Part shown: in pieces, positions 1-64,000 of the stretch | Layout: every line of letters starts with the position of its first letter | How positions within the stretch are numbered: the stretch's first letter is position 1 | NCBI RefSeq assembly: GCF_000014225.1 | Contig: NC_008228.1 | Span: 124,001-188,000 of the forward strand | Source: Paraglaciecola sp. T6c | GTDB lineage: Bacteria > Pseudomonadota > Gammaproteobacteria > Enterobacterales > Alteromonadaceae | DNA length: 64,000 nucleotides | Reading direction: 5' to 3' | The notes under the pieces: model-generated | What the model was told of the DNA's origin: nothing | What the model saw: the letters and a program-made list of their open reading frames with translations, nothing else | Database searches by the model: none | Translations under genes and position numbers: made by a program

Positions 1-719
1 TCTAATAGCTCTACTTCAAATACTAGCGTGGAATTAGGCGTAATTTTTCCAGTCGCGCGCTCGCCGTAAGCCAGCTCAGATGGAATGAAGAATTTGAACT
101 TAGAGCCCACTTTCATCAACTGCACACCTTCGGTCCAACCAGGAATGACGCGCGAAAGAGGGAAGGTTGCTGGCTCGCCGCGGCTATAAGATGAGTCAAA
201 CTCAGTGCCATCTAGCAATGTGCCTTTGTAATGTACGGTTACAGTGTCTTCAGCAGTAGGAGATGCACCTTCGCCTTCGCTCATGACTTCGTACTGTAAA
301 CCTGAATCGGTCACTGTTACGCCTTCACGCTCTGCGTTTTCAGTAAGGAATTTCTCGCCATCAGCAATGTTTGTTTCTGCTTTTGCATCAGAAATAGCTT
401 TTTGCTTTTCACGTGAAGCCGCTTCCATAGCTAATGTAAGCGTTTGAATCTCTTTCATATCAAGCTGAGACTGACCCTGTAGCGCCGCTACAAATCCTTT
501 AACCACTAAGTCTTTATCGAGGTTAACGTCTAGTGCTTCTTGTTCATTCATTTTTTGCTCGATGAACTGTCCCACGCTCGCGCCCATTGCATAAGCTTGC
601 TGCTGTGCTTCTGTTTCAAGCTTTTGCTCTTCAACTTTTAGTAAATCCGTGTCTTGTTGACCACAGGCGGTAAGGCCAATGGCTGAGGTAATTAGAATCG
701 CGATAGCGGTTTTTTTCAT
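1..719 (-). CDS. fkpA: FKBP-type peptidyl-prolyl isomerase, FkpA-like lipoprotein (3' end outside window)
   Basis: Folds envelope proteins by cis-trans isomerisation of prolyl bonds. Reading leftward from the ATG at 719, the product begins MKKTAIAILITSAIGLTACG, a lipoprotein signal with lipobox LTAC, so it should be membrane anchored (E. coli FkpA is soluble in the periplasm). Residues about 20-125 are a charged helical dimerisation region rich in Gln, Glu and Lys. From about residue 135 comes the FKBP domain, with VTVHYKGTLLDGTEFDSS, VIPGWTEGVQLMKVGSK and IPSELAYGERA visible. The frame is open to base 1, so the last strand and the stop codon are missing. The neighbours slyX and yheV match the fkpA region of enterobacteria. 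It is divergent from the WD40 gene across about 118 bp. Identification is firm. Confidence 0.93.
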   Translation of the reverse strand, partial: MKKTAIAILITSAIGLTACGQQDTDLLKVEEQKLETEAQQQAYAMGASVGQFIEQKMNEQEALDVNLDKDLVVKGFVAALQGQSQLDMKEIQTLTLAMEAASREKQKAISDAKAETNIADGEKFLTENAEREGVTVTDSGLQYEVMSEGEGASPTAEDTVTVHYKGTLLDGTEFDSSYSRGEPATFPLSRVIPGWTEGVQLMKVGSKFKFFIPSELAYGERATGKITPNSTLVFEVELL

Positions 720-837
720 TTACTTCTCCCCTGAGATAATATGTGTCGAATACGTGACTTGTGAAGTGTTTCAACTTGATAAAGCGCTTATACTAAACGC
801 CCTGAGTGAAAAGAGAAACCCAATTAGGAACAATCCA

Positions 838-1812
838 TTGACCGTCTTGTTACGATTAAGTTTAATTTTATTATTGCTAACTGGCTGTAGCGGGCAATCG
901 TCAACACCAGTAACCTCGTGGCGACATGCTGATGATGGCGCCTATGCCGCTGATATATCAGCGGATGCGTCGCTAGCTGTGGTGTCGAGCGTTACGGGGG
1001 GCATAGCGGTTTGGGACCTGAAAAAAAATGAAAAACGCTACACTTGGCAGCACCAAGGCGAGGGAAATAATTTAGTCGCTAATGTACACATCGCTTTTGA
1101 TAATAGTTATGTGGTGACATCTGACCGTGACGCCTTTGCCCTTTGGAATGTGGCCAGTGGCGAGCCAGAAGGCTTCTGGCGTATCGATGAGTCAAGTATT
1201 CGTGATGTGGCGGTATCAAACCAAGGGCGGGGGATACTGGTTGGCCGAGGCAATGGTAAGGTAATGTTTTTTGAGCCCAAAACCGGTCGGCGTTTAGAGT
1301 TTTTAGGGCATCAAGAAAAAGTGAACAGTGTGGATTTGTCTCCTAATGGTTTTTACGCCCTTACCGGTGGCAATGATTACACTGCTTATCTGTGGGATAC
1401 CCGAACAGGTCAGGTTATTCATAGTTTCACCCATTCAAGTCGCGTGACCAAAGTGGCGTTAGACGATGAAGGGCGCTACGGCTTTACCGCCGATAGTAAG
1501 CGTGATGCTAGGGTGTGGGACTTAGTCACAGGTGAAGAAGTGAGTAATTTGCATTACCTTGCCCGGCAGAAAATATTCAGCAGCGCCGCGTTTTCACAAG
1601 ACGGCCAGTACTTGTTAACGGGCTCACCCGCTAAGCGATTAAATTTGTGGCGCGTGACCGATGGAAAAGAAATACAAGAATGGCAGGTGTCACCCAGAGA
1701 AGGCAGCCGTCCGCAGACCGCAGTGGTATACGGGGTGGGATTTGCTAAAGACAAACAAATTGTGTCAGAAAGCAGCAGTGGTTTAGCTGAATTTTGGCAA
1801 ATAAATCAGTAA
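838..1812 (+). CDS. WD40-repeat beta-propeller lipoprotein
   Basis: Predicted envelope-anchored beta-propeller of 324 residues, probably a protein-binding scaffold; the partner is unknown. The frame is open further upstream into fkpA, but the best start is the TTG at 838: AGGAA lies at 826-830 with a 7-base spacer, and translation from there gives a short hydrophobic segment ending in LLTGC, a good lipobox with Cys near residue 17. About seven WD-type blades follow, each ending in patterns such as AVWDL, YLWDTRTGQ, RVWDLVTGEE and NLWRVTDGKE. It is 12 bases upstream of slyX, so the two are probably co-transcribed. Bacterial WD40 proteins this small are often scaffolds; no enzymatic residues are visible. 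The function is not assigned. Confidence 0.82.
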   Translation: MTVLLRLSLILLLLTGCSGQSSTPVTSWRHADDGAYAADISADASLAVVSSVTGGIAVWDLKKNEKRYTWQHQGEGNNLVANVHIAFDNSYVVTSDRDAFALWNVASGEPEGFWRIDESSIRDVAVSNQGRGILVGRGNGKVMFFEPKTGRRLEFLGHQEKVNSVDLSPNGFYALTGGNDYTAYLWDTRTGQVIHSFTHSSRVTKVALDDEGRYGFTADSKRDARVWDLVTGEEVSNLHYLARQKIFSSAAFSQDGQYLLTGSPAKRLNLWRVTDGKEIQEWQVSPREGSRPQTAVVYGVGFAKDKQIVSESSSGLAEFWQINQ

Positions 1813-1824
1813 TTAGAGTAGGTT

Positions 1825-2037
1825 ATGCAACACATAGAAGCAGATATAGAGCAGCTACAAATGAAGGTGGCTTTTCAAGAGGACACCATAGAAGAACTAA
1901 ACAAAGCCTTGATCAAGCAACAGAAGCAACTCGAACTGTTAGAGTTTCAGTTGTCTCATGTCATTAACAAGGTCAAAGAAATTGATGTGCCCAGCGGCGA
2001 TTCACAAGAAGTTGAACCGCCACCGCCGCATTACTAG
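1825..2037 (+). CDS. slyX: SlyX family protein
   Basis: Small protein of 70 residues that is almost entirely one coiled coil (residues about 1-55, heptads of Ile, Leu and Val with Glu, Gln and Lys), ending in a proline-rich tail with PPPPHY at the C-terminus. This tail is the hallmark of SlyX. The molecular role of SlyX is unknown; the gene was named for its position beside slyD in E. coli. The start ATG at 1825 follows a weak AGTAGG-like ribosome site and only 12 bases separate it from the WD40 gene. The call rests on size, coiled coil, tail and its position beside fkpA and yheV. Confidence 0.9.
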   Translation: MQHIEADIEQLQMKVAFQEDTIEELNKALIKQQKQLELLEFQLSHVINKVKEIDVPSGDSQEVEPPPPHY

Positions 2038-2076
2038 AGGCTAAACGATAACTGATTTCTACCAAAGTAAACGCCG

Positions 2077-2283
2077 TTATTCGGGTTTAAATACGCCAAT
2101 CACGTTTTCGCTTTGGCGAGAGGCTTGCGTCACTTCTTTATCTGTTTGGGTTTGTTGATAATGGCACTGTACACATTCCATCTTTTCAACATTGTTCTCG
2201 AAGTAAAGCATCAGTGTATCCATGCTTTTACATTGAGGGCAGGTGGCCCCAGCGATAAAACGCTTTTTAATTTTCGTCGTCAT
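2077..2283 (-). CDS. yheV: YheV family putative zinc-ribbon protein
   Basis: Protein of 68 residues with two CxxC knuckles (CPQC near residue 15 and CVQC near residue 37) that should bind one zinc ion. It matches E. coli YheV in layout: a basic KKRFIAGA start, the first CPxC, the second CxxC, then an acidic and polar tail ending VIGVFKPE. The biological role is unknown. A TTG two codons upstream (2289) is possible, but the ATG at 2283 is preferred. It is convergent with slyX and divergent from yheS. The slyX-yheV-yheS grouping parallels E. coli, where kefG and kefB lie between yheV and yheS; those two are absent here. Confidence 0.9.
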   Translation of the reverse strand: MTTKIKKRFIAGATCPQCKSMDTLMLYFENNVEKMECVQCHYQQTQTDKEVTQASRQSENVIGVFKPE

Positions 2284-2362
2284 AATCAAGAGGATTTCTT
2301 CGGTCAGTCATCTTGCTATCATACCGCAATCGACCGACTATGTTATCCGTCAATAGGCATTC

Positions 2363-4315
2363 ATGATCCAAATTTCTGATTTATCCCTTATGCGTGGCAA
2401 CAAAACCTTGCTACATGAAACCAATGCAGTGCTGTACCCAGGGCATAAAGCAGGTCTTATCGGTGCAAATGGCTGTGGAAAATCCAGCTTGTTTGCGCTT
2501 ATTCGGGGAGAATTACACCCTGAGCAAGGCGAGTGCAATATCCCTAAAGACTGGCAGGTCGTATCCGTTGCCCAGGAAACCCCAGCAGTTGAACGCTCAG
2601 CCCTTGATTATGTGATTGACGGCGACAAGCTATACCGCCGCTTACAGGCAGAATTGCGTGCAGCGGAAGACGCCCATGATGGCGTTAAAATCGCCGCGCT
2701 ACACGGCCAATTAGACCATGCAGGTGCTTACGATATTGAATCCCGCGCGGCCACCATATTAGCGGGCTTAGGTTTTGCGAACGACGCTATTGCCCGTCCG
2801 GTCACCGCGTTTTCAGGTGGTTGGCGTATGCGTTTGAACTTGGCGCAAGCACTTTTATGCCATTCAGATTTATTACTGCTTGATGAGCCCACCAACCACT
2901 TAGATTTAGACGCTGTCATTTGGCTTGAAAAGTGGTTGCAGCGCTACGCTGGCACCTTGTTACTGATATCTCACGATAAGTCCTTTTTGGATAGCACAGT
3001 GAACGAAATTATCAGCGTTGAGCAACAGCAACTGGTTAGCTACACAGGTAACTACGATGCCTTCGAGCGCCAACGTGCAGAGCGCTTGCGCTTACAGAAC
3101 CTACAGTTTCAGAAGCAACAAGATAAAATTGCCCATTTAGAGTCGTTTATCAATCGTTTCGGTGCTAAAGCGAGCAAGGCCAAGCAGGCTCAAAGTCGTG
3201 TGAAGCAACTGGAGAAAATGGAAACCTTATTGCCAGCGCTTGCCGCTTCACAGTTTAGTTTTGAGTTTTTTATGCCGCCCAAATTACCTAACCCACTGGT
3301 AAAAATGGAGCAGGTACGACTGGGGTACGACGACACAATTATCTTGGAAAAACTGCATCTCAATTTAGTGCCCGGTAGCCGCATTGGGCTACTTGGTAGA
3401 AATGGTGCGGGTAAATCAACGTTAATCAAACTACTTGCTGGGGAAAAAGAGCCCATGCAAGGCATTTACGAAACCTCAGCAGGTTTGCGCATTGGCTATT
3501 TTGCTCAGCATCAATTGGAATATTTGCGCGCTGACGACTCAGCTCTCGCCCATATACAGCGCCTCGATCCAAAAGCCACCGAACAAAGTCTGCGGGATTA
3601 TTTAGGCGGCTTTGGTTTTAGGGGGGATGATGCCCTAGGACGTGTGGCCCCCATGTCGGGGGGGGAAAAAGCGCGCTTAGTGTTGGCGCTAACTGTGTAT
3701 CAAAAGCCTAACTTGTTGCTACTCGATGAGCCTACCAACCATTTAGACTTAGACATGCGTCATGCACTGAATATGGCCCTTCAGGGGTTTGAAGGGGCAA
3801 TGGTTTTGGTATCCCATGATAGGTTCTTGCTAACGTCTGTTTGTGATGATTTTTACTTGGTGGATAACCAGCAAGTCACCATGTTTGATGGGGATTTAGA
3901 TGACTATCGTGATTGGTTGCTAAAATCAGACCGAGAAAAACAATCAGCCGATAAGCTGGCGACAGCTAAAGGTGCTGCTGACAAAGAGGGCGCTGAGAAC
4001 AAAGAGCCAAAGCTAGATCGTAAAATTATTAAGCGCCTAGAGGCTGAATTTAGGCAAGCGACGCAATCTCTGCGCAAAACGGTGCAAACCCAAGAGAAAA
4101 AAATGGCCGAGCTTGAAGCCAAACTTGAAGGTATAGAGCAAAAAATGGCAGACCCAGATATTTACAATGCTGATAAAAAAGCCGAGTTAAAAGTGCTATT
4201 AGCGGACCAAGCGAGTTGCAAAGTTGCCCAAGAAGAAGCAGAAATGCTGTGGCTAGATGCCCAAGAGCAAATTGAAGCCAAACAGGCAGAATTTGATGCT
4301 CAGGTGACGGGTTAG
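2363..4315 (+). CDS. yheS: ABC-F family ATPase YheS
   Basis: Cytoplasmic ABC-F protein of 650 residues with two nucleotide-binding domains and no membrane segments. ABC-F proteins act on the ribosome, relieving stalled or drug-bound complexes. The first domain has Walker A GANGCGKSS (about residues 34-42), signature FSGGWRMRL and Walker B LLLLDEPTNHLDLD; a long charged linker (about 235-300) fits the P-site tRNA interaction motif; the second domain has Walker A GRNGAGKST, signature MSGGEKARL and Walker B LLLLDEPTNHLDLD. A Lys/Glu-rich coiled C-terminal extension runs from about 530 to 650. Length and layout match YheS. In E. coli yheT and yheU follow directly; here they lie 34 kb downstream. 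Confidence 0.95.
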   Translation: MIQISDLSLMRGNKTLLHETNAVLYPGHKAGLIGANGCGKSSLFALIRGELHPEQGECNIPKDWQVVSVAQETPAVERSALDYVIDGDKLYRRLQAELRAAEDAHDGVKIAALHGQLDHAGAYDIESRAATILAGLGFANDAIARPVTAFSGGWRMRLNLAQALLCHSDLLLLDEPTNHLDLDAVIWLEKWLQRYAGTLLLISHDKSFLDSTVNEIISVEQQQLVSYTGNYDAFERQRAERLRLQNLQFQKQQDKIAHLESFINRFGAKASKAKQAQSRVKQLEKMETLLPALAASQFSFEFFMPPKLPNPLVKMEQVRLGYDDTIILEKLHLNLVPGSRIGLLGRNGAGKSTLIKLLAGEKEPMQGIYETSAGLRIGYFAQHQLEYLRADDSALAHIQRLDPKATEQSLRDYLGGFGFRGDDALGRVAPMSGGEKARLVLALTVYQKPNLLLLDEPTNHLDLDMRHALNMALQGFEGAMVLVSHDRFLLTSVCDDFYLVDNQQVTMFDGDLDDYRDWLLKSDREKQSADKLATAKGAADKEGAENKEPKLDRKIIKRLEAEFRQATQSLRKTVQTQEKKMAELEAKLEGIEQKMADPDIYNADKKAELKVLLADQASCKVAQEEAEMLWLDAQEQIEAKQAEFDAQVTG

Positions 4316-4354
4316 CTCGCTATGGAAAATCGGTGAATACAGAAGGAGAAAAGG

Positions 4355-4924
4355 ATGTCTCAGCAACTGGAAACTGACAGGCTCATATTGCGAAACTGGA
4401 AGGCAAGCGACTATGAGCCATTCTACGCGTTAAATTCTGACCTTGAGGCCATGCGTTATTTTCCTTCCCCCTATACTCGGGCGCAAAGCGATCACTTAGC
4501 GGACAAATGCCAATCTTTGATTCAGCGGCGAGGGTGGGGTTTGTGGGCGGTGAGTGAGAAAGAGGATGAGGCGTTTATTGGCTTTGTGGGTTTGCATACG
4601 CCAAATGCAAACATGCCGTGCTCCCCTTGTGTTGAGATAGGCTGGCGTCTGCTTCCTCAATATTGGGGTAATGGCTTCGCCACTGAAGGGGCGAAAAAGG
4701 CGTTAGAATATGCGTTTAATGAGCTGGGGCTGCCAGAGGTGGTCTCGTTTACTTCAAAAAAGAATCAACCTTCTCGGGCCGTTATGGCGCGAATTGGATT
4801 GCAAGATTCACTCAATAACTTTATTCACCCAGATATTGCCCCTGAGCATCCGTTAGCGGAACATGTTTTATATCACATCACCCGAAATGCCTGGCTTGAG
4901 CAAACAAGTCAAAGCGGCAAGTGA
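4355..4924 (+). CDS. GNAT family N-acetyltransferase, RimJ/RimL type
   Basis: Predicted acetyl-CoA-dependent N-acetyltransferase of 189 residues. The N-terminus has the RimJ/RimL signature (TDRLILRNWKASDYEPF), the middle has VEIGWRLLPQYWGNGFATEGAKKAL, in which the GNGFATEG stretch forms the acetyl-CoA pyrophosphate loop, and the C-terminal part has the SRAVMARIGL motif. The ATG at 4355 is preceded by a strong AGAAGGAG. The acceptor, a protein N-terminus or a small amine, cannot be told. The gene ends 4 bases from the end of the convergent LysR gene. It is the first gene after yheS and marks the left edge of the segment that separates yheS from yheT. Confidence 0.88.
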   Translation: MSQQLETDRLILRNWKASDYEPFYALNSDLEAMRYFPSPYTRAQSDHLADKCQSLIQRRGWGLWAVSEKEDEAFIGFVGLHTPNANMPCSPCVEIGWRLLPQYWGNGFATEGAKKALEYAFNELGLPEVVSFTSKKNQPSRAVMARIGLQDSLNNFIHPDIAPEHPLAEHVLYHITRNAWLEQTSQSGK

Positions 4925-4928
4925 GCGA

Positions 4929-5813
4929 TTAGTTAACTGCCTGATACAAGATCTGCGCAAAGGCATTAGCTGCCGGTGACGATGGCCGGTCACGGTATTC
5001 TAGCTGGTACAAAGGCCGAGACAACAGCTTGCTTTTTTGAGTAGAAATTACCTTTAATTTTTTCAGCGCAAGTAAATCTTCGGTGACAACTTGGGGCAAT
5101 AACGCCACTCCCATTCCTTGAGTGACGCCACGAGCTATCGCCTCATTACTGCCTAGTTGCATACTGTCATTCACTGCTATGCCTTGTTCGGCCAATAGCG
5201 AAAATGACATTTGCCGGGTGCCCGAGCCAGGCTCCCGCAGCAACCAGCGTTGCTCGCTTAGCCATTTTTCTTTGTCATCTGCGGGTTTCAAGGAGCTTGA
5301 ATACACAATACTCATGGGGTCGTCTTGCCAATGCTGGCTGCTAATGTGTGGGTCGCTTGCACTCCCTTCCACCAATGCAAAGTCAATGGTGCAGGCCAGT
5401 AATGCCTGTTCAATTTGCGCGGTATTGGCTACTTGCACTTCTACTTTAATTTTCGGGTATTGTTGATTAAAACGCGCTAAATAAGGCGCTAGCCAGTAAC
5501 CGGCTATAGTGGTGCTGGCGCCTATAACCAGAGTGCCTTGTTTTAATCCTGTGCGTGCTCTTACGTCCTCAAGTGCCGCTTGTTCAATCGCAAAAATACT
5601 GCGGGCATGATTAAACAAGCTCTGCCCACCTTGGGTTAAAGCTAACTTCTTTCCTTTAGCTGCTCGCTCAATGAGTTGCATACCCAGTTGATGTTCAAGC
5701 TCTTTGAGTGCTTTTGAAACCGCGGGTTGGCTAATATAAAGCGCCTCAGCCGCTTGGGAGAAACTGCCCAAATGAGCAACGCTATGAAAAACCCTAAGCG
5801 CATGTAAATTCAT
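4929..5813 (-). CDS. LysR family transcriptional regulator (YeiE-like)
   Basis: DNA-binding regulator of 294 residues. Residues 1-60 form the LysR winged helix-turn-helix (MNLHALRVFHSVAHLGSFSQ, then AAEALYISQPAVSKALKELE); residues about 90-290 form the periplasmic-binding-like effector domain, with GTLVIGASTTIAGYWL at its beginning. It is divergent from a YeiH-type transporter gene across a 118-bp gap. The same LysR/YeiH pairing (yeiE-yeiH) exists in enterobacteria, where YeiE responds to sulfite. By analogy this protein probably controls the adjacent transporter; the effector here is inferred, not shown. A distant CysB-like role is the main alternative. Confidence 0.85.
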   Translation of the reverse strand: MNLHALRVFHSVAHLGSFSQAAEALYISQPAVSKALKELEHQLGMQLIERAAKGKKLALTQGGQSLFNHARSIFAIEQAALEDVRARTGLKQGTLVIGASTTIAGYWLAPYLARFNQQYPKIKVEVQVANTAQIEQALLACTIDFALVEGSASDPHISSQHWQDDPMSIVYSSSLKPADDKEKWLSEQRWLLREPGSGTRQMSFSLLAEQGIAVNDSMQLGSNEAIARGVTQGMGVALLPQVVTEDLLALKKLKVISTQKSKLLSRPLYQLEYRDRPSSPAANAFAQILYQAVN

Positions 5814-5931
5814 ATTAATTAACCTTTAGTTATCAATCTATGATTTATATGTATTGGAGTTATATTTTGACACTGCCTATCATCAAGTCAACTTTTAATC
5901 AGGTACTACACCCATCGATAGGAGTAGCTTT

Positions 5932-7038
5932 ATGTTCGGGGCAGTTAAGCGTTTTTTCATTACGGGGCAAGATGGTACCTCAAGCACACGCCATCATTAT
6001 GGCGATTCACGCTGGTGGTTAGGTTTAGTCTTAGTAACAAGCATCGCGTTTATCGCCACTTATCTGAGTCATGTTTCCTTTGTCCAACATCTTGGATTGA
6101 GCGCACTAACCATAGGTATTGTGTTGGGGATTATTGTTGGCAACACGCTATTTTCGCGTATGGCCACGCACACTGATGTAGGCGTAGATTACGCCAAGAG
6201 TACCTTATTAAAAGCCGGTGTGGTGTTATTTGGTTTTCGCATTACCTTCGCACAAGTGGCGGGAGTCGGCTGGCAAGGGTTAATTACTGACATCGCCATA
6301 TTGAGCTTAACTTTTTGGCTGGCAGTGCAACTTGGTAAGCGTGTATTTAAGTTAGACGAGCAAACCACCATTTTGATTGGTGCCGGTAGCGCTATTTGTG
6401 GTGCAGCGGCGGTGATGGCTACAGAGCCTGTGGTAAAAGCTCAAGCGCACAAGGTTTCCGTCGCAGTCGCTACCGTGGTGGTGTTTGGCACCTTGAGCAT
6501 GTTTGTTTATCCCATTGCCCAAGGTTACTTAGGCCTCAGTGAGCATGCATACGGTATTTTCGCTGGTTCAACGATTCACGAAGTGGCGCAAGTCGTGGCG
6601 GCAGGCAGTGCTGTTAGCCCTGAAGCCGCTAACGCGGCGGTGATTGAGAAAATGCTCAGGGTGATGATGCTTGCCCCGTTTTTAGTGCTGTTATCGCTGT
6701 GGCAAAGCAACAAGCGCGCTACGGGCAAAGTGGTCGACGGAGCTAGCTCACAGGGCGACAGTGGTAAAAGCAACATCATGATCCCCTGGTTTGCCCTACT
6801 ATTTATTGTTGCCAGTGGGATTAATTCTAGCCAGTTGGTTTCACCTGATATTACCGAGCAAGTTGTGCATTTAGACGGCGTGTTACTTACCATTGCCATG
6901 GTGGCGTTAGGGCTGCGAACGCACATAGGCGCAATCCGCCAAGCTGGCGTAAAACCCTTGCTACTAGCAAGCTGTTTGTTTTTGTTCTTAACCCTAGGCG
7001 GATATGGGCTGAATTTAGTGATAGCTCAGTGGTTATAA
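5932..7038 (+). CDS. yeiH: YeiH family putative sulfate/sulfur-compound exporter
   Basis: Inner-membrane protein of 368 residues with about ten hydrophobic helices, of the UPF0324/YeiH family (annotated as putative sulfate exporters). Recognisable family blocks are GIVLGIIVGNTLF, KAGVVLFGFRITFAQV, GAGSAICGAAAVMATEPVV, STIHEVAQVVAAGSAV and the late VALGLRTHIGAI. The start ATG at 5932 has GGAG at 5921-5924. The LysR-type regulator on the opposite strand is its likely controller. A weak TTGACA hexamer lies at 5867-5872 in the divergent gap, without a convincing -10 partner. The transported compound is not established for the family as a whole. Confidence 0.88.
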   Translation: MFGAVKRFFITGQDGTSSTRHHYGDSRWWLGLVLVTSIAFIATYLSHVSFVQHLGLSALTIGIVLGIIVGNTLFSRMATHTDVGVDYAKSTLLKAGVVLFGFRITFAQVAGVGWQGLITDIAILSLTFWLAVQLGKRVFKLDEQTTILIGAGSAICGAAAVMATEPVVKAQAHKVSVAVATVVVFGTLSMFVYPIAQGYLGLSEHAYGIFAGSTIHEVAQVVAAGSAVSPEAANAAVIEKMLRVMMLAPFLVLLSLWQSNKRATGKVVDGASSQGDSGKSNIMIPWFALLFIVASGINSSQLVSPDITEQVVHLDGVLLTIAMVALGLRTHIGAIRQAGVKPLLLASCLFLFLTLGGYGLNLVIAQWL

Positions 7039-7098
7039 CTAATATAACAACGCGTAATTGAACCACTCGCAATATCAAGAACGGACGTTTTACCCAAA

Positions 7099-7135
7099 GA
7101 GTCAGCATTTTATGTCATCCATAAAACGCTGACTC
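7099..7135. other. Strong inverted repeat between convergent genes
   Basis: A 16-base stem (GAGTCAGC at 7099-7106 continuing to 7114, pairing with 7120-7135, one mismatch) with a 5-base loop. It lies between the ends of yeiH (rightward) and the last GH92 gene (leftward). There is no T-tract on either side, so it is not a canonical intrinsic terminator. It probably blocks transcription or protects 3' ends from both directions. Confidence 0.55.
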
Positions 7136-7144
7136 ACAATCCAA

Positions 7145-9427
7145 TTACTGAGCTTTTAAGCGCAACTTCGCACCTTGGGTGAGTTGCTGATGGCTAATAA
7201 ATGCCTTACTTAGCGGATCGCCATTAAGTGAAGGCTGTTTTTGCCCTTGGCTCAAAGGGGTTATGATCAGGGTTTTGCCTGCATAATATTTTGAGTCGAG
7301 GTGAATGGTCACTTCGTCAAACGCTGTACTCGTTAGGGCATAGTCCATGTCTCCAGGAGACACAGGGTAAATGCCTAATAAGCTGAAGACTAACCATGCT
7401 GACATAGTGCCAGCATCGTCATTGCCGGGCAGCCCAGCCGATTGATTGGTAAAGTACTTCGCTATCAGCCTTTTTACATGCTGCGCGGTGTTATGCTCTT
7501 GGCCTTGCACGTAGTTAAATAGGTAAGGGTAAGTAATGTCGGGTTCGTTACCCATATCGAAGTTGTTGGTATCGAAGGTGGCGTTTAATGCAGCTATAAA
7601 AGCACTGTCACCACCATTTAACGCAATTAAACCTGGCATATCAAAAGGCACATAGAAGCGGTAATTCCATGCATTGCCTTCAATGTAACCCGGTGCGGGT
7701 TCAAAGTTGCGCCCTAATTCGGGATCGTAAGGGGTTAACCAGTCACCACTGCGTTTTTTCGGGCGCAGCATGCCAGTACTTTCATCAAATAACGTTTTAT
7801 AGTTCTGTGCTTGGGCCAGGTACTTTTGCGCATCTTGGTCGCGACCTAAACGTTTTGCAAGCTGACCTAGAGCGAAGTCCGCCACATAATATTCAAGACT
7901 GGTAGACACGCTACCGTCGAACGGCTCTTCGTCATCAACAGGCACATACCCTAAATTCAGGTAGTCTGGGTTCTCAGGGCGAATAGGGTTGTTTTCTACC
8001 GTGTCTGCGGATTTTTGCATGGCTTGGTAAGCCAGCTCTACATCAAAGGTGTGTACGCCGCGTAAATAGGTGTCAGCAATCATGGCGGTAGCTGGGTCAC
8101 CGACCATGGTTTGGGTTTCCATGCTGAGTAACTCCCACTTGGGTAACCAACCACTTTCTTGATACATACTAAGAGCAGAATCAACCATTTGTGATTGGAT
8201 TTCAGGGTAGACCAAACTTAGCAATGGATGCAGGTTACGACTCGTGTCCCACAGTGAATATACCGAATAGCGATTTTTACCCTGCGTATTGCCCACTTTC
8301 GCCGTGTGTTGCTGGCTCATGATCGGGTACTCGCCGTTCACATCTTGAATGATACTAGGGTGAATTAAACTGTGATACAGGCCAGTGTAAAGCAGCGTTT
8401 TGTTATGCTCGCTACCTTGTACTTCGATGCGTGAGAGTAAGCTATTCCAAGCGTCTTGGGCGTCTTTGCGGGTGCGATCAAAGGCAAAGTCGGGCTGTTC
8501 AGTGTTTAGGTTCTGCCGCGCGTTTTCGATGCTGACATAAGAAATACCTACTTTGACTTCAACTTGCTCGTTAGCCTGTGTATCGAAACGCATGTAAGCA
8601 CCGATATTGTCACCGCTCATAACGCGCTGATAGTTCGGATAAGGCTTGATGCTGTTATTGTGCTGCATCCATTCGCCTTCCACCCCTGTGAACGCTGGCA
8701 TTTTCTTAAACGTGCCCAAGGCTTTGGCTGGTTTACTAAAACGTGCTACGAAGTACACAGGGCGCACGTCTTGGGGGTTATAGCAAAACGTGCCTACCGT
8801 GCGAGAGCCTTCAATTTCTTGCTCAGACACAACCTTGAGAGAGCCGCCGGTTTCGTTGGTTAAGCCTAGGCCCAAATTAACAATGATATTGCTTTGGCCT
8901 GCGGGAAAGGTGTAGCGGCTTAGGCCTGTACGCAATGTGCTGGTGGCTTCTGCCTTGATGCCATATTTATCGAGTGTGGTTTGGTAGTAGCCTGGACTTG
9001 CCTGCTCGTTCGAATAGGTTGAGCCGTATTGCTGGGCGTCTAATTCTAAATTGCCTGCGGTGGGCATGATATTAATGACCCCCAACTCTGGGCAACCAAC
9101 CCCGCTTAAATTCACATGAGTAAAACCAGTCAAAAATTTATTTTCGTGGATGTATACACGTGAATTCCACGCGGCATCTTTTTCAAACTCATTCAGTTTT
9201 TTGTGTTCGAACGCAACGTTAAAAGGCGCAACCGATGTGAGTGCATGAGGGTACTGCGCCCCCGGATGGGTCGCCCCAAAATTGGAGGTGCCAATAAACG
9301 GGTTAACATACTCGGCAGGTGTTTTTTGCGATGTTTCCCCGGTAACGTCGTTAGGCGTTTTCGCAACTGAACAGCCGACACCGGCCAAAGTAAGCGCAGC
9401 TACTGCCATATTGACTAATATTTTCAT
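7145..9427 (-). CDS. GH92 alpha-mannosidase, divergent subtype
   Basis: Exo-acting, calcium-dependent inverting alpha-mannosidase of family GH92, 760 residues. The N-terminus (MKILVNMAVAALTLAGVGCS) is an export signal with an atypical lipobox GVGC, so lipidation is less certain than for its neighbours. Family motifs: NPFIGTSNFGATHPGAQYP, FTHVNLSGVGCPELG, SLWDTSRNLHPLLSL, EGNAWNYRFYVPFD with the putative catalytic acid Glu583, MGNEPDITYPYLFNY and GNDDAGTMSAW. The FxHxxLSGxG block and the NEPD segment differ from the two more standard GH92 proteins of this locus, suggesting another mannose linkage. It is the last gene of the leftward operon and its ATG overlaps the stop of the upstream GH92 gene by 4 bases (ATGA). 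Linkage preference cannot be read with confidence. Confidence 0.93.
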   Translation of the reverse strand: MKILVNMAVAALTLAGVGCSVAKTPNDVTGETSQKTPAEYVNPFIGTSNFGATHPGAQYPHALTSVAPFNVAFEHKKLNEFEKDAAWNSRVYIHENKFLTGFTHVNLSGVGCPELGVINIMPTAGNLELDAQQYGSTYSNEQASPGYYQTTLDKYGIKAEATSTLRTGLSRYTFPAGQSNIIVNLGLGLTNETGGSLKVVSEQEIEGSRTVGTFCYNPQDVRPVYFVARFSKPAKALGTFKKMPAFTGVEGEWMQHNNSIKPYPNYQRVMSGDNIGAYMRFDTQANEQVEVKVGISYVSIENARQNLNTEQPDFAFDRTRKDAQDAWNSLLSRIEVQGSEHNKTLLYTGLYHSLIHPSIIQDVNGEYPIMSQQHTAKVGNTQGKNRYSVYSLWDTSRNLHPLLSLVYPEIQSQMVDSALSMYQESGWLPKWELLSMETQTMVGDPATAMIADTYLRGVHTFDVELAYQAMQKSADTVENNPIRPENPDYLNLGYVPVDDEEPFDGSVSTSLEYYVADFALGQLAKRLGRDQDAQKYLAQAQNYKTLFDESTGMLRPKKRSGDWLTPYDPELGRNFEPAPGYIEGNAWNYRFYVPFDMPGLIALNGGDSAFIAALNATFDTNNFDMGNEPDITYPYLFNYVQGQEHNTAQHVKRLIAKYFTNQSAGLPGNDDAGTMSAWLVFSLLGIYPVSPGDMDYALTSTAFDEVTIHLDSKYYAGKTLIITPLSQGQKQPSLNGDPLSKAFISHQQLTQGAKLRLKAQ

Positions 9428-11652
9428 TTTGGCTGGGCTCCCATTTCAAATACCAAATTTCCGCCGGCTAATATATCACTGTGACGGATAAAGAATTGCT
9501 GCAAAGGCTGACCATTTAGGCTCACGCTTTGAACATACACGTTCTCTTTCGATTGATTGAGCGCTTGCACGCTAAAGGTTTTGCCGTTTTCTAAATGAAT
9601 CTTGGCAGAAGAAACTTCTGGGCTACCTAACACATATTCCCCTGATACCGGATTAACGGGATAAAAGCCTAATGCGCTGAATAGGTACCACGCCGACATT
9701 TGGCCTGCATCTTCATTGCCCGACAAGCCATCCGGGGCGGTATGATAAAGCTCGTCCATCACTTGGCGTACGTATTTTTGTGTTTTGTAACCCTTGCCAA
9801 CGTATTGATAGAGGTAAGGCACATGGTGGCTTGGCTCGTTGCCATGCACATACTGACCTATGTAGCCTGAAATCCACTCGGGGAACTCGCCCACGGTTTG
9901 CTCGGCTTCGAACATCGCATCCAGTTGAGCTTCAAACGGCGCCGCACCGCCCATTATATCGATTAACCCAGTGACATCTTGTGGCACAAAGAAGCTGTAT
10001 TGCCAAGCGTTGGCCTCGCAGTAGTCCTCTGGATGGTAGGCATTCGGGTCGAAATCGCTGCGAAAATCACCATTTACGCTTTTGGCACGCATAAACTCGC
10101 TTAGTGGGTCGAATAGGTTACGATAGTTTTGCCCTCGTGATTGGTACGTTTGATACACCTCATTTTCACCTAAGGAACTGGCCAACTGAGCAATCGCCCA
10201 ATCATCAAAGGCATATTCCAAGGTTAGCGATACGTTCCAACTACGTTCTTCAAAGGGCACATAGCCTAATGCTTGATAACTCTCTAAACCGAACTCATTT
10301 TGAGTGGCGCTTTGTATAGCTGCTGCCAGTACTTCTTCCCCGCTGGCGTCTAGCAGGTCTTTGAAATAGGCATCGATAAGCACAGGGACACTGTGGTAAC
10401 CCATCATCATGTCTGTTTCATTGCCTTGAAAGTTCCAAACGGGTAGGCGACCTGCCACATCGTAATGCGCCATGATCGAAGCCATGAGCGCTCGGGTGCG
10501 AGTGGGTTCAACAATGGTTTTCCATGGGTGTAAGGCACGAAATGTGTCCCACAAAGAGAAGAACTCGTATCTAGGGTAGCGTTCACTTTTATGAACTTCG
10601 CCGTCAGGGCCTTTATATTCCCCGTTACTGTCGGAAAACACCCGAGGTGCTAACGCAGTGTGATACATGGCCGTATAAAACTGGATCATGTCATCTTTGT
10701 CAGCGCTTATTTCTACTGTGCTAAGTTGCTCTCGCCATGCTTGCTGGGCAAGCGTTTTTACTTGTTCAAAGGTTTTAACTGGTCCTTGGGCAAGCAGGTT
10801 TTGCTTGGCGTTCTCTATGCTGACTGAGCTAATAGCGGTGCGCACAGTAACAAGCTTTTGGCTGCTGACCTCAGAGAAATCAAAATCGAACTCCGCCGCT
10901 ATATTTTCACCAGAGGCTGATTGCTCTTGGCTTGTCACTCCGTTTGTGTTCAAGGTGTAGCGATCAATCGGCTGTGAAAACTGACTGTAAAAGAACACGC
11001 GCTGATCGCTAGCCCAGCCAGTGGATTTGCGGTAACCAGCGATGGTCTTATCATTGATAATTTGAATGTGAGTCTCTAGGGTTTTATCCCAATTTCGACT
11101 GTAGCCTAAGTCTACGCGTACCACGCCCTGGGTTGCATCATCAGCAAACTGGTATTTCTGAAAACCGGTGCGAAGCCCTGCGGTTAGCTCTACATTCACC
11201 CCGTAATCATCTAAAAACACCTGATAATACCCAGGTGATGCTTGCTCATTTTGATGGCTAAAACGAGAGACAATGGTGCCATTCTCAGGGCCACCTTCGG
11301 TTTTTTCTCGATGAAAAGGTCGGGTTAAAGGCATGAATGAAATGTCATACAAATCACCGGCCCCCGTGCCAGATAAATGGGTATGACTAAAACCAGCAAT
11401 GATGTTATCGGGATAAAAATAACCTGAAATCCAATCCCAGCCCGTGCGCCCATTATCTGGGCTTAGTTGCACCATGCCGTAAGGCACGGTAGCACCGGGA
11501 TAGGTTTTGCCTTTGCCGTCAGTGCCGATAAACGGATCCACATAATCTAAGGGATCAATTGCCTGAGGCGTGTTTACGGTGGCGTCTGGAGTCGGCTGCG
11601 TACATGCGCATAACGCCAACACAGCGCCGGTAATGAATATCTGTTTCATCAT
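9424..11652 (-). CDS. GH92 alpha-mannosidase lipoprotein
   Basis: Family GH92 alpha-mannosidase of 742 residues. The signal MMKQIFITGAVLALCACTQ has a usable lipobox (LCAC) with Thr at +2, which favours outer-membrane sorting. Standard motifs: DPFIGTDGKGKTYPGATVPYG, SHTHLSGTGAGDLYD, FFSLWDTFRALHPW, CEANAWQYSFFVPQD with putative acid Glu546, HGNEPSHHVPYLY and GNEDAGQMSAWYLFSALGFY. These match the common GH92 type in which alpha-1,2-mannosidases are frequent, so it may trim the outer arms of high-mannose glycans; that is inference. It starts 12 bases after the epimerase gene and is translationally coupled to the next GH92 gene. Confidence 0.94.
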   Translation of the reverse strand: MMKQIFITGAVLALCACTQPTPDATVNTPQAIDPLDYVDPFIGTDGKGKTYPGATVPYGMVQLSPDNGRTGWDWISGYFYPDNIIAGFSHTHLSGTGAGDLYDISFMPLTRPFHREKTEGGPENGTIVSRFSHQNEQASPGYYQVFLDDYGVNVELTAGLRTGFQKYQFADDATQGVVRVDLGYSRNWDKTLETHIQIINDKTIAGYRKSTGWASDQRVFFYSQFSQPIDRYTLNTNGVTSQEQSASGENIAAEFDFDFSEVSSQKLVTVRTAISSVSIENAKQNLLAQGPVKTFEQVKTLAQQAWREQLSTVEISADKDDMIQFYTAMYHTALAPRVFSDSNGEYKGPDGEVHKSERYPRYEFFSLWDTFRALHPWKTIVEPTRTRALMASIMAHYDVAGRLPVWNFQGNETDMMMGYHSVPVLIDAYFKDLLDASGEEVLAAAIQSATQNEFGLESYQALGYVPFEERSWNVSLTLEYAFDDWAIAQLASSLGENEVYQTYQSRGQNYRNLFDPLSEFMRAKSVNGDFRSDFDPNAYHPEDYCEANAWQYSFFVPQDVTGLIDIMGGAAPFEAQLDAMFEAEQTVGEFPEWISGYIGQYVHGNEPSHHVPYLYQYVGKGYKTQKYVRQVMDELYHTAPDGLSGNEDAGQMSAWYLFSALGFYPVNPVSGEYVLGSPEVSSAKIHLENGKTFSVQALNQSKENVYVQSVSLNGQPLQQFFIRHSDILAGGNLVFEMGAQPK

Positions 11653-11664
11653 GCTGGTATCCGT

Positions 11665-12852
11665 TTACTTTAAGCCGGTATTGCCGAGCGTGCGCAATAC
11701 TTCGAAACACGCGCCCAAGGTGTGGTAGTCACACTTAGCGCCCGCAGCACTTTTCTGCTCACTGTATTTACTGTTATCTCGATGAAGTACTCTGAACCAA
11801 GCACCGTATTGATGATCAATCATATGCTCCCAGCTGTAGTCCCAGAGCGCATTGTATTGAGTGAGGTATTGCTCATCTTGGGTGACTGAAAATAACATCG
11901 CAGCTGCGGCAAAGCTCTCTGCCTGTACCCAGAAGTATTTGTCGTCGTCACACCAAGTGCCATCGGGTGCGAAACCGTAAATTAACCCACCGTGGGTGGC
12001 GTCCCAGCACTTTTCATAAGCGCGATCGAATAAGCTTTTCGCCCGCTCAACCAGTTTTTGATCTGGGGCATGGCGATGCAAAATTAACAGCAACTTGGTC
12101 CACTCTGTTTGATGGCCGGGTTGAAACCCCCAAGGACGATACAGATTTTTGGGATCATCTTTGTTGTATTCCCAGTCGGGCTGAAAGTCAGTGGTGTAGT
12201 GTTCCCAAATCAGGCCGTCAGTTAAGTCCGCTTGGCGAAAGGCAATGTTTTCAGCAAGGGTTTGTGCCCGTGTCAGAAACACTTGCTCGCCGCTGGCTTC
12301 ATAAGCCGCCAACATAGCTTCACATAAATGCATATTGGAGTTTTGACCGCGATAAGGGCTGAGTTCACCCGCTGGGCTAATTTCATCTGCGTATAAACCA
12401 AACTCATCTTGCCAAAAACGACTCTCAAGTTGTTGGTAGGTTTTTAGCAGCATGTCGTTGTTGGTCACAATTCCGGCTTTGCGCCCAGCAGCGTAAGCGA
12501 GCAAAACAAATGCATAGCCGTAGGCTTGCTGTGTCATGTCTTGAGGTTGGTTGTCTTGCAGAGTCCAGGCGTAACCGTCAGCATCTGGCTGCCAGTGAAT
12601 CTGTTCGACGAAATCCAGACCGTGACGGGCCATGGCTAAATAATCGTCGCGCTGAAATAGCATGCCTGCTGCGGCATAGTTCACCACTATACGTGTACTG
12701 CTAACCAGTTGTTTAAAGCCTGAATCAAACAGATCGCCGTTATCCATGTAGTTCTGAAAGTAACCGCCTTGGGCGTCTTTCACCCTAGGATCATAAAAAT
12801 TCAAGATATCTTGGCAGTGGGTCATTAAAAATGCGGGGCTGTGATAGTTCAT
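11665..12852 (-). CDS. AGE family epimerase/isomerase, probable D-mannose isomerase
   Basis: Soluble cytoplasmic (alpha/alpha)6-barrel protein of 395 residues from the N-acylglucosamine 2-epimerase superfamily. His247 in PGHQTEW and His377 in YHTLGACFEVL correspond in spacing to the two catalytic histidines of E. coli YihS. The ATG at 12852 is preferred over a TTG one codon upstream. In a mannosidase operon the likely reaction is D-mannose to D-fructose, which would feed glycolysis through fructokinase; N-acetylmannosamine/GlcNAc or mannose/glucose 2-epimerisation are alternatives the sequence cannot exclude. It sits between the FucP-type permease and two GH92 genes, all leftward. Confidence 0.85.
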   Translation of the reverse strand: MNYHSPAFLMTHCQDILNFYDPRVKDAQGGYFQNYMDNGDLFDSGFKQLVSSTRIVVNYAAAGMLFQRDDYLAMARHGLDFVEQIHWQPDADGYAWTLQDNQPQDMTQQAYGYAFVLLAYAAGRKAGIVTNNDMLLKTYQQLESRFWQDEFGLYADEISPAGELSPYRGQNSNMHLCEAMLAAYEASGEQVFLTRAQTLAENIAFRQADLTDGLIWEHYTTDFQPDWEYNKDDPKNLYRPWGFQPGHQTEWTKLLLILHRHAPDQKLVERAKSLFDRAYEKCWDATHGGLIYGFAPDGTWCDDDKYFWVQAESFAAAAMLFSVTQDEQYLTQYNALWDYSWEHMIDHQYGAWFRVLHRDNSKYSEQKSAAGAKCDYHTLGACFEVLRTLGNTGLK

Positions 12853-12931
12853 CAATAATTACTCGCTTATTAGGTTTGCAGCCTGTCGCCAGATTAGGCG
12901 ACAGGGCTTTTCTCATTAAGTGGGATTAAAA

Positions 12932-14209
12932 CTAGCTGGCTACAGGCGCTGGCGTAGGGGCGTCAGCACTTTTCACTTTAGAGCCAAATAGGGCGTACCA
13001 TGCAATATAGACATACGCAGCAACTGGCACGATAAAGCTAAACTGAACACTCGTAACGTCGGCCACGTAACCTTGAATCAAGGGCAATATTGCGCCACCA
13101 ACAATAGCTTGGCACAGTAAACCTGAGCCACGTCCTGTCAGTGGGCCTAAGCCGCGAATGGCCAAGGTGAATATGGTGGGAAACATAATTGAATTGAAGA
13201 AACCGATTGAAATCACACTCCACATGGCCAAATCGCCTTGAGAATTCATGGTGGTAAATAACAAGATAATGGCTACTGCTGAATTAAACGCCAATACGTA
13301 GATAGGCGAAATAATGCGGGTTAGCGCCGCACCAACGAACCGCCCGATCATAGCTGCACCCCAGTAGTAGGAGACCATTTGGCTGGCTTGGCGTTCGTTT
13401 AGCCCAGCTATTTCAGGTTGCGAAAAGTAGTTTACCAAGAAACTACCGATGCTTACCTCAGCCCCCACGTAGGAGAAGATCGCGAGGGTACCGAAAATTA
13501 ACGCTTTGTGAGACCAAATAGAATCCGTGCTTTTCACTTCTTGTTCGGTTTCATTGGCAGTGATGGTGGGTAGTTTTAAAAATTTGAAACCAATAGCTGT
13601 GGCGATCATTACGCCTGCGAGTAACAAGTAGGGTAATTGTACTGCTTTGGCGTCGATGTCTGCGTCTTCAGATGCCACCCCAACTGCGGCAAAAATCAAT
13701 GCAGCACCAAACATAGGGCCAAGCGTATGACCAACAGAGTTAATCGCCTGTGCCAGGCTTAAGCGGCTGGTGGCGGTTTTCTCTGGACCTAACACCGCGA
13801 CATAAGGATTGGCCGACACCTGCAAAATGGTTACTCCACTGGCGAGAATAAACAAACCGAGTAAAAACACTGCATACACTTCGACTTCGGCCGCTGGATA
13901 GAACATGCCACAACCTATGGCGATGGTCACCAACCCGGTAATGATGCCGCGAATATACCCTATCTTTTCAATTAACTTACCAGCGAAAGGCGAGATGATG
14001 AAGTAGGCCCCAAAGAAGCAAAACTGAACCAGCATGGCTTGGGTATAGTTCAAGTCGAAAGCCGCTTTTAAATGCGGAATAAGAATATCGTTTAATGCAG
14101 TAATAAACCCCCAAATGAAAAACAAGGTGGTCATTGCTGCGAAGGCAAAGTGACTGTTCTTCGCGGGCTCACTTAAGGTTACGGATGATTGAGAAATCGG
14201 TCCTGCCAT
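12932..14209 (-). CDS. FucP/NagP-type MFS sugar permease
   Basis: Inner-membrane major facilitator carrier of 425 residues with about 12 helices, from the fucose/glucose/galactose:H+ symporter group. Characteristic stretches are FFIWGFITALNDILIPHLK near residue 30, FAGKLIEKIGYIRGI, LQVSANPYVAVLGPEKTA and LAQAINSVGHTLGPMFGA in the N-half, and MFPTIFTLAIRGLGPLTGRGSGLL in the C-half. Proteobacterial members carry fucose, glucose, mannose or GlcNAc (NagP). Being downstream of a GH92 gene and upstream of the mannose-isomerase-like gene, free mannose released in the periplasm is the best guess for its substrate. Gaps to its neighbours are 57 and 77-79 bases, compatible with one operon. Confidence 0.9.
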   Translation of the reverse strand: MAGPISQSSVTLSEPAKNSHFAFAAMTTLFFIWGFITALNDILIPHLKAAFDLNYTQAMLVQFCFFGAYFIISPFAGKLIEKIGYIRGIITGLVTIAIGCGMFYPAAEVEVYAVFLLGLFILASGVTILQVSANPYVAVLGPEKTATSRLSLAQAINSVGHTLGPMFGAALIFAAVGVASEDADIDAKAVQLPYLLLAGVMIATAIGFKFLKLPTITANETEQEVKSTDSIWSHKALIFGTLAIFSYVGAEVSIGSFLVNYFSQPEIAGLNERQASQMVSYYWGAAMIGRFVGAALTRIISPIYVLAFNSAVAIILLFTTMNSQGDLAMWSVISIGFFNSIMFPTIFTLAIRGLGPLTGRGSGLLCQAIVGGAILPLIQGYVADVTSVQFSFIVPVAAYVYIAWYALFGSKVKSADAPTPAPVAS

Positions 14210-14265
14210 AATTTTTTACTCGTAAAAGGTGCCAGTCGAAACTGGCACGTTAATAAATGGGTGGA

Positions 14266-16584
14266 TTAGTCGGCGGTCGACATTGAATAGGGCACGGCTT
14301 CTTTGCTGGTGGCCCATGACTTGTTTGGTTGGTTGGTCATATCAAAAGATATTTCACCGCCTTGCTGAATTTGCTGATGAGACAAGAAGGTCTTATCGAA
14401 AGTCTTGCCATTTAGTTTGGCGCTATTCACATAGACGTTGTCTTTGCTGTTGTTATTGCCTTTGACGGTAAAGCGTTCACCGTTTTGTAAATGCAACGTG
14501 GCTTTGTCGAACAGTGGGCTACCTAACACGTACTCATCGCTACCGGGCGCTACAGGGTAAAAACCAAGGGCGCTGAACACGTACCAAGCGGACGTTTGAC
14601 CGTTGTCTTCATCGCCGCAGTAGCCATCAGGCGTGGCTGAGTAAAGCTTATCCATGATGTTGCGCACGTGATATTGGGTTTTCCACGGCTGGCCAGCGTA
14701 GTTGTACAAATAACTCATATGCTGAATAGGCTGGTTACCGTGGGCATAGTTGCCCATGTTCACGATCTGCATTTCGCGAATTTCATGAATGGTAAAGCCA
14801 TAATAAGAGTCGTCGAAGGTAGGTGGCATGCTGAACACGCTATCAAGTTTATTCACGAAGGCTTGATCGCCCCCCATCATGTCTTTCAAACCTGAGATAT
14901 CATGAAACACAGACCAGGTGTAGTGCAGGCTATTGCCTTCGGTGAATGCATCACCCCACTTCAAAGGGTTAAACGGGGTTTGAAAACTGCCGTCTTCGTT
15001 TTTACCGCGCATCCATCCACTTTCTTTATCAAACAAGTGTTTGTAATTCATCGCTCTTTGCTTGTACTTGGCAGCATCGTCGGTTTTACCTAAGCGCTCA
15101 GCGAGGCGATAAATATTGAAATCGGCAAAGGCGTATTCAAGGGTACGTGCTGCGTTTTCGTGAATACCAACGTCGTAAGGCACATAACCTAACTCGTTAT
15201 AATAATCGACGCCTTCTCTACCGACTGAGCTAACCGGGCGACCTTCATCGACTTGAGCATTTTTGACTATGGCTTCGTAAAGCGTATCGATGTCGATATC
15301 GGTGATACCCTTGAGGTAGGCATCAGCAATATTCACTGCGGAGTTAGAGCCAATCATTACCCCGCGATGGCCTGGGCTAGCCCATTCAGGCAACCAACCG
15401 GATTCTTTGTAGGTATTGGCTAAGCCTTCCATTATTTGTGCGTCGAGCTCTGGGTACATTAGGGTAAAGAAGGGGAATACCGCGCGGAAAGTGTCCCAAA
15501 AGCCATTGTCGGTAAACATGTAGCCGGGCAGCACTTCACCGTTGTAAGGGCTGTAATGCACGACTTCACCCGCTTGGTTGTACTCGTAAAACTTACGCGG
15601 GAATAATAAGACGCGGTAAAGCGCAGAGTAAAACGTGCGTAGGTTGTCTTTGTTGTCGTCGACTATTTCAATGCGTGACAGCTCGTCCTGCCAATACTTA
15701 TGGGCTTTTTCACGGGTGGTGTCGAAGGTGTCTTGGCCGATTTCTCGGTCTAAATTGAGCTGTGCTTGTTCAGGGCTAATAAATGACGAGGCAATTTTCA
15801 CTGATACCGTTTCACCGCGCTTGGTTTTAAAACCGATAACGGCACCTACGTGCTCGCCTTTGCTTTGAATAGCATCTGCGTTTAATTGGTATTCGTCAGT
15901 CCAAGTACGGCTGATTTCAAAGTCTTTATCAAATTCTGCCACAAAATAATTATGGAAGTTGTCCGGCACACCACCGTGATTATTGCGCGCATAACCGACT
16001 ATTTTTCGCTCTTCTGGGATGATTTTCACCATAGAGCCTTTGTCGAATGCATCTAAGATAATGAAGGCATTGTCGGTATCAGGAAAAGTAAAGCGAAACT
16101 GCGCAGCGCGTTCGGTAGGCGTTACCTCAGCGGTGACATCGTAAGAGGCTAAATACACACTGTAGTAATCAGGACTGGCTTGTTCTGCCTTGTGGGAGTA
16201 CCAAGACGCACGATCATCTTGGTTAAATTTCATTTCGCCTGTCACCGCCATTAAAGAAAATGCACCATAGTCGTTTAGCCAAGGGCTGGGTTGGTGTGTT
16301 TGCTTAATACCGCGAATTTGATCGTCGTTGTATTTATACGTCCAGCCATCGCCGATGGGGGCAGTCATCGGTGTCCAGAAATTCATTGCCCATGGCGTGG
16401 CTATCGCTGGATAAGTATTGCCATTTGATAAACTGAACTTGGAATCCGTACCCATAAGCGGATTAACATAATCAACCAAATCAACCGAAGGTGCGGTTGC
16501 AACAGCCTCCTTGGGTTCTGTTGTCATGCCGCATGAGGCCAATAACAGTAAGCCAGGAATGGTAAAAATAAGCTTGTAATTCAT
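14266..16584 (-). CDS. GH92 alpha-mannosidase lipoprotein, divergent subtype
   Basis: Family GH92 glycosidase of 772 residues and first gene of the leftward operon. The signal MNYKLIFTIPGLLLLASCGM has a consensus lipobox LASC and Gly at +2 (outer-membrane sorting expected). The entry motif is unusual (NPLMGTDSKFSLSNGNTYPA instead of a short FIGTxGxGxTxPG), the usual HGNEPxHH reads HGNQPIQH, and SHTHLSGTG is replaced by KQTHQPSPWLNDYG. The putative acid Glu549 in TEGNSLHYTWSVFHD and the GDEDNGQTSAWYVFSALGFY block are kept. These changes point to a different GH92 subfamily and linkage (alpha-1,3, alpha-1,6 or a capped mannose). A GTAGGT ribosome site precedes the ATG. The operator at 16697-16718 lies 112 bases upstream. 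Confidence 0.93.
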   Translation of the reverse strand: MNYKLIFTIPGLLLLASCGMTTEPKEAVATAPSVDLVDYVNPLMGTDSKFSLSNGNTYPAIATPWAMNFWTPMTAPIGDGWTYKYNDDQIRGIKQTHQPSPWLNDYGAFSLMAVTGEMKFNQDDRASWYSHKAEQASPDYYSVYLASYDVTAEVTPTERAAQFRFTFPDTDNAFIILDAFDKGSMVKIIPEERKIVGYARNNHGGVPDNFHNYFVAEFDKDFEISRTWTDEYQLNADAIQSKGEHVGAVIGFKTKRGETVSVKIASSFISPEQAQLNLDREIGQDTFDTTREKAHKYWQDELSRIEIVDDNKDNLRTFYSALYRVLLFPRKFYEYNQAGEVVHYSPYNGEVLPGYMFTDNGFWDTFRAVFPFFTLMYPELDAQIMEGLANTYKESGWLPEWASPGHRGVMIGSNSAVNIADAYLKGITDIDIDTLYEAIVKNAQVDEGRPVSSVGREGVDYYNELGYVPYDVGIHENAARTLEYAFADFNIYRLAERLGKTDDAAKYKQRAMNYKHLFDKESGWMRGKNEDGSFQTPFNPLKWGDAFTEGNSLHYTWSVFHDISGLKDMMGGDQAFVNKLDSVFSMPPTFDDSYYGFTIHEIREMQIVNMGNYAHGNQPIQHMSYLYNYAGQPWKTQYHVRNIMDKLYSATPDGYCGDEDNGQTSAWYVFSALGFYPVAPGSDEYVLGSPLFDKATLHLQNGERFTVKGNNNSKDNVYVNSAKLNGKTFDKTFLSHQQIQQGGEISFDMTNQPNKSWATSKEAVPYSMSTAD

Positions 16585-16696
16585 TTGTTTACACCTACGT
16601 GAGTCAGTTTTCTATGGCAGCTTTTTGCCACCGTTTCACTTTATAATGATAGTTATTTTTAAGCTAAATACTTAAGTCAAACGTTAACGCTTTGTA

Positions 16697-16718
16697 AAAT
16701 TGTAATCGATTACAATTT
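16697..16718. promoter_or_regulatory. LacI-family operator, copy 1 (22-bp perfect palindrome)
   Basis: The core TGTAATCGATTACA (16701-16714) is extended on both sides by AAAT/ATTT, giving 22 bases of perfect dyad symmetry centred on the CpG. Central-CG palindromes of this size are typical LacI/CytR-family operators, and a LacI-family gene begins 219 bases away. It probably controls the leftward GH92 operon. Confidence 0.8.
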
Positions 16719-16795
16719 AATGGTCTAGTGTTATGTCCAATTAAAAGCCAAAACAAGCGCTTACTACTGAAAAAACGGCTGTTCGACCGTTGTTT

Positions 16796-16809
16796 TGTTA
16801 TCGATTACA
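16796..16809. promoter_or_regulatory. LacI-family operator, copy 2 (one mismatch)
   Basis: TGTTATCGATTACA differs from the other two copies at one base of the left half-site. It sits exactly between a possible -35 (16790-16795) and -10 (16813-16818), 127 bases before the regulator gene, so it fits negative autoregulation or looping with copy 1, 95 bases away. Confidence 0.7.
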
Positions 16810-16936
16810 GTAATTACTTTCGTCACAAGATTGATATTATTTACATATTCAGGTATTTACTTTACCTAAGCTATTGCTCTAACGGTGCAATTAACTAACC
16901 ACGGCCATAATGGGGCCTGACTTTCGGAAGTCGTAA

Positions 16937-17944
16937 ATGACGAATATTAAAAAAGTAAGTGAGCTTGCAGGCGTATCAACCGCAACAGTATCACGCACAC
17001 TTAAAATGCCAGATATGGTCACCGCTCGAACCAAAGAAAAGGTGATGAAAGCCGTTCGTGAAGCGGGTTATAGGCCAAGCTGGTTAGCGACCAGTGTTAA
17101 AACTGGGCGCACAAATACTATCGTTGTTTTAGTTCCTAATCTGATAAACCCCTTCTTTATGCGCATCATTGGCGGCATTGAGCAGGCCGCCCAAGAACGT
17201 GGTTTTACAGTGTTACTGTGCGATACCCAAGGGGAGAGTAAGCGCGAAAGTGATTATGCTTCTATGGTATTGACCAATAGGGCTGATGGCTTAATTCAAC
17301 TCGATCATTCATTTCCCTTTACTGAAGATGATGCCAAATTAGCTGAAACTATTCCTATGGTCAGTGTTTGTGAACGTATTCACTCTGATAAAAAATACCC
17401 AGTCGTGGCGCTTGATAACTATGCCGCTAGCCGCGCCTTAGCCCATCACTTAGTCAGTTATGGACATACCAAGTTCGCTGTTATTGTGGGCCAAGTGGTT
17501 AGCCAAATTCATAAAGATCGTCTCTACGGGCTGCGCAGTGTCTTAGCGGAAGAGGATATTGAGTTTGACGAAGACATGATAGTTGGGCAAAGCTATAGCA
17601 TTGAAAATGGCATAGAAGGTATGCGCCAATTATTAGAAAAACCTAATCGACCCAGCGCGGTTATCTGCTTTAACGATGATATAGCGATTGGTGCCATGCA
17701 CGAAATTCATCGCCAAGGACTACGAGTACCAGAAGATATTTCCGTGGTGGGATTTGATAACGTAAAAGTGGCTGCTTTTATGAATCCCCCGTTAACAACT
17801 ATTGATCAACCCGCTTATGAAATGGGTCGCAGAGGAATGGAGATCCTCAGTGATGTAATTAATGGGGTTCCGTTGACTCGCAGTAGCGAAATGCTTCCTT
17901 TTCAACTGCTTGAGCGTGAAAGTAGCGGCCCCGCTCCTATCTAA
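16937..17944 (+). CDS. LacI family transcriptional regulator of the N-glycan locus
   Basis: Sugar-responsive DNA-binding protein of 335 residues. Residues 4-23 (IKKVSELAGVSTATVSRTLK) are the LacI helix-turn-helix, followed by the hinge helix near residue 50 (SWLATSVKTGRTNTI); residues about 60-330 are the periplasmic-binding-like effector domain (VLVPNLINPFFMRIIGGIEQ, ICFNDDIAIGAMHEI, ISVVGFDNVKVAAFMNPPLT). It is CytR/PurR-like in layout. It stands between the two divergent arms of the locus and next to three matching palindromes, so it is the probable local repressor. The inducer may be mannose, GlcNAc or a Man-GlcNAc disaccharide; this is inference. Confidence 0.92.
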   Translation: MTNIKKVSELAGVSTATVSRTLKMPDMVTARTKEKVMKAVREAGYRPSWLATSVKTGRTNTIVVLVPNLINPFFMRIIGGIEQAAQERGFTVLLCDTQGESKRESDYASMVLTNRADGLIQLDHSFPFTEDDAKLAETIPMVSVCERIHSDKKYPVVALDNYAASRALAHHLVSYGHTKFAVIVGQVVSQIHKDRLYGLRSVLAEEDIEFDEDMIVGQSYSIENGIEGMRQLLEKPNRPSAVICFNDDIAIGAMHEIHRQGLRVPEDISVVGFDNVKVAAFMNPPLTTIDQPAYEMGRRGMEILSDVINGVPLTRSSEMLPFQLLERESSGPAPI

Positions 17945-18033
17945 AAGTGATTTTCGTGTTAAACAAAGGCCATCAAAAAAGATTGTTTTTATTTTGCCTT
18001 GTTAATTTTTTGTATATTTTTTAGCTTAAGTTG

Positions 18034-18062
18034 TTGACATGTTATAAGAGTGGCTCTATATT
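18034..18062 (+). promoter_or_regulatory. Near-consensus sigma-70 promoter for the TonB-receptor arm
   Basis: TTGACA at 18034-18039, a 17-base spacer, and TATATT at 18057-18062 (5 of 6 matches). Transcription should begin around 18069, a few bases before the operator at 18075-18088. It is the strongest promoter match I see in the window. Confidence 0.75.
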
Positions 18063-18074
18063 TTTCCGGTAAAT

Positions 18075-18088
18075 TGTAATCGATTACA
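18075..18088. promoter_or_regulatory. LacI-family operator, copy 3, at the receptor promoter
   Basis: TGTAATCGATTACA, identical in its 14-base core to copy 1 and with similar flanks (AAAT before, TTTT after). It begins 12 bases after the -10 hexamer, covering the early transcribed region, a classical repressor position. Confidence 0.8.
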
Positions 18089-18236
18089 TTTTATTGGGTA
18101 GGAATTTACTAATTCAGTGTTCTGTAAAAAGCATAAAACAAAGAAAAAATAAGCGGTTACTAAAGTGGGCTGTGACACATGTTCACGGTTACATTTGGTT
18201 AAACGGAAATATCCGATGGCGATTAGGAAAACACAT

Positions 18237-21131
18237 ATGAACAACACCAGTGACAAAATATTCGGTAAATCAATGCTGAATTTTGCGGTTGTGTGTGCAA
18301 TGGGTCTTGTACCTTCGTACGCGTTAGCACAGCAGACAAACCAAGAGCCCAGTGGCAGCGATGCAGAAACTGAGGTCATTCAAGTACGTGGTATTCGTGC
18401 TTCAGCTGCAGAAAATTTAGCAATCAAGCGATTGTCGAACGCGGTAGTGGATGCCATCACGGCAGAAGATATCGGTAAGTTCCCAGATAAAAACGTTGCG
18501 GATTCTTTGCAGCGTGTACCTGGTGTTGTTATTCAGCGCAACGGCGGCGAAGGTTCAAGTGTGAGCATACGTGGTTTATCGCCTAGCCTGACGTTTACCC
18601 AATTAAACGGTAACTTTATTGCAGCCTCTTCTGGTAACCCGTCTCGCTCGTTCTCCTACGAGTTACTGCCTTCAAACTTAGTCGGTAAGGTCGAGTTATT
18701 TAAATCGTCTGAAGCCCGCCTCGATGAAGGCGGTATCGGCGGTACGGTCATAGTACATAGCCGTAAACCGCTAGACATGGATAAAAACTCGGGCGTAGTT
18801 AGCCTCGAATACACTTATGCAGATATTACAGATTCCTACGAGCCTCAGCTAAGTGGTATCTATTCTTGGAAGACTGACGAAGAAGACTTTGGTTTTTTGG
18901 TGGGCTTTACACAGCAAGACAGAACCAACCGTACTCAGACTTCTCGAGTCAATATCATCAATCAAAACTTTTTGTATACCGAGCGTCGCAACGGTCAAGA
19001 GATTGAAGGCGGTGCCCAAGGATATGCGCGCCAAAGTTTAGTTCAAGAAGTATTAGAAGAAGATCGCGAGCGCACTGGCGTGCAGTTTACTGCGCAATGG
19101 CGCCCCACTGATAATTTAGAAGTTGGCTTCAACTACTTTCAATTCAAACTCGGCTTAGATTCGGTTTTACACCAACTTGAATACCCTGAGTGGCATGATA
19201 CCAACCAATTTTGGACGGACGTATACGTTGATGCAGAAGCGCAATACGTCACAGGTATTGACTACGCCAGAGGCGTTTCAGGAGAAGCGTTAGATACGCA
19301 AATTCCCCGCATGAACGGCGAGTACGTGGTTGAAGAGTCTACGTCTGACACGTTCGACTTTTTCATGGAATACGAAGGCGGCGACTTTAATGTGAAATTT
19401 GTTGCTGGTCATACAGAAGCTGAAGGTGGGCCGACTGAAAAGTACCGTGCCGCATATTATTCTGGTAGTACTGCAGATTATTGGGGCTGGCGTTTTGAAA
19501 ACGAAAACCTAGTCACTAATATTGATCCAGAAATGTTTAATCGCTTAAAGGCCGGTGAAGGTGGTGAAGCGGATATAGGCGCCACGGATTCAAGCTTTGT
19601 TGGCGGGACTCAAGAAGAAGATTACGCCCAGATTGATACGGATTGGTTTGTTGACTGGGGCATAGTTGAAACGCTGCGCTTTGGTGTGAAGTATCGTAAA
19701 GGCTCTATTCATCGTGACACACGCAATACCTACTATCTAGCCAAAGATTTTGATATCGCAGCAGGTGAAGCACGTCCTGGCGGGATCACGCTGGATGATG
19801 ATTACTCACGTAATGGCGGTATTCCACTGCTTACCACTGTGATTGCTGACCAGCCTTTAGGAAACTTAGGTGGGTCAATTAATACGAACTTGTTCCCGGT
19901 TGTGAACTGGAACAAATATCAAAATGAGTTAGAGACCAATTTCCAACGTTACACCCGTTTTGAACCCGACTTTGTCTATGACGTAGAAGAAGAGGTTAAA
20001 GTTGCTTACGTGCAAGCTGATTATCGTTGGGAAAATTTCCGCGGTAATTTTGGCGTACGTTTTGTAGACACAGTTAACACCAACACCGCCAGTGATCGTT
20101 TGGAGTTTCGCTTAGACCGCGTCAATCTTGACGGAGATGACGTTGCCCAAGTTAACGGTATTGTGCGCGACGTGATTGTTAACCCTAAAGAAAATTCATA
20201 CAGCCACGTTCTGCCTAGCTTTAACATCGCCTGGGATATCAACGATGATTGGGTATTGCGCGGCGCAGCAGCGAAAGTGTTATCACGCCCTGATTATGCT
20301 GATTTAGGCCAATTCCAAACATTGACCTACAACTCAAGTGAGTGGGAAGCAGATTCTAGCGATCGCCCAGATTATGATCCCCTGCGTGACAGTGAAGGCT
20401 GGACAGGCAGCGGCGGTAATTCATCGCTACGTCCTCTTGAATCAGTGCAATACGACTTATCACTAGAGTACTACTACGGGGAAGGCTCGGGCGTCAGCTT
20501 GGCTGTGTTCTTAAAAAATATTGATAATTTCGTTGTGCCATTCACGTTAGATGTGAACAGCAGTGTTCCTGATCAAACGTTTACCTTGGTCGAGTCAGGT
20601 GGTGGTACGGTCAATGTTGGTGGAGACATATTGGTACGTGATTTCGACACCGCGGCCAACGGCACTGATGCTGAGTCTAAAGGGGTTGAGTTCTCATTCC
20701 AGCATTTCTTTGAAAACGGCTTTGGGGTATCGGGTAACTACACACGCAATATCACCAGCGCCGCTACCGTTGAGGCTGATGGTCGCCTAGTGGGTGAATC
20801 GCCATTAACGGGCAGCTCAAAATATCAAGGTAACTTCTCGGCCTTTTATGAGAATGACGATTACAGCCTTCGCGTTTCATATAACCGCAGAGGCCCAACA
20901 ATTGGAGTACTGGCCGAAGATTGGGACATCAACCGTTATAGCGATACCTATGATCAAGTTGACGTAAACGCCAGCTATAACATAAACGAAGATATCACCT
21001 TGAGCGCCTCGGTTATCAATCTGACTAAATCAGAAGATTACGTCCATTTAGGGGATGACACCAAAGTACGCTTCTTAACTAATTCGTACAGCGGGCGTCG
21101 CTTCTTTGCAGGCGTCAATTACAGATTTTAA
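18237..21131 (+). CDS. TonB-dependent outer-membrane receptor for glycan uptake
   Basis: Outer-membrane beta-barrel of 964 residues that should import N-glycan fragments using TonB energy. The frame opens at a GTG at 18165, but the ATG at 18237 has AGGA 8 bases upstream and gives a clean signal peptide (hydrophobic core about residues 13-29, ending YALA before QQTNQ). A TonB-box-like EVIQVRGIRAS follows, then the plug domain (NAVVDAITAEDIGKFPDKN, ADSLQRVPGV, SVSIRGLSPS) and a 22-strand-type barrel ending in GVNYRF with terminal Phe. It is of the Caulobacter/Xanthomonas carbohydrate-receptor type. It heads the rightward arm, just behind an operator, and is followed by an F5/8-type-C lipoprotein, a SusC/SusD-like pairing in layout though not in homology. 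Confidence 0.94.
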   Translation: MNNTSDKIFGKSMLNFAVVCAMGLVPSYALAQQTNQEPSGSDAETEVIQVRGIRASAAENLAIKRLSNAVVDAITAEDIGKFPDKNVADSLQRVPGVVIQRNGGEGSSVSIRGLSPSLTFTQLNGNFIAASSGNPSRSFSYELLPSNLVGKVELFKSSEARLDEGGIGGTVIVHSRKPLDMDKNSGVVSLEYTYADITDSYEPQLSGIYSWKTDEEDFGFLVGFTQQDRTNRTQTSRVNIINQNFLYTERRNGQEIEGGAQGYARQSLVQEVLEEDRERTGVQFTAQWRPTDNLEVGFNYFQFKLGLDSVLHQLEYPEWHDTNQFWTDVYVDAEAQYVTGIDYARGVSGEALDTQIPRMNGEYVVEESTSDTFDFFMEYEGGDFNVKFVAGHTEAEGGPTEKYRAAYYSGSTADYWGWRFENENLVTNIDPEMFNRLKAGEGGEADIGATDSSFVGGTQEEDYAQIDTDWFVDWGIVETLRFGVKYRKGSIHRDTRNTYYLAKDFDIAAGEARPGGITLDDDYSRNGGIPLLTTVIADQPLGNLGGSINTNLFPVVNWNKYQNELETNFQRYTRFEPDFVYDVEEEVKVAYVQADYRWENFRGNFGVRFVDTVNTNTASDRLEFRLDRVNLDGDDVAQVNGIVRDVIVNPKENSYSHVLPSFNIAWDINDDWVLRGAAAKVLSRPDYADLGQFQTLTYNSSEWEADSSDRPDYDPLRDSEGWTGSGGNSSLRPLESVQYDLSLEYYYGEGSGVSLAVFLKNIDNFVVPFTLDVNSSVPDQTFTLVESGGGTVNVGGDILVRDFDTAANGTDAESKGVEFSFQHFFENGFGVSGNYTRNITSAATVEADGRLVGESPLTGSSKYQGNFSAFYENDDYSLRVSYNRRGPTIGVLAEDWDINRYSDTYDQVDVNASYNINEDITLSASVINLTKSEDYVHLGDDTKVRFLTNSYSGRRFFAGVNYRF

Positions 21132-21139
21132 TGCGTCAG

Positions 21140-21159
21140 ACCGGCTCGTAAGAGTCGGT
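21140..21159 (+). other. Stem-loop between receptor and lipoprotein genes
   Basis: ACCGGCTC (21140-21147) pairs with GAGTCGGT (21152-21159) around GTAA, with one G-T pair. No T-tract follows, so it is more likely an mRNA-stability or intercistronic element than a terminator. Confidence 0.4.
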
Positions 21160-21200
21160 TAAATGGAAACGTAAAAGACAGATTGAATAGAGGAATAATA

Positions 21201-24035
21201 ATGAAAAAGCTCAAAATGAATAAAACCACAGTGGCCATGCTGATGGCAATGAGCACCTTGTACGGTTGTGGCGGCAGTGCCGATGATCCCAACCCAAGTG
21301 ATGCAGTAGACACGCGTGTTACCACAGAGGCGACCCTTGCCGGTGAGGCAGTTAAAGGTCGCTTAGATAGCGCTCAAATCAGTGTTGAACAGATGAACAA
21401 TTCACCCATCACTATTATCAATGGTGAATTAACTGATGCATCGGGAGCTGTCAACGTAGTCGTTCAAAGCGACCTTGGGTTTGGCATCAACAGTCCATTT
21501 AAATTAACCGTAACAGCAACCGATGCCACCAGCATGATGTGTGATGCTATTGATTGCGCTGGGGTAGCTTTAGGCCAAGAACTAAGTGGCGAGCCGCTAA
21601 CAGGGACAGTGCTTAACTCTTTATCTTTTGTGAACGTGCCTTACGGTTCAGCTGCAAACAGCAGCAGCCTACCCTTTCACGCAAATGCATTGACTACTAT
21701 TGCCACGCCAATAGTGGAAAGTGCCGTTGCAGGCGGCGCGAATATCACTCAACAAGTCTTGTTTGATTCCCAGGCCGTTATCGCATCTGAGTTGGCGCTT
21801 CGCGCATTGGGTGTGGCGACGTCAGGAGTAAACTTGTTTGAAACTGCCCTAATTAGTGCAGAGTCTTACGACAACTTTGTGATGGGTGAAGATTGTGCTC
21901 CTGTGACCTCAACAGATGCACAAGGCAATGAAGTGACCATGGATGAGTGTACGGACGTATTGGTATCTCCAGCTATTATCACTTTATCCTTGGCCAATGC
22001 GGCATTTGCGAACATCGCAACAACCGAAAGCTTTAACGAGCAGTTTGATGCGGTTAATACCGCTATTACCACGGCTATCGAGGGTGACACCACTGCCCTT
22101 ACGCCTATCAGGGAGCGTTTGCTTGCTTCTGTTAGCGCAGTGCCTTTCTTGTCTGAATTAGGGGTTTCAGCCGACAGCGTGATTGACCTTGGCTTATCGT
22201 TTGCACTTTCTAATGATAGCAGCGGCCCAGTTCAAGAAGTGACCACTACTGAAAACTTAGCGGGTGCCACTATCACAGGGCGTGCGCGCATCAGTGACGG
22301 CGAAGCGGAAACCATGGCGTTTGATAAAGACGCGCAAACCAAATGGTTAGACAATGGCGGTGTGCCTTCTGTTGAAGACCCAGCTTGGGTTCAGGTTGAG
22401 TTTGCCCAGGCCCATGCGGTGAGCAGTGTGTTCATTACCAGTGCCAATGATGCGCCAGAACGCGACCCTGAAAACTTCGATTTACTGGCATCTAATGACG
22501 GCGAAAACTGGGTCACGGTGGCAAGCTTTTTAGGTGAATCTTTTGATGAGCGTTTTGAGCGTAAAGAATTTTCGTTCTCTAACGGTTTAGCGTATTCGTT
22601 TTATCGTTTGAACATCACTAAAAATAAAGGTGACACTAGCTTAATGCAATTGGCTGAAATTCAGCTTGTTGGGCCTATTTACGCAAGTACAGATCACACA
22701 GACCCTGTCGGTACAGGTGCGATCAGTGGCCGTGCACGTATCAGTGATGGTGAAGCAGAAACCATGGCGTTTGATAACGACACACAAACCAAATGGTTAG
22801 ATAACGGTGGTGTTCCTTCAATTGAAGACCCTTCTTGGGTGCAAGTGGACTTCCCAGAAGCGGTTGCAGTCAACGTGCTTGGCATTACCAGTGCCAATGA
22901 TGCACCAGAACGCGACCCAGAGAACTTTACTTTAGTTGGCTCAAATGATGGTGGAACGACTTGGACGGTTATCGGCGATTGGCTTGGTGAGTCATTCGAC
23001 GAGCGTTTCGAGCGTAAGTTGTTCAGTGCGAGCAATGCACTGGCATACAGCAGCTACAGACTGAATATCACTAAAAATAAAGGCGATACCAGTTTAATGC
23101 AACTGGCAGAAATTGAGTTGATTGGTCCTGAAATGCCGAGTGTTCAACACAGTCACGGCCCAGACGTAACCTATACTGAGCGCGCGCGCATCAGTGACGG
23201 TGAAGCAGGTACTATGGCGTTTGATAACGATACGCAAACCAAATGGCTAGATAACGGCGGTGTTCCGTCGGTAGAAGAGCCGTCTTGGGTCGTGATTGCC
23301 TTGCCTGAAGCCGCAGCTGTGAACACATTGGCTCTAACCAGTGCCAATGATGCCCCAGAGCGTGATCCAGAGAACTTTGCGGTTTGGGCATCAAACGACA
23401 ATGAAAATTGGACCGAGCTAGCCAGTTGGTTAGGTGAGAGCTTTGATGAGCGCTTCGAGCGTAAGCAATATGCGTTTTCCAATGATGTTGGCTTTAGCTT
23501 TTATCGCTTTAACATTACCAAAAACAAAGGCGATACCAGCTTAATGCAAATTGCTGAAATAGAGCTTATTGGGCCACAGGTTGCTTCGGTTGATATTTCG
23601 TCTGATGCAGGTACCACAATAACCGGTCGGGCACGCATTAGCGACAACGAAGCCGAAACGATGGCCTTTGACGATGATACGCAAACCAAATGGTTAGACA
23701 ACGGTGGCGTGCCCAGTGCTGAAGACCCAGCGTGGGTGCAGCTTGATTTCGTCGCACCACGTATCGTTAACAGCATTGCGATCACCAGTGCTAACGACTC
23801 ACCAGAGCGTGATCCTGAGAACTTTACCGTTTTGGGCTCAAATGACGGTGGTGCCACGTGGGACGAAGTCGAATCGTGGATAGGCGAAAGCTTTGATGCT
23901 CGATTTGAGCGCAAACTGTTCGAAATGCGTAACGGCTTTGCTTACTCGAGCTATCGTATCAATATCAGCAAAAACAAAGGTGACAGCAATTTAATGCAAA
24001 TTGCAGAAATCGAGTTAATCGGCCCAGCTGAATAA
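21201..24035 (+). CDS. Lipoprotein with four tandem F5/8-type-C (discoidin) repeats
   Basis: Predicted surface glycan-binding lipoprotein of 944 residues. The ATG at 21201 has AGAGGAA just upstream; a TTG at 21183 is ignored. The signal ends LYGC with Gly-Gly after Cys (outer-membrane sorting). Residues about 25-340 form an Alteromonas-type region I do not recognise, with several Cys. Then come four copies of a discoidin-like module at about 360-492, 509-643, 658-791 and 808-943, each starting RARISDGEAETMAFD, containing TKWLDNGGVP and TSANDAPERDPENF, and ending QLAEIELIGP. F5/8-type-C/CBM32 modules bind sugars, so it probably hands glycans to the adjacent receptor. It shows no SusD-type features. 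A strong terminator-like hairpin follows. Confidence 0.88.
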   Translation: MKKLKMNKTTVAMLMAMSTLYGCGGSADDPNPSDAVDTRVTTEATLAGEAVKGRLDSAQISVEQMNNSPITIINGELTDASGAVNVVVQSDLGFGINSPFKLTVTATDATSMMCDAIDCAGVALGQELSGEPLTGTVLNSLSFVNVPYGSAANSSSLPFHANALTTIATPIVESAVAGGANITQQVLFDSQAVIASELALRALGVATSGVNLFETALISAESYDNFVMGEDCAPVTSTDAQGNEVTMDECTDVLVSPAIITLSLANAAFANIATTESFNEQFDAVNTAITTAIEGDTTALTPIRERLLASVSAVPFLSELGVSADSVIDLGLSFALSNDSSGPVQEVTTTENLAGATITGRARISDGEAETMAFDKDAQTKWLDNGGVPSVEDPAWVQVEFAQAHAVSSVFITSANDAPERDPENFDLLASNDGENWVTVASFLGESFDERFERKEFSFSNGLAYSFYRLNITKNKGDTSLMQLAEIQLVGPIYASTDHTDPVGTGAISGRARISDGEAETMAFDNDTQTKWLDNGGVPSIEDPSWVQVDFPEAVAVNVLGITSANDAPERDPENFTLVGSNDGGTTWTVIGDWLGESFDERFERKLFSASNALAYSSYRLNITKNKGDTSLMQLAEIELIGPEMPSVQHSHGPDVTYTERARISDGEAGTMAFDNDTQTKWLDNGGVPSVEEPSWVVIALPEAAAVNTLALTSANDAPERDPENFAVWASNDNENWTELASWLGESFDERFERKQYAFSNDVGFSFYRFNITKNKGDTSLMQIAEIELIGPQVASVDISSDAGTTITGRARISDNEAETMAFDDDTQTKWLDNGGVPSAEDPAWVQLDFVAPRIVNSIAITSANDSPERDPENFTVLGSNDGGATWDEVESWIGESFDARFERKLFEMRNGFAYSSYRINISKNKGDSNLMQIAEIELIGPAE
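22278..24030 (+). repeat. Four tandem ~400-bp coding repeats
   Basis: Units at about 22278-22677, 22728-23130, 23175-23575 and 23625-24030, separated by about 50 variable bases. Long stretches are nearly identical at the DNA level (for example around ACCAAATGGTTAGA and AGTGCCAATGATGC), with differences mainly at third positions and in ligand-facing regions. Such similarity suggests recent duplication or ongoing gene conversion. Confidence 0.9.
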
Positions 24036-24051
24036 GCACAGAGCCTAGGTG

Positions 24052-24081
24052 AAAGCCCGCTATCTCTGATAGTGGGCTTTT
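24052..24081 (+). terminator. Hairpin terminator or attenuator after the lipoprotein gene
   Basis: AAAGCCCGCTATC (24052-24064) pairs with GATAGTGGGCTTT (24068-24080), a 13-base stem with one G-T pair and a 3-base loop, followed by only a short T stretch (TTTTG). It probably reduces rather than abolishes read-through into the downstream enzyme genes. Confidence 0.7.
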
Positions 24082-24121
24082 GTAGTTCCACATAGACCAC
24101 GCTTAAAAGAAAATAATCACT

Positions 24122-24991
24122 ATGGCTGAATACTATTATCTTGGAATTGATGCAGGTGGCACACAATGCAAAGCGTCTCTGTACAGCCATGATCAACAAT
24201 TACTCACCACAGGAATAAGTGGGCCAAGCAACCCTGTAAATGGGCTGGAAATCGCCCAAAATGCCATAGTTCAAGCTGCAGAATCTGCCCTGAGTGCAGC
24301 GTCTTTGCCTCATGTTGGTTTGAATCAATTGTGTGTTGGGGCAGGAGTTGCAGGTTTGCATTTACCCAGCCTTCAAGAGGCCATGGAGCAGTGGCAGCAC
24401 CCTTTTCATTCATTTTATTGCACCACAGATTTGCATGCCGCGGTAACGGGCATGCATCAAGGGCAAAACGGCGGAGTCATTATTCTGGGCACCGGCTTTA
24501 GTGCGTTAGGTATGGTGGATGGGGCAATGCACTCTATCGGTGGTTACGGCTTTCCTATTAATGCACAAGGCAGCGGTTCATGGCTTGGGTTGCAAGCCGT
24601 TGAAGCTGTGTTGCTCGCACATGACGGTATTGGTCCGCACACTAGCCTCATCGCTGGCATGACCAAAAACGAAGATATTATGTCTTTGGCTACACGACTT
24701 AATCAGGGCACCTCCACAGAATTTGCCGCATACGCACCGCTGGTGTTTGAACACGCTGAACAAGGTGACTTACTGGCAAAAGGCCTTATCGAGCAAGCCA
24801 CTGAATTTTTGCAGCGGGTTATTTTGCGCCTCAATGATTTAGGGGTCGAAGAGGTCGTTTTGGTTGGCAGTGTTGCTCTGCGCTTACAAAGTCGCCTAGA
24901 GGCGACGGTGAATCAAGCCATAGTGCCCGGCAAAGCCTCAGCAGAATATGGCGCCATGTTACTGGCCAAACAACATAACCCAAATCAATAA
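24122..24991 (+). CDS. BadF/BadG-type sugar kinase, probable N-acetylglucosamine or glucosamine kinase
   Basis: Cytoplasmic ATP-dependent sugar kinase of 289 residues with the ASKHA fold. The N-terminal phosphate-binding loop GIDAGGTQCKASL (residues 8-20) and ILGTGFSALG (near residue 122) are visible, as is GYGFPINAQGSGSWLGL, which matches the eukaryote-type GlcNAc kinase/GspK group of the BadF/BadG/BcrA/BcrD family. In this locus GlcNAc freed by the glycosylasparaginase and beta-mannosidase is the expected substrate. The start at 24122 has a weak purine-rich ribosome site. It lies after the hairpin at 24052 and 40 bases before the glycosylasparaginase gene. Glucosamine kinase is the alternative. 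Confidence 0.85.
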   Translation: MAEYYYLGIDAGGTQCKASLYSHDQQLLTTGISGPSNPVNGLEIAQNAIVQAAESALSAASLPHVGLNQLCVGAGVAGLHLPSLQEAMEQWQHPFHSFYCTTDLHAAVTGMHQGQNGGVIILGTGFSALGMVDGAMHSIGGYGFPINAQGSGSWLGLQAVEAVLLAHDGIGPHTSLIAGMTKNEDIMSLATRLNQGTSTEFAAYAPLVFEHAEQGDLLAKGLIEQATEFLQRVILRLNDLGVEEVVLVGSVALRLQSRLEATVNQAIVPGKASAEYGAMLLAKQHNPNQ

Positions 24992-25031
24992 ACAGCATAC
25001 TTATGTGCAAGCGCAACAAAGAGGATAGCGT

Positions 25032-26015
25032 ATGACAGCCACGCGCAGAAGGTTCTTAAAATTATCATTAGTAAGCAGTATCGCGAGTGCTTTCGCCGCG
25101 AGCAGCAAAACTGCTTTCGCTAGGGCAGAAAAAGCCAGTAAACCTATAGTGATATCTACCTGGGAGCATGGTATCGCGGCAAATAAAGTGGCGTGGGACG
25201 TTCTCAACAAAAATGGCCGCGCATTGGATGCTGTTGAGCAAGGCGTGCGTGTGCCAGAGGCTGACCCCTTGGTTAGAACGGTTGGTTTGGGGGGATACCC
25301 TGACAGTGAAGGTAATGTGACGCTTGACGCCTGCATCATGGATGAAAACATGAATTGTGGCTCTGTGGCTTACCTGCAAGACATCCTGCATCCTATCTCG
25401 GTTGCGCGCAAAGTAATGGAAAATACGCCCCACGTAATGTTAGTGGGAGCAGGGGCTAAGAAATTCGCTGTAGAGCAAGGTTTTGCTGAGCAGAATTTAC
25501 TTACCGAACAGTCTAAACAAGATTGGCTGGCGTGGCGTCAGTCGGGTCAGCAGAAAAAACAAATTAACATTGAAAACCACGACACCATCGGCATGTTAGC
25601 GCTGGATGCGTCGGGTAACTTAAGCGGCGCCTGTACCACAAGTGGCGCAGCCTTCAAATTACCAGGACGAGTGGGGGATTCACCCATTATCGGCGCCGGT
25701 TTATATGTGGATAACGAAGTCGGTGCTGCCACAGCCACGGGCATGGGTGAGCTGATGATGAAAACCGTGGGCTGTCATCTAGTGGTTGAGCTGATGCGCC
25801 AAGGCGCTTCACCTCAAGAAGCCTGTCAAAAAGCAGTGGAGCGAATAGCCACCCGTTTGGACAACTTCGCCGAATTTCAAGTGGGTTTTTTGGCCCTGAA
25901 CAAGGCTGGTGAGTACGGTGCTTATTGCATTCAACCGGGTTTTAATTACGCGGTTAAAGACGCCGGTGGTGAGCACCTTATTGATGGCAAAAACCTATTA
26001 GGGGAAGGCGCATGA
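25032..26015 (+). CDS. N4-(beta-N-acetylglucosaminyl)-L-asparaginase (glycosylasparaginase)
   Basis: Ntn-hydrolase of 327 residues that cleaves the GlcNAc-Asn amide left after protein and glycan trimming, giving aspartate and 1-amino-GlcNAc, which decays to GlcNAc and ammonia. The N-terminus MTATRRRFLKLSLVSSIASA carries a Tat twin-arginine motif (RRRFLKL), so it should be exported folded. Family blocks: STWEHGIAANKVAWDVL, GNVTLDACIMD, and NHDTIGMLALDASGNLSG, where Thr185 becomes the nucleophile after autocleavage behind Asp184; then TSGAAFKLPGRVGDSPIIGA and NEVGAATATGMGE. This is very close to the Flavobacterium enzyme. Its stop overlaps the GH85 start by 4 bases (ATGA). Confidence 0.95.
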   Translation: MTATRRRFLKLSLVSSIASAFAASSKTAFARAEKASKPIVISTWEHGIAANKVAWDVLNKNGRALDAVEQGVRVPEADPLVRTVGLGGYPDSEGNVTLDACIMDENMNCGSVAYLQDILHPISVARKVMENTPHVMLVGAGAKKFAVEQGFAEQNLLTEQSKQDWLAWRQSGQQKKQINIENHDTIGMLALDASGNLSGACTTSGAAFKLPGRVGDSPIIGAGLYVDNEVGAATATGMGELMMKTVGCHLVVELMRQGASPQEACQKAVERIATRLDNFAEFQVGFLALNKAGEYGAYCIQPGFNYAVKDAGGEHLIDGKNLLGEGA

Positions 26016-27772
26016 TGCTCAAAACCCTGGGTAGCCTATTGCTGTGCACCGCATTTTTTTGTCAGGCACAAAGTACTGATATTCGAGCTAATCAAGCGCC
26101 ATTTGCATTAACCCTTGAGCAAGCCATGAACTGGACTGCACAAAGTGATTTTACCTCTGCACAGAATATCTCTAAACAGCCGTTAGCTAGACGTTTTGGT
26201 GCACAGTTAGACCCCAGTAGAGCAAATTTAGATACGCAAGTTAAGGTGCTCTACGCGCCTGACGGTATGAACAACTTTGCAAATTACCTCGATACACAAG
26301 CCACATTTAATTTGTATAACTTTACTCACTGGTCGCAAATCGATGTGCTGAACTGGTTTGCCGGTACGGCTGATCATGTGGTGCAAATACCTGCTCGGCC
26401 TTGGGTTGACACCGCGCATCGAAATGGCGTCAAGGTTATCGGCTCGATTTTCTTAGCCATCGCTAAATACGGCGGCAGTCCCGATACCGCAGAATCTTTG
26501 CTCAAACAGGATGCTCAGGGGCGATTTATTATGGCCCATAGACTTGTCGATATAGCCCAATATTATGGTTTTGACGGTTGGCTAATGAACCAAGAAACTA
26601 ACTTGACCGCCATTAAAGATGCAGAAAATGAATTAGTCGAAGGGCAAAAAGACATTCGTCGCGGTGCAGAACTTGGCCAGAAAATGTTGGCGTTTATGCA
26701 GTATTTAACGGCTATTGCCCCCCAAGGAATGGAGATCCATTGGTATGACTCCATGCTGGAAAACGGTGAAGTGCGCTGGCAAAACCAGTTGAATGAGAAG
26801 AACCAAGCATTTTTACACCAGGGTGTATCCAGTGCCGATGCCATGTTTATGAATTACTGGTGGAACAAAGCCATGGTCGAACGCTCTGTCTCACTTGCCC
26901 AAGCGTTGGGGCGTTCTGGCTACGACTTATATTTTGGCGCTGATTTATGGCCAAGTCGCAATGCACAGCGCGCTTTTAGTAAGACCCAGTGGTTAGAGGA
27001 TCTATTTGATAGTGATACCGAGCAAGGGCTAACCTCCATTGCGCTATTCGCACCGAACTTCAATTTTAATTTCAGTGGCGAACCTCACACACCTATTTTT
27101 AGCCAATTTAAAGACGATCCCCAAGACTCGCTACGGTTTTACCAAACCGAGCAACGCTTGTTTGTGGGGGATGATTTAAACCTTGCCAATAATGATCTTA
27201 ATGGTTGGCCGGGCATAGGACGCTACGTACCGGCAAAAACCACTGTGAATTCGTTACCGTTCGAAACGTATTTTAATACTGGCCAGGGTAAAAAACTGAT
27301 CGAAAACGGCCAGCAAGTGTTAAGTGGCTGGACTGATATGAGCAAGCAGGATCTGCTGCCCACTTGGCAATTTGCCGTGTATGGCAACCCGTCAATGACG
27401 GTAGCGTATGACTTTGAAGAGGTGTTTTCTGGTGGCAGCTCTTTGGTTTTCACAGGCTCGCTTAGCGCGCAAGAAACACGCATTCCTTTGTACCAGACTC
27501 ATTTGGTACTGGGCAAAAACAACACAGCGACGCTAACCCTAAAAGGCGATGCCAGTGCCCTGTCATTGTATGTGGAAACTGCTGACGGTAAGCGACATAG
27601 GTTCGCGTTAGATGCGATTACCCCAAGTGTCAGTCAACAAGATTGGCGCTCCTATGAAGTATCACTTAGTGCGCTCGCAAAGCAGTCTATTACTCAACTC
27701 GGTATGTTGTTTAGTGACGGTACGAGCGAGGAAAATGTGAATGTGAATTTAGGGCAATTGGCGATCCGTTAA
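26012..27772 (+). CDS. GH85 endo-beta-N-acetylglucosaminidase
   Basis: Cuts between the two core GlcNAc residues of N-glycans by substrate-assisted catalysis. The protein has 586 residues, with signal peptide residues 1-20 (MMLKTLGSLLLCTAFFCQAQ). The GH85 TIM barrel spans about 60-390, with NLYNFTHWSQIDVLNWF, PARPWVDTAHRNGVKVIGSI and the catalytic GWLMNQET, where Asn193 orients the acetamido group and Glu195 is acid/base; EIHWYDSMLENGEVRWQNQL and MNYWWNK follow. A beta-sandwich C-terminal part covers about 420-586. It overlaps the glycosylasparaginase by 4 bases and the cutC-like gene by 1 base, so the three are translationally coupled. This enzyme is the strongest marker that the locus targets N-glycans. 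Confidence 0.95.
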   Translation: MMLKTLGSLLLCTAFFCQAQSTDIRANQAPFALTLEQAMNWTAQSDFTSAQNISKQPLARRFGAQLDPSRANLDTQVKVLYAPDGMNNFANYLDTQATFNLYNFTHWSQIDVLNWFAGTADHVVQIPARPWVDTAHRNGVKVIGSIFLAIAKYGGSPDTAESLLKQDAQGRFIMAHRLVDIAQYYGFDGWLMNQETNLTAIKDAENELVEGQKDIRRGAELGQKMLAFMQYLTAIAPQGMEIHWYDSMLENGEVRWQNQLNEKNQAFLHQGVSSADAMFMNYWWNKAMVERSVSLAQALGRSGYDLYFGADLWPSRNAQRAFSKTQWLEDLFDSDTEQGLTSIALFAPNFNFNFSGEPHTPIFSQFKDDPQDSLRFYQTEQRLFVGDDLNLANNDLNGWPGIGRYVPAKTTVNSLPFETYFNTGQGKKLIENGQQVLSGWTDMSKQDLLPTWQFAVYGNPSMTVAYDFEEVFSGGSSLVFTGSLSAQETRIPLYQTHLVLGKNNTATLTLKGDASALSLYVETADGKRHRFALDAITPSVSQQDWRSYEVSLSALAKQSITQLGMLFSDGTSEENVNVNLGQLAIR

Positions 27773-28509
27773 TGATTGATATCGAAATTTGCCTACCTTG
27801 TGATGACCTGGCGCATGTTGCCCAGCAAATTCGTGCCGCACATAGAGGGAAAGCAGCGCGGGTAGAGCTTTGCAGCCATATGGAACATCAGGGACTCACG
27901 CCTAGTATGAATGCCATGCAGCAAGCTAGGGCAGCGGCCCAAGGGGAGTTAATCTTGCTGGCAATGATCCGCCCTCGTGGTGGTGATTTTTGCTATGACG
28001 AGGGTGAAATACTGCAAATGCAGCATGACATCGCTCTCGCTGCACAAGCTGGCATGCAAGGGGTGGTGCTCGGCGCGCTCACACCAGATAACAAGCTGGA
28101 TCAGGGCGCGTTAACTCGACTAATTGCGGTGGCTAATAACGCTAATTTGCAGGTGACATTTCATCGTGCATTTGATGCCTTGGCTGAACCAGCGCAAGCC
28201 ATTGACACCCTTATTGAGCTAGGCGTGCAACGTATTCTCACCTCAGGTTGTGACTGGGGGAGTCACGATACTGCGCAGCAGCATAGCGCACAAATAGCAC
28301 ATTACTTGGCCCTAGCTAAGGGACAAATTGAGATAGTGATTGGCGGTGGTATTGCTCCCGTAAGCGCTAAATTAATAGCGCAGTCTATAGGCCAGCAGAT
28401 GGAGCAACATTATCATTATTCTTTTCACGCTTATTCGTCTGCTCTTATCGACGGGGTGGTACATGAAGACCCTGTTCTACAGTTATATCAAGGCGTTAAT
28501 GACACTTAG
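27772..28509 (+). CDS. CutC family TIM-barrel protein
   Basis: Cytoplasmic protein of 245 residues of the CutC family (PF03932): IEICLPCDDLAHVAQQIRAA, ARVELCSHMEHQGLTPS, LAMIRPRGGDFCYDEGEI, QGVVLGALTPDNKLD, VTFHRAFDALAEPAQA and RILTSGCDWGSHD. The family was named for copper homeostasis in E. coli, but that role has been questioned and no biochemical activity is firmly assigned. Here it is coupled to the GH85 gene (TAATG overlap) and stands in a glycan operon with no metal gene near, which argues for a role in sugar metabolism. The symbol cutC is avoided because copper tolerance is unlikely to be its job here. Confidence 0.88.
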   Translation: MIDIEICLPCDDLAHVAQQIRAAHRGKAARVELCSHMEHQGLTPSMNAMQQARAAAQGELILLAMIRPRGGDFCYDEGEILQMQHDIALAAQAGMQGVVLGALTPDNKLDQGALTRLIAVANNANLQVTFHRAFDALAEPAQAIDTLIELGVQRILTSGCDWGSHDTAQQHSAQIAHYLALAKGQIEIVIGGGIAPVSAKLIAQSIGQQMEQHYHYSFHAYSSALIDGVVHEDPVLQLYQGVNDT

Positions 28510-28636
28510 CTCGACTCTTACCAAGCAGCGTTTTACACAGCAATAATTTCATCGTGGGGATGACTCATTGGGCGGCCCCGCACTCGACTCGACAGCCCAC
28601 TTTACAACATTGGTTTTTATGATTAACGAAGAATAT

Positions 28637-31183
28637 ATGACACAAATGAAGACATTACCCCTAACTGGAACATGGCAGTTTTGCCAAGCCGATAAGCAAG
28701 ACTGGCGAAATGCAGAGGTTCCAGGGTGTAATTTTACTGACTTGCTCGCTCACAATTTAATAGACGATCCGTTTGACCGAGACAACGAATCCCATTTGCA
28801 GTGGATTGAGAAAAAGGACTGGCATTATCGCCGTTCATTTAATGTATCAGCGGCGCAATTGGCCCACAGCGAGGTTAATCTAGTCGCCCTAGGGCTGGAT
28901 ACGTTTTGTGATATTTATCTCAATGGGCAGCACCTCGCTAGCGGGCAGAATATGTTTGTGGGTCAACACCTTGCTTGTAAGTCTTTGCTGGTAGAAGGTG
29001 AAAATGACGTGGAAATTCGTTTTCGCTCACCCATGAACGAAGTGTATCCACAATTTATAGCTAACGGTTTTACCTACCCAGCGGAAAACGACAAAAGTGA
29101 CGAGAAGCTCAGTGTCTTTTGTCGCAAAGCACCTTGTCATTTTGGTTGGGATTGGGGGCCGAAGTTCGTGACGTCTGGCATTTGGCGCGACATTTATTTA
29201 GCGTTTATCGACAGTGCTGAAATCAAAGACGTACATTTTGTACAGCAGGCGTTGTCAGCACAGCGCGCTGATTTTCATTTTGCATTAGACGTCAGCGCGA
29301 TGACAGATTTTGATGCCCAACTAGTGGTGAAGTGCGAACAGGCCCCGCAGTTGAATCAAACCTTAGATGTGCGTTTAACGGCCCAGGCTAACGAGCAAAG
29401 CATGCTGGTTAACTTCACGCTTACCGATCCTAAGCGCTGGTGGCCTAATGGGTTAGGGGAGGCATTTTTATATGACTTTAGCTTTGAGTTAGTCAAGGAT
29501 AAGCAGGTTATAGCCCGTCGCGAGCAAGCTGTGGGGCTGCGGGAAATAGAAGTGGTAAACCAAGCTGATGAAATGGGGGAGTCATTCTATTTCAAAGTAA
29601 ACGGTCACCCCGTCTTTATGAAAGGCGCGAACTACATTCCGGATGACAGTTTTATTCATCGAGTTAATACCCAGCGACATGAGCAAGTGTTTGATGCCGT
29701 GGTGGCAGGCAATATGAATATGTTGCGAGTGTGGGGCGGCGGCATTTATCAAGACGATGCTTTTTACGAACTAGCGGATCGCAACGGCATTTTGATTTGG
29801 CAAGACTTCATGTTTGCCTGCACTTTATACCCAGCAGATGACGCGTTCTTGGCAAATGTGAAACAAGAAGCGGAATATAACGTTAAACGTTTGCGTAACC
29901 ACCCGTGTATCGCTATGTGGTGTGGCAACAACGAAGTCGATATGGCCATCGAAAAATGGCAGTGGGCTGAAAAGTTTGGCTATTCTGATGAGCTGTACGG
30001 GAGACTTAAACAAGATTACATACGTTTGTTCGATGACTGCTTACCCAAGGTCATTAACACGCTTGATGCGCAGCGCTTTTATTTGCGTTCTTCACCCATA
30101 GGTTTTTGGGAAAACGACGAAGACAACAAAGCTAATCATCACTACTGGGGCGTATGGCACGGTGAAGAGCCGTTCAGTGAATATAAAAAGCGTGTGCCAC
30201 GCTTTATGAGTGAATACGGTTTTCAGTCGTTTCCTATTGCTGAATCAACCCACACGTTTACCCGGCCTGAAGATCGCGAACTTGAATCAGCCGTGATGCA
30301 GGTGCATCAAAAGCACCCGCGTGGCAATAAGCTTATCCGTAGCTATATGGATGAAGAGTTCAATGCGCCGAGAGATTTCGATCAGTTATTGTATTTAAGC
30401 CAAGTTCAACAAGCCCTTGGATTAAAAATGGCGTTTGAAGCGCATCGCAAAGCCATGCCATTTTGCATGGGAACCCTGTATTGGCAATTGAATGATACTT
30501 GGCCGGCTGCGTCATGGTCTGGTATCGATTATTATGGTCGTTGGAAGGCGCTGCACTATCAAGCGAAACGCAGCTTTGCCCAACAATTATTGGTGATTGA
30601 CCAAGTGAATGATCAGCTTGAGGTCACCTTGATTTCTGATGATTTACAGCCTTTTTCCGCTCAATTGCACATTCAAGTTTATGACTTCGATGGGTTGGTG
30701 GTGTATTCCCATGAGCAAGATGTGCTTGTGCCGGCTAATGCGTCTTTGTCGCTTACTTCGCTTGCTATGTCAGAACTTGCCTCACAAGCTCAGCCCAGTA
30801 GCTCTGTGTTAGTTGCGCGCTTAATGCATCAAGATGGCCGAGTGCTTAGCCAAAATAGTCACTTTTTTGTAGCCAACAAGGACTTGGCCTTGCAAGCTGC
30901 TGATATACAGTGCGAACAGGTTATTACGCCTGAGTGTTTAACGCTGACGTTTAGCAGCGACACTTTCGTTCGTCAGTTGTATGTCAGTGCCGGCGAGCAA
31001 GTCGGCAATTTTAGTGATAACTTTTTTGATCTGATCCCCGGAATCGACGTCTCGATTCACCTTGCGCTGCCGGGCCTAGATCAACAAGATATTGAGCGCC
31101 TTGGGGCTAAGGTAAGCTGGCAATCGCTACTTGATAGTTTTGCTTCATTAAGCAATGAGCAACGTAATATAGCTGGGTTATAG
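28637..31183 (+). CDS. GH2 beta-mannosidase, cytoplasmic
   Basis: Retaining exo-beta-mannosidase of 848 residues that should split Man-beta-1,4-GlcNAc, the core disaccharide left after alpha-mannose removal. The frame opens at a TTG at 28568, but the ATG at 28637 starts at the family N-terminus (LTGTWQFCQADKQDWRNAEV). GH2 sugar-binding domain about 1-175 (HFGWDWGPKFVTSGIWRDI), immunoglobulin-like domain about 180-290, TIM barrel about 290-600 with acid/base Glu433 in WCGNNEVD and nucleophile Glu526 in MSEYGFQS. No signal peptide is seen, so unlike the GH92 enzymes it works inside the cell. A symporter gene begins 3 bases after its stop. A 127-base gap separates it from the CutC gene. Confidence 0.94.
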   Translation: MTQMKTLPLTGTWQFCQADKQDWRNAEVPGCNFTDLLAHNLIDDPFDRDNESHLQWIEKKDWHYRRSFNVSAAQLAHSEVNLVALGLDTFCDIYLNGQHLASGQNMFVGQHLACKSLLVEGENDVEIRFRSPMNEVYPQFIANGFTYPAENDKSDEKLSVFCRKAPCHFGWDWGPKFVTSGIWRDIYLAFIDSAEIKDVHFVQQALSAQRADFHFALDVSAMTDFDAQLVVKCEQAPQLNQTLDVRLTAQANEQSMLVNFTLTDPKRWWPNGLGEAFLYDFSFELVKDKQVIARREQAVGLREIEVVNQADEMGESFYFKVNGHPVFMKGANYIPDDSFIHRVNTQRHEQVFDAVVAGNMNMLRVWGGGIYQDDAFYELADRNGILIWQDFMFACTLYPADDAFLANVKQEAEYNVKRLRNHPCIAMWCGNNEVDMAIEKWQWAEKFGYSDELYGRLKQDYIRLFDDCLPKVINTLDAQRFYLRSSPIGFWENDEDNKANHHYWGVWHGEEPFSEYKKRVPRFMSEYGFQSFPIAESTHTFTRPEDRELESAVMQVHQKHPRGNKLIRSYMDEEFNAPRDFDQLLYLSQVQQALGLKMAFEAHRKAMPFCMGTLYWQLNDTWPAASWSGIDYYGRWKALHYQAKRSFAQQLLVIDQVNDQLEVTLISDDLQPFSAQLHIQVYDFDGLVVYSHEQDVLVPANASLSLTSLAMSELASQAQPSSSVLVARLMHQDGRVLSQNSHFFVANKDLALQAADIQCEQVITPECLTLTFSSDTFVRQLYVSAGEQVGNFSDNFFDLIPGIDVSIHLALPGLDQQDIERLGAKVSWQSLLDSFASLSNEQRNIAGL

Positions 31184-31185
31184 CG

Positions 31186-32976
31186 ATGATTTTAAGTTGG
31201 ATAGATATACTCGTTATCATTGGTTATTTAGTACTGGTGTTAATGATCGGTTTGTACATTTCACGGCGTGCTAGCCGTGACATGGACTCCTACTTTTTAG
31301 GGGGCAAAACCATTCCCTGGTGGGCGCTTGGGGTGTCAAATGCCTCGGGTATGTTCGATATTGCGGGCACCATGTGGTTGGTGTCTATGTGCTTCGTCTA
31401 CGGTTTGAAGAGCGCGTGGTTGCCTTGGATATGGCCGATATTTAACCAAATATTTTTGATGATTTATTTGTCCATATGGCTACGTCGTTCAAACGTGATG
31501 ACAGGGGCCCAGTGGATGGAAACGCGCTTTGGCACTGGCAAAGGCGCAGAAATGAGTCAAATGGTGGTAGTGATATTTGCCTTGGTCAGTGCGATAGGCT
31601 TTATTGCGTACGCCTTTAAAGGCATAGGCAAGTTTGCCGCGATCTTCTTCCCGTGGGAATTATCACCAGACATTTATGCGTTGATTATCTTCTCGATCAC
31701 CACGATTTACGTGGTCAAAGGGGGGATGTACAGCGTGGTCTTCACTGAGATTTTGCAGTTTGTGATTATGACGATTGCGGCTGTTTCTGTGGGGATCATT
31801 GCCATGTATATGGTGTCACCAGAGCAACTGGCTGCTGCCACGCCTCACGGTTGGGATCAGCTGTTTTTCGATTGGCGATTAGACCTTAACTGGCAAGGCT
31901 TGATTGATAGCGTCAATGTTAAAGTGGAAGAGGACGGTCTTGAGTTGTTCGGACTCATGATCATGATGATGCTATTTAAAGGTGTGCTATCTAGCATGGC
32001 CGGCCCAGTGCCGAACTATGACATGCAACGTATTCTAGCCACCAAAAGTCCCAAAGACGCGGCAAAAATGAGCGGCTTGGTGTCTCTGGTAATGTTTTTC
32101 CCTCGTTACATGATGGTGGCAGGGTTATCTATCTTGGCGATTGTGTACATGGGCCCAGACATTCAGGCCCAAGGTAAGCAATTTGATTTTGAGCAGATTT
32201 TGCCCTTTGCCATCAATAATTTTGTGCCTGTAGGCTTAACCGGTTTGCTTATAGCTGGTTTGCTCGCAGCCTTTATGTCGACTTATGCAGCGTCGGTCAA
32301 TGCTGCTCCCGCATACTTTGTGAATGATATCTATCGTCGTTACTTACGCCCAGATGCAGACAGTCGCACTTATGTGCGTATGAGCTACATAGTGTCTATT
32401 GTACTCGTGGTATTAGGTATGGGCTTAGGCCTGATGCTAGGTAGCATCAACGCGATTATGCAGTGGATCTTCGCTGCCTTATTTGGCGGGTATGCAGCGG
32501 CTAACTTATTGAAATGGCATTGGTGGCGATTCAACGCCTATGGTTATTTCTGGGGCATGTTAGCAGGTTTGATTGGGGCGCTGGTGTTACCGATTGCGCT
32601 CCCCGATGTGCAACCCTTAATGGCATTTCCGCTGCTACTGGTATTCGGATTGGTTGGCTCGATTGCAGGGACTTTACTGACACCCCCTGAATCAGACGAG
32701 GTGTTATGTGAGTTTTATCGAACGGTGAAACCCTGGGGGGCATGGGGACCAATTCGTGACAAAGTCATAGCCTTGGATCCTGGCTTTGCCCCAAACAAAG
32801 AATTTTCTCGTGACATGTTCAATGTTGCTATCGGTATCGTGTGGCAAATAGCCTTAGTGGTGATGCCGATTTATTTAGTGATTCAGCAGTGGTGGTCCAT
32901 GTTGGCAGCCTTTGGGGTCATTGTTGTGACCAGTTGGATCTTAAAAAAGAACTGGTTAGACAAACTCCCCGACTGA
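31186..32976 (+). CDS. Sodium:solute symporter (SSS family)
   Basis: Inner-membrane Na+-coupled transporter of 596 residues with about 13-14 helices. The first helix is followed by RRASRDMDSYFLGGKTIPWW, the classical SSS signature near residue 28, then ALGVSNASGMFDIAGTMWL and further helices including GLTGLLIAGLLAAFMSTYAA, which carries the Na2-site Ser/Thr region. It is tightly coupled to the beta-mannosidase gene (3-base gap) and lies just before a GH92 gene. Because the beta-mannosidase is cytoplasmic, Man-GlcNAc or GlcNAc is the most likely cargo; mannose is also possible. Substrate assignment is inference. Confidence 0.9.
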   Translation: MILSWIDILVIIGYLVLVLMIGLYISRRASRDMDSYFLGGKTIPWWALGVSNASGMFDIAGTMWLVSMCFVYGLKSAWLPWIWPIFNQIFLMIYLSIWLRRSNVMTGAQWMETRFGTGKGAEMSQMVVVIFALVSAIGFIAYAFKGIGKFAAIFFPWELSPDIYALIIFSITTIYVVKGGMYSVVFTEILQFVIMTIAAVSVGIIAMYMVSPEQLAAATPHGWDQLFFDWRLDLNWQGLIDSVNVKVEEDGLELFGLMIMMMLFKGVLSSMAGPVPNYDMQRILATKSPKDAAKMSGLVSLVMFFPRYMMVAGLSILAIVYMGPDIQAQGKQFDFEQILPFAINNFVPVGLTGLLIAGLLAAFMSTYAASVNAAPAYFVNDIYRRYLRPDADSRTYVRMSYIVSIVLVVLGMGLGLMLGSINAIMQWIFAALFGGYAAANLLKWHWWRFNAYGYFWGMLAGLIGALVLPIALPDVQPLMAFPLLLVFGLVGSIAGTLLTPPESDEVLCEFYRTVKPWGAWGPIRDKVIALDPGFAPNKEFSRDMFNVAIGIVWQIALVVMPIYLVIQQWWSMLAAFGVIVVTSWILKKNWLDKLPD

Positions 32977-33008
32977 GTACAAGTTTACGCAAAAGAGTGA
33001 TTAATATA

Positions 33009-35252
33009 ATGAAAAAACAATTTTTAGCGGGCGCATTCTCGCTATGTGCTGTGGGCAGCCTTGCTGGTTGTGCCACAAGCTCAGTTTCTAGCATGCAACA
33101 AGCTTCAGTGCCACAGGCCACAATCGTCCAGGTCGCTGACGAGCAGTTATTACAATACGCAGACCCATTTATTGGCACAGGCGGCCACGGCCACACGTTT
33201 CCCGGTGCAGTGGTACCTTTTGGTATGGTGCAATTAAGCCCTGACAATCCTTCTAAAGGCTGGGATTGGACTTCCGGTTATAACTACAGTGACAACCAGT
33301 TGCTTGGTTTTAGCCATACGCATTTATCTGGCACTGGTGTTGGTGACTTGCTTGATGTGCTTGTGATGCCGTTTCGTGGTGATTACAAAACCCGACGTGA
33401 TAATGAACTAAAGCACGTAGTGAGTGAGTATTCACATTCTGATGAAAGTGCCTCACCCGGATACTACCAAGTGGGGTTGCCTGAAGAGCAGGTTAACGCC
33501 GAGCTAACGGCAACCGAGCGCACTGGTGTTCATCGTTATACCTTTTCAGGCCAAGAAGACGCTAAAGTATTAATCGATTTAGGCTATGCCCAGAACTACG
33601 ATAAATCTGTGGCCACCTTTATGCGTGTGATAGACGATAGCACCTTAGTGGGCTATCGCATTTCAACCGGCTGGAGTGACTACCAGCCTGTGTATTTTGT
33701 TGCCAAGTTTAACCAACCCTTTGCACATCAGTTTTACAAAGAAGGCGAAGCGCTAGCCGGCCCGTTCATCAATGCGGAAAAAAGCGAAGTGGTGCTTAAC
33801 TTTGGTGACATTGCTGATAAGGCTTTGGTGGCAAAAGTAGGTATTTCTTACGTGAGTATTGCTGGAGCGAAGCAAAACTTAGCAGCAGAAGTCGCTGATT
33901 TTGATTTCGATAATACTAAGCGGCAAGCACAAGCACTGTGGGCAGCTCAATTAGGCAAGTTTAACGTCACTGATGATAACGAGCAGGCGAAACGTAAGTT
34001 CTACACCGCGTTGTATCATTCGTTTTTAGCCCCCCAGACATTTAATGACGTTAATGGCAGCTATTTCGGTGCAGATGGCAGCGCCCACAATAGTCAGCAA
34101 TTCAAGCGTTACTCCTTGTTCTCGCTATGGGATACGTTTCGCGCATTACATCCTTTATTGACCATTTCTAACGGTGAGCGGGTCAATGACATGGTCAGCT
34201 CGATGATGGCCTTTTATGACGAAACCGGCTTATTGCCTTCGTGGGATTTAATGGCCAATGAAACCGATGTGATGATCGGGTATCACGCAGTGCCAGTGAT
34301 AGTGGATGCGTACTTTAAAGGGTTGACTGATGTAGACCCTGAATTGTTATTTCAGGCGTTGAAAGCCTCTGCAATGCAAACGCGTTTTGGTATCGATCTG
34401 TTTGCTGAGTATGGTTATGTGCCCTCTGACTTAGAAGTAGAAGCCGTATCGAAAACCCTAGAATATGCTTTTGATGACTGGGCAATTGCACGCATGGCTA
34501 AAGCGCTTAATAAAAACGCTGACTATGCCTATTTCACGCAACGAGCTGAGTCTTATAAAACCTTGTTCGATAAACAAACCGGCTTTATGCGTGGTAAAAC
34601 CCAACAGGGTGAATGGGTGAAAAACTTCAGCCCAACCCATGTAGACCACCGCACGACGGATTACACCGAGGCGAATGCGTGGCAGTACACTTGGTTTGTG
34701 CCCCACGATGTTGATGGCTTGATGGCATTATTCGGCGGTGAAGCGCCATTTCTAAATAAATTAGATACCTTATTTAGTACTGATTCCTTTATGGAAGGAG
34801 ATGTATCACCGGATATTTCTGGCTTGATTGGGCAGTATGCCCACGGTAATGAGCCTGTACATCATGTGCCTTACATGTATTCCCTGACGTCGCAAAAATG
34901 GAAAGGCGAACAGCGCATAAAAGAGATCCGCGAGACCATGTATCGCGATAACCCAGATGGATTATCGGGTAATGACGATGTGGGACAAATGTCTGCTTGG
35001 TATGTCTTTAGTGCTCTTGGGTTCTACCCACTAAACCCAGCCGATGGGCAGTATGTACTAGGCACCCCGCAGTTTGATTCAGTGCAGATCCAACTGCCAG
35101 ACGATAAAGTTTTCACTATTAAGCGTGTGCAATCCGCTGAAGATACGGCTGGCTATGTAAAAGAAGCCACACTTAATGGTCAGCCTGTCAATATGAACAC
35201 CATTAGTCACAGTGAATTGATGCAGGGCGGCGAGCTTATTTTCACTTTTTGA
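33009..35252 (+). CDS. GH92 alpha-mannosidase lipoprotein
   Basis: Fourth GH92 enzyme of the window, 747 residues. An open frame extends upstream into the symporter gene, but the ATG at 33009 gives a proper lipoprotein signal (MKKQFLAGAFSLCAVGSLAGC, lipobox LAGC, Ala at +2). Motifs: DPFIGTGGHGHTFPGAVVPFG, SHTHLSGTGVGDLLD, FSLWDTFRALHPLL, TEANAWQYTWFVPHD with putative acid Glu554, HGNEPVHHVPYMY and GNDDVGQMSAWYVFSALGFY. It resembles the enzyme at 9424-11652 more than the two divergent ones, so it is probably of the common GH92 type. It is the last glycosidase of the rightward arm and is followed by a clear terminator. Confidence 0.94.
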   Translation: MKKQFLAGAFSLCAVGSLAGCATSSVSSMQQASVPQATIVQVADEQLLQYADPFIGTGGHGHTFPGAVVPFGMVQLSPDNPSKGWDWTSGYNYSDNQLLGFSHTHLSGTGVGDLLDVLVMPFRGDYKTRRDNELKHVVSEYSHSDESASPGYYQVGLPEEQVNAELTATERTGVHRYTFSGQEDAKVLIDLGYAQNYDKSVATFMRVIDDSTLVGYRISTGWSDYQPVYFVAKFNQPFAHQFYKEGEALAGPFINAEKSEVVLNFGDIADKALVAKVGISYVSIAGAKQNLAAEVADFDFDNTKRQAQALWAAQLGKFNVTDDNEQAKRKFYTALYHSFLAPQTFNDVNGSYFGADGSAHNSQQFKRYSLFSLWDTFRALHPLLTISNGERVNDMVSSMMAFYDETGLLPSWDLMANETDVMIGYHAVPVIVDAYFKGLTDVDPELLFQALKASAMQTRFGIDLFAEYGYVPSDLEVEAVSKTLEYAFDDWAIARMAKALNKNADYAYFTQRAESYKTLFDKQTGFMRGKTQQGEWVKNFSPTHVDHRTTDYTEANAWQYTWFVPHDVDGLMALFGGEAPFLNKLDTLFSTDSFMEGDVSPDISGLIGQYAHGNEPVHHVPYMYSLTSQKWKGEQRIKEIRETMYRDNPDGLSGNDDVGQMSAWYVFSALGFYPLNPADGQYVLGTPQFDSVQIQLPDDKVFTIKRVQSAEDTAGYVKEATLNGQPVNMNTISHSELMQGGELIFTF

Positions 35253-35268
35253 TATTTAGTAATTTAAC

Positions 35269-35297
35269 AAGGTGGCGCTATTCGCCACCTTTTTTTT
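35269..35297 (+). terminator. Intrinsic terminator after GH92 gene
   Basis: AAGGTGGCG (35269-35277) pairs with CGCCACCTT (35283-35291) around CTATT and runs into eight T residues (35290-35297). It is the best Rho-independent terminator in the locus, yet the SIS gene starts only 22 bases later, so that gene needs read-through or a promoter inside the hairpin region. Confidence 0.85.
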
Positions 35298-35318
35298 GAC
35301 GATTTTCCGGAGACTCCA

Positions 35319-36314
35319 ATGACCAGTATCATGGCAAGAGAGGCTGCATCAGCCTCTGAACTGTTAGCTAAGCAACTTATGCTAAATCATGAAAGTTGTG
35401 AGCGTATTGCTCAGAAAATACAACTCCTTAACCCAAGCGTAGTGTATATAGTGGCGCGAGGTTCGTCAGACCATGCTGGCGTATTTGCTAAATACCTGAT
35501 TGAGGTGGAGCTGGGTATTCCCGTGGTGGCTGCCGCACCTTCCGTGGTGACTGTGTTTCACAAACAACTCAAACTTGATAACGCGTTGGTTATCGGTATT
35601 TCTCAATCAGGACGCAGCCCAGATATTCTTCAGCATATGCAAATGGCGAAAGATGCTGGAGCGCTGTGCATTGGTCTAGTGAATGATGAATCTTCTCCGT
35701 TAGCTAAATTAGTGGATCAGCTTCTTCCTTTACGGGTTGAGCAAGAAGTGGCAGTGGCGGCAACAAAAAGCTATTTGGCGTGTTTAAGCGCCCTTCTACA
35801 ATTGGTGGCGCATTGTAAGAAAGACCCAGAACTGATGGCCGCAGTAAGCGAAATTCCCAAGGCTTTAAGTCTTGCCATAGAGGGGTCGAAGCAATTGCAC
35901 AGTGATATGTTCAAAGGATGTGATAAGTGCATTGTACTTGGCCGTGGCTTTGGCTACGCCATAGCTAAAGAGGTGGCGTTAAAATTAAAAGAAGTTTGTG
36001 CTATTCAAGCAGAGGCGTTTTCTAGTGCGGAGTTTGTGCACGGCCCTGTGGCACTGGCGCAAAAACCTTTAAAAGTGCTCAGTTTAGGATTGCTCGATGA
36101 GTCCCAGGTCGCCCACGAGCAACAAATAGATGACGTAACCCAGCGCGGGGCAAGTGTGCTGAGTATGAAGCCATTTCCCGATGATGTGCATCCTAGACTT
36201 GGTGCATTAATGATCATGCAGCGTTTCTACCTTGATATTGCTGACATATCCCTGCAATTGGGTTGTGATCCGGATTCGCCACAAGGATTAAATAAAGTGA
36301 CGCTAACCGTGTAA
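35319..36314 (+). CDS. Double-SIS-domain protein, probable glucosamine-6-phosphate deaminase (NagB-II type)
   Basis: Cytoplasmic aldose-ketose isomerase-fold enzyme of 331 residues resembling the isomerase half of GlmS but without its glutaminase domain. SIS domain 1 (about 30-165) shows VARGSSDHAGVFAKYLIE and VIGISQSGRSPDIL; domain 2 (about 195-325) shows VLGRGFGYAIAKEVALKLKE and AEAFSSAEFVHGPVAL. In Alteromonadales such proteins (NagB-II) turn glucosamine-6-phosphate into fructose-6-phosphate and ammonia, which fits the end of the GlcNAc branch. CCGGAG precedes the ATG at 35319. AgaS-like activity on galactosamine-6-phosphate is the alternative. Confidence 0.86.
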   Translation: MTSIMAREAASASELLAKQLMLNHESCERIAQKIQLLNPSVVYIVARGSSDHAGVFAKYLIEVELGIPVVAAAPSVVTVFHKQLKLDNALVIGISQSGRSPDILQHMQMAKDAGALCIGLVNDESSPLAKLVDQLLPLRVEQEVAVAATKSYLACLSALLQLVAHCKKDPELMAAVSEIPKALSLAIEGSKQLHSDMFKGCDKCIVLGRGFGYAIAKEVALKLKEVCAIQAEAFSSAEFVHGPVALAQKPLKVLSLGLLDESQVAHEQQIDDVTQRGASVLSMKPFPDDVHPRLGALMIMQRFYLDIADISLQLGCDPDSPQGLNKVTLTV

Positions 36315-36683
36315 AGTAAATCGTGCTTACTGCGGTAAAACTCGGTAAGCACGGTCTTTGTTTTAAATACTCTTATTGATTGGTGCTTGTTTAGGGTATA
36401 AGCATTCTATGAAGTTAAAGACGTAAAACTCGTTTTTTGTTGTGCTCTCATCCTACCTTTTCTCTCCTAACGTATTGTCTGCGATATGTATTTTTATTCT
36501 CACGTGTTATTTATTTACCATTTTATGCTATGTTTTTAATCATAGGGATTTATCGTTAAGGGATTAAAATTTATACCTAAGTGTGCGTACTTATACCGGT
36601 TTAGGGTGGTTATTTGTTACAAGATCTATACATTACGCCCTCCGAAAATTTACCTTCGATACACTCCAATTACGGGGAACACC
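36315..36683. other. Intergenic region with terminator-like hairpin
   Basis: A 369-base AT-rich gap. CGTGCTTAC (36322-36330) pairs with GTAAGCACG (36345-36353) and is followed by a T-rich GTCTTTGTTTT, a plausible terminator of the N-glycan locus. The rest should hold the promoter of the PstS-like gene, but I see no convincing boxes and no Pho-box repeat. Confidence 0.55.
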
Positions 36684-37109
36684 ATGTTGAAACACACGAT
36701 AAAAAAAATATCTCTAACAGCGGCCTTGTTATTAGGCAGCGCTTCAGTTTTTGCTGAAGTTGTTGTTATTGTGCATCCATCTAATAGCGCTAGCATTGAT
36801 GCAAAAACCACCCAACGAATTTTTTTAGGAAAAGAGAAGAAATTTTCCTCTGGAGAACAAGCCACTCCAATTAACCAAGCTGCAGGCACTGCAAGTCGTA
36901 ATAGTTTTGATAACGACACGCTTGGTCGAAATTCTGCCCAAGTATCCGCTTATTGGTCAAAGCTAGTTTTTACCGGAAAGGGTATCCCGCCCAAAGAAGT
37001 AGCCAACGATGGTGAAGTCATCGCTATTGTAGCTGCTAATCCAAATGCCATTGGTTACGTGGACAGTGGCTCAGTTGACGCATCTGTAAAAGCAATTCCA
37101 TTAAACTAG
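36684..37109 (+). CDS. Small PstS-like periplasmic phosphate-binding-type protein
   Basis: Protein of 141 residues, about half the size of PstS. The ATG at 36684 has GGGGAA upstream and gives a signal peptide (MLKHTIKKISLTAALLLGSA, ending SVFA). The mature part starts EVVVIVHPSN and contains IFLGKEKKFSSGEQATPINQ and a C-terminal NAIGYVDSGSVDASVKAI, the pattern of short PBP-like domains annotated as phosphate ABC transporter substrate-binding proteins. No ABC transporter genes are near; instead a porin gene starts 14 bases later. It may serve sensing or periplasmic binding rather than classical Pst transport. The ligand is not established. Confidence 0.78.
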   Translation: MLKHTIKKISLTAALLLGSASVFAEVVVIVHPSNSASIDAKTTQRIFLGKEKKFSSGEQATPINQAAGTASRNSFDNDTLGRNSAQVSAYWSKLVFTGKGIPPKEVANDGEVIAIVAANPNAIGYVDSGSVDASVKAIPLN

Positions 37110-37123
37110 TCAAGGATCATAAA

Positions 37124-38251
37124 ATGAAAAATTTAAGTAAAACAATGGTATTGCTAACATCTTTGGGATTTGGTTGTGCCGCAAATGCAGAATTAAGAAT
37201 TAACGGTTTCGCGAACTTAGTCGGCGGGATTACCAGTAGTGATGATGCACTGTATGGTTACGATGATTCGTTTTCGTTTAAGTCTGAAAGCTCATTCGCT
37301 TTGCAGGTCAGCGGCGACATAAACGATAAAATGACTGCTACCGGCCAAATTATTGCGCGCGGCGAAGATGATTATGACGCTGACTTCGAGTGGGCCTACT
37401 TTACTTTTAATGCCACGGATCACGTGAGTATTTCAGCGGGTCGATTACGTCTTCCACTTTTTAAATATTCTGCTTCTCGTGATGTTGGTTATTCATATCA
37501 TTGGGTGAATACCCCTCGTTCTATTTACGATGTACCTTTTAATAATTTAGATGGTCTGCGTGTTGATTACGCAAATTACCTAGGTGATTGGGAATACAAT
37601 TTGCAGCTGGCCGTGGGTACCTTTAGTGGTGATAACGACTTAGGTGATGTTGAAGGCAAAAATGTCATTGTTGGTACTGCTGAAGTGCAACGTGATTGGT
37701 TCAAAGCCCGTGTGGTAGCTGGTCGCGGTAACGTCACCTTGGAAGCGGATAATGTAGACAACATTACTAATGCTTTAGCGCAAATATCTCCAGTACTTGC
37801 TAATGAGTTGGCACTAGATGATGACAGTGGCGTGTTCTTAGGTCTTGGCTTAGAAGCCGATTTTTACGATTGGTTTATAAGTGGTGAAATAACCTCTATT
37901 GATGTGGAAGATTCATTTTCACCTGAAGATACCGCGTTTTATCTGACTGCTGGTATGCGTTTTGGTGCTTTTACTCCATCGCTAACCTATGAGAAGTTAG
38001 ATGGTCGCGGTGATCTACGTTTCTTAGATCAGGTAGCAGCCTTACCTGAAGCGGCGCAACCCGCAGCGACCGCTGCAGTGGTTGGTTTACAGCAAGCCGT
38101 GGCTGATGAGTATGATGTGGTGACCCTAGGTGTACGTTATGATTATGACACGAATATTGCCTTAAAAGCTGATATTAGCTCTTATACAAGTGACGTTGAT
38201 GACTCATTAGACACGGGGTTGTTACGCTTCGCAGTTAACTATATTTTTTAG
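37124..38251 (+). CDS. Outer-membrane porin-like beta-barrel protein
   Basis: Predicted trimer-type porin of 375 residues. A signal peptide (residues 1-23, ending ANA before ELRINGFANL) is followed by alternating hydrophobic strands such as FALQVSGDINDKMTATGQII, FEWAYFTFNATDHVSISAGR and TLGVRYDYDTNIALKADIS, ending RFAVNYIF with the C-terminal Phe needed for Bam assembly. AAGGA precedes the ATG. It is co-transcribed with the small PstS-like gene, a pairing suggesting anion or phosphate permeation across the outer membrane; that is inference from context. Confidence 0.82.
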   Translation: MKNLSKTMVLLTSLGFGCAANAELRINGFANLVGGITSSDDALYGYDDSFSFKSESSFALQVSGDINDKMTATGQIIARGEDDYDADFEWAYFTFNATDHVSISAGRLRLPLFKYSASRDVGYSYHWVNTPRSIYDVPFNNLDGLRVDYANYLGDWEYNLQLAVGTFSGDNDLGDVEGKNVIVGTAEVQRDWFKARVVAGRGNVTLEADNVDNITNALAQISPVLANELALDDDSGVFLGLGLEADFYDWFISGEITSIDVEDSFSPEDTAFYLTAGMRFGAFTPSLTYEKLDGRGDLRFLDQVAALPEAAQPAATAAVVGLQQAVADEYDVVTLGVRYDYDTNIALKADISSYTSDVDDSLDTGLLRFAVNYIF

Positions 38252-38267
38252 TAAATGAAGAACTAAT

Positions 38268-38295
38268 AAGCGTCTCAATTGAGGCGCTTTTTTTT
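38268..38295 (+). terminator. Intrinsic terminator after porin gene
   Basis: AAGCGTCTC (38268-38276) pairs with GAGGCGCTT (38281-38289, one G-T pair) around AATT and is followed by a run of T to 38295. Confidence 0.85.
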
Positions 38296-38444
38296 ACGTC
38301 AAAATTTAATATGTCTTTTGTGTTTCTCAGGCTTTACCTTAGATGCGTCACTCCAAAGGGCATTAATGTGCTGCTTACAAGTGGATAGGGAGTTGGTATA
38401 CTCGACGCTATAGCCCTTGCAAACTGGAATGCATACAAGCCTCA

Positions 38445-39506
38445 ATGCCTCAACCTGCCTCTTCGTTATATTCACCAGTAAACCTTGAATCGGATGAATT
38501 AAAACCCTCTCATGGGGAAATTGCAAAAAGCGCATTCGCCGCGCCTTGGTGGGCGAAAAATCGCCATATCCAAACTATTTGGCCACGCTTTTTTCAGCGA
38601 CGTTCAAAGGTTCATTGGCATAAAGAGCGATTAATTTTGCCCGATGGCGATTTCGTGAATTTAGCTTGGGCAGGTGATAGAGGTAACATCGATAGCAGCC
38701 ATGGTTTAGTGGTGGTTTTTCATGGGTTAGAAGGCTCAAATAAATCCCATTATGCGAATGACATGACAGCGAACTTAGTTGAGCAAGGTTATGTGGTGGT
38801 ATTGATGCATTTCCGTGGCTGTGGTGGTGAGCACAATACGCTACCTAGAGCCTATCACTCTGGTGAAACACAAGATGCATGGTATTTACTGAACTGGCTG
38901 ACTGAGCTTTACCCGAACGTTGCGAAAGTGGCGATGGGCTTTTCCCTCGGCGCGAACATGTTATTAAAGCTGTTAGGTGAACGACCTCAGCAAACCATTT
39001 TACGTGCTGGTATCGCTATTTCGCCGCCATTTAAATTGGCGGAGTGTTCGCTCAGTATTAATCAGGGGATGTCCCGCATGTATCAGTCGTATTTACTGAA
39101 AAGTATGGTCAATAACCTTGTCGATAAGATGCGCACAATAGATTACTCGGACCACCTTGAAATAGATGATGTAAAGGCACGTACCATCAAGAGCTTTAAA
39201 GAGTTTGACCAGCATGTGACTGCGCCGCTACATGGTTTCGATAGTGCTGACGATTACTACGGAAAATGTAGCGCGATCAGTTTTATGCAAACCATCGCGA
39301 CACCAACGCTGATCATACACGCCAAAGATGATCCTTTTATGAGCGAAACCGTGTTGCCTAATGCACAAGATCTTTCATCTTCGGTGCGCCTTGAATTAAG
39401 TGCTAAAGGGGGCCATGTAGGGTTCATGCAAGGTACGCCGTGGCGCCCGGTTATTTGGATGCAAAAGCGTGTAAACCAATACTTTCAGGAGATTTTGCGC
39501 GATTAA
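38445..39506 (+). CDS. yheT: YheT family alpha/beta hydrolase
   Basis: Hydrolase of 353 residues from the UPF0017/YheT group (Pfam alpha/beta hydrolase fold). Visible blocks are [20 protein letters not shown] at the start, [37 protein letters not shown], the nucleophile elbow [16 protein letters not shown] with Ser as nucleophile, [16 protein letters not shown] with the catalytic Asp, and KGGHVGFM with the catalytic His. The substrate of YheT is unknown; homologues show esterase-type activity. yheU follows directly. In E. coli this pair sits next to yheS, which here is 34 kb away. Confidence 0.92.
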
Positions 39507-39526
39507 GTGCAAAGCGAAATAGTTTT

Positions 39527-39763
39527 ATGATTATACCCATTAATGAAGTCAGCCCAGACGCGTTAAGCAATCTGATTGAGGGCTTTGTGCTGCGTGAAGG
39601 CACTGAGTACGGTGAAGCCGATTGTAGCTTAACGGATAAAGTTGAACAGGTGCGGGCTCAGCTAGCATCGGGAGAGGCGTTGCTGGTGTATTCAGAGTTG
39701 CATGAAACAGTGAATATTATCCCCAAAGATCAACTGGGGCTGATCGATGAGGAAACAGAATAA
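39527..39763 (+). CDS. yheU: YheU family protein
   Basis: Small protein of 78 residues of the UPF0270/YheU family, function unknown. The ATG at 39527 begins [20 protein letters not shown], followed by [10 protein letters not shown] and [20 protein letters not shown], all typical of YheU. An upstream in-frame start would overlap yheT and lacks support. It is 20 bases after yheT and ends 36 bases from the convergent yceI-type gene. Confidence 0.92.
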
Positions 39764-39799
39764 GCGTTTTTTATTGGCTCAATTAACGGCAGCGATTAA

Positions 39800-40396
39800 T
39801 TACATCAATTCGATGAAGGTTAAGTTGAACGTTACCGGTACATTAGGGCTGATGCTAGACAGGCCCGCAACATTTTGTAGCCAGTCGATCCCGTCTTGTA
39901 AGCCATAATCCCCTGCGCTAATCATGACAGGTTGCACGCTGGTCGCAACAAAGCGATTGTGATCGGTTTTCGTCACTTGCACGTTCACTTCAACGTCCCT
40001 CTGTTGCCCTAGTACACTCAACTTAGCGGGGATAGTGAAGGTGCCGGCTTGGCCTTTAGTAAACGCGACGATTTCTTTTGGCAGGCTAGCGGTTAACGTT
40101 GCTTTAGGAAAGTTTTCGACCATAAACAGCTTTTCGCGCATACGAGCGTTACGAATATCAATGCCGGTTTCTACTGATGATAAATCGATATCAACCGTTA
40201 GTTCACCTGCGCTGGTCAGTGAGCCGCTTAGATTGGAAAAATGATGAATTTCACTGACTTTGATATTCTTGGTAGAAATGAAATTTAACTGAGAATCTTT
40301 GTTAAGAAGCTGCCAATCGGCAGACGCGCTAGCACATACGAGTAGGCTGGAAAAAGCGACCAGTTTCACAAACGTGGTATTTTTGGTGAGGGTCAT
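39800..40396 (-). CDS. YceI family periplasmic lipid-binding-type protein
   Basis: Secreted protein of 198 residues with the YceI lipocalin-like fold, which binds isoprenoid-type lipids in known structures. The start at 40396 is preceded by AGGAGA and overlaps the cysQ stop (ATGA); it gives a signal peptide (MTLTKNTTFVKLVAFSSLLV, ending ASA before DWQLL). The mature part has WQLLNKDSQLNFISTKN, DLSSVETGIDIRNARMREKL and TIPAKLSVLGQQRDVEV, a standard YceI pattern. It is the last gene of a nudE-cysQ-yceI operon. The ligand is unknown. Confidence 0.88.
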   Translation of the reverse strand: MTLTKNTTFVKLVAFSSLLVCASASADWQLLNKDSQLNFISTKNIKVSEIHHFSNLSGSLTSAGELTVDIDLSSVETGIDIRNARMREKLFMVENFPKATLTASLPKEIVAFTKGQAGTFTIPAKLSVLGQQRDVEVNVQVTKTDHNRFVATSVQPVMISAGDYGLQDGIDWLQNVAGLSSISPNVPVTFNLTFIELM

Positions 40397-41229
40397 TCGG
40401 TATCTCCTGTGGTGTATTTCACTATGGTTTGCCAATTTACTCGTTGGTCACCCATGACGATAAAATCTGGGTTGGTAACTGAATCACGTTCGTTGTAACT
40501 CAAGGAAGAAAAGTCGTGAGCGAGTATACTGCCGCCTGCTTCACTGACGATACACTGAGAAGCGCCAGTATCCCACTCGCCAGTAATGCCTAAGCGCAAG
40601 AACACATCTGCTTTACCTTCTGCGATAAAGCACGATTTTAGCGAACAACTGCCTGTTGGATAGGTTTGATAAGTGCGGTGGTCGCTCATACTGCGCATAA
40701 CATTTTCTCGCGCTTGGCGGCGGCTTATGGCAATCATCACTGCATCGGTTTCTGGGTCGTCAAACTTGCGCACAAATATCTGTTTGTTCTCTGACTCGCT
40801 CTCTTTAAATGCCCCATTATCTTTTGACGCAAAGTAAAGCGTCTCCCCTGGAGGCCAGTAAATCACGCCAATAATAGGTTGGTTGTTTTCAACTAGCGCG
40901 ATATTCACGGCAAAATCACCGCTTCTGGCAATAAACTCTTGGGTACCGTCGATAGGATCAATTAACCAATAACGTTGCCAATCTTTGCGCTCGGCTAGTG
41001 TACCGTTCTCTGATTCTTCTGACATGATAGGGATATGCGGAGTCTCGCGCTGCAAGATGGCCAAAATAACTTCATTGGCCTTGTAGTCAGCGGAGGTAAC
41101 GGGTGAGTCATCGTCTTTCTGATAGCTTTTAAAGTCACCACTGTCATAGATTTCCATTACCACTTTGCCAGCTTCTTTGGCTGCGGTTTTAGCGATGTCG
41201 AGTAATGCAGATATTTGGTCGGTAGGCAT
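40393..41229 (-). CDS. cysQ: 3'(2'),5'-bisphosphate nucleotidase CysQ
   Basis: Mg2+-dependent phosphatase of 278 residues that removes the 3'-phosphate of PAP/PAPS, by-products of sulfate assimilation. Inositol-monophosphatase-fold motifs are visible: DDSPVTSADYKANEVI, PIMSEESENG, WLIDPIDGTQEFIARSGDFA (metal-binding DPIDGT) and the late GEWDTGASQCIVSEAGG. The ATG at 41229 has AAAGGAA upstream and overlaps the nudE stop (TAATG), so it is preferred over a GTG 18 bases upstream. It is coupled to nudE and yceI. Confidence 0.93.
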   Translation of the reverse strand: MPTDQISALLDIAKTAAKEAGKVVMEIYDSGDFKSYQKDDDSPVTSADYKANEVILAILQRETPHIPIMSEESENGTLAERKDWQRYWLIDPIDGTQEFIARSGDFAVNIALVENNQPIIGVIYWPPGETLYFASKDNGAFKESESENKQIFVRKFDDPETDAVMIAISRRQARENVMRSMSDHRTYQTYPTGSCSLKSCFIAEGKADVFLRLGITGEWDTGASQCIVSEAGGSILAHDFSSLSYNERDSVTNPDFIVMGDQRVNWQTIVKYTTGDTE

Positions 41230-41792
41230 TATTGTTCCTTTAACCACTTTTGGGCCAGAAAAAGAGCTGTAATACAGCGGGCTTCAACGAAATCTTCACG
41301 GGCTAATAGGCCATCGAGGTCGTTAATAGACCACGTAATGACGTCTAAAGGCTCTGGTTCATCGCCGGGTAACGTCTTTTCATACAAATCTTGGGCAACG
41401 AAAATATCCATGCGTGCGTTAAAAAATGCGGGGGCCATGCTAACGTTTTGTAAGTAATGTAGCGTATGTGCGCCGAAACCGACTTCCTCTTTTAATTCGC
41501 GATTGGCTGCTTCGTGGGATTCTTCACCAGGGTCAATTAAACCTTTGGGGAAACCCAACTGATAAGAGTGCGTACCCGCAGCATATTCGCGAACCAATAG
41601 AAACTCATGCTCATTAATAAAAGGCACTATCATTACGGCACCGCGTCCACCGCCCGCCATGCGTTCGAATGTGCGTAATTCGCCATTAGAAAATTCTAGA
41701 TCAATTTGCTCAACGGTGAATAAACCACTTTTGGCTACGGTGCGTCGCTGGTGAATTTGTGGAAGTGTTTTGTTGGGGTCTATTTTGCTCAT
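41229..41792 (-). CDS. nudE: ADP compounds hydrolase NudE
   Basis: Nudix hydrolase of 187 residues acting on ADP-ribose, NADH and Ap3A-type molecules. The Nudix box GLIDPGEESHEAANRELKEE plus VGF is complete (Gx5Ex7REUxEExGU). The N-terminal KIDPNKTLPQIHQRRTVAKS and the FINEHEFLLVREYAAGTHSY block match NudE. It heads the leftward nudE-cysQ-yceI operon and is divergent from yrfG; nudE and yrfG are close neighbours in E. coli as well. Confidence 0.92.
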   Translation of the reverse strand: MSKIDPNKTLPQIHQRRTVAKSGLFTVEQIDLEFSNGELRTFERMAGGGRGAVMIVPFINEHEFLLVREYAAGTHSYQLGFPKGLIDPGEESHEAANRELKEEVGFGAHTLHYLQNVSMAPAFFNARMDIFVAQDLYEKTLPGDEPEPLDVITWSINDLDGLLAREDFVEARCITALFLAQKWLKEQ

Positions 41793-41886
41793 CTACCTAT
41801 CACGTTATCATAGCCTCACTAATTCCATCAATGACGCGTAAACTACTGTAACTACGAATATAACGTTTAACTTAAGGACTTGCCAC

Positions 41887-42570
41887 TTGCCTGACTTACC
41901 TTGGAACAAAATTAAAACCGTTTTGCTGGATATGGACGGTACCTTGCTCGATTTACACTACGACAGCCACTTCTGGTTAGAGCATTTGCCAAAGAAATAC
42001 GCTGGCATAAAAGGGATTAGCGAGGAGCAAGGGAAAGAGTACATGATGGCGGAATATCGCCAGGTGTTTGGCACCATTGATTGGTACTGTTTAGATTACT
42101 GGGCGGATAAATTACAGCTGGATATTATGCAAGCTAAACGCGAAGTTGAGCATTTAATCAGCATGCGTGATGATACCATTCCATTGCTGGACGCCCTCAG
42201 AGAATCGGGTCGTGAGGTTATTTTGGTGACCAATGCACACCCAGGAAGTTTATCCCTGAAAATCGAACATACCGCCCTTGATAGCCATATCGACACGCTT
42301 ATCTCGACTCACGAATTTGGGGTGACTAAAGAATCTCAATTGCTTTGGCAGAAACTACAACAGCGGGTCGGTTTTGATAGCAAACACACGTTATTTGTCG
42401 ATGACAGTTTGCCAATTTTGCAATCAGCCAAAGATTTTGGTATTGCCCACTTGCTAGCGGTAAGTAATCCAGACAGCCAACTACCGATAAAAGATGTTAC
42501 ACAATTTTTGGCCACGAGTGACTACAGAACCCTGCTTGACGATATACGCAACGCTCCTTTTACGGGTTGA
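41887..42570 (+). CDS. yrfG: GMP/IMP nucleotidase YrfG (HAD superfamily)
   Basis: HAD-type 5'-nucleotidase of 227 residues that removes phosphate from purine mononucleotides. Motif I is LLDMDGTLLDLHYDS near residue 16, motif II VILVTNAHP near residue 111, and motifs III/IV are around TKESQLLW and LFVDDSLPIL. The start is a TTG at 41887, with AAGGA at 41874-41878 (8-base spacer); no ATG fits. It is divergent from nudE across 94 bases. Confidence 0.91.
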   Translation: MPDLPWNKIKTVLLDMDGTLLDLHYDSHFWLEHLPKKYAGIKGISEEQGKEYMMAEYRQVFGTIDWYCLDYWADKLQLDIMQAKREVEHLISMRDDTIPLLDALRESGREVILVTNAHPGSLSLKIEHTALDSHIDTLISTHEFGVTKESQLLWQKLQQRVGFDSKHTLFVDDSLPILQSAKDFGIAHLLAVSNPDSQLPIKDVTQFLATSDYRTLLDDIRNAPFTG

Positions 42571-42736
42571 ATGAAATGGTGCAGACAGTAACGATTAACG
42601 GCAATTAACCGTAATTTTGGCAGTTTTTTTGTGAATAACAGCTAAAAGCCAGGCTTAATTGCTCCTGTGGCGTTTCATATTGTTGTTGATCACCCTATAA
42701 TTCGAGCCAATTTTCATCAATCTATAGGTCAAGTCT

Positions 42737-43270
42737 ATGAGTCTTAACGATGTTCCAGCTGGTAAAAACTTACCAGAAGAAATTAATGTAGTGATTGAAA
42801 TCCCTGCGCATTCAGATCCAATTAAATATGAAGTGGATAAAGACACAGGTGCTATTTTTGTGGACCGCTTCATGGCGACCTGCATGCATTACCCCACTAA
42901 CTACGGCTATATTAATCAAACATTGTCAGAAGATGGAGATCCAGCTGACGTACTAGTGATGACACCGTTCCCACTTCTAGCGGGTTGTGTTATCAAATGT
43001 CGCCCTGTTGGCGTACTAAAAATGACTGATGAATCAGGTACCGATGCTAAAATTTTGGCGGTGCCGGTTGATAAATTATCTACGATTTATCGTGGCATCA
43101 AAGACATTGGCGACGTTGATGAGTTGACGCTAAATCAAATTGAGCATTTCTTCTCACATTACAAAGATTTAGAGCCTGGTAAGTGGGTGAAAATCGACGG
43201 TTGGGAAAATGCTGAATCCGCTAAAGCTGAAATCGTCAGCAGCGTTGAGCGCTATAAAACAGAAGGTTAA
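42737..43270 (+). CDS. ppa: Inorganic pyrophosphatase, family I
   Basis: Essential soluble enzyme of 177 residues hydrolysing pyrophosphate to phosphate. It has [39 protein letters not shown], the metal-binding signature [13 protein letters not shown], and [19 protein letters not shown], all typical of bacterial PPase. A possible -10 TATAAT lies at 42696-42701, with a poor -35 17 bases upstream. A terminator follows. Confidence 0.96.
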
Positions 43271-43306
43271 TTTTCATATTCTCAGAATATGACTCTGCAC
43301 CAAAAA

Positions 43307-43330
43307 AAAGCCGACTTTATGTCGGCTTTT
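43307..43330 (+). terminator. Intrinsic terminator after ppa
   Basis: AAAGCCGAC (43307-43315) pairs with GTCGGCTTT (43321-43329) around TTTAT, with A residues before and T residues after the stem, so it could work in both directions. Confidence 0.85.
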
Positions 43331-43391
43331 CTAATATTCACTCTTTGGTCCCTGTGAGATACTTCCCATCTCCTTTTTCTAGTTGAAAGCC

Positions 43392-44615
43392 ATGAAATCG
43401 TTACGCGCCCTAACAGCAAACCCGCAATTCTTTCTATTGGCCATGGCATTTGTTATGCCACTGGTTTTTTCCGTTTGGAATGCCCTGTTAAACAACTTTG
43501 TGGTAGAAAAAGCCAGTTTTGACGGGGCACAAATTGGTATGCTGCAAAGCTTGCGTGAAGTGCCGGGCTTCTTAGCTTTCACCGCTGTATTCGTGCTGTT
43601 AGTGCTCAAAGAGCAAACCTTTGCGTTAGTCTCATTAGCGGTGATGTGTGTCGGTGTGGCATTAACCGGTTGGTTGCCGTTTGAACTTGGCTTGTATTGC
43701 ACCACGGTGTTGATGTCTATCGGTTTTCATTATTTTGAAACCATCAATCAGTCGTTAACATTACAATGGCTTGATAAAGACAAAAGTGCGCATTTTATGG
43801 GGCAACAGCTTGCGGTAAAGAGTTTTGCCTCGTTGCTGGCCTACGGTGCTATTTGGTTACTGATGGAGTGGGTTGGTATTTCCTATATGGCAATGTACAT
43901 GCTTGCTGGTGGCGTAGGGTTACTGATCGTGATTTGGTTATGGTTCGCGTTTGATAAATTCAATCAAACGTCTGTCCAACACAAGCATATGTTTTTACGC
44001 AAACGTTATTGGTTGTATTATGGTTTAGTGTTTTTCAGTGGTGCTCGGCGGCAAATTTTCATGGTGTTTGCCTCCTTTATGATGGTAGAAAAATTTGGTT
44101 ATTCGGTAGGGGATATCAGCATACTGTATATGCTCAACTATGTATTTAACTTATTTTTTGCCCCTAAAATTGGACGCTGGATCCACAAAATCGGCGAGCA
44201 GCGCGCGCTGTGCATTGAATATCTAGGCCTGCTGTGTGTGTTTGTTGGTTATGCCTTGGTAGAAAACAGCCAATTAGCTGCAGGGTTATATGTCATCGAC
44301 CACTTATTTTTTGCCATGGCAATTGCTGTCAAAACCTACTTCCAGAAAATTGCCGACCACAGGGATATTGCTTCAACCGCGGGTGTCAGTTTTACTATCA
44401 ATCATATCGCGGCTGTTGTGATCCCGGCATTGTTGGGTATTGTATGGTTAACCTCTCCTTCCTTGGTATTTTATATTGGCGCAGGGTTTGCGATTTGTTC
44501 TTTAATTTTGGCGTTAAACATTCCTTTGCAGCCTACCAGTGGTAAAGAAGTCAGAGTTAATTTATTACGTTGGGCTAACATGCCCGTTGGAATTTCGCCT
44601 AAGGAGCGTTCATGA
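43392..44615 (+). CDS. MFS transporter
   Basis: Inner-membrane major facilitator protein of 407 residues with about 11-12 hydrophobic helices. The ATG at 43392 is preferred to a TTG at 43383. Helix-forming stretches include FFLLAMAFVMPLVFSVWNAL, VSLAVMCVGVALTGWLPFEL and ISYMAMYMLAGGVGLLIVIW. No substrate motif is recognised. Its stop overlaps the start of the DUF3299 gene by 4 bases, so the two are coupled and may cooperate. Confidence 0.82.
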   Translation: MKSLRALTANPQFFLLAMAFVMPLVFSVWNALLNNFVVEKASFDGAQIGMLQSLREVPGFLAFTAVFVLLVLKEQTFALVSLAVMCVGVALTGWLPFELGLYCTTVLMSIGFHYFETINQSLTLQWLDKDKSAHFMGQQLAVKSFASLLAYGAIWLLMEWVGISYMAMYMLAGGVGLLIVIWLWFAFDKFNQTSVQHKHMFLRKRYWLYYGLVFFSGARRQIFMVFASFMMVEKFGYSVGDISILYMLNYVFNLFFAPKIGRWIHKIGEQRALCIEYLGLLCVFVGYALVENSQLAAGLYVIDHLFFAMAIAVKTYFQKIADHRDIASTAGVSFTINHIAAVVIPALLGIVWLTSPSLVFYIGAGFAICSLILALNIPLQPTSGKEVRVNLLRWANMPVGISPKERS

Positions 44616-45073
44616 AGTATCTAGTGTTATTGCTGACGTTGAGTTCGTTTGCAGCTTTTAGCCAAGAACCTGAAGAGTTATATTGGGAAGATATGATCCC
44701 GAAAAACTATATTGCACCTCAAGAAGACGTTAATCATAACGGTTCAATGGTGCAACAGAGTTTGAATGCGCCTGTGGTCAAAGAATTAGACGGCAAAGTG
44801 GTGAAAATCCCCGGCTTTGTGGTGCCACTTGAAGGCAGTAGTGATACCACCACTGAATTCCTATTAGTCCCGTATTTTGGGGCGTGTATACATGTTCCGC
44901 CCCCGCCGCCGAATCAAATAGTTTATGTGAAGTTTTCAAGTGGCGTGCCGATAGACAACATATACGATGCAGTTTGGGTTACCGGTAAATTAGCCACCCA
45001 AGTATGGGAAGGCGATATCGCGACTGTTGGTTACACATTGCAAGGGATTGAAGTGACTCCATACGACGGATAG
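44612..45073 (+). CDS. DUF3299 secreted protein
   Basis: Protein of 153 residues of the DUF3299 family, function unknown. The signal peptide (MKYLVLLLTLSSFAAFSQ) is cleaved near residue 18. The core has LYWEDMIPKNY, VVKIPGFVVPLEG and FLLVPYFGACIHVPPPPPNQ, the last with a Cys-Ile-His-Val-Pro segment conserved in the family that could bind metal. It is translationally coupled to the MFS gene (ATGA). Confidence 0.85.
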   Translation: MKYLVLLLTLSSFAAFSQEPEELYWEDMIPKNYIAPQEDVNHNGSMVQQSLNAPVVKELDGKVVKIPGFVVPLEGSSDTTTEFLLVPYFGACIHVPPPPPNQIVYVKFSSGVPIDNIYDAVWVTGKLATQVWEGDIATVGYTLQGIEVTPYDG

Positions 45074-45157
45074 TCAAAGATTTTCCTGATGTCGGCTAAT
45101 CACATCGGTCATAAGCTACACTTGCATTGATCCTCGAAAAAATTAAAAGGTAACTTA

Positions 45158-46777
45158 ATGAGTTTCTTAACGAAAATGTCGATAGCGCAAAAGTTGTACT
45201 TGATTCCGATCATTGGCTCCATTGGCTTTTTAGTCTACTTGTGGGTCACAACTCACACTGCAATGAACAACATTGAACTGCTCGAAGACGCAGACAAGGT
45301 GCAGTATCCTGCATTAGAAGCGACCAGTAGTGCCTTGGTCAAAATGGAAAAGGTCAAAGAAACCCTTAGTAGCGCTGTTACCACTGGCGATGAAGAGACG
45401 CTGGCTGTTGCTAAAGTGCAGGCGGCGGATACTAAGGTTTTGTTAGATAAGATTATTTCTATCGAGCCTAGCTTGAGCGTGGAGGCGAATCGTATTAAGC
45501 AGTCTTTTAATAACTATTTTAATCTTGCTTACAAAGTGTCTGAGTCAATGGTGAACAATACGGCTGATTTCTCAAAGATCGGCGAGTTATCCACCAGAAT
45601 GAACAAAAGCTATGATGATGCCACTACAGCATTAGGTGCTTTTCGTGATGCACGCGTAAATGGCTTCAAGCAAGCGATAACGGAATCTAACGACGCGTTA
45701 AAAAATATGCTGTCATTTGGTGCCATTATGGCTGGGGTGACGATTGTGTTGTTGTTTGCCACAGCCATTCCTATCGTCATGGGGATCCGCGGCAGTATTG
45801 ACCAAGTTGTTAACTCATTAAAAGACATAGCCCAGGAAGATGGGGATCTTACGGTGCGTATCCAAAGCCGGAATCAAGACGAAATTGGTGATTTGGTGCA
45901 TTGGTTTAACCAGTTTATGGAAAAGCTACAAGGTGTGGTCAAAGACATAGTGAATGCATCCATGCCTTTATCTCAGTTGGCCCAAAACTTAAATCAACTT
46001 ACCGATGATACTAACCGCACAATCGATGTTCAGCAAAGTGCCGCTAGTCAAGCTAAGTCAGCGGTTGATGATATGACGCGCAGTGTAAACGCGGTTGCTG
46101 AAAGTGCCGCTGAAGCGGCTAATGCAGCAGGTGATGCATCCGCTGCAGCAGATGATGGCCAAGCAGTGGTTAATCATACGGTACAAAGTATTCGTGAGCT
46201 GGCAGCCAACGTGGATAGTTCTGCTGAGGTTATCAAGCAACTTGAAGCAGATTCAAAACAAGTCGGCGTAGTGCTGGACGTGATTAAAGGTATTGCTGAG
46301 CAAACCAACTTGTTAGCGCTAAACGCCGCTATTGAAGCCGCACGAGCGGGTGAGCATGGTAGAGGGTTTGCGGTCGTGGCGGATGAAGTTCGCACGCTAG
46401 CGTCGCGTACTCAACAATCTACCGAGCAAATTCAACAAACGATTGAACAACTGCAAAATGCATCGCGCTCAGCGGTGAGTGTTATGGCAAAAGGGACAGA
46501 GCAAGCAACGAGCAGTGTAGATACAGCAAATAAAGCCGGCGCCAGTTTGACCGTTATTACCCAAACCATCAGCCGGATAACCCAGATGAACGACCAAATT
46601 GCTCACGCGACAGGCGAGCAGCAAAGTGTGGCAGGTGTAATAAGCCACAACGTAGATGAGATACACCAGCGTACAGAAGAAACAGCTAATAGCTCAGGTC
46701 GCTTAGCCTCAGTGAGCGGCGAGCTTGCAGAGTTAGCTAAGCACTTAGAAGGAATTACGCAGCAGTTTAAGGTCTAG
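45158..46777 (+). CDS. Methyl-accepting chemotaxis protein
   Basis: Membrane chemoreceptor of 539 residues. TM1 is about 10-30, a four-helix-bundle periplasmic sensor about 31-187, TM2 about 188-210, a HAMP domain about 211-262 ([20 protein letters not shown]), then a long coiled signalling domain whose tip carries [20 protein letters not shown] and [15 protein letters not shown]. There is no C-terminal pentapeptide for CheR/CheB binding. The ligand is unknown. AAAAGG precedes the ATG. It stands alone, 84 bases after the DUF3299 gene. Confidence 0.94.
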
Positions 46778-46784
46778 CGCCCAG

Positions 46785-46808
46785 ACGCTAAGCGAGAGCG
46801 CTTAGCGT
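46785..46808. terminator. Hairpin between convergent chemoreceptor and oxygenase genes
   Basis: ACGCTAAGCG (46785-46794) and CGCTTAGCGT (46799-46808) form a perfect 10-base stem with loop AGAG. It overlaps the last codons of the leftward oxygenase gene. No T-tract is present, so its terminator role is likely but not certain. Confidence 0.5.
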
Positions 46809-47509
46809 TGAGCGAAAATCGCGTTACCTTGATTAAATTGCACCCATGAGGTGAGAATGTACTTGTCGTTTGAGATGGGTACATTACCTCGGTGGGTATG
46901 GGTAAAGTAAGCTGGTGCAATCACCATAGTGCCTTTGCGGGGTTTAATACTTACATCTTGGTAGTAAAACTCGGTTTCCCCGCCTTCATCCACATCATTT
47001 AAGTAAAACATAAACAGCAATATCCGGTGCAGCGCGTCGGTACTCTTCGACTGTGGATACACCTCTGAATGCCAATAAGGGTAGCCACCTTGTTGTTTTT
47101 CGTACTTTTGCGCGTTGATGTTGCCTAACCTAAAAAGGTACGTCATCAAATTAGACAAATTTGGCAAACCTACTTCTGCAAAATTGTCATGGGTTAGTTT
47201 AACGGGCTGCCCTGTCTTTGGGTGTTTCACCGTGAGGCCGATAGGGCCAATTAAGGCGAAAAAGTACTCTTCGAAATAGCGTAAAATGTGTTGCCCAAGA
47301 ATAGGCAATAGTGCTTGATAGGGGACGTTAAATTCAGGATGGGTGATAATGGATACATCACTACTGCGTTTTTTGTCTGTATCTATACCGCCACCTGTGC
47401 GCCCAGGTAGGATATTTTTACTGGAATCAAATTGAGTAACGAACTGATCACACAGTTCGTCACTGATTGCATGCTCAATAACCTTAATGAAAGTTTCTGA
47501 CTTAGGCAT
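46802..47509 (-). CDS. 2OG-Fe(II) oxygenase, prolyl-4-hydroxylase-like
   Basis: Predicted 2-oxoglutarate- and iron-dependent dioxygenase of 235 residues. The double-stranded beta-helix core shows PYWHSEVYPQ (His-x-Glu as iron ligands, instead of the usual His-x-Asp), LLFMFYLNDVDEGGETEFYY, KGTMVIAPAYFTHTHRGNVP with the distal His, and the 2-oxoglutarate-binding basic residue near KYILTSWVQF. Targets could be proline in a protein or a small molecule. It overlaps the thioesterase gene by 8 bases and is the third gene downstream of uvrA. Confidence 0.82.
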   Translation of the reverse strand: MPKSETFIKVIEHAISDELCDQFVTQFDSSKNILPGRTGGGIDTDKKRSSDVSIITHPEFNVPYQALLPILGQHILRYFEEYFFALIGPIGLTVKHPKTGQPVKLTHDNFAEVGLPNLSNLMTYLFRLGNINAQKYEKQQGGYPYWHSEVYPQSKSTDALHRILLFMFYLNDVDEGGETEFYYQDVSIKPRKGTMVIAPAYFTHTHRGNVPISNDKYILTSWVQFNQGNAIFAQR

Positions 47510-47909
47510 TCACGCCCCGAGGTATGGCATGCTCGGTCAGCTGTGCACGGATTTCTTCATTAATAACCACAGATTTTTTCTCAGCGTAGTCGTACTGCAC
47601 CATAGTGGTTGTGCCTGTGGCGCGTTTAGTGCCGTTTTGCCAAAGCTCTTGGTAGGCGTCAAACGAGCTGCCACCAATACGACTGATGTAAGTGCGTACT
47701 TGAACAGGATGGCCATAGTGCATTTGGTCCAGAAAATCGACTTTGTAGCTGGCTAAAATAAGCGGCCAATTTTTTAAATCTAATTCAGGGCTAAATATCT
47801 TAAAAATAGGCTCACGAGCCATTTCAAACCAGTCCACCAACACAGTATTACTTACATGTGCTAGGGCATCCGTTTCACAAAAACGCACATTAAAATCTTC
47901 AATAAACAT
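47502..47909 (-). CDS. Acyl-CoA thioesterase, 4-hydroxybenzoyl-CoA thioesterase fold
   Basis: Hot-dog-fold thioesterase of 135 residues. The active-site region FCETDALAHVSNTVLVDWFE (Asp near residue 14 and His-Val-Ser-Asn) matches the YbgC/FadM type. Later parts are YKVDFLDQMHYGHPVQVRTY and ATGTTTMVQYDYAEKK. AAGGAA precedes the ATG at 47909. It is 16 bases downstream of uvrA and overlaps the oxygenase gene. The acyl substrate is unknown. Confidence 0.88.
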   Translation of the reverse strand: MFIEDFNVRFCETDALAHVSNTVLVDWFEMAREPIFKIFSPELDLKNWPLILASYKVDFLDQMHYGHPVQVRTYISRIGGSSFDAYQELWQNGTKRATGTTTMVQYDYAEKKSVVINEEIRAQLTEHAIPRGVNA

Positions 47910-47925
47910 AAATTAAATTCCTTGT

Positions 47926-50754
47926 TTAAACTGATAGCAAAGGTTTAAGAAAGCGCGCCGTATGAGATATTTCTACTTCGCAAACTTGTTCTGGTGTGCC
48001 CTGAGCGATGATTTGCCCGCCGCCTGAGCCGCCTTCTGGTCCTAAATCAATCACCCAATCAGCTGTTTTGATCACATCTAAGTTGTGCTCAATAACCACC
48101 ACAGTATTGCCGTGATCGCGTAGGCGATGCAATACCTGTAGAAGTTGTTTTATATCGTGGAAATGTAAACCAGTGGTGGGCTCATCCAAAATGTATAGGG
48201 TTTGGCCCGTGTCTCGTTTAGATAATTCTTTGGCCAGTTTGACTCGCTGGGCTTCACCACCTGACAAGGTAGTGGCGGCTTGTCCTAAACGTACGTACGA
48301 TAAACCGACATCCATCAACGTTTGTAATTTGCGGGCAATCGCAGGAATAACATCAAAGAACTTGCGCGCGTCTTCTACGGTTAAATCCAGTACTTCATGG
48401 ATGTTTAAACCCTTATACTGAATTTCTAATGTTTCGCGGTTGTAACGCTCACCCTTACATACGTCGCAGGGTACGTATACGTCAGGTAAGAAGTGCATTT
48501 CGACCTTAATCACACCGTCACCCTGACAGGCTTCACAACGGCCGCCTTTGACGTTGAAGCTGAATCGACCTGGCTTGTAGCCACGTGAACGCGCTTCTTG
48601 CGTACCAGCGAACAGCTCTCGCACTGGGGTGAAAATACCCGCATACGTTGCTGGGTTTGAACGTGGTGTGCGTCCAATCGGGCTTTGATCAATATCAACC
48701 ACCTTATCGAGCATGTCCATGCCAGTGATCGTTTTGTATGGTGCGGGCTCACCGGTTGTCGCGCCATTTAGCTCACGATGAGCAATACGATAAAAAGTAT
48801 CATTAATGAGGGTAGATTTACCTGAACCGGACACACCGGTTACGCAGGTCATTAAACCAAATGGAATGCGTAAATCTACGTCCTGTAAGTTATTACCCGT
48901 GGCGCCGCACATTTCAATCCATTTATCTTGGTCAATTTCAGTGCGCTTCTCAGGAATAGCGATTGCTTCACGCCCAGATAAGTACTTACCTGTTAATGAA
49001 TGCTCGCTTTTCATGATGTCGTCAATAGTGCCTTGGGCCACAATTTCGCCCCCGTGCACACCGGCTCCAGGACCAATATCGAGTACGAAATCAGCGGCGC
49101 GAATAGCATCCTCATCATGCTCGACCACGATGACGGTATTACCCAAGTCGCGTAAATGCTCTAACGTGGTCAGTAGGCGTTCGTTGTCTCTTTGATGCAG
49201 TCCAATTGATGGCTCATCCAGTACGTACATTACCCCAACTAAGCCGGCACCAATTTGACTGGCAAGGCGGATACGCTGAGCTTCACCGCCGGATAATGTG
49301 TCGGCACTGCGTGAAAGTGACAAGTAATTTAAACCAACATTGACCAAGAAATTCAGACGGTCGTTAATCTCTTTAAAAATCTTATCGGCGATTTTTTCTC
49401 GTTTACCTGTCAGCTCAATGTCAGTGAAAAACTGCAACGACTCGGCAATCGACATATCGGTAATGGTCGGCAGTGGTGTGTCGCCAATAAATACGTTGCG
49501 TGCTTCAAGGCGCAAACGTGTGCCATTACAGCTACTACAATGTTGCTGGCTTAAATATTTCGATAATTCGTCGCGAACAGCATTCGATTCTGTTTCACGG
49601 TATCTGCGCTCCATATTTGGAATAATCCCTTCAAAGGGATGCTTACGTTCCATAATATCGCCGCGATCGTTTATGTACTTGAAGTTGATTGAGGTGCCTT
49701 TACTACCGTGTAGCACGATGTCTTTGGCTTTTTCGTCAAGTTCAGAGAAAGGCGTAGTCAGATCAAATTTATAGTGATCGGCCACAGCTTGCAGCATTTG
49801 GAAGTAGTAATAACTGCGCTTATCCCAACCACGTATCGCCCCGCCTGACAAGCTTAACTCGTCGTTACTGATAATTCGGTGAGGGTCGAAAAACTGTCTT
49901 GTGCCTAAGCCGTCACAAGTTTGGCAAGCGCCTGCTGGGTTGTTAAACGAAAAGAGTCTTGGTTCAAGTTCGGCCATTGAATAGCCGCAGTGGGGGCAGG
50001 CAAAATTAGATGAAAACACCACTTCTTCTTTGTGCGGGTCATCCATAAAGGCTATTTTCGCAGTGCCGGCGGACAAGTTCAGCGCGGTTTCAAATGACTC
50101 TGCCAAGCGAAGTGCTAAGTCTTCACGCACTTTGAAGCGGTCAACCACCACCTCAATGTTGTGTTTTTTATGCAAATCGAGCTCAGGAGGATCTGATAAG
50201 TCACACACTTCGCCGTCAATACGAGCGCGTATAAATCCTTGGGCTGCAAGGCTTTCCAAGGTTTTAACATGTTCGCCTTTGCGGTCTTGAACTACAGGCG
50301 CTAACAGCATGAGTTTTTCATCTGCAGGCATGGTTAGTACGCGGTCAACCATCTGGCTAACAGTTTGTGCATCTAACGGTACATGGTGAGTTGGGCAACG
50401 CGGCTCACCCACACGAGCGTAAAGCAAACGCAAATAATCGTATATTTCAGTGATGGTACCCACAGTTGAGCGTGGGTTGTGAGAGGTGGACTTCTGCTCG
50501 ATAGAAATTGCTGGAGATAGGCCTTCGATGTGATCAACGTCGGGCTTTTCCATCATGGATAAAAATTGTCTTGCGTAGGCAGACAAGGACTCAACATATC
50601 GACGTTGCCCCTCGGCGTAAAGGGTGTCGAATGCCAATGAAGACTTACCAGAGCCAGACAAGCCGGTGATGACAGTAAGTTTGTCTCGAGGAATATCTAA
50701 ATCGATGTTCTTTAGATTGTGAGTGCGCGCGCCACGTACAGCTATCTTATCCAT
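47926..50754 (-). CDS. uvrA: UvrABC system protein A
   Basis: DNA-damage-recognition ATPase of nucleotide excision repair, 942 residues, full length. The first Walker [16 protein letters not shown] is near residue 31, followed by the UvrB-binding region, a zinc module (CPHCGYS with CQTCDGLG), signature [13 protein letters not shown], and the Walker B region ILYVLDEP-like ([14 protein letters not shown]). The second half has [14 protein letters not shown], zinc finger [16 protein letters not shown], signature [13 protein letters not shown] and [16 protein letters not shown] found no CTGT-N8-ACAG LexA box in the upstream 291 bases, though a weak one could escape reading by eye. Confidence 0.98.
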
Positions 50755-51045
50755 TATTGACCAAAGTCGTCCTCAAAAGAGTGAGTATTACATACTTGAT
50801 ATAAGAGCTCTATGTGGTTGAACAATTATACTTTCAATACCCAGATGATTAATGATTATAAAGATACGCGTCATGGCGCTGATTAGATCGCCGCTGAAAT
50901 ATGTAAGTGGATGTTTTAAACTCGGGCATATCATTGAACTTGTGCTATTTTTCCCCTCGCTAGCTGCAATGTTGCTGTCGTTTAGGGCGATAATTTTGTG
51001 GTAAACTTCGCCGCCTTGATAACCTCAAACTGATTAGTTGCTCAT
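50755..51045. other. Divergent region between uvrA and MFS gene
   Basis: 291 bases without a gene. It is AT-rich and should hold both promoters; no clear LexA palindrome, hairpin or consensus -35/-10 pair is visible. Confidence 0.4.
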
Positions 51046-52389
51046 TTGAATAGAACCGAAATTCGCGCCTCTTTGGCTTTGGCCGCTGTTTATGTCTTGC
51101 GTATGCTGGGATTGTTTATGGTGATGCCAGTACTGGCCATACTCGCGGTACATTACCCAGATTATTCAGCCCTAATGCTTGGTTTAGCTATTGGTGGCTA
51201 TGGTTTGACCCAAGCTATTTTGCAAATCCCCATGGGGGTGTTGTCCGATAAGATTGGCCGCAAACCTGTCATCGTTGGCGGGTTACTGATGTTTGCTATT
51301 GGTAGCGGTGTTGCCGCGACCGCAGATAGCATGTTATGGATTGTGATCGGCCGATTTTTGCAAGGTGCTGGGGCAATTGCCGGTGCCATCATGGCATTAG
51401 CTGGGGACGTGAGTCGCGAGCAGCAGCGGCCAAAAGTGATGGCGATTATCGGCATTGCTATTGGTTTTTCATTTTATATAGCCTTGCTAATAGGCCCTGT
51501 CATTGCGGATAATTACGGTCTGCACGGTATATTTTCTATTACAGGTATACTCGCTATTTCATGCATACCTTTGGTCATTTGGGTGGTGCCCAGCGCAATA
51601 AACTACGCGCCCAAGGGCGATACCCTACCTGTTCTTACCGATGTGAAAATCTTGTTCTTCGACCCACAGTTACGCCGTTTGAACATCAGCGTGATGTTAC
51701 TGCATATGATGATCACGGTTTTGTTTGTACAAATGCCCATTTTACTCAGTGCTTTAGGCTGGCAGCTAGAAAGTCACTGGCAACTATATTTACCCATACT
51801 CGCAGCTTCTGTCGTTGGCTTAGTCGCGTTGATGATGTTAACCAAAAGGATGAGCCAAGCGGGCGTGATTCGTTTGTGCATATTATTACTAGGTGGCGCA
51901 TTACTCGGTTTGCACTTTTCCCACAGTACCGTGCTTGCGGTAATGGTATTTGGCTGGCTATTTTTTACCGGCTTTAATTTCTTAGAAGCAAGTTTTCCGG
52001 CTATGGTGTCAAGTATTGCCCCAGCGGGTAAAAAAGGCTCTGCCATGGGGATTTACGCCAGCTTTCAGTTTTTAGGGGCATTTTTAGGCGGTACATTATC
52101 AGGCTTAGCCAGTCAGTATATTGGCCCCCAGTGGGTGTTCGTTATTGCTGGCGGTGCCTGTGGTATATGGTGGCTTGGTTTACGTAAGTTAGGTACCAGT
52201 GAACGCTTGAAACGCTTTACACTAAAACCAGATTTTACCCGTTATTCAGCCGATACCATTGGTGAGCAGTTAGCCACACTCGAAGGAGTGGTAGATGTGA
52301 CGGTAGTGCCAGATGAGGGTGTGGTCTATATCAAGGCAGATGGTAAGCAATTCTCACTGGAAAAGGCTCATATTTTAGTCAACGGCTAA
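51046..52389 (+). CDS. MFS transporter with C-terminal YAM-like domain (YajR type)
   Basis: Inner-membrane proton-driven carrier of 447 residues: twelve helices plus a cytoplasmic C-terminal ferredoxin-like domain. The loop 2-3 motif A is GVLSDKIGRKPVIVGG near residue 65. The last 65 residues (YSADTIGEQLATLEGVVDVT, VVPDEGVVYIKADGKQ) form the YAM-type domain seen in E. coli YajR. It starts with TTG at 51046 and has no obvious ribosome site. The position between uvrA and ssb is common in Alteromonadales and Vibrionales. The substrate is unknown; drug-efflux annotation would be speculative. Confidence 0.86.
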   Translation: MNRTEIRASLALAAVYVLRMLGLFMVMPVLAILAVHYPDYSALMLGLAIGGYGLTQAILQIPMGVLSDKIGRKPVIVGGLLMFAIGSGVAATADSMLWIVIGRFLQGAGAIAGAIMALAGDVSREQQRPKVMAIIGIAIGFSFYIALLIGPVIADNYGLHGIFSITGILAISCIPLVIWVVPSAINYAPKGDTLPVLTDVKILFFDPQLRRLNISVMLLHMMITVLFVQMPILLSALGWQLESHWQLYLPILAASVVGLVALMMLTKRMSQAGVIRLCILLLGGALLGLHFSHSTVLAVMVFGWLFFTGFNFLEASFPAMVSSIAPAGKKGSAMGIYASFQFLGAFLGGTLSGLASQYIGPQWVFVIAGGACGIWWLGLRKLGTSERLKRFTLKPDFTRYSADTIGEQLATLEGVVDVTVVPDEGVVYIKADGKQFSLEKAHILVNG

Positions 52390-52705
52390 GCAGCTTTTTA
52401 CGTTAATCAAGGCTAAATTTTTAAGAAATAATCTGCGAAATCACGTTATAATAACCGGCACAGTGAAAATCAATTTTGTTCGAGCTTTCGTTTAGCGGGT
52501 GAACCTTTTGGTGGTGATGGGCTCATATTTCTTCTGTTGCGGAACAATAGCGAAACAATGGCGAAATTAACGCGAGTTAGCGTGAATGCGGTAAAATTGA
52601 TCACTAATTAATTGAAAAATAGACATATTCATACTTAAAACCAAGTGATATTTAAACTGTAAGTGTTTAAGACCTTAGGTTTTAGGGCAGATAATAGGAG
52701 TTAAA
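52390..52705. promoter_or_regulatory. Upstream region of ssb
   Basis: 316 bases without a gene. A TATAAT-like -10 (GTTATAATAACC) lies near 52446-52457, with no good -35; the ssb ribosome site AGGAG is at 52696-52700. No LexA consensus is seen. Confidence 0.4.
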
Positions 52706-53308
52706 ATGGCGAGCAAAGGCGTAAATAAAGTCATCTTGGTGGGCAACTTAGGGCAAGATCCTGAAGTACGTTATATGCCAAATGGTAATGCGGTAGCGAA
52801 CTTAAGCATCGCGACCAGTGAAAGCTGGAAAGACCAACAAGGGCAAATGCAAGAGCGCACCGAATGGCATCGCCTGACTATGTATCGCCGTTTAGCTGAA
52901 GTGGCTGGCGAATACTTGCGTAAAGGCTCACAAATTTACGTAGAAGGTAAATTGCAAACCCGTAAATGGCAAGATCAGCAAGGCCAAGACAAATACACTA
53001 CAGAAGTGATTGTCGACCAAATGCAAATGTTAGGTGGTAAAGGCGGCGGTCAATCTGAAGGCGGTTTCCAAGGGCAGCAGCGTCAACCTGCACAGCGTCC
53101 TGCACAAGGCGGTCAAAATGCTGGCGGCCAGCGCTCTGGCGGTCAAAATTCAGGTGGTTTTCAACAATCTCCTAACCAAGGTTACAACCAAGCACCTCAA
53201 GGTGGCCAAGGCAATCAAGGTTTCAACCAAGCCCCGCAAGGCGGCCAAAACAAGCCAGCACCTATGGCTGAACCCGACTTTGATTTCGACGATGATATTC
53301 CGTTTTAA
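52706..53308 (+). CDS. ssb: Single-stranded DNA-binding protein
   Basis: Tetrameric ssDNA-binding protein of 200 residues. The OB fold spans about 1-110 ([60 protein letters not shown]); residues about 112-185 are a Gly/Gln-rich flexible linker with repeated GGQN and QAPQGGQ units; the acidic tip [10 protein letters not shown] recruits partner proteins. AGGAG precedes the ATG. Conserved placement near uvrA supports the call. Confidence 0.97.
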
Positions 53309-53900
53309 TTAATACCAAAGAGTGTTGATGTTAGTTATTTAAAGCCCTGTTCTTACAGGGCTTTTTTGTATCGGTTTGATTTTTCCCAAAATACGTTAGA
53401 ACGAAGATGGCAGTTTTACTGTGATTTCCCAGCGGTGGGCCAGCCGCTAAATGCTGATTTATACCCTGCCTACACGCGTTGCTCTTAGGCTTACTCATCT
53501 AGTGAGTTGGTGAGTAAAAATGATAGATAAAGACACTTATTTGTCTTCCCACAGCTTTAATTACGCAAAATCTGTTATCTCCAAACAGTCTTTCACTCAC
53601 TCTCTGACCCCCTGCTTCAGCACTGCATAAATCGATTTAAAGCGCGGTGTTATATACGAGCGAAGTATTGGCAAAGCCTATTGTAGGCTTTAATTCACTC
53701 TGGTCGGCTTTCACAGCAATGAAACTTGCTTTATATACTCATGCGCAAACCTCAGGTTTAAGTTTTTTATTCTGAGTTTGGACAGCAATACTTACAAAAA
53801 TAACAACATATCGTCGGTAAGCAGTAGAAATGCCCAACTTTTTTTGCCACATTACACGACGGTTATTAACAAAAAAACAACAATCAATCTGGATGGACAC
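53309..53900. other. Long intergenic region upstream of TonB receptor
   Basis: 592 bases. After the ssb terminator come a short hairpin AAAGCCTA-TTG-TAGGCTTT (53673-53691) without T-tract and a 13-base palindrome AAACCTCAGGTTT (53747-53759). A weak promoter (TTGGAC 53778-53783, 17-base spacer, TAACAA 53801-53806) may serve the receptor. No small gene is supported. Confidence 0.45.
53341..53368 (+). terminator. Intrinsic terminator after ssb
   Basis: AAAGCCCTG (53341-53349) pairs with CAGGGCTTT (53356-53364) around TTCTTA and runs into T residues. Confidence 0.88.
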
Positions 53901-56309
53901 ATGTTTAAACGAAACACACAAAAATTTCGCCTATGCGCAATAAGTGCTGCGGTGATGGGACTGATCAGTACAGGGGCGATGGCACAGCAAACAAGCGCTG
54001 CTCAAAACAAAGCTCAAGAAGAAGATGTAGAGCAAATCATTGTCACGGCGACAAAGCGCGCAGAGTCAATCGGCGATATTCCATTTTCAATCAATGCGCA
54101 AACCCAGAAGGACTTTGAACGAAGTGGTGCTAGTAATTTAGAAGATATTGCTCGCAACGTCGCGAGTGTGGCAATTCAAAATCTTGGCCCCGGACAAAGC
54201 CAAGTATCCATGCGCGGTGTATCTGCAGGGCAAATCGTACGTGACCAGCCGGGCGTGAAAGAGCAGGTGGGCGTTTATTTGGATGAAAGTGTTATTTCTC
54301 TATCGTTATTTACCCCTGACTTAGACTTATTTGATTTAAATCGTATAGAGACGCTGCGCGGCCCGCAAGGTACGCTATTTGGCTCAGGCTCAATAGGTGG
54401 AACGTTACGCTATATTACTAATCAACCTGAACTAGACACGTTCGAGGGTAAATTTGAAGCGAACCTGAATTCAGTATCAGACGGTGGCACCGGCGGCAAT
54501 GTGAAAGGTATGGTAAACCTGCCTATCTCAGATTCTGTCGCTATGCGCGCGGTGGTTTATCGCACTGAATATGCGGGTTTTATTGACGCATACGGTCCTG
54601 ATGATGCGTTTAAAGAAGATGTTAACGACGGAGACAGAACCGGTGGTCGAGTGGCGTTTGTTATCAGCCCAAATGACAAACTCACTATTACCCCGCGGAT
54701 CATATTTCAAGAGCTCGAAATAAATGGCTTTAATAGACAAGACGCGTTCAATATTTTCGCCAACCCTTACACCACAACGTGGCCAGCGAAACAATTAAAA
54801 GATAGAGAGCAGTTCTTACTATTAGAAGAAGGCTTTTCTGACGATACGCTGATAGCTGATTTGACCGCAGAGTATCAAGCTGAGATTGCTGACTTTACCT
54901 TTGTCTACAGCTACACAGACCGAGATATTCTGGTGAGCCGAGATGCGAGCGCACTGTCTGGCTCAGTGAGTGTTGATTTAGGTTTCCCTGATGCGGCCGT
55001 CACGCTGCCATCGAACCTACTCGATCGTACAGAAGTGGAGCAAGACACGTTCGAGCTGCGCGCAGCATCAAACGATGACGGCGCGTTAGATTGGATAGTC
55101 GGCGCGTTTTATTCTTCAACTGACCGAACGTACAAACAAACACTACCCACACCTGGATACGATAGCTTTACCGATGCGACCTTAGGTGCAGGTACTTCAG
55201 CGGCGGTAGCCAATGGGTTTGATGTCGATTCTCCTTACAACGCTTTCTTGCCTTACGATCTGACACAGTTAGCTATTTTCGGTGAAGTTAATTATCAAGT
55301 GAACGACGATCTTAAAGTGACTGCAGGTTCGCGTTTTTATGATTACGAAGAAGAGCGTCAGTTTATTTCAGGCGGCTTGTTCGCCAATGGTGACAATCAA
55401 ACCGATGCAACTGAATCTGATGGCTTTACGTCACGTATTCTTGGTCAATATCGCTTGAACGATAACGTGAACATTAACGCGCAGATTTCTGAAGGGTTTA
55501 GGTTAGGTGGGGTAAACGATCCATTGAACAGAAGCTTGTGTTCTGATCAGGATGAGGCGATTTTTGGTTCATTCCAAGATTATGAAGATGAGCAGTTAAC
55601 CAACTATGAGTTAGGCTTCAAATCTTCTGGCCGCGGCTGGAGCGCAAACGTGTCAGCGTTTTACAATGATATCGAAGACTTACAGGTGACGTTAGATGCA
55701 GGCTCTTGTTCTTCTCGAGTGTCGTTTAATGTGCCTGATGCCCACACGCAAGGCCTTGAATTTGAGCTTACACGCCAGTTCACAGATCAATTATTCTTCT
55801 CTCTTAGCGGTAGCATTATAGAAGCAGAATTTGACTCAACCGTGGTTGATGGCTCTGGTGCGGTACTCGGTGGGGTAGAAGATGGCAACCGGTTGGCGTC
55901 AGTGCCTGAAGAAAGTTTCTCGATTTCGTTTACTTACGATCTCGCTTCGCCTTTGTTCTCTTCAAATAGCACTTATTTCCAAGGCTCATACCAGTACGTT
56001 GGTGATCGAATCACTCAACCTAGCGACCAAGTCGCTGGTGCGGGCACGTTTGTTTCTGGTTTGGCCTTTGGTGGAGCAACGGGTCAGGAAACCACCGAAT
56101 TAGATTTGGTGCTTGATGCCTACGGCACCATGAATCTTAGCTTTGGTTTAGCCTATGATGATTACGAAATTTTGTTGTATGCCAATAATGTGTTTGATGA
56201 AAATGCGTTGTTGTCATTGGACAGAGAGCGTGGAGGTCGGGCTCGACTCGGTTTTACGACCAACCAACCTAGAACAATTGGTGCTACATTCCGTTACTTC
56301 TTTGAGTAA
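53901..56309 (+). CDS. TonB-dependent receptor
   Basis: Outer-membrane receptor of 802 residues. An upstream in-frame start at 53778 is ignored; the ATG at 53901 gives a signal peptide (hydrophobic core about 12-25, ending AMA before QQTSAAQ). Then comes VEQIIVTATKRAESIGDIPF (TonB-box region), the plug with LEDIARNVASVAIQNLGPGQ, VSMRGVSAG and IETLRGPQGTLFGSGSIGGT, and a barrel ending TFRYFFE. The final aromatic residues are followed by Glu, a slightly atypical end. It belongs to the siderophore/hydrophobic-compound type more than the carbohydrate type. The ligand is unknown. It is convergent with the photolyase operon. Confidence 0.92.
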   Translation: MFKRNTQKFRLCAISAAVMGLISTGAMAQQTSAAQNKAQEEDVEQIIVTATKRAESIGDIPFSINAQTQKDFERSGASNLEDIARNVASVAIQNLGPGQSQVSMRGVSAGQIVRDQPGVKEQVGVYLDESVISLSLFTPDLDLFDLNRIETLRGPQGTLFGSGSIGGTLRYITNQPELDTFEGKFEANLNSVSDGGTGGNVKGMVNLPISDSVAMRAVVYRTEYAGFIDAYGPDDAFKEDVNDGDRTGGRVAFVISPNDKLTITPRIIFQELEINGFNRQDAFNIFANPYTTTWPAKQLKDREQFLLLEEGFSDDTLIADLTAEYQAEIADFTFVYSYTDRDILVSRDASALSGSVSVDLGFPDAAVTLPSNLLDRTEVEQDTFELRAASNDDGALDWIVGAFYSSTDRTYKQTLPTPGYDSFTDATLGAGTSAAVANGFDVDSPYNAFLPYDLTQLAIFGEVNYQVNDDLKVTAGSRFYDYEEERQFISGGLFANGDNQTDATESDGFTSRILGQYRLNDNVNINAQISEGFRLGGVNDPLNRSLCSDQDEAIFGSFQDYEDEQLTNYELGFKSSGRGWSANVSAFYNDIEDLQVTLDAGSCSSRVSFNVPDAHTQGLEFELTRQFTDQLFFSLSGSIIEAEFDSTVVDGSGAVLGGVEDGNRLASVPEESFSISFTYDLASPLFSSNSTYFQGSYQYVGDRITQPSDQVAGAGTFVSGLAFGGATGQETTELDLVLDAYGTMNLSFGLAYDDYEILLYANNVFDENALLSLDRERGGRARLGFTTNQPRTIGATFRYFFE

Positions 56310-56341
56310 TATTTGTTAGTTATATACTCAAAAAATAATCA

Positions 56342-56371
56342 GCAGCTAAACATCAATCGACGTTTAGCTGC
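56342..56371 (+). terminator. Terminator-like hairpin after TonB receptor
   Basis: GCAGCTAAAC (56342-56351) pairs with GTTTAGCTGC (56362-56371), a perfect 10-base stem with a 10-base loop, 33 bases after the stop. No T-tract follows. Confidence 0.55.
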
Positions 56372-56519
56372 GCATTCTCCTCTCTATTTCCTGTGAAATA
56401 TCAAATCGACATGCTTTGTTTCATGTTAGTTGCGTTAAGCTTGGCTAAACGAGACAGAAAAAGGCGACCTTGTTGAACGAGAACACCCGCGTCAACGGCG
56501 TTATTAACGGCTACATGTC

Positions 56520-56669
56520 ATGAACAAAACACAGCTACCCAGCAAAATATGCCCCGTTTGCCAACGGCCCTTTTCATGGCGAAAAAAGTGGCAAAAAGAC
56601 TGGGAGCATGTCAAATACTGCTCGAAGCGATGCGCGGGGAATAGAAAGTCTCTCGACGATAAAAGGTAG
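56520..56669 (+). CDS. DUF2256 domain microprotein
   Basis: A 49-residue protein with two zinc-knuckle pairs: [19 protein letters not shown] carries CPVC near residue 11, and YCSKRC carries the second pair near residue 34. This exact layout (K-x-CPVC-x-RPF-x-WRKKW-x5-W-x3-KYCSxRC) is the DUF2256 family, small cysteine- and tryptophan-rich proteins of unknown role, often found near cryptochrome/photolyase genes. The ATG at 56520 lacks a strong ribosome site. It faces the cryptochrome operon, its stop 42 bases from the end of the cryptochrome gene. Confidence 0.88.
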
Positions 56670-56711
56670 TTATCGTAGGTTTGCTCAAATTGTATTTTTA
56701 TCGCCGAAGGT

Positions 56712-58199
56712 TCAGATTCTTCTAGGACGATTTACCAGGGTGTGTTGCTTGAGAATGCGCTTAGTTTCTTGTTGAACGTCATCGCGTTTTTGAAACGTCC
56801 ACAAAGTATCCCTTGCTCGCTTACCGGTTTGTTCAAGATCAATCATTGGGTGCGGGTATGTTCGTCCTAATTCCACTTCATATATTTGACATTCCATGGG
56901 GGTAAGTAGCCATGGCGTGTGAATGAGAGCATCCGGCAGGTCAGAAATTTCAGGTATAAAGCGGCGGATGAACTGCCCTTGAGGATCCTTGTCTTGTGAT
57001 TGTTTGACCGGGTTGTACAAGCGGATAAGGTTGGTCCCCGTTACTGACGCTTGCATTTGAAATTGCGGATAATGTATCCCTGGTTCAAAGTCTAAAAAGA
57101 GCTGAGCTAAATGAATGGCTCCTTCTCGCCAATCAATATTTAAGTGGTGACACAAAAAGCTCACTAACATGGCTCGCATGCGGAAATTAAGGTAACCCGT
57201 TTGATGCAGACAGCGTATCGAAGCGTCCACGATGGGGATGCCCGTTTGACCTGTTTTCCATGCCTGTAAGTTAGCGTCTTTTTGTTCACCTTGCTCATAT
57301 TCGTAAGCAAGGTAGGCTTTGTTGACAGGGCGAAACTCCATGTCTGATTCACTTTCAAATTTCTGAATAAAATGGCAATGCCAGTGCAGGCGAGACCGAA
57401 AGGCGTTGATAGCCCTTTGCCACCCATCTTTGTGCTTTTTAGATGCAGTTGATTGATAAACTTGGCGAGTACTTATGTTTCCCCAAGCCAAATAGGGAGA
57501 AAGCCTAGAGCAGGCTGTTCTACTTTTTATCGGGCTAGAAACTGAATAGGCGTACGCCTTTCCGCGCTCTTTTAGAAAATGATGCAAGGTGTACCAAGCG
57601 CGTTTTTCACCCCCAAGCTGAAACGCAGGACGTTGAGTTTTGTACTCTTGTGGCAATGCTTCGCTTTCATCTAGCGTCATCAAGGTGGCAAAGGTTAGCC
57701 AATTGACTTCATGTAGAGGCGTATCTGCACATTGTGCATTCATATGCTTATCCCAATTTTGCTCCCAGTCACGTCGGTGAGTAGCACCACGGATAACGCC
57801 GCCATGATTGTATTCGTGCCAGCTTATGCCTTCAGCATCTAACATGCGCGCGATAGCTTTATCCCGTTTGTAAGTGCAGGCAAGACCGATTTCTTGATGG
57901 CTGTACACGCCAGCAATATGAAAACGTTGCATAAGTTGAGCAAACACGCTGTGGGCTTCTTCGAACAATACAATGATGCGAGCATTGTAATCGGCGAGTT
58001 GGCTGTTTAGGTCGACTATGGATTGCCACACAAACCGCCAATGACGTACATCGTAATGCGGATCTGCTATAACTGAGGGCTCAAATAAGTACATCATGAC
58101 CACCGGCAGCGGTTGCTGGGCGGCAGCGAATAAGGCTTGATGATCTCTCAAACGCAAGTCTCGCTTCAACCACACCACATTGATATGCTCTTTATCCAA
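56712..58199 (-). CDS. Divergent cryptochrome/photolyase family protein
   Basis: FAD-binding protein of 495 residues. The N-terminal photolyase alpha/beta domain begins INVVWLKRDLRLRDHQALFA; the C-terminal FAD domain has SRLSPYLAWGNISTRQVY, TGIPIVDASIRCLHQTGYLN, LNIDWREGAIHLAQ and LYNPVKQSQDKDPQGQF. Aligning FEPGIHYPQFQMQAS with the E. coli photolyase segment containing NNGGWQWAAS, the FAD-facing Asn378 becomes His, the proximal electron-transfer Trp382 becomes Phe and the lesion-contacting Trp384 becomes Met, while Trp359 (in IDWREG) is kept. CPD repair by the usual mechanism is therefore doubtful; a photoreceptor or unusual repair role is possible. It overlaps the CRY-DASH gene by 8 bases. 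Confidence 0.88.
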   Translation of the reverse strand: MDKEHINVVWLKRDLRLRDHQALFAAAQQPLPVVMMYLFEPSVIADPHYDVRHWRFVWQSIVDLNSQLADYNARIIVLFEEAHSVFAQLMQRFHIAGVYSHQEIGLACTYKRDKAIARMLDAEGISWHEYNHGGVIRGATHRRDWEQNWDKHMNAQCADTPLHEVNWLTFATLMTLDESEALPQEYKTQRPAFQLGGEKRAWYTLHHFLKERGKAYAYSVSSPIKSRTACSRLSPYLAWGNISTRQVYQSTASKKHKDGWQRAINAFRSRLHWHCHFIQKFESESDMEFRPVNKAYLAYEYEQGEQKDANLQAWKTGQTGIPIVDASIRCLHQTGYLNFRMRAMLVSFLCHHLNIDWREGAIHLAQLFLDFEPGIHYPQFQMQASVTGTNLIRLYNPVKQSQDKDPQGQFIRRFIPEISDLPDALIHTPWLLTPMECQIYEVELGRTYPHPMIDLEQTGKRARDTLWTFQKRDDVQQETKRILKQHTLVNRPRRI

Positions 58200-59529
58200 G
58201 AGGCCAGTCTGCCGCGTCTGTTTGGTCTATACCGCTAACGTATGTATCCCCAGCCCATTGGCGCACAAATTCCCCGTTCGGATCATATTGTTGCGCCTGC
58301 TTGGCTAAATCGAATCGTCTATGTCCTCTAGGGTCTACGCCTACACCTGAAAGGTACTGCCAGTTCCCCCAGTTTGATGCCACATCAAAGTCGACAAGTT
58401 GTTGTTCAAAGTAAGCTGCCCCGAAGCGCCAATCAACACCGAGCTCATTTACCAAGCAACTAGCGACTAACTGGCGTCCTCGATTTGACATGTAGCCAGT
58501 ATGATTTAATTGCTTCATACAGGCATTCACGATGGGATAAGGCGTTTCACCTTGGCACCACATTGCGAACCGTAAAGCGACGAAGGTGGTTAAAGGACGA
58601 GTGTCTTGCGTCCCAGAAAACTGAAATAGTTTTGATTGGTATTTAAACAGGTGCCATTGAAAGTACTCTCGCCATAGCAGCTCAAAGTAAAGCCAATAGG
58701 TTGAGTCATTTTTTTCATATTCTGATTCGTAGCGCCTCAGCTCAGTGAATACTTGCCTAACAGAAAGGCACCCATTGGCGAGCCAAGGGGATAGCTTGCT
58801 GGAATAGTCCCACCCATCCAAACCGTTACGTGTTTGTTTATAATTTTTAATGTTGTGGCTGGTAAAAAGAGTGTACTCAAGTTGCGCTAAAGCAGCGTCC
58901 TCACCTCCTGTGAAGGCAAGCCCAATTGCTTTTTTCGGTGGGTTTACGTTCTTAGATGATAACCAAGCTAAATCGGGAGCGGGTGGCAGAGCTGTCGGGG
59001 CTGGCAAAGCAACTGCTACTTGCAGATCCTCGACGCGTTTCCTAAAGGGAGTGAAGCTTGCGGGCAAGTATTCTATTTCAAACGGTAGCGTAGCAGGTTG
59101 AAATAAGCTGTGACCGTTTTCCTGAATAAAGAGTGTATTAGGGTTACCTTGTTTTACTCTTTGCCACTGCTGGCGCTCATACACACCAGGGTGCATACCT
59201 GAGGCGACTATATCTGGAGTATAACTACCAATAAGGGCGTCAAGTACCTCTAAGGTTTCTCCCTCAAGTACGAACAGCTGTTGGCCTTGCTCCTGCAAAT
59301 GACGCTGTAATTCAGACAGACTCTGTTGCAGGAACGCCCAACGTTTATCGCCCATATGCGCCGACTGAAAATGGCTACTCTTGAACCATCGTGGGTCGAT
59401 TATAAATACACATAATAGCTCATCGACTTGTTCACTAAGCGCAACAAGCGCAGGGTTATCATGTAAACGCAGATCATGACGAAACCAAAAAATGCCTCGT
59501 TTTGGGAGGGCTGAAGATAGCTTTTTCAA
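58192..59529 (-). CDS. Cryptochrome DASH
   Basis: Blue-light flavoprotein of 445 residues. CRY-DASH proteins repair cyclobutane dimers in single-stranded DNA and may act as photoreceptors. The N-terminus GIFWFRHDLRLHDNPAL matches the photolyase domain; the FAD domain has GWDYSSKLSPWLANGCLSVR, YWLYFELLWREYFQWHL, TGYMSNRGRQLVASCLVNEL and VDFDVASNWGNWQYLSGVGV, the last with the DASH-type Trp-to-Tyr change while keeping the proximal Trp. DPRGHRRFD is also typical. It is the first gene of a two-gene leftward operon. Confidence 0.93.
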   Translation of the reverse strand: MKKLSSALPKRGIFWFRHDLRLHDNPALVALSEQVDELLCVFIIDPRWFKSSHFQSAHMGDKRWAFLQQSLSELQRHLQEQGQQLFVLEGETLEVLDALIGSYTPDIVASGMHPGVYERQQWQRVKQGNPNTLFIQENGHSLFQPATLPFEIEYLPASFTPFRKRVEDLQVAVALPAPTALPPAPDLAWLSSKNVNPPKKAIGLAFTGGEDAALAQLEYTLFTSHNIKNYKQTRNGLDGWDYSSKLSPWLANGCLSVRQVFTELRRYESEYEKNDSTYWLYFELLWREYFQWHLFKYQSKLFQFSGTQDTRPLTTFVALRFAMWCQGETPYPIVNACMKQLNHTGYMSNRGRQLVASCLVNELGVDWRFGAAYFEQQLVDFDVASNWGNWQYLSGVGVDPRGHRRFDLAKQAQQYDPNGEFVRQWAGDTYVSGIDQTDAADWPLG

Positions 59530-59624
59530 AAATAAACACCCGTCATCTTAGCGTCAGTCAATAGCAATAAATACGTGTGCTTAAACAGATGAGATCAGCT
59601 TAGAAGAAGGATGTGCAGAATAGG

Positions 59625-59647
59625 CCGCCCGTATTAGTACCGGGCGG
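59625..59647. terminator. GC-rich hairpin after aldehyde dehydrogenase gene
   Basis: CCGCCCG (59625-59631) pairs with CGGGCGG (59641-59647). It lies 25 bases beyond the end of the leftward aldehyde dehydrogenase gene and upstream of the CRY-DASH gene. No T-tract is present on the leftward strand. Confidence 0.5.
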
Positions 59648-59671
59648 GGAGGCACTATTACTGAATAAAAA

Positions 59672-61084
59672 CTAAAACGTTTGCTTGGCCATATTAATTA
59701 CATGCACTTGGGTGTACTCCAATAAGCCTTCTTGGGCGAATTCAACGCCGATACCAGACTCTTTTGCGCCGCCAAAGGGAACGGTTGGGCCAAAGTTGAG
59801 GTGTTGGTTTATCCATGTGGTTCCACATTCTAAGCGTTTGGCGACGTCATACGCTTTATCCAAATCATTCGACCACACCGAGCCACCTAGGCCAAACACT
59901 GAGTTGTTTGCACGTTCAACAGCCTCATCTATGTTTTTGTATTTAATCACCGGCAAAATAGGGCCGAATGGTTCTTCATCTACTACTTTGCAGCCATCGG
60001 TTACATCACGCACTATGGTTGGGCGCATAAAGAAGCCCGGGCCGTCGAGCACTTCGCCGCCTGCGGCGATAACGCCGTTTTCTTTTGCATCTGTTAGGTA
60101 CTCTTGTACTTTGATAAATTGCGCTTTGTTTTGAATCGGACCAAAGGTAACGCCTTCATGTAGCCCATTGCCCACAGTGGCATTGTTCGCCAGTTCACTG
60201 AGCTCGCTTACGAGGTCGTCGTAAATATCTTCATGCACATATAAGCGTTTAAGGGCAATACACACCTGACCGCAGTTCATAAACGCGGTACCAAAAATAG
60301 CAGGGGCAATTTTCTTCGGATCAACATCGGGTAGTACTATGCCTGCGTCGTTACCACCAAGCTCTAACGTCAATCGCTTAAGCGTTGTCGATGCTGCTGA
60401 CATGATCTTTTTGCCCGTAGGCGTTGAACCGGTAAATGCCACTTTCGCTACATCAGGATGGGTGCTAAGTATATGCCCCAAGTCATTGTTGTCAGTAATG
60501 ATATTCACCACGCCTTTAGGGAATATCTGCTGGCATATTTCAGACAATTTAAGTACGCACAAAGGTGTGGTAGCAGGTGGTTTCAATATAAACGTATTGC
60601 CAGCCAGCACTGCTGGCGCCAACTTAAAGCTGCCTATCATCAAGGGGAAATTCCAAGGGACCACACCTGCGATCACGCCAAGTGGTTTGCGATGTAGTTC
60701 TATTTTGGCGGTTTCATCATCTTGATAGGTTTCAATGGGTAATTCACTTTGAGCAAAATAACGAATAAAGGCACAACTGAAACCCACTTCAGCAATAGAT
60801 TCGGCCAATGGTTTGCCTTGTTCTTGAGTGAGTAGCTCGGCGAAAACATTGGTTTGCTCTTCTAAAGTATCCGCTAATTTGTTAAGGCAGTCTCTGCGGG
60901 TTTGCATATCAACGGTTTGCCACTGAGGGAACGCTGCTTTCGCTGCGCCAATGGCTTGCTCGAACTGACTTTCATCAGCGCAGGTTATGCGTTGAAATAC
61001 TTCTTCTGTGGCTGGATTAACGATATCTAACGGGCGATTACCTTGTACTAGCTCGCCGTTTATTAGCATTGAAAATGATTGCAT
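59672..61084 (-). CDS. NAD(P)-dependent aldehyde dehydrogenase
   Basis: Cytoplasmic aldehyde dehydrogenase of 470 residues oxidising an aldehyde to its acid. Visible: GVIAGVVPWNFPLMIGSFKL (coenzyme fold), FTGSTPTGKKIM, catalytic-Glu motif LELGGNDAGIVL, catalytic Cys in FMNCGQVCIALKRLYV, DEEPFGPILPVIKY and PFGGAKESGIG. Size and motifs resemble succinate-semialdehyde or broad-range ALDHs, but the substrate cannot be set from sequence. It starts 10 bases after the acyl-CoA synthetase gene, so the two are one transcript. Confidence 0.92.
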   Translation of the reverse strand: MQSFSMLINGELVQGNRPLDIVNPATEEVFQRITCADESQFEQAIGAAKAAFPQWQTVDMQTRRDCLNKLADTLEEQTNVFAELLTQEQGKPLAESIAEVGFSCAFIRYFAQSELPIETYQDDETAKIELHRKPLGVIAGVVPWNFPLMIGSFKLAPAVLAGNTFILKPPATTPLCVLKLSEICQQIFPKGVVNIITDNNDLGHILSTHPDVAKVAFTGSTPTGKKIMSAASTTLKRLTLELGGNDAGIVLPDVDPKKIAPAIFGTAFMNCGQVCIALKRLYVHEDIYDDLVSELSELANNATVGNGLHEGVTFGPIQNKAQFIKVQEYLTDAKENGVIAAGGEVLDGPGFFMRPTIVRDVTDGCKVVDEEPFGPILPVIKYKNIDEAVERANNSVFGLGGSVWSNDLDKAYDVAKRLECGTTWINQHLNFGPTVPFGGAKESGIGVEFAQEGLLEYTQVHVINMAKQTF

Positions 61085-61094
61085 GTCCTATCCT

Positions 61095-62795
61095 CTATTT
61101 TGATGGGGAAGATGGAGGTGAAACTTGAGAAATTTCGAGCTCCATGACTTCGCGCATTTTGAATTTTTGCACCTTGCCAGTCACCGTTAACGGAAACTCT
61201 TCGACAAACCGTATGTGCTTAGGAATTTTAAAGTGGGCGATTTGGTTCTTGCAGAAATCAGTGATTTCAGTGGCACAAGCGCTGCTGCCAGGTTTAAGGC
61301 AGATCCAAGCACATACCTCTTCACCAAAGTCCGTGTGGGCGATGCCGAATACTTGTATGTCTTGTACGGCAGGGTGTGTGTATAAGAATTCTTCTATTTC
61401 TTTGGGGTAAATATTCTCTCCGCCGCGAATAATCATGTCTTTACTGCGACCGACTATGGTGACGTAGCCATCTTCATCCATGATGCCAATATCACCTGAG
61501 TGCAGCCAACCGCCTGCATCTATGGTTTCAGCTGTGCGAATTGGGTCGTTCCAGTAACCACGCATCACAGAATATCCGCGTGTACACACTTCGCCGCGCT
61601 CACCAATAGGAATTACCCGGTTGTATTCATCTACAAGTTTAACCTCGATGCGAGACATCACACGGCCTACGGTTTCTACTCGTTTTTGTAATGGGTCTTC
61701 TGGTAGGGTTAAATGATTCAGCGGGCTAAGTTCAGTTTGCCCATAGCCGATGAGCACATGTTCCATGTGCATTTCATTGATCACCCGCTTCATAACTTCA
61801 GCAGGGCACAATGACCCCGCCATAATGCCGGTGCGTAAGCTAGATAAATCAAATTGCTTAAAATCTGCATGATCGAGCTCTGATATAAACATGGTGGGCA
61901 CACCATGCAATGCAGTACAGCGCTCCTTTTCAACCACTTGCAATGTGGTTAACGGATCGAACGCATCGTTGGGGTAAATCATGGTGGCACCATGGGCGAT
62001 ACAAGATAAATTACCCAATACCATGCCAAAACAATGATAAAGGGGAACCGGTATACATACTCGGTCATTAGGGCTTAGGCGCATGCCTTCACCGGCCAAA
62101 AAGCCATTATTGAGAATATTGCAATGGGTTAAGGTGGCCCCCTTAGGCTGCCCAGTAGTGCCACTGGTAAATTGAATGTTGATGGGATCGTCAGGCAGCA
62201 ACTGACTAGTAATTGTTGCCATTTGATTTCGCTCAGCATCACCACCCATTTGGGTCACGCGCTCATAATTGAGCATGCCAGGTACAGTGCTGTTGCCCAT
62301 CTTAATGATATTGCGTAAGTGTGGTGCGGCAGCACATTGAATATTGCTGGCGTCACAACGAGCTAATTCAGGTATAAGCTGTTGCAACATTTCTGGGTAA
62401 CAGCTGCTCTTAAACTGTTCGGCACAGACGATCGCTTTGCACTCAACCTTGTTCAATGCATATTCTAATTCACGCAAGCGATAAGCAGGATTGAGGCACA
62501 CCATGATCGCACCAATTTTTGCCGTGGCAAATTGGGTGACTGTCCATTCAAAAGAGTTGGGCCCCCAGATACCCACGCGATCGCCCTTTCCTATGCCAAG
62601 GGCGAGTAGGCCGGTGGCTAACTCGTCTACCTTTTGTTTGAGGGTGGCGTATGTCCAACGAACGTCTTGATGGGCAACCACCAAGGCTTCGCTGTCTGCA
62701 TGTTTTTGGCTGATGTAATCAAAATATTCGCCAATGGTTTGGTAAATCAGCTGGGAGTCAGCTTTACCACATATATAGCTTTGTTTAAGGGCCAT
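61095..62795 (-). CDS. AMP-dependent acyl-CoA synthetase
   Basis: ATP-dependent ligase of 566 residues that joins a carboxylic acid to CoA through an acyl-AMP. The AMP-binding signature is INIQFTSGTTGQPKGATLTH; also visible are PLYHCFGMVLGN, GYGQTELSPL, WLHSGDIGIMDEDGYVTIVG, GRSKDMIIRGGENIYPKEIE and the C-terminal catalytic Lys in FPLTVTGKVQKFKMRE. It resembles medium-chain or methylmalonate/acetoacetate-type FadD-like enzymes; the chain length is unknown. It lies between a TonB receptor (25-base gap) and an aldehyde dehydrogenase. Confidence 0.93.
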   Translation of the reverse strand: MALKQSYICGKADSQLIYQTIGEYFDYISQKHADSEALVVAHQDVRWTYATLKQKVDELATGLLALGIGKGDRVGIWGPNSFEWTVTQFATAKIGAIMVCLNPAYRLRELEYALNKVECKAIVCAEQFKSSCYPEMLQQLIPELARCDASNIQCAAAPHLRNIIKMGNSTVPGMLNYERVTQMGGDAERNQMATITSQLLPDDPINIQFTSGTTGQPKGATLTHCNILNNGFLAGEGMRLSPNDRVCIPVPLYHCFGMVLGNLSCIAHGATMIYPNDAFDPLTTLQVVEKERCTALHGVPTMFISELDHADFKQFDLSSLRTGIMAGSLCPAEVMKRVINEMHMEHVLIGYGQTELSPLNHLTLPEDPLQKRVETVGRVMSRIEVKLVDEYNRVIPIGERGEVCTRGYSVMRGYWNDPIRTAETIDAGGWLHSGDIGIMDEDGYVTIVGRSKDMIIRGGENIYPKEIEEFLYTHPAVQDIQVFGIAHTDFGEEVCAWICLKPGSSACATEITDFCKNQIAHFKIPKHIRFVEEFPLTVTGKVQKFKMREVMELEISQVSPPSSPSK

Positions 62796-62820
62796 AAAAT
62801 GTTCCTAATTTATTGTGTCT

Positions 62821-64000
62821 TTATTCGAATTTATAGGTGGCACTGAGTCCCCACCATCTGGGTTTACCATAATAATTTTCGACCATGCCAAAACCACCTG
62901 CTTCGGGCCCGCCAGCTAGATCAAAGGCCATCACGCGGTATTCTTTGTCTAATAGATTGTCTACAAAACCCGCGAATACCCATTTGCCATCATCAGAGGT
63001 GTAAGACACTCGGGCATTGAAAAGGGCATAGCTGCTTTGCTCGCCCACGGGGGAATTTTTCAATTGAAAGTAGTGTTCGCTCATATAGACGAAGTCAATT
63101 TGCGCGGCTAACTCGCCATCCGCGAGCTGCCAGCCATAGCGGGCTAAGCCGTTAATATTCCACTCTGGGGTGACCACCGCACGGCGGTCGATTAAATCAC
63201 CATTAGGTAATTGATAAGCGTCTTCAACGTTGTTGTCGACGTAACTTACGCCCAGTAACAAGTCGAGGTTGTCTATAGGGTTTGAGGTGATTTCAAGTTC
63301 TGCGCCGCTGACACTGGCACCGGTATTGAAAACAAAAGTCGTCAGGCCCTCTAAGCGAAAAGCCTGATAATCATCGTAGTCGTAGTAATACACCGCACCG
63401 TTTACGCGGGTAGTTGAATTAAGCTGATGTTTAATACCAAACTCATAGGCGTGCAGCGTTTCTTTGTCGAATTTCATTTCTTCTGGGCCACCAGTTTCTG
63501 GGTTGCCGTCGAGAAAATCGGTGATATCCAACGGTGCGTTATAGCCGCCACTTTTAATACCGCGGTTATAACTTAAATAAAACAGAGTGCCTTTAGCTGG
63601 GCTGAAATCGACTTCGGCTTTAGCGGTGACGTAATCATCGTCAAGACTAGCGAAGTCGAAGGTGTCGTCATTAAACACAAATAGCGGCCCACCAAATCCC
63701 AGGGGATCCGGGTTAACAATATTAGCCGCAGAGGGGTTGCTACCATTGGCGATTTCAACGTAATTTTGTGAGTAATCAATGGACTTTTCTTCGTTAGCCC
63801 AGCGCAAGCCGCCGATCACCGTCCATTGTTCATTTACATCGTATTCCACTTGAGCGAACACCGAGTAGGTTTCTGTGGTGGTATCAAAAGGAGTCCAAAT
63901 CGTCACTGGGCCACCGGTTACGGGCCCCGTGCCTGCCCCTGCACCAGCAAGCTGGTCAACGAATCCGCGAACTTCGCCACCATTGGCAAAGGTGCCGTCG
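62821..64000 (-). CDS. TonB-dependent receptor, C-terminal part (5' end outside window)
   Basis: The frame is open through base 64000, so only the C-terminal roughly 390 residues of a receptor barrel are present. Strands such as TYSVFAQVEYDVNEQWTVIG, GTLFYLSYNRGIKSGGYNAP, YEFGIKHQLNSTTRVNGAVY and WVFAGFVDNLLDKEYRVMAF are characteristic, and it ends LSATYKFE. It is of the Caulobacter/Sphingomonad type often linked to uptake of lipophilic or aromatic compounds. Its close spacing with the synthetase and dehydrogenase genes suggests one uptake-and-catabolism operon. Confidence 0.9.
   Translation of the reverse strand, partial: DGTFANGGEVRGFVDQLAGAGAGTGPVTGGPVTIWTPFDTTTETYSVFAQVEYDVNEQWTVIGGLRWANEEKSIDYSQNYVEIANGSNPSAANIVNPDPLGFGGPLFVFNDDTFDFASLDDDYVTAKAEVDFSPAKGTLFYLSYNRGIKSGGYNAPLDITDFLDGNPETGGPEEMKFDKETLHAYEFGIKHQLNSTTRVNGAVYYYDYDDYQAFRLEGLTTFVFNTGASVSGAELEITSNPIDNLDLLLGVSYVDNNVEDAYQLPNGDLIDRRAVVTPEWNINGLARYGWQLADGELAAQIDFVYMSEHYFQLKNSPVGEQSSYALFNARVSYTSDDGKWVFAGFVDNLLDKEYRVMAFDLAGGPEAGGFGMVENYYGKPRWWGLSATYKFE

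Follow-up and report, generated by a model that had tools for sequence, protein, structure and literature searches.

A block of glycoside hydrolase, transport and amino-sugar genes lies at positions 7145 to 36314 of the window, i.e., the whole stretch of 64 kb from Paraglaciecola sp. T6c that was analyzed. Its features are given below; the fractions indicate in how many of the 26 relatives (the other GH85-bearing genomes of the host's family, the basis of all counts out of 26) the gene is found near GH85. Signal peptides and the lipobox were judged by eye. The starts of the open reading frames (ORFs) are mechanical and, therefore, the small ORF overlaps are approximate.

7145..9427, minus strand: GH92a, lipoprotein-type signal (PF07971/PF17678; nearest solved 7zgm, 6f8z; 23/26)
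9424..11652, minus strand: GH92b, lipoprotein-type signal (Pfam; nearest solved 6f8z; 23/26)
11665..12855, minus strand: AGE-family isomerase, probably D-mannose isomerase (PF07221, GlcNAc_2-epim; 22/26)
12932..14209, minus strand: MFS sugar permease, GluP type (TIGR01272, 347 bits, cut-off 203; 22/26)
14266..16584, minus strand: GH92c, alpha-1,2-mannosidase type (best solved 2wvx, 1062 bits; 23/26)
16697..16718, no strand: putative LacI-type operator AAATTGTAATCGATTACAATTT, a perfect palindrome, between the divergent GH92c and lacI
16796..16809, no strand: third operator-like site, with a single mismatch over 14 letters
16937..17944, plus strand: LacI-family regulator (Pfam/NCBIfam; 26/26)
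18071..18092, no strand: second putative operator AAATTGTAATCGATTACATTTT, upstream of the TonB receptor
18165..21131, plus strand: TonB-dependent receptor (TIGR01782, TonB-Xanth-Caul, 637 bits, cut-off 310; 26/26)
21183..24035, plus strand: lipoprotein with lipobox and four F5/8C stretches (PF00754; 26/26)
24122..24991, plus strand: NagK-type N-acetylglucosamine kinase, BadF/BcrAD family (PF01869; 25/26)
25032..26015, plus strand: glycosylasparaginase (AGA), Tat-like signal RRRFLK, HDT185 motif (Asparaginase_2, 248 bits; 25/26)
26012..27772, plus strand: GH85 endo-beta-N-acetylglucosaminidase, Sec-type signal (PF03644, 271 bits)
27772..28509, plus strand: CutC, no visible signal peptide, probably cytosolic (PF03932, 178 bits, cut-off 23.3; 26/26)
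28568..31183, plus strand: GH2 beta-mannosidase, no visible signal (PF22666/PF17786, Mannosidase_ig; 25/26)
31186..32976, plus strand: sodium:solute symporter, SSF (PF00474; 25/26)
32841..35252, plus strand: GH92d (Pfam; nearest solved 6f8z; 24/26)
35319..36314, plus strand: NagB-II glucosamine-6-phosphate deaminase (NF046059, 533 bits, cut-off 430; only 6/26)

All families named by the first-pass annotation, from the four GH92 enzymes (506-591 bits with PF07971) to LacI, were recovered in place by Pfam/NCBIfam with large margins. That reading overlooked CutC at 27772-28509, which is the most informative gene of the block. The solved enzyme closest to GH92c, 2wvx, is presumably BT3990. The solved structures nearest to AGA are glycosylasparaginases (E about 1e-121; 3ljq, 3e-121), compared to 1e-39 for isoaspartyl peptidases, and its residues H183, D184 and T185 are invariant across 10 aligned rows. 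GH85, the single match in the genome, is closest to the solved endo-beta-N-acetylglucosaminidase 2vtf (E 4e-77)/3fhq. Two assignments scored below the cut-offs of their NCBIfam models: the best model for the AGE isomerase is D-mannose isomerase (195 bits, cut-off 600), and the NagK-type kinase reached 274 bits with NF046058 (cut-off 370). The F5/8C lipoprotein is a likely surface glycan binder. In the longest GH92d ORF, a signal of the lipoprotein type was seen by eye at residue 57, which suggests that the true start is probably about 33009 rather than 32841. NagA was not found among the 20 block-region proteins scanned, and its gene is located elsewhere in the genome (G000:C1:5025072-5026157). 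The block is therefore not metabolically self-contained, contrary to the earlier description, and NagB is found near GH85 in a minority of the relatives. No RNA families at the gathering cut-off and no tRNAs were detected in the window.

Operator-like sites and conservation in the host's family

The palindrome WTGTAATCGATTACAW precedes both arms of the block. As a 16-letter pattern with at most one mismatch, it occurs in the genome only at the 16697 and 18071 sites. The exact operator 14-mer was found in 17 of the 26 relatives, 14 of which have two copies, and is absent from the other nine. The LacI regulator may bind to the operator-like sequence TGTAATCGATTACA.

Within the host's family, 27 of 295 genomes, belonging to 12 of 52 genera, have GH85, mostly alongside the rest of the block. 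In the search for the gene set in relatives, which had been proposed with the first reading, most genes of the block recur near GH85 in the 26 other genomes, and the block is therefore beyond chance. Two relatives (G081 and G148) have no GH92 within the stretch examined around GH85. CutC follows GH85 immediately in 26 of the 27 GH85 genomes; it is about 20 kb off in G225, and G139 has no AGA near GH85. All 27 GH85 genomes have CutC versus 16 of the other 268 family genomes (Fisher 2e-27, a value that ignores kinship). The family has CutC outside GH85 blocks too: 19 such loci were examined, and in 13 of them NagK and/or AGA is no more than 10 kb from CutC.

The CutC protein and its association with glycosylasparaginase

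CutC is an orphan family named for copper and found in bacteria and humans. The protein of the block is a clear member, with the same fold as the solved CutC proteins 3iwp (human), 1twd, 2bdq and 4r9x, for which we know of no established reaction; its context here, in contrast, is amino-sugar catabolism. Residues E5, E32, H131, R132, D135 and H219 are present in 86 of 86 aligned rows, and R67 is also conserved. In a wider alignment of 39 rows, E5, E32, C34, R67, D135 and H219 were found in all, H131 in 38, R132 in 33 (K in the other six) and C7 in 17. The predicted model is a TIM barrel (pLDDT 96.6), and its fold neighbors are mostly phosphate-binding TIM barrels (MfnB, E 1.5e-9, TM about 0.7), including sugar-phosphate epimerases, decarboxylases and aldolases. 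A sequence search for another enzyme family produced only sub-threshold matches outside CutC, the best with E values of 0.03-0.9.

The CutC and AGA genes are associated in two phyla. Among the best 80 of at least 584 AGA loci, a sample skewed to Bacteroidota, 50 include CutC, 49 of them within 2 kb, and the two genes touch or overlap in 15 of the 50 as judged by mechanical ORF ends. The remaining 30 have no CutC within 10 kb, and reading them by eye revealed no consistent substitute gene beside AGA. Of 178 Bacteroidota genomes, 53 have CutC, 87 have AGA at 1e-60 and 53 have both (Fisher 2e-22; this and the following Fisher values ignore kinship). With AGA at 1e-100, the match is found in 51 of the 53 (Fisher 2e-22). 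The genes lie within 2 kb of each other in 27 of these 53 genomes and not in the other 26; in one, G715, the CutC frame is broken. In Pseudomonadota, CutC was found in 13 of 18 genomes with AGA at 1e-100 versus 56 of 380 others (Fisher 2e-7), within 2 kb of AGA in 11 of the 13, and in 17 of 23 with AGA at 1e-60 (Fisher 8e-10), where the four additional AGA-type matches in CutC genomes do not adjoin CutC. The cut-offs initially differed between the phyla, 1e-60 for Bacteroidota and 1e-100, picked post hoc, for Pseudomonadota, and both are given for each. Since 34 of the 87 Bacteroidota AGA genomes (1e-60) and five of the 18 Pseudomonadota genomes with strong AGA matches lack CutC, AGA can work without it.

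Outside the host's family, 40 of the 64 CutC genomes of Pseudomonadota were read, covering all 37 genera; neighbors were assigned by tblastn with the window genes and by eye, and some 10 of them were family-scanned. No recognized amino-sugar neighbor was found in 28 of these 40 loci, including Enterobacterales-like loci. In one family (coded f55), three loci have a NagA-like gene immediately upstream of CutC, and a ROK kinase, whose best model is a GlcNAc kinase at a score under the cut-off, is beside it in two others. The gene orders vary (AGA>CutC, CutC>AGA, NagK>CutC>AGA, AGA>GH85>CutC and divergent). On a CutC tree built with a quick method, in which near-copy rows L169-L171 were left out and all GH85-locus rows, G139 and G225 included, were labeled AGA-linked, AGA linkage appears in several deep lineages with 11 changes, at least five of them forced. 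Among the literature matches listed, the only link between CutC and AGA or GlcNAc was a remark on Xanthomonas VirK; a choline TMA-lyase shares the CutC name, which makes such matches harder to sort.

Possible roles of the block and of CutC

Characterized GH85 enzymes act exclusively on N-glycans, according to a review. The block includes a member of this N-glycan-specific endoglycosidase family as well as an enzyme for the GlcNAc-Asn stub, and N-glycan use is the best reading of it. The earlier description of a single N-glycan utilization system is supported, considering GH85 and AGA, trimming by GH92 and GH2, entry steps for GlcNAc and mannose, and one regulator. We consider it probable that the block is one LacI-controlled regulon in which CutC acts in the cytosol as an enzyme of the GlcNAc/GlcNAc-Asn branch. 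We infer the following activities, locations and order of steps. At the surface, the F5/8C lipoprotein and the TonB receptor would capture glycopeptides, whose glycans would be trimmed and cleaved, there or in the periplasm, by the GH92 enzymes and GH85. The GlcNAc-Asn remnant would be split by exported AGA, and the sugars taken up through the MFS and SSF permeases. In the cytosol, GH2 would cleave Man-beta-GlcNAc, the AGE isomerase would produce fructose from mannose, and GlcNAc would be processed to fructose-6-P by NagK, by the NagA encoded elsewhere in the genome and by NagB-II, with CutC acting at a step within the GlcNAc/GlcNAc-Asn branch.

The block could instead be an alpha-mannan PUL, for yeast or algal polysaccharide, with N-glycans as incidental substrates. 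Its four GH92 genes would suit such a role, but neither GH76 nor GH125 was found among the block's proteins, nor GH125 in the whole genome, and we know of no task for GH85 or AGA on mannan backbones. Loci of this kind were published with that interpretation. A GH85/GH92 PUL of Alteromonas macleodii AD45, a strain that grows on alpha-mannan, was read as an alpha-mannan locus; nonetheless, MIT1002 showed comparable growth in the same paper, though the PUL was called unique to AD45 (PMC6972757). Similar GH92/GH85/GH2 PULs in A. macleodii FDHY-03 and FDHY-CJ were interpreted as algal-polysaccharide loci (PMC12838423). The PULs of the three strains share the enzyme families of our block and are patchy between strains, and the accessible text of the two papers names no AGA, CutC, operator or N-glycan in connection with them. 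By description, they are probably the same kind of locus. The GH85/GH92 locus type is not new, being already in print for Alteromonas as mannan or algal PULs; the block suggests an alternative reading for these loci, and we regard alpha-mannan as its main substrate as improbable.

Our proposal for CutC is that it acts as an amino-sugar enzyme, although the gene associations do not fix its substrate. NagA was present in 31 of 31 genomes (a hand-picked set of 29 of the family's 43 CutC genomes and two genomes without CutC). The textbook GlcNAc route therefore has no vacant step, and CutC as a NagA replacement was ruled out. Its association with AGA led us to suggest, tentatively, that CutC may remove the C1 amine from 1-amino-GlcNAc, the AGA product, or its 6-phosphate. 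Since AGA has a signal peptide and none was seen in CutC, 1-amino-GlcNAc would need to be imported. Seawater has a pH near 8. It is doubtful, but conceivable, that CutC is the missing deaminating step after AGA, held to be spontaneous, and that elsewhere it clears glycosylamines from the GlcNAc pool. If so, an overlooked step in glycoprotein breakdown would be filled and a large family re-annotated.

A serious possibility is that CutC is not a glycosylamine deaminase but acts on another metabolite of the GlcNAc route, repairing GlcNAc(-6-P) or serving as its isomerase, epimerase or mutarotase. Such a role would accommodate the CutC genes with NagA-like, ROK or NagK neighbors but no AGA, the epimerases, decarboxylases and aldolases among the fold neighbors, and the 52-56 of 69 Pseudomonadota CutC genomes, depending on the cut-off, that lack AGA. 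Against it, AGA is the tightest and commonest named partner, and every CutC genome of the Bacteroidota sample has an AGA match at 1e-60. The link to AGA might also be a hitch-hiking relic of one or a few transferred operons, uninformative on function; operons move, and AGA linkage clusters on the CutC tree. The differing order and orientation of the two genes, the changes forced on the tree and the persistence of co-occurrence beyond 2 kb in nearly half of the Bacteroidota CutC genomes make this unlikely. That CutC is a copper-homeostasis protein present here by chance, as its name and earlier genetic work in E. coli would have it, is highly improbable, considering its link to AGA in two phyla and that the copper phenotype of E. 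coli cutC mutants was attributed entirely to the sRNA MicL. The amino-sugar proposal gives CutC, still annotated for copper, a concrete pathway for testing.

Comparison with known systems

With this block, a known kind of locus gains a marine design without SusD. The SusC/SusD pair of Bacteroidota-type PULs is not found here: the receptor, previously described as SusC-like, deserves this name only in the broad sense and matches TIGR01782, and no SusD, as reported before, was found when the 20 proteins encoded between 5932 and 39506 were scanned. In the Bacteroides high-mannose N-glycan PUL, a series of GH92 enzymes works on the N-glycan after the endoglycosidase, according to a review. GH92c resembles the solved 2wvx enzyme of that system. 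The block differs in having GH85 instead of the GH18 BT3987, and in including the F5/8C lipoprotein as well as AGA, NagK and CutC.

The Xanthomonas nix/nag system likewise represents gammaproteobacterial N-glycan use. The nix cluster includes a fucosidase and a beta-galactosidase, neither of which was found among the 20 proteins scanned around our block. CutC, NixI and the asparaginase XAC3092 were named as predicted VirK partners in Xanthomonas, and AGA and CutC are adjacent in genomes of the family coded f14.

The GlcNAc-Asn end game is shared with the alf-2 cluster of L. casei, which utilizes Fuc-GlcNAc-Asn and includes AGA, a GlcNAc kinase and an MFS permease; AGA is taken there as intracellular, and the gene list, in the accessible text, is without CutC (PMC6960285). 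The 1-amino-GlcNAc was described in that study as 'not metabolizable' and 'unstable at acidic pH', and the loss of the amine was left to spontaneous hydrolysis (PMC6960285). Were CutC to catalyze this step, its chemistry would be the same as that of human lysosomal aspartylglucosamine disposal.

Gene content and conservation of the block

The window occupies positions 124001-188000 of the host genome (5.19 Mb, one contig). All the genes listed by the first-pass annotation were borne out by profile matches. The profile search added one further gene, encoding a protein of the orphan family PF03932, named CutC for copper. It belongs to a run of genes that overlap head to tail, the first of which encodes glycosylasparaginase (AGA):

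25032-26015, AGA, overlapping GH85
26012-27772, GH85, overlapping AGA and CutC
27772-28509, CutC, overlapping the end of GH85

NagA is encoded at another place in the genome, outside the block. The longest GH92d open reading frame overlaps the SSF permease gene (window 32841-33009), and a signal of lipoprotein type within it suggests that translation begins at about 33009.

GH85 was found in 27 of the 295 genomes of the host's family, in 12 of 52 genera. The search for the same gene set in related genomes, which had been proposed earlier, found that most of the block recurs in the 26 GH85-bearing relatives, one of whose neighbourhoods ends at a contig edge. The TonB receptor, the F5/8C lipoprotein, LacI, GH85 and CutC were each present in 26/26; GH2, AGA, SSF and NagK were each in 25, GH92d in 24, GH92a-c in 23, MFS and AGE in 22, and NagB in 6. 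No GH92 genes were found in the stretches read from G081 and G148. Two genes downstream of the block (36606-38251) had no Pfam match in the scan and accompany it in only 2/26 relatives; one encodes 375 amino acids with a signal-like start.

Association of CutC with glycosylasparaginase

CutC was present in 43/295 family genomes, namely every one of the 27 that have GH85 and 16 of the 268 that lack it (Fisher 2e-27, kinship ignored). It lies immediately 3' of GH85 in 26 of the 27, the exception being G225, where it is at the opposite end of the block. Outside GH85 blocks there were 19 CutC loci (16 in genomes without GH85 and 3 second copies), and at 13 of them NagK, AGA or both lie no more than 10 kb away. 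Neither was present in that range at the other 6; by eye, CutC lies between parE-like and parC-like genes in 4 of these and just after a parE-like gene in 1. This housekeeping-like context was seen in genus g21 (L083, L085, L086, L088, L097), and 3 of these 5 genomes hold another CutC in a GH85 block. At L087 (1206-18725) and L098 (3298-18762), CutC-NagK is flanked on one side by a TonB receptor/F5/8C pair (plus AGA in L087) and on the other, by eye, by GMC oxidoreductase-, Tat partner-, Gfo/Idh dehydrogenase- and sugar isomerase-like genes, as in 3-keto-sugar routes; this set is perhaps a further N-glycan or glycoside route.

The gene-context association between CutC and AGA is strong and extends to other bacteria. 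When AGA was used as the start, CutC occurred in 50 of the best 80 of at least 584 loci, many from Flavobacterium, Chryseobacterium, Elizabethkingia, Pontibacter or Chitinophaga, and the two genes were at most 2 kb apart in 49 and at most 100 bases apart in 37. Among 178 Bacteroidota genomes, 53 have CutC and 87 have AGA (E 1e-60); AGA was found in 53/53 CutC genomes (51/53 at 1e-100), at most 2 kb away in 27. CutC was detected in 69/398 Pseudomonadota genomes. In that phylum, 13 of 18 AGA genomes carry CutC at the 1e-100 cut-off (11 of the 13 within 2 kb) and 17 of 23 at 1e-60, the added ones not being neighbours. The 40 Pseudomonadota CutC neighbourhoods read outside the family include 5 with adjacent AGA, 3 with a NagA-like gene directly upstream, 2 more with a ROK kinase alongside (best model GlcNAc kinase) and 2 with GH2/GH92 nearby; 28 have none of these partners. 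At L154, L159 and L166, CutC overlaps or follows the NagA-like gene; these amino-sugar operons also contain NagB-II-like plus GatZ/KbaZ-like or ROK genes, and no AGA match was found in the stretches read. The link was not found in print among the matches listed.

In a tree built by a quick method from 133 CutC proteins, AGA linkage required 11 changes, at least 5 of them forced by strong branches, against 38.9 with shuffled labels. Linkage is therefore clustered, yet over several deep CutC lineages, which are interleaved with the Enterobacterales-like type. The gene arrangement varies between groups, which argues for a repeated or very old functional linkage. L206, recorded as a Bifidobacterium breve MAG, contains AGA-CutC-GH2, and its CutC clusters with Flavobacterium; this sequence is probably mis-binned.

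Possible function of CutC

The acid/base residues of CutC are invariant in the alignments, and its predicted model is a TIM barrel (pLDDT 96.6). Sequence profiles detected no significant relatives other than CutC proteins. Among the best 50 of 1909 fold matches, the nearest solved fold outside CutC entries was MfnB (E 1.5e-9), followed by keto-gulonate-phosphate decarboxylase, ribulose-phosphate epimerase, KDPGal aldolase, TrpC and DERA; we take most of these 50 to act on phosphorylated small molecules, with 4lrt and human OGA as exceptions.

AGA splits GlcNAc-Asn, leaving the glycosylamine 1-amino-GlcNAc. In an L. casei study, this compound was described as not metabolizable and acid-unstable, and loss of its ammonium was left to chemistry (PMC6960285). 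A cytosolic CutC could handle 1-amino-GlcNAc, perhaps once NagK has phosphorylated it, and such an enzyme would fit the AGA-CutC-NagK trio. Against this role stand the AGA genomes without CutC, the CutC genomes without AGA, and the predicted location of the two proteins in different compartments; it is at least as likely that CutC acts more broadly, on a GlcNAc-6-P-type metabolite. The case for a copper protein, as the label says, is weak: one paper ascribes the E. coli copper sensitivity wholly to MicL, and another doubts copper binding by the minimal-cell CutC. The role of CutC is directly testable.

Regulation and comparison with known loci

Three operator-like sites were identified in the window:

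16697-16718, perfect palindrome AAATTGTAATCGATTACAATTT, in the gap that separates GH92c from the divergent lacI
16796, third operator-like copy, one mismatch in 14
18071-18092, near-copy of the AAATTGTAATCGATTACAATTT palindrome, upstream of the TonB receptor

The shape of the palindrome is that of LacI-family operators. With at most one mismatch, WTGTAATCGATTACAW occurs genome-wide only at 16697-16718 and 18071-18092 (control, the pattern reversed; one match per strand). In the stretches read, the exact operator 14-mer was present in 17 of the 26 relatives, 14 of them with two copies, and absent from 9; neighbourhoods L080-L168 had none. Since operator-like sites precede both arms, these putative operators tie the block to the local LacI as one regulated unit.

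Signals read by eye suggest that the GH92 enzymes are lipoproteins, GH85 is Sec-exported and AGA follows a Tat-type route; none was seen by eye in GH2, CutC, NagK, AGE or NagB. GH92c closely resembles 2wvx, an alpha-1,2-mannosidase of solved structure (1062 bits), and GH92a, b and d are nearer to 6f8z and 7zgm. GH85/GH92 loci as such are already published: according to two papers, A. macleodii AD45 has a GH85/GH92 PUL and grows on alpha-mannan (PMC6972757), and two algicidal A. macleodii strains have GH92/GH85/GH2 PULs (PMC12838423). The term 'N-glycan' is absent from both texts. Because GH85 and AGA are present, N-glycan use is a better reading of this block than the published one of such loci, and is our best reading of it. 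The locus is real, its outline was already known and its description is now improved. The F5/8C lipoprotein (21183-24035), a predicted glycan binder conserved like the TonB receptor, may be a SusD analogue; it accompanies that receptor here as SusD accompanies its own in Bacteroidota.
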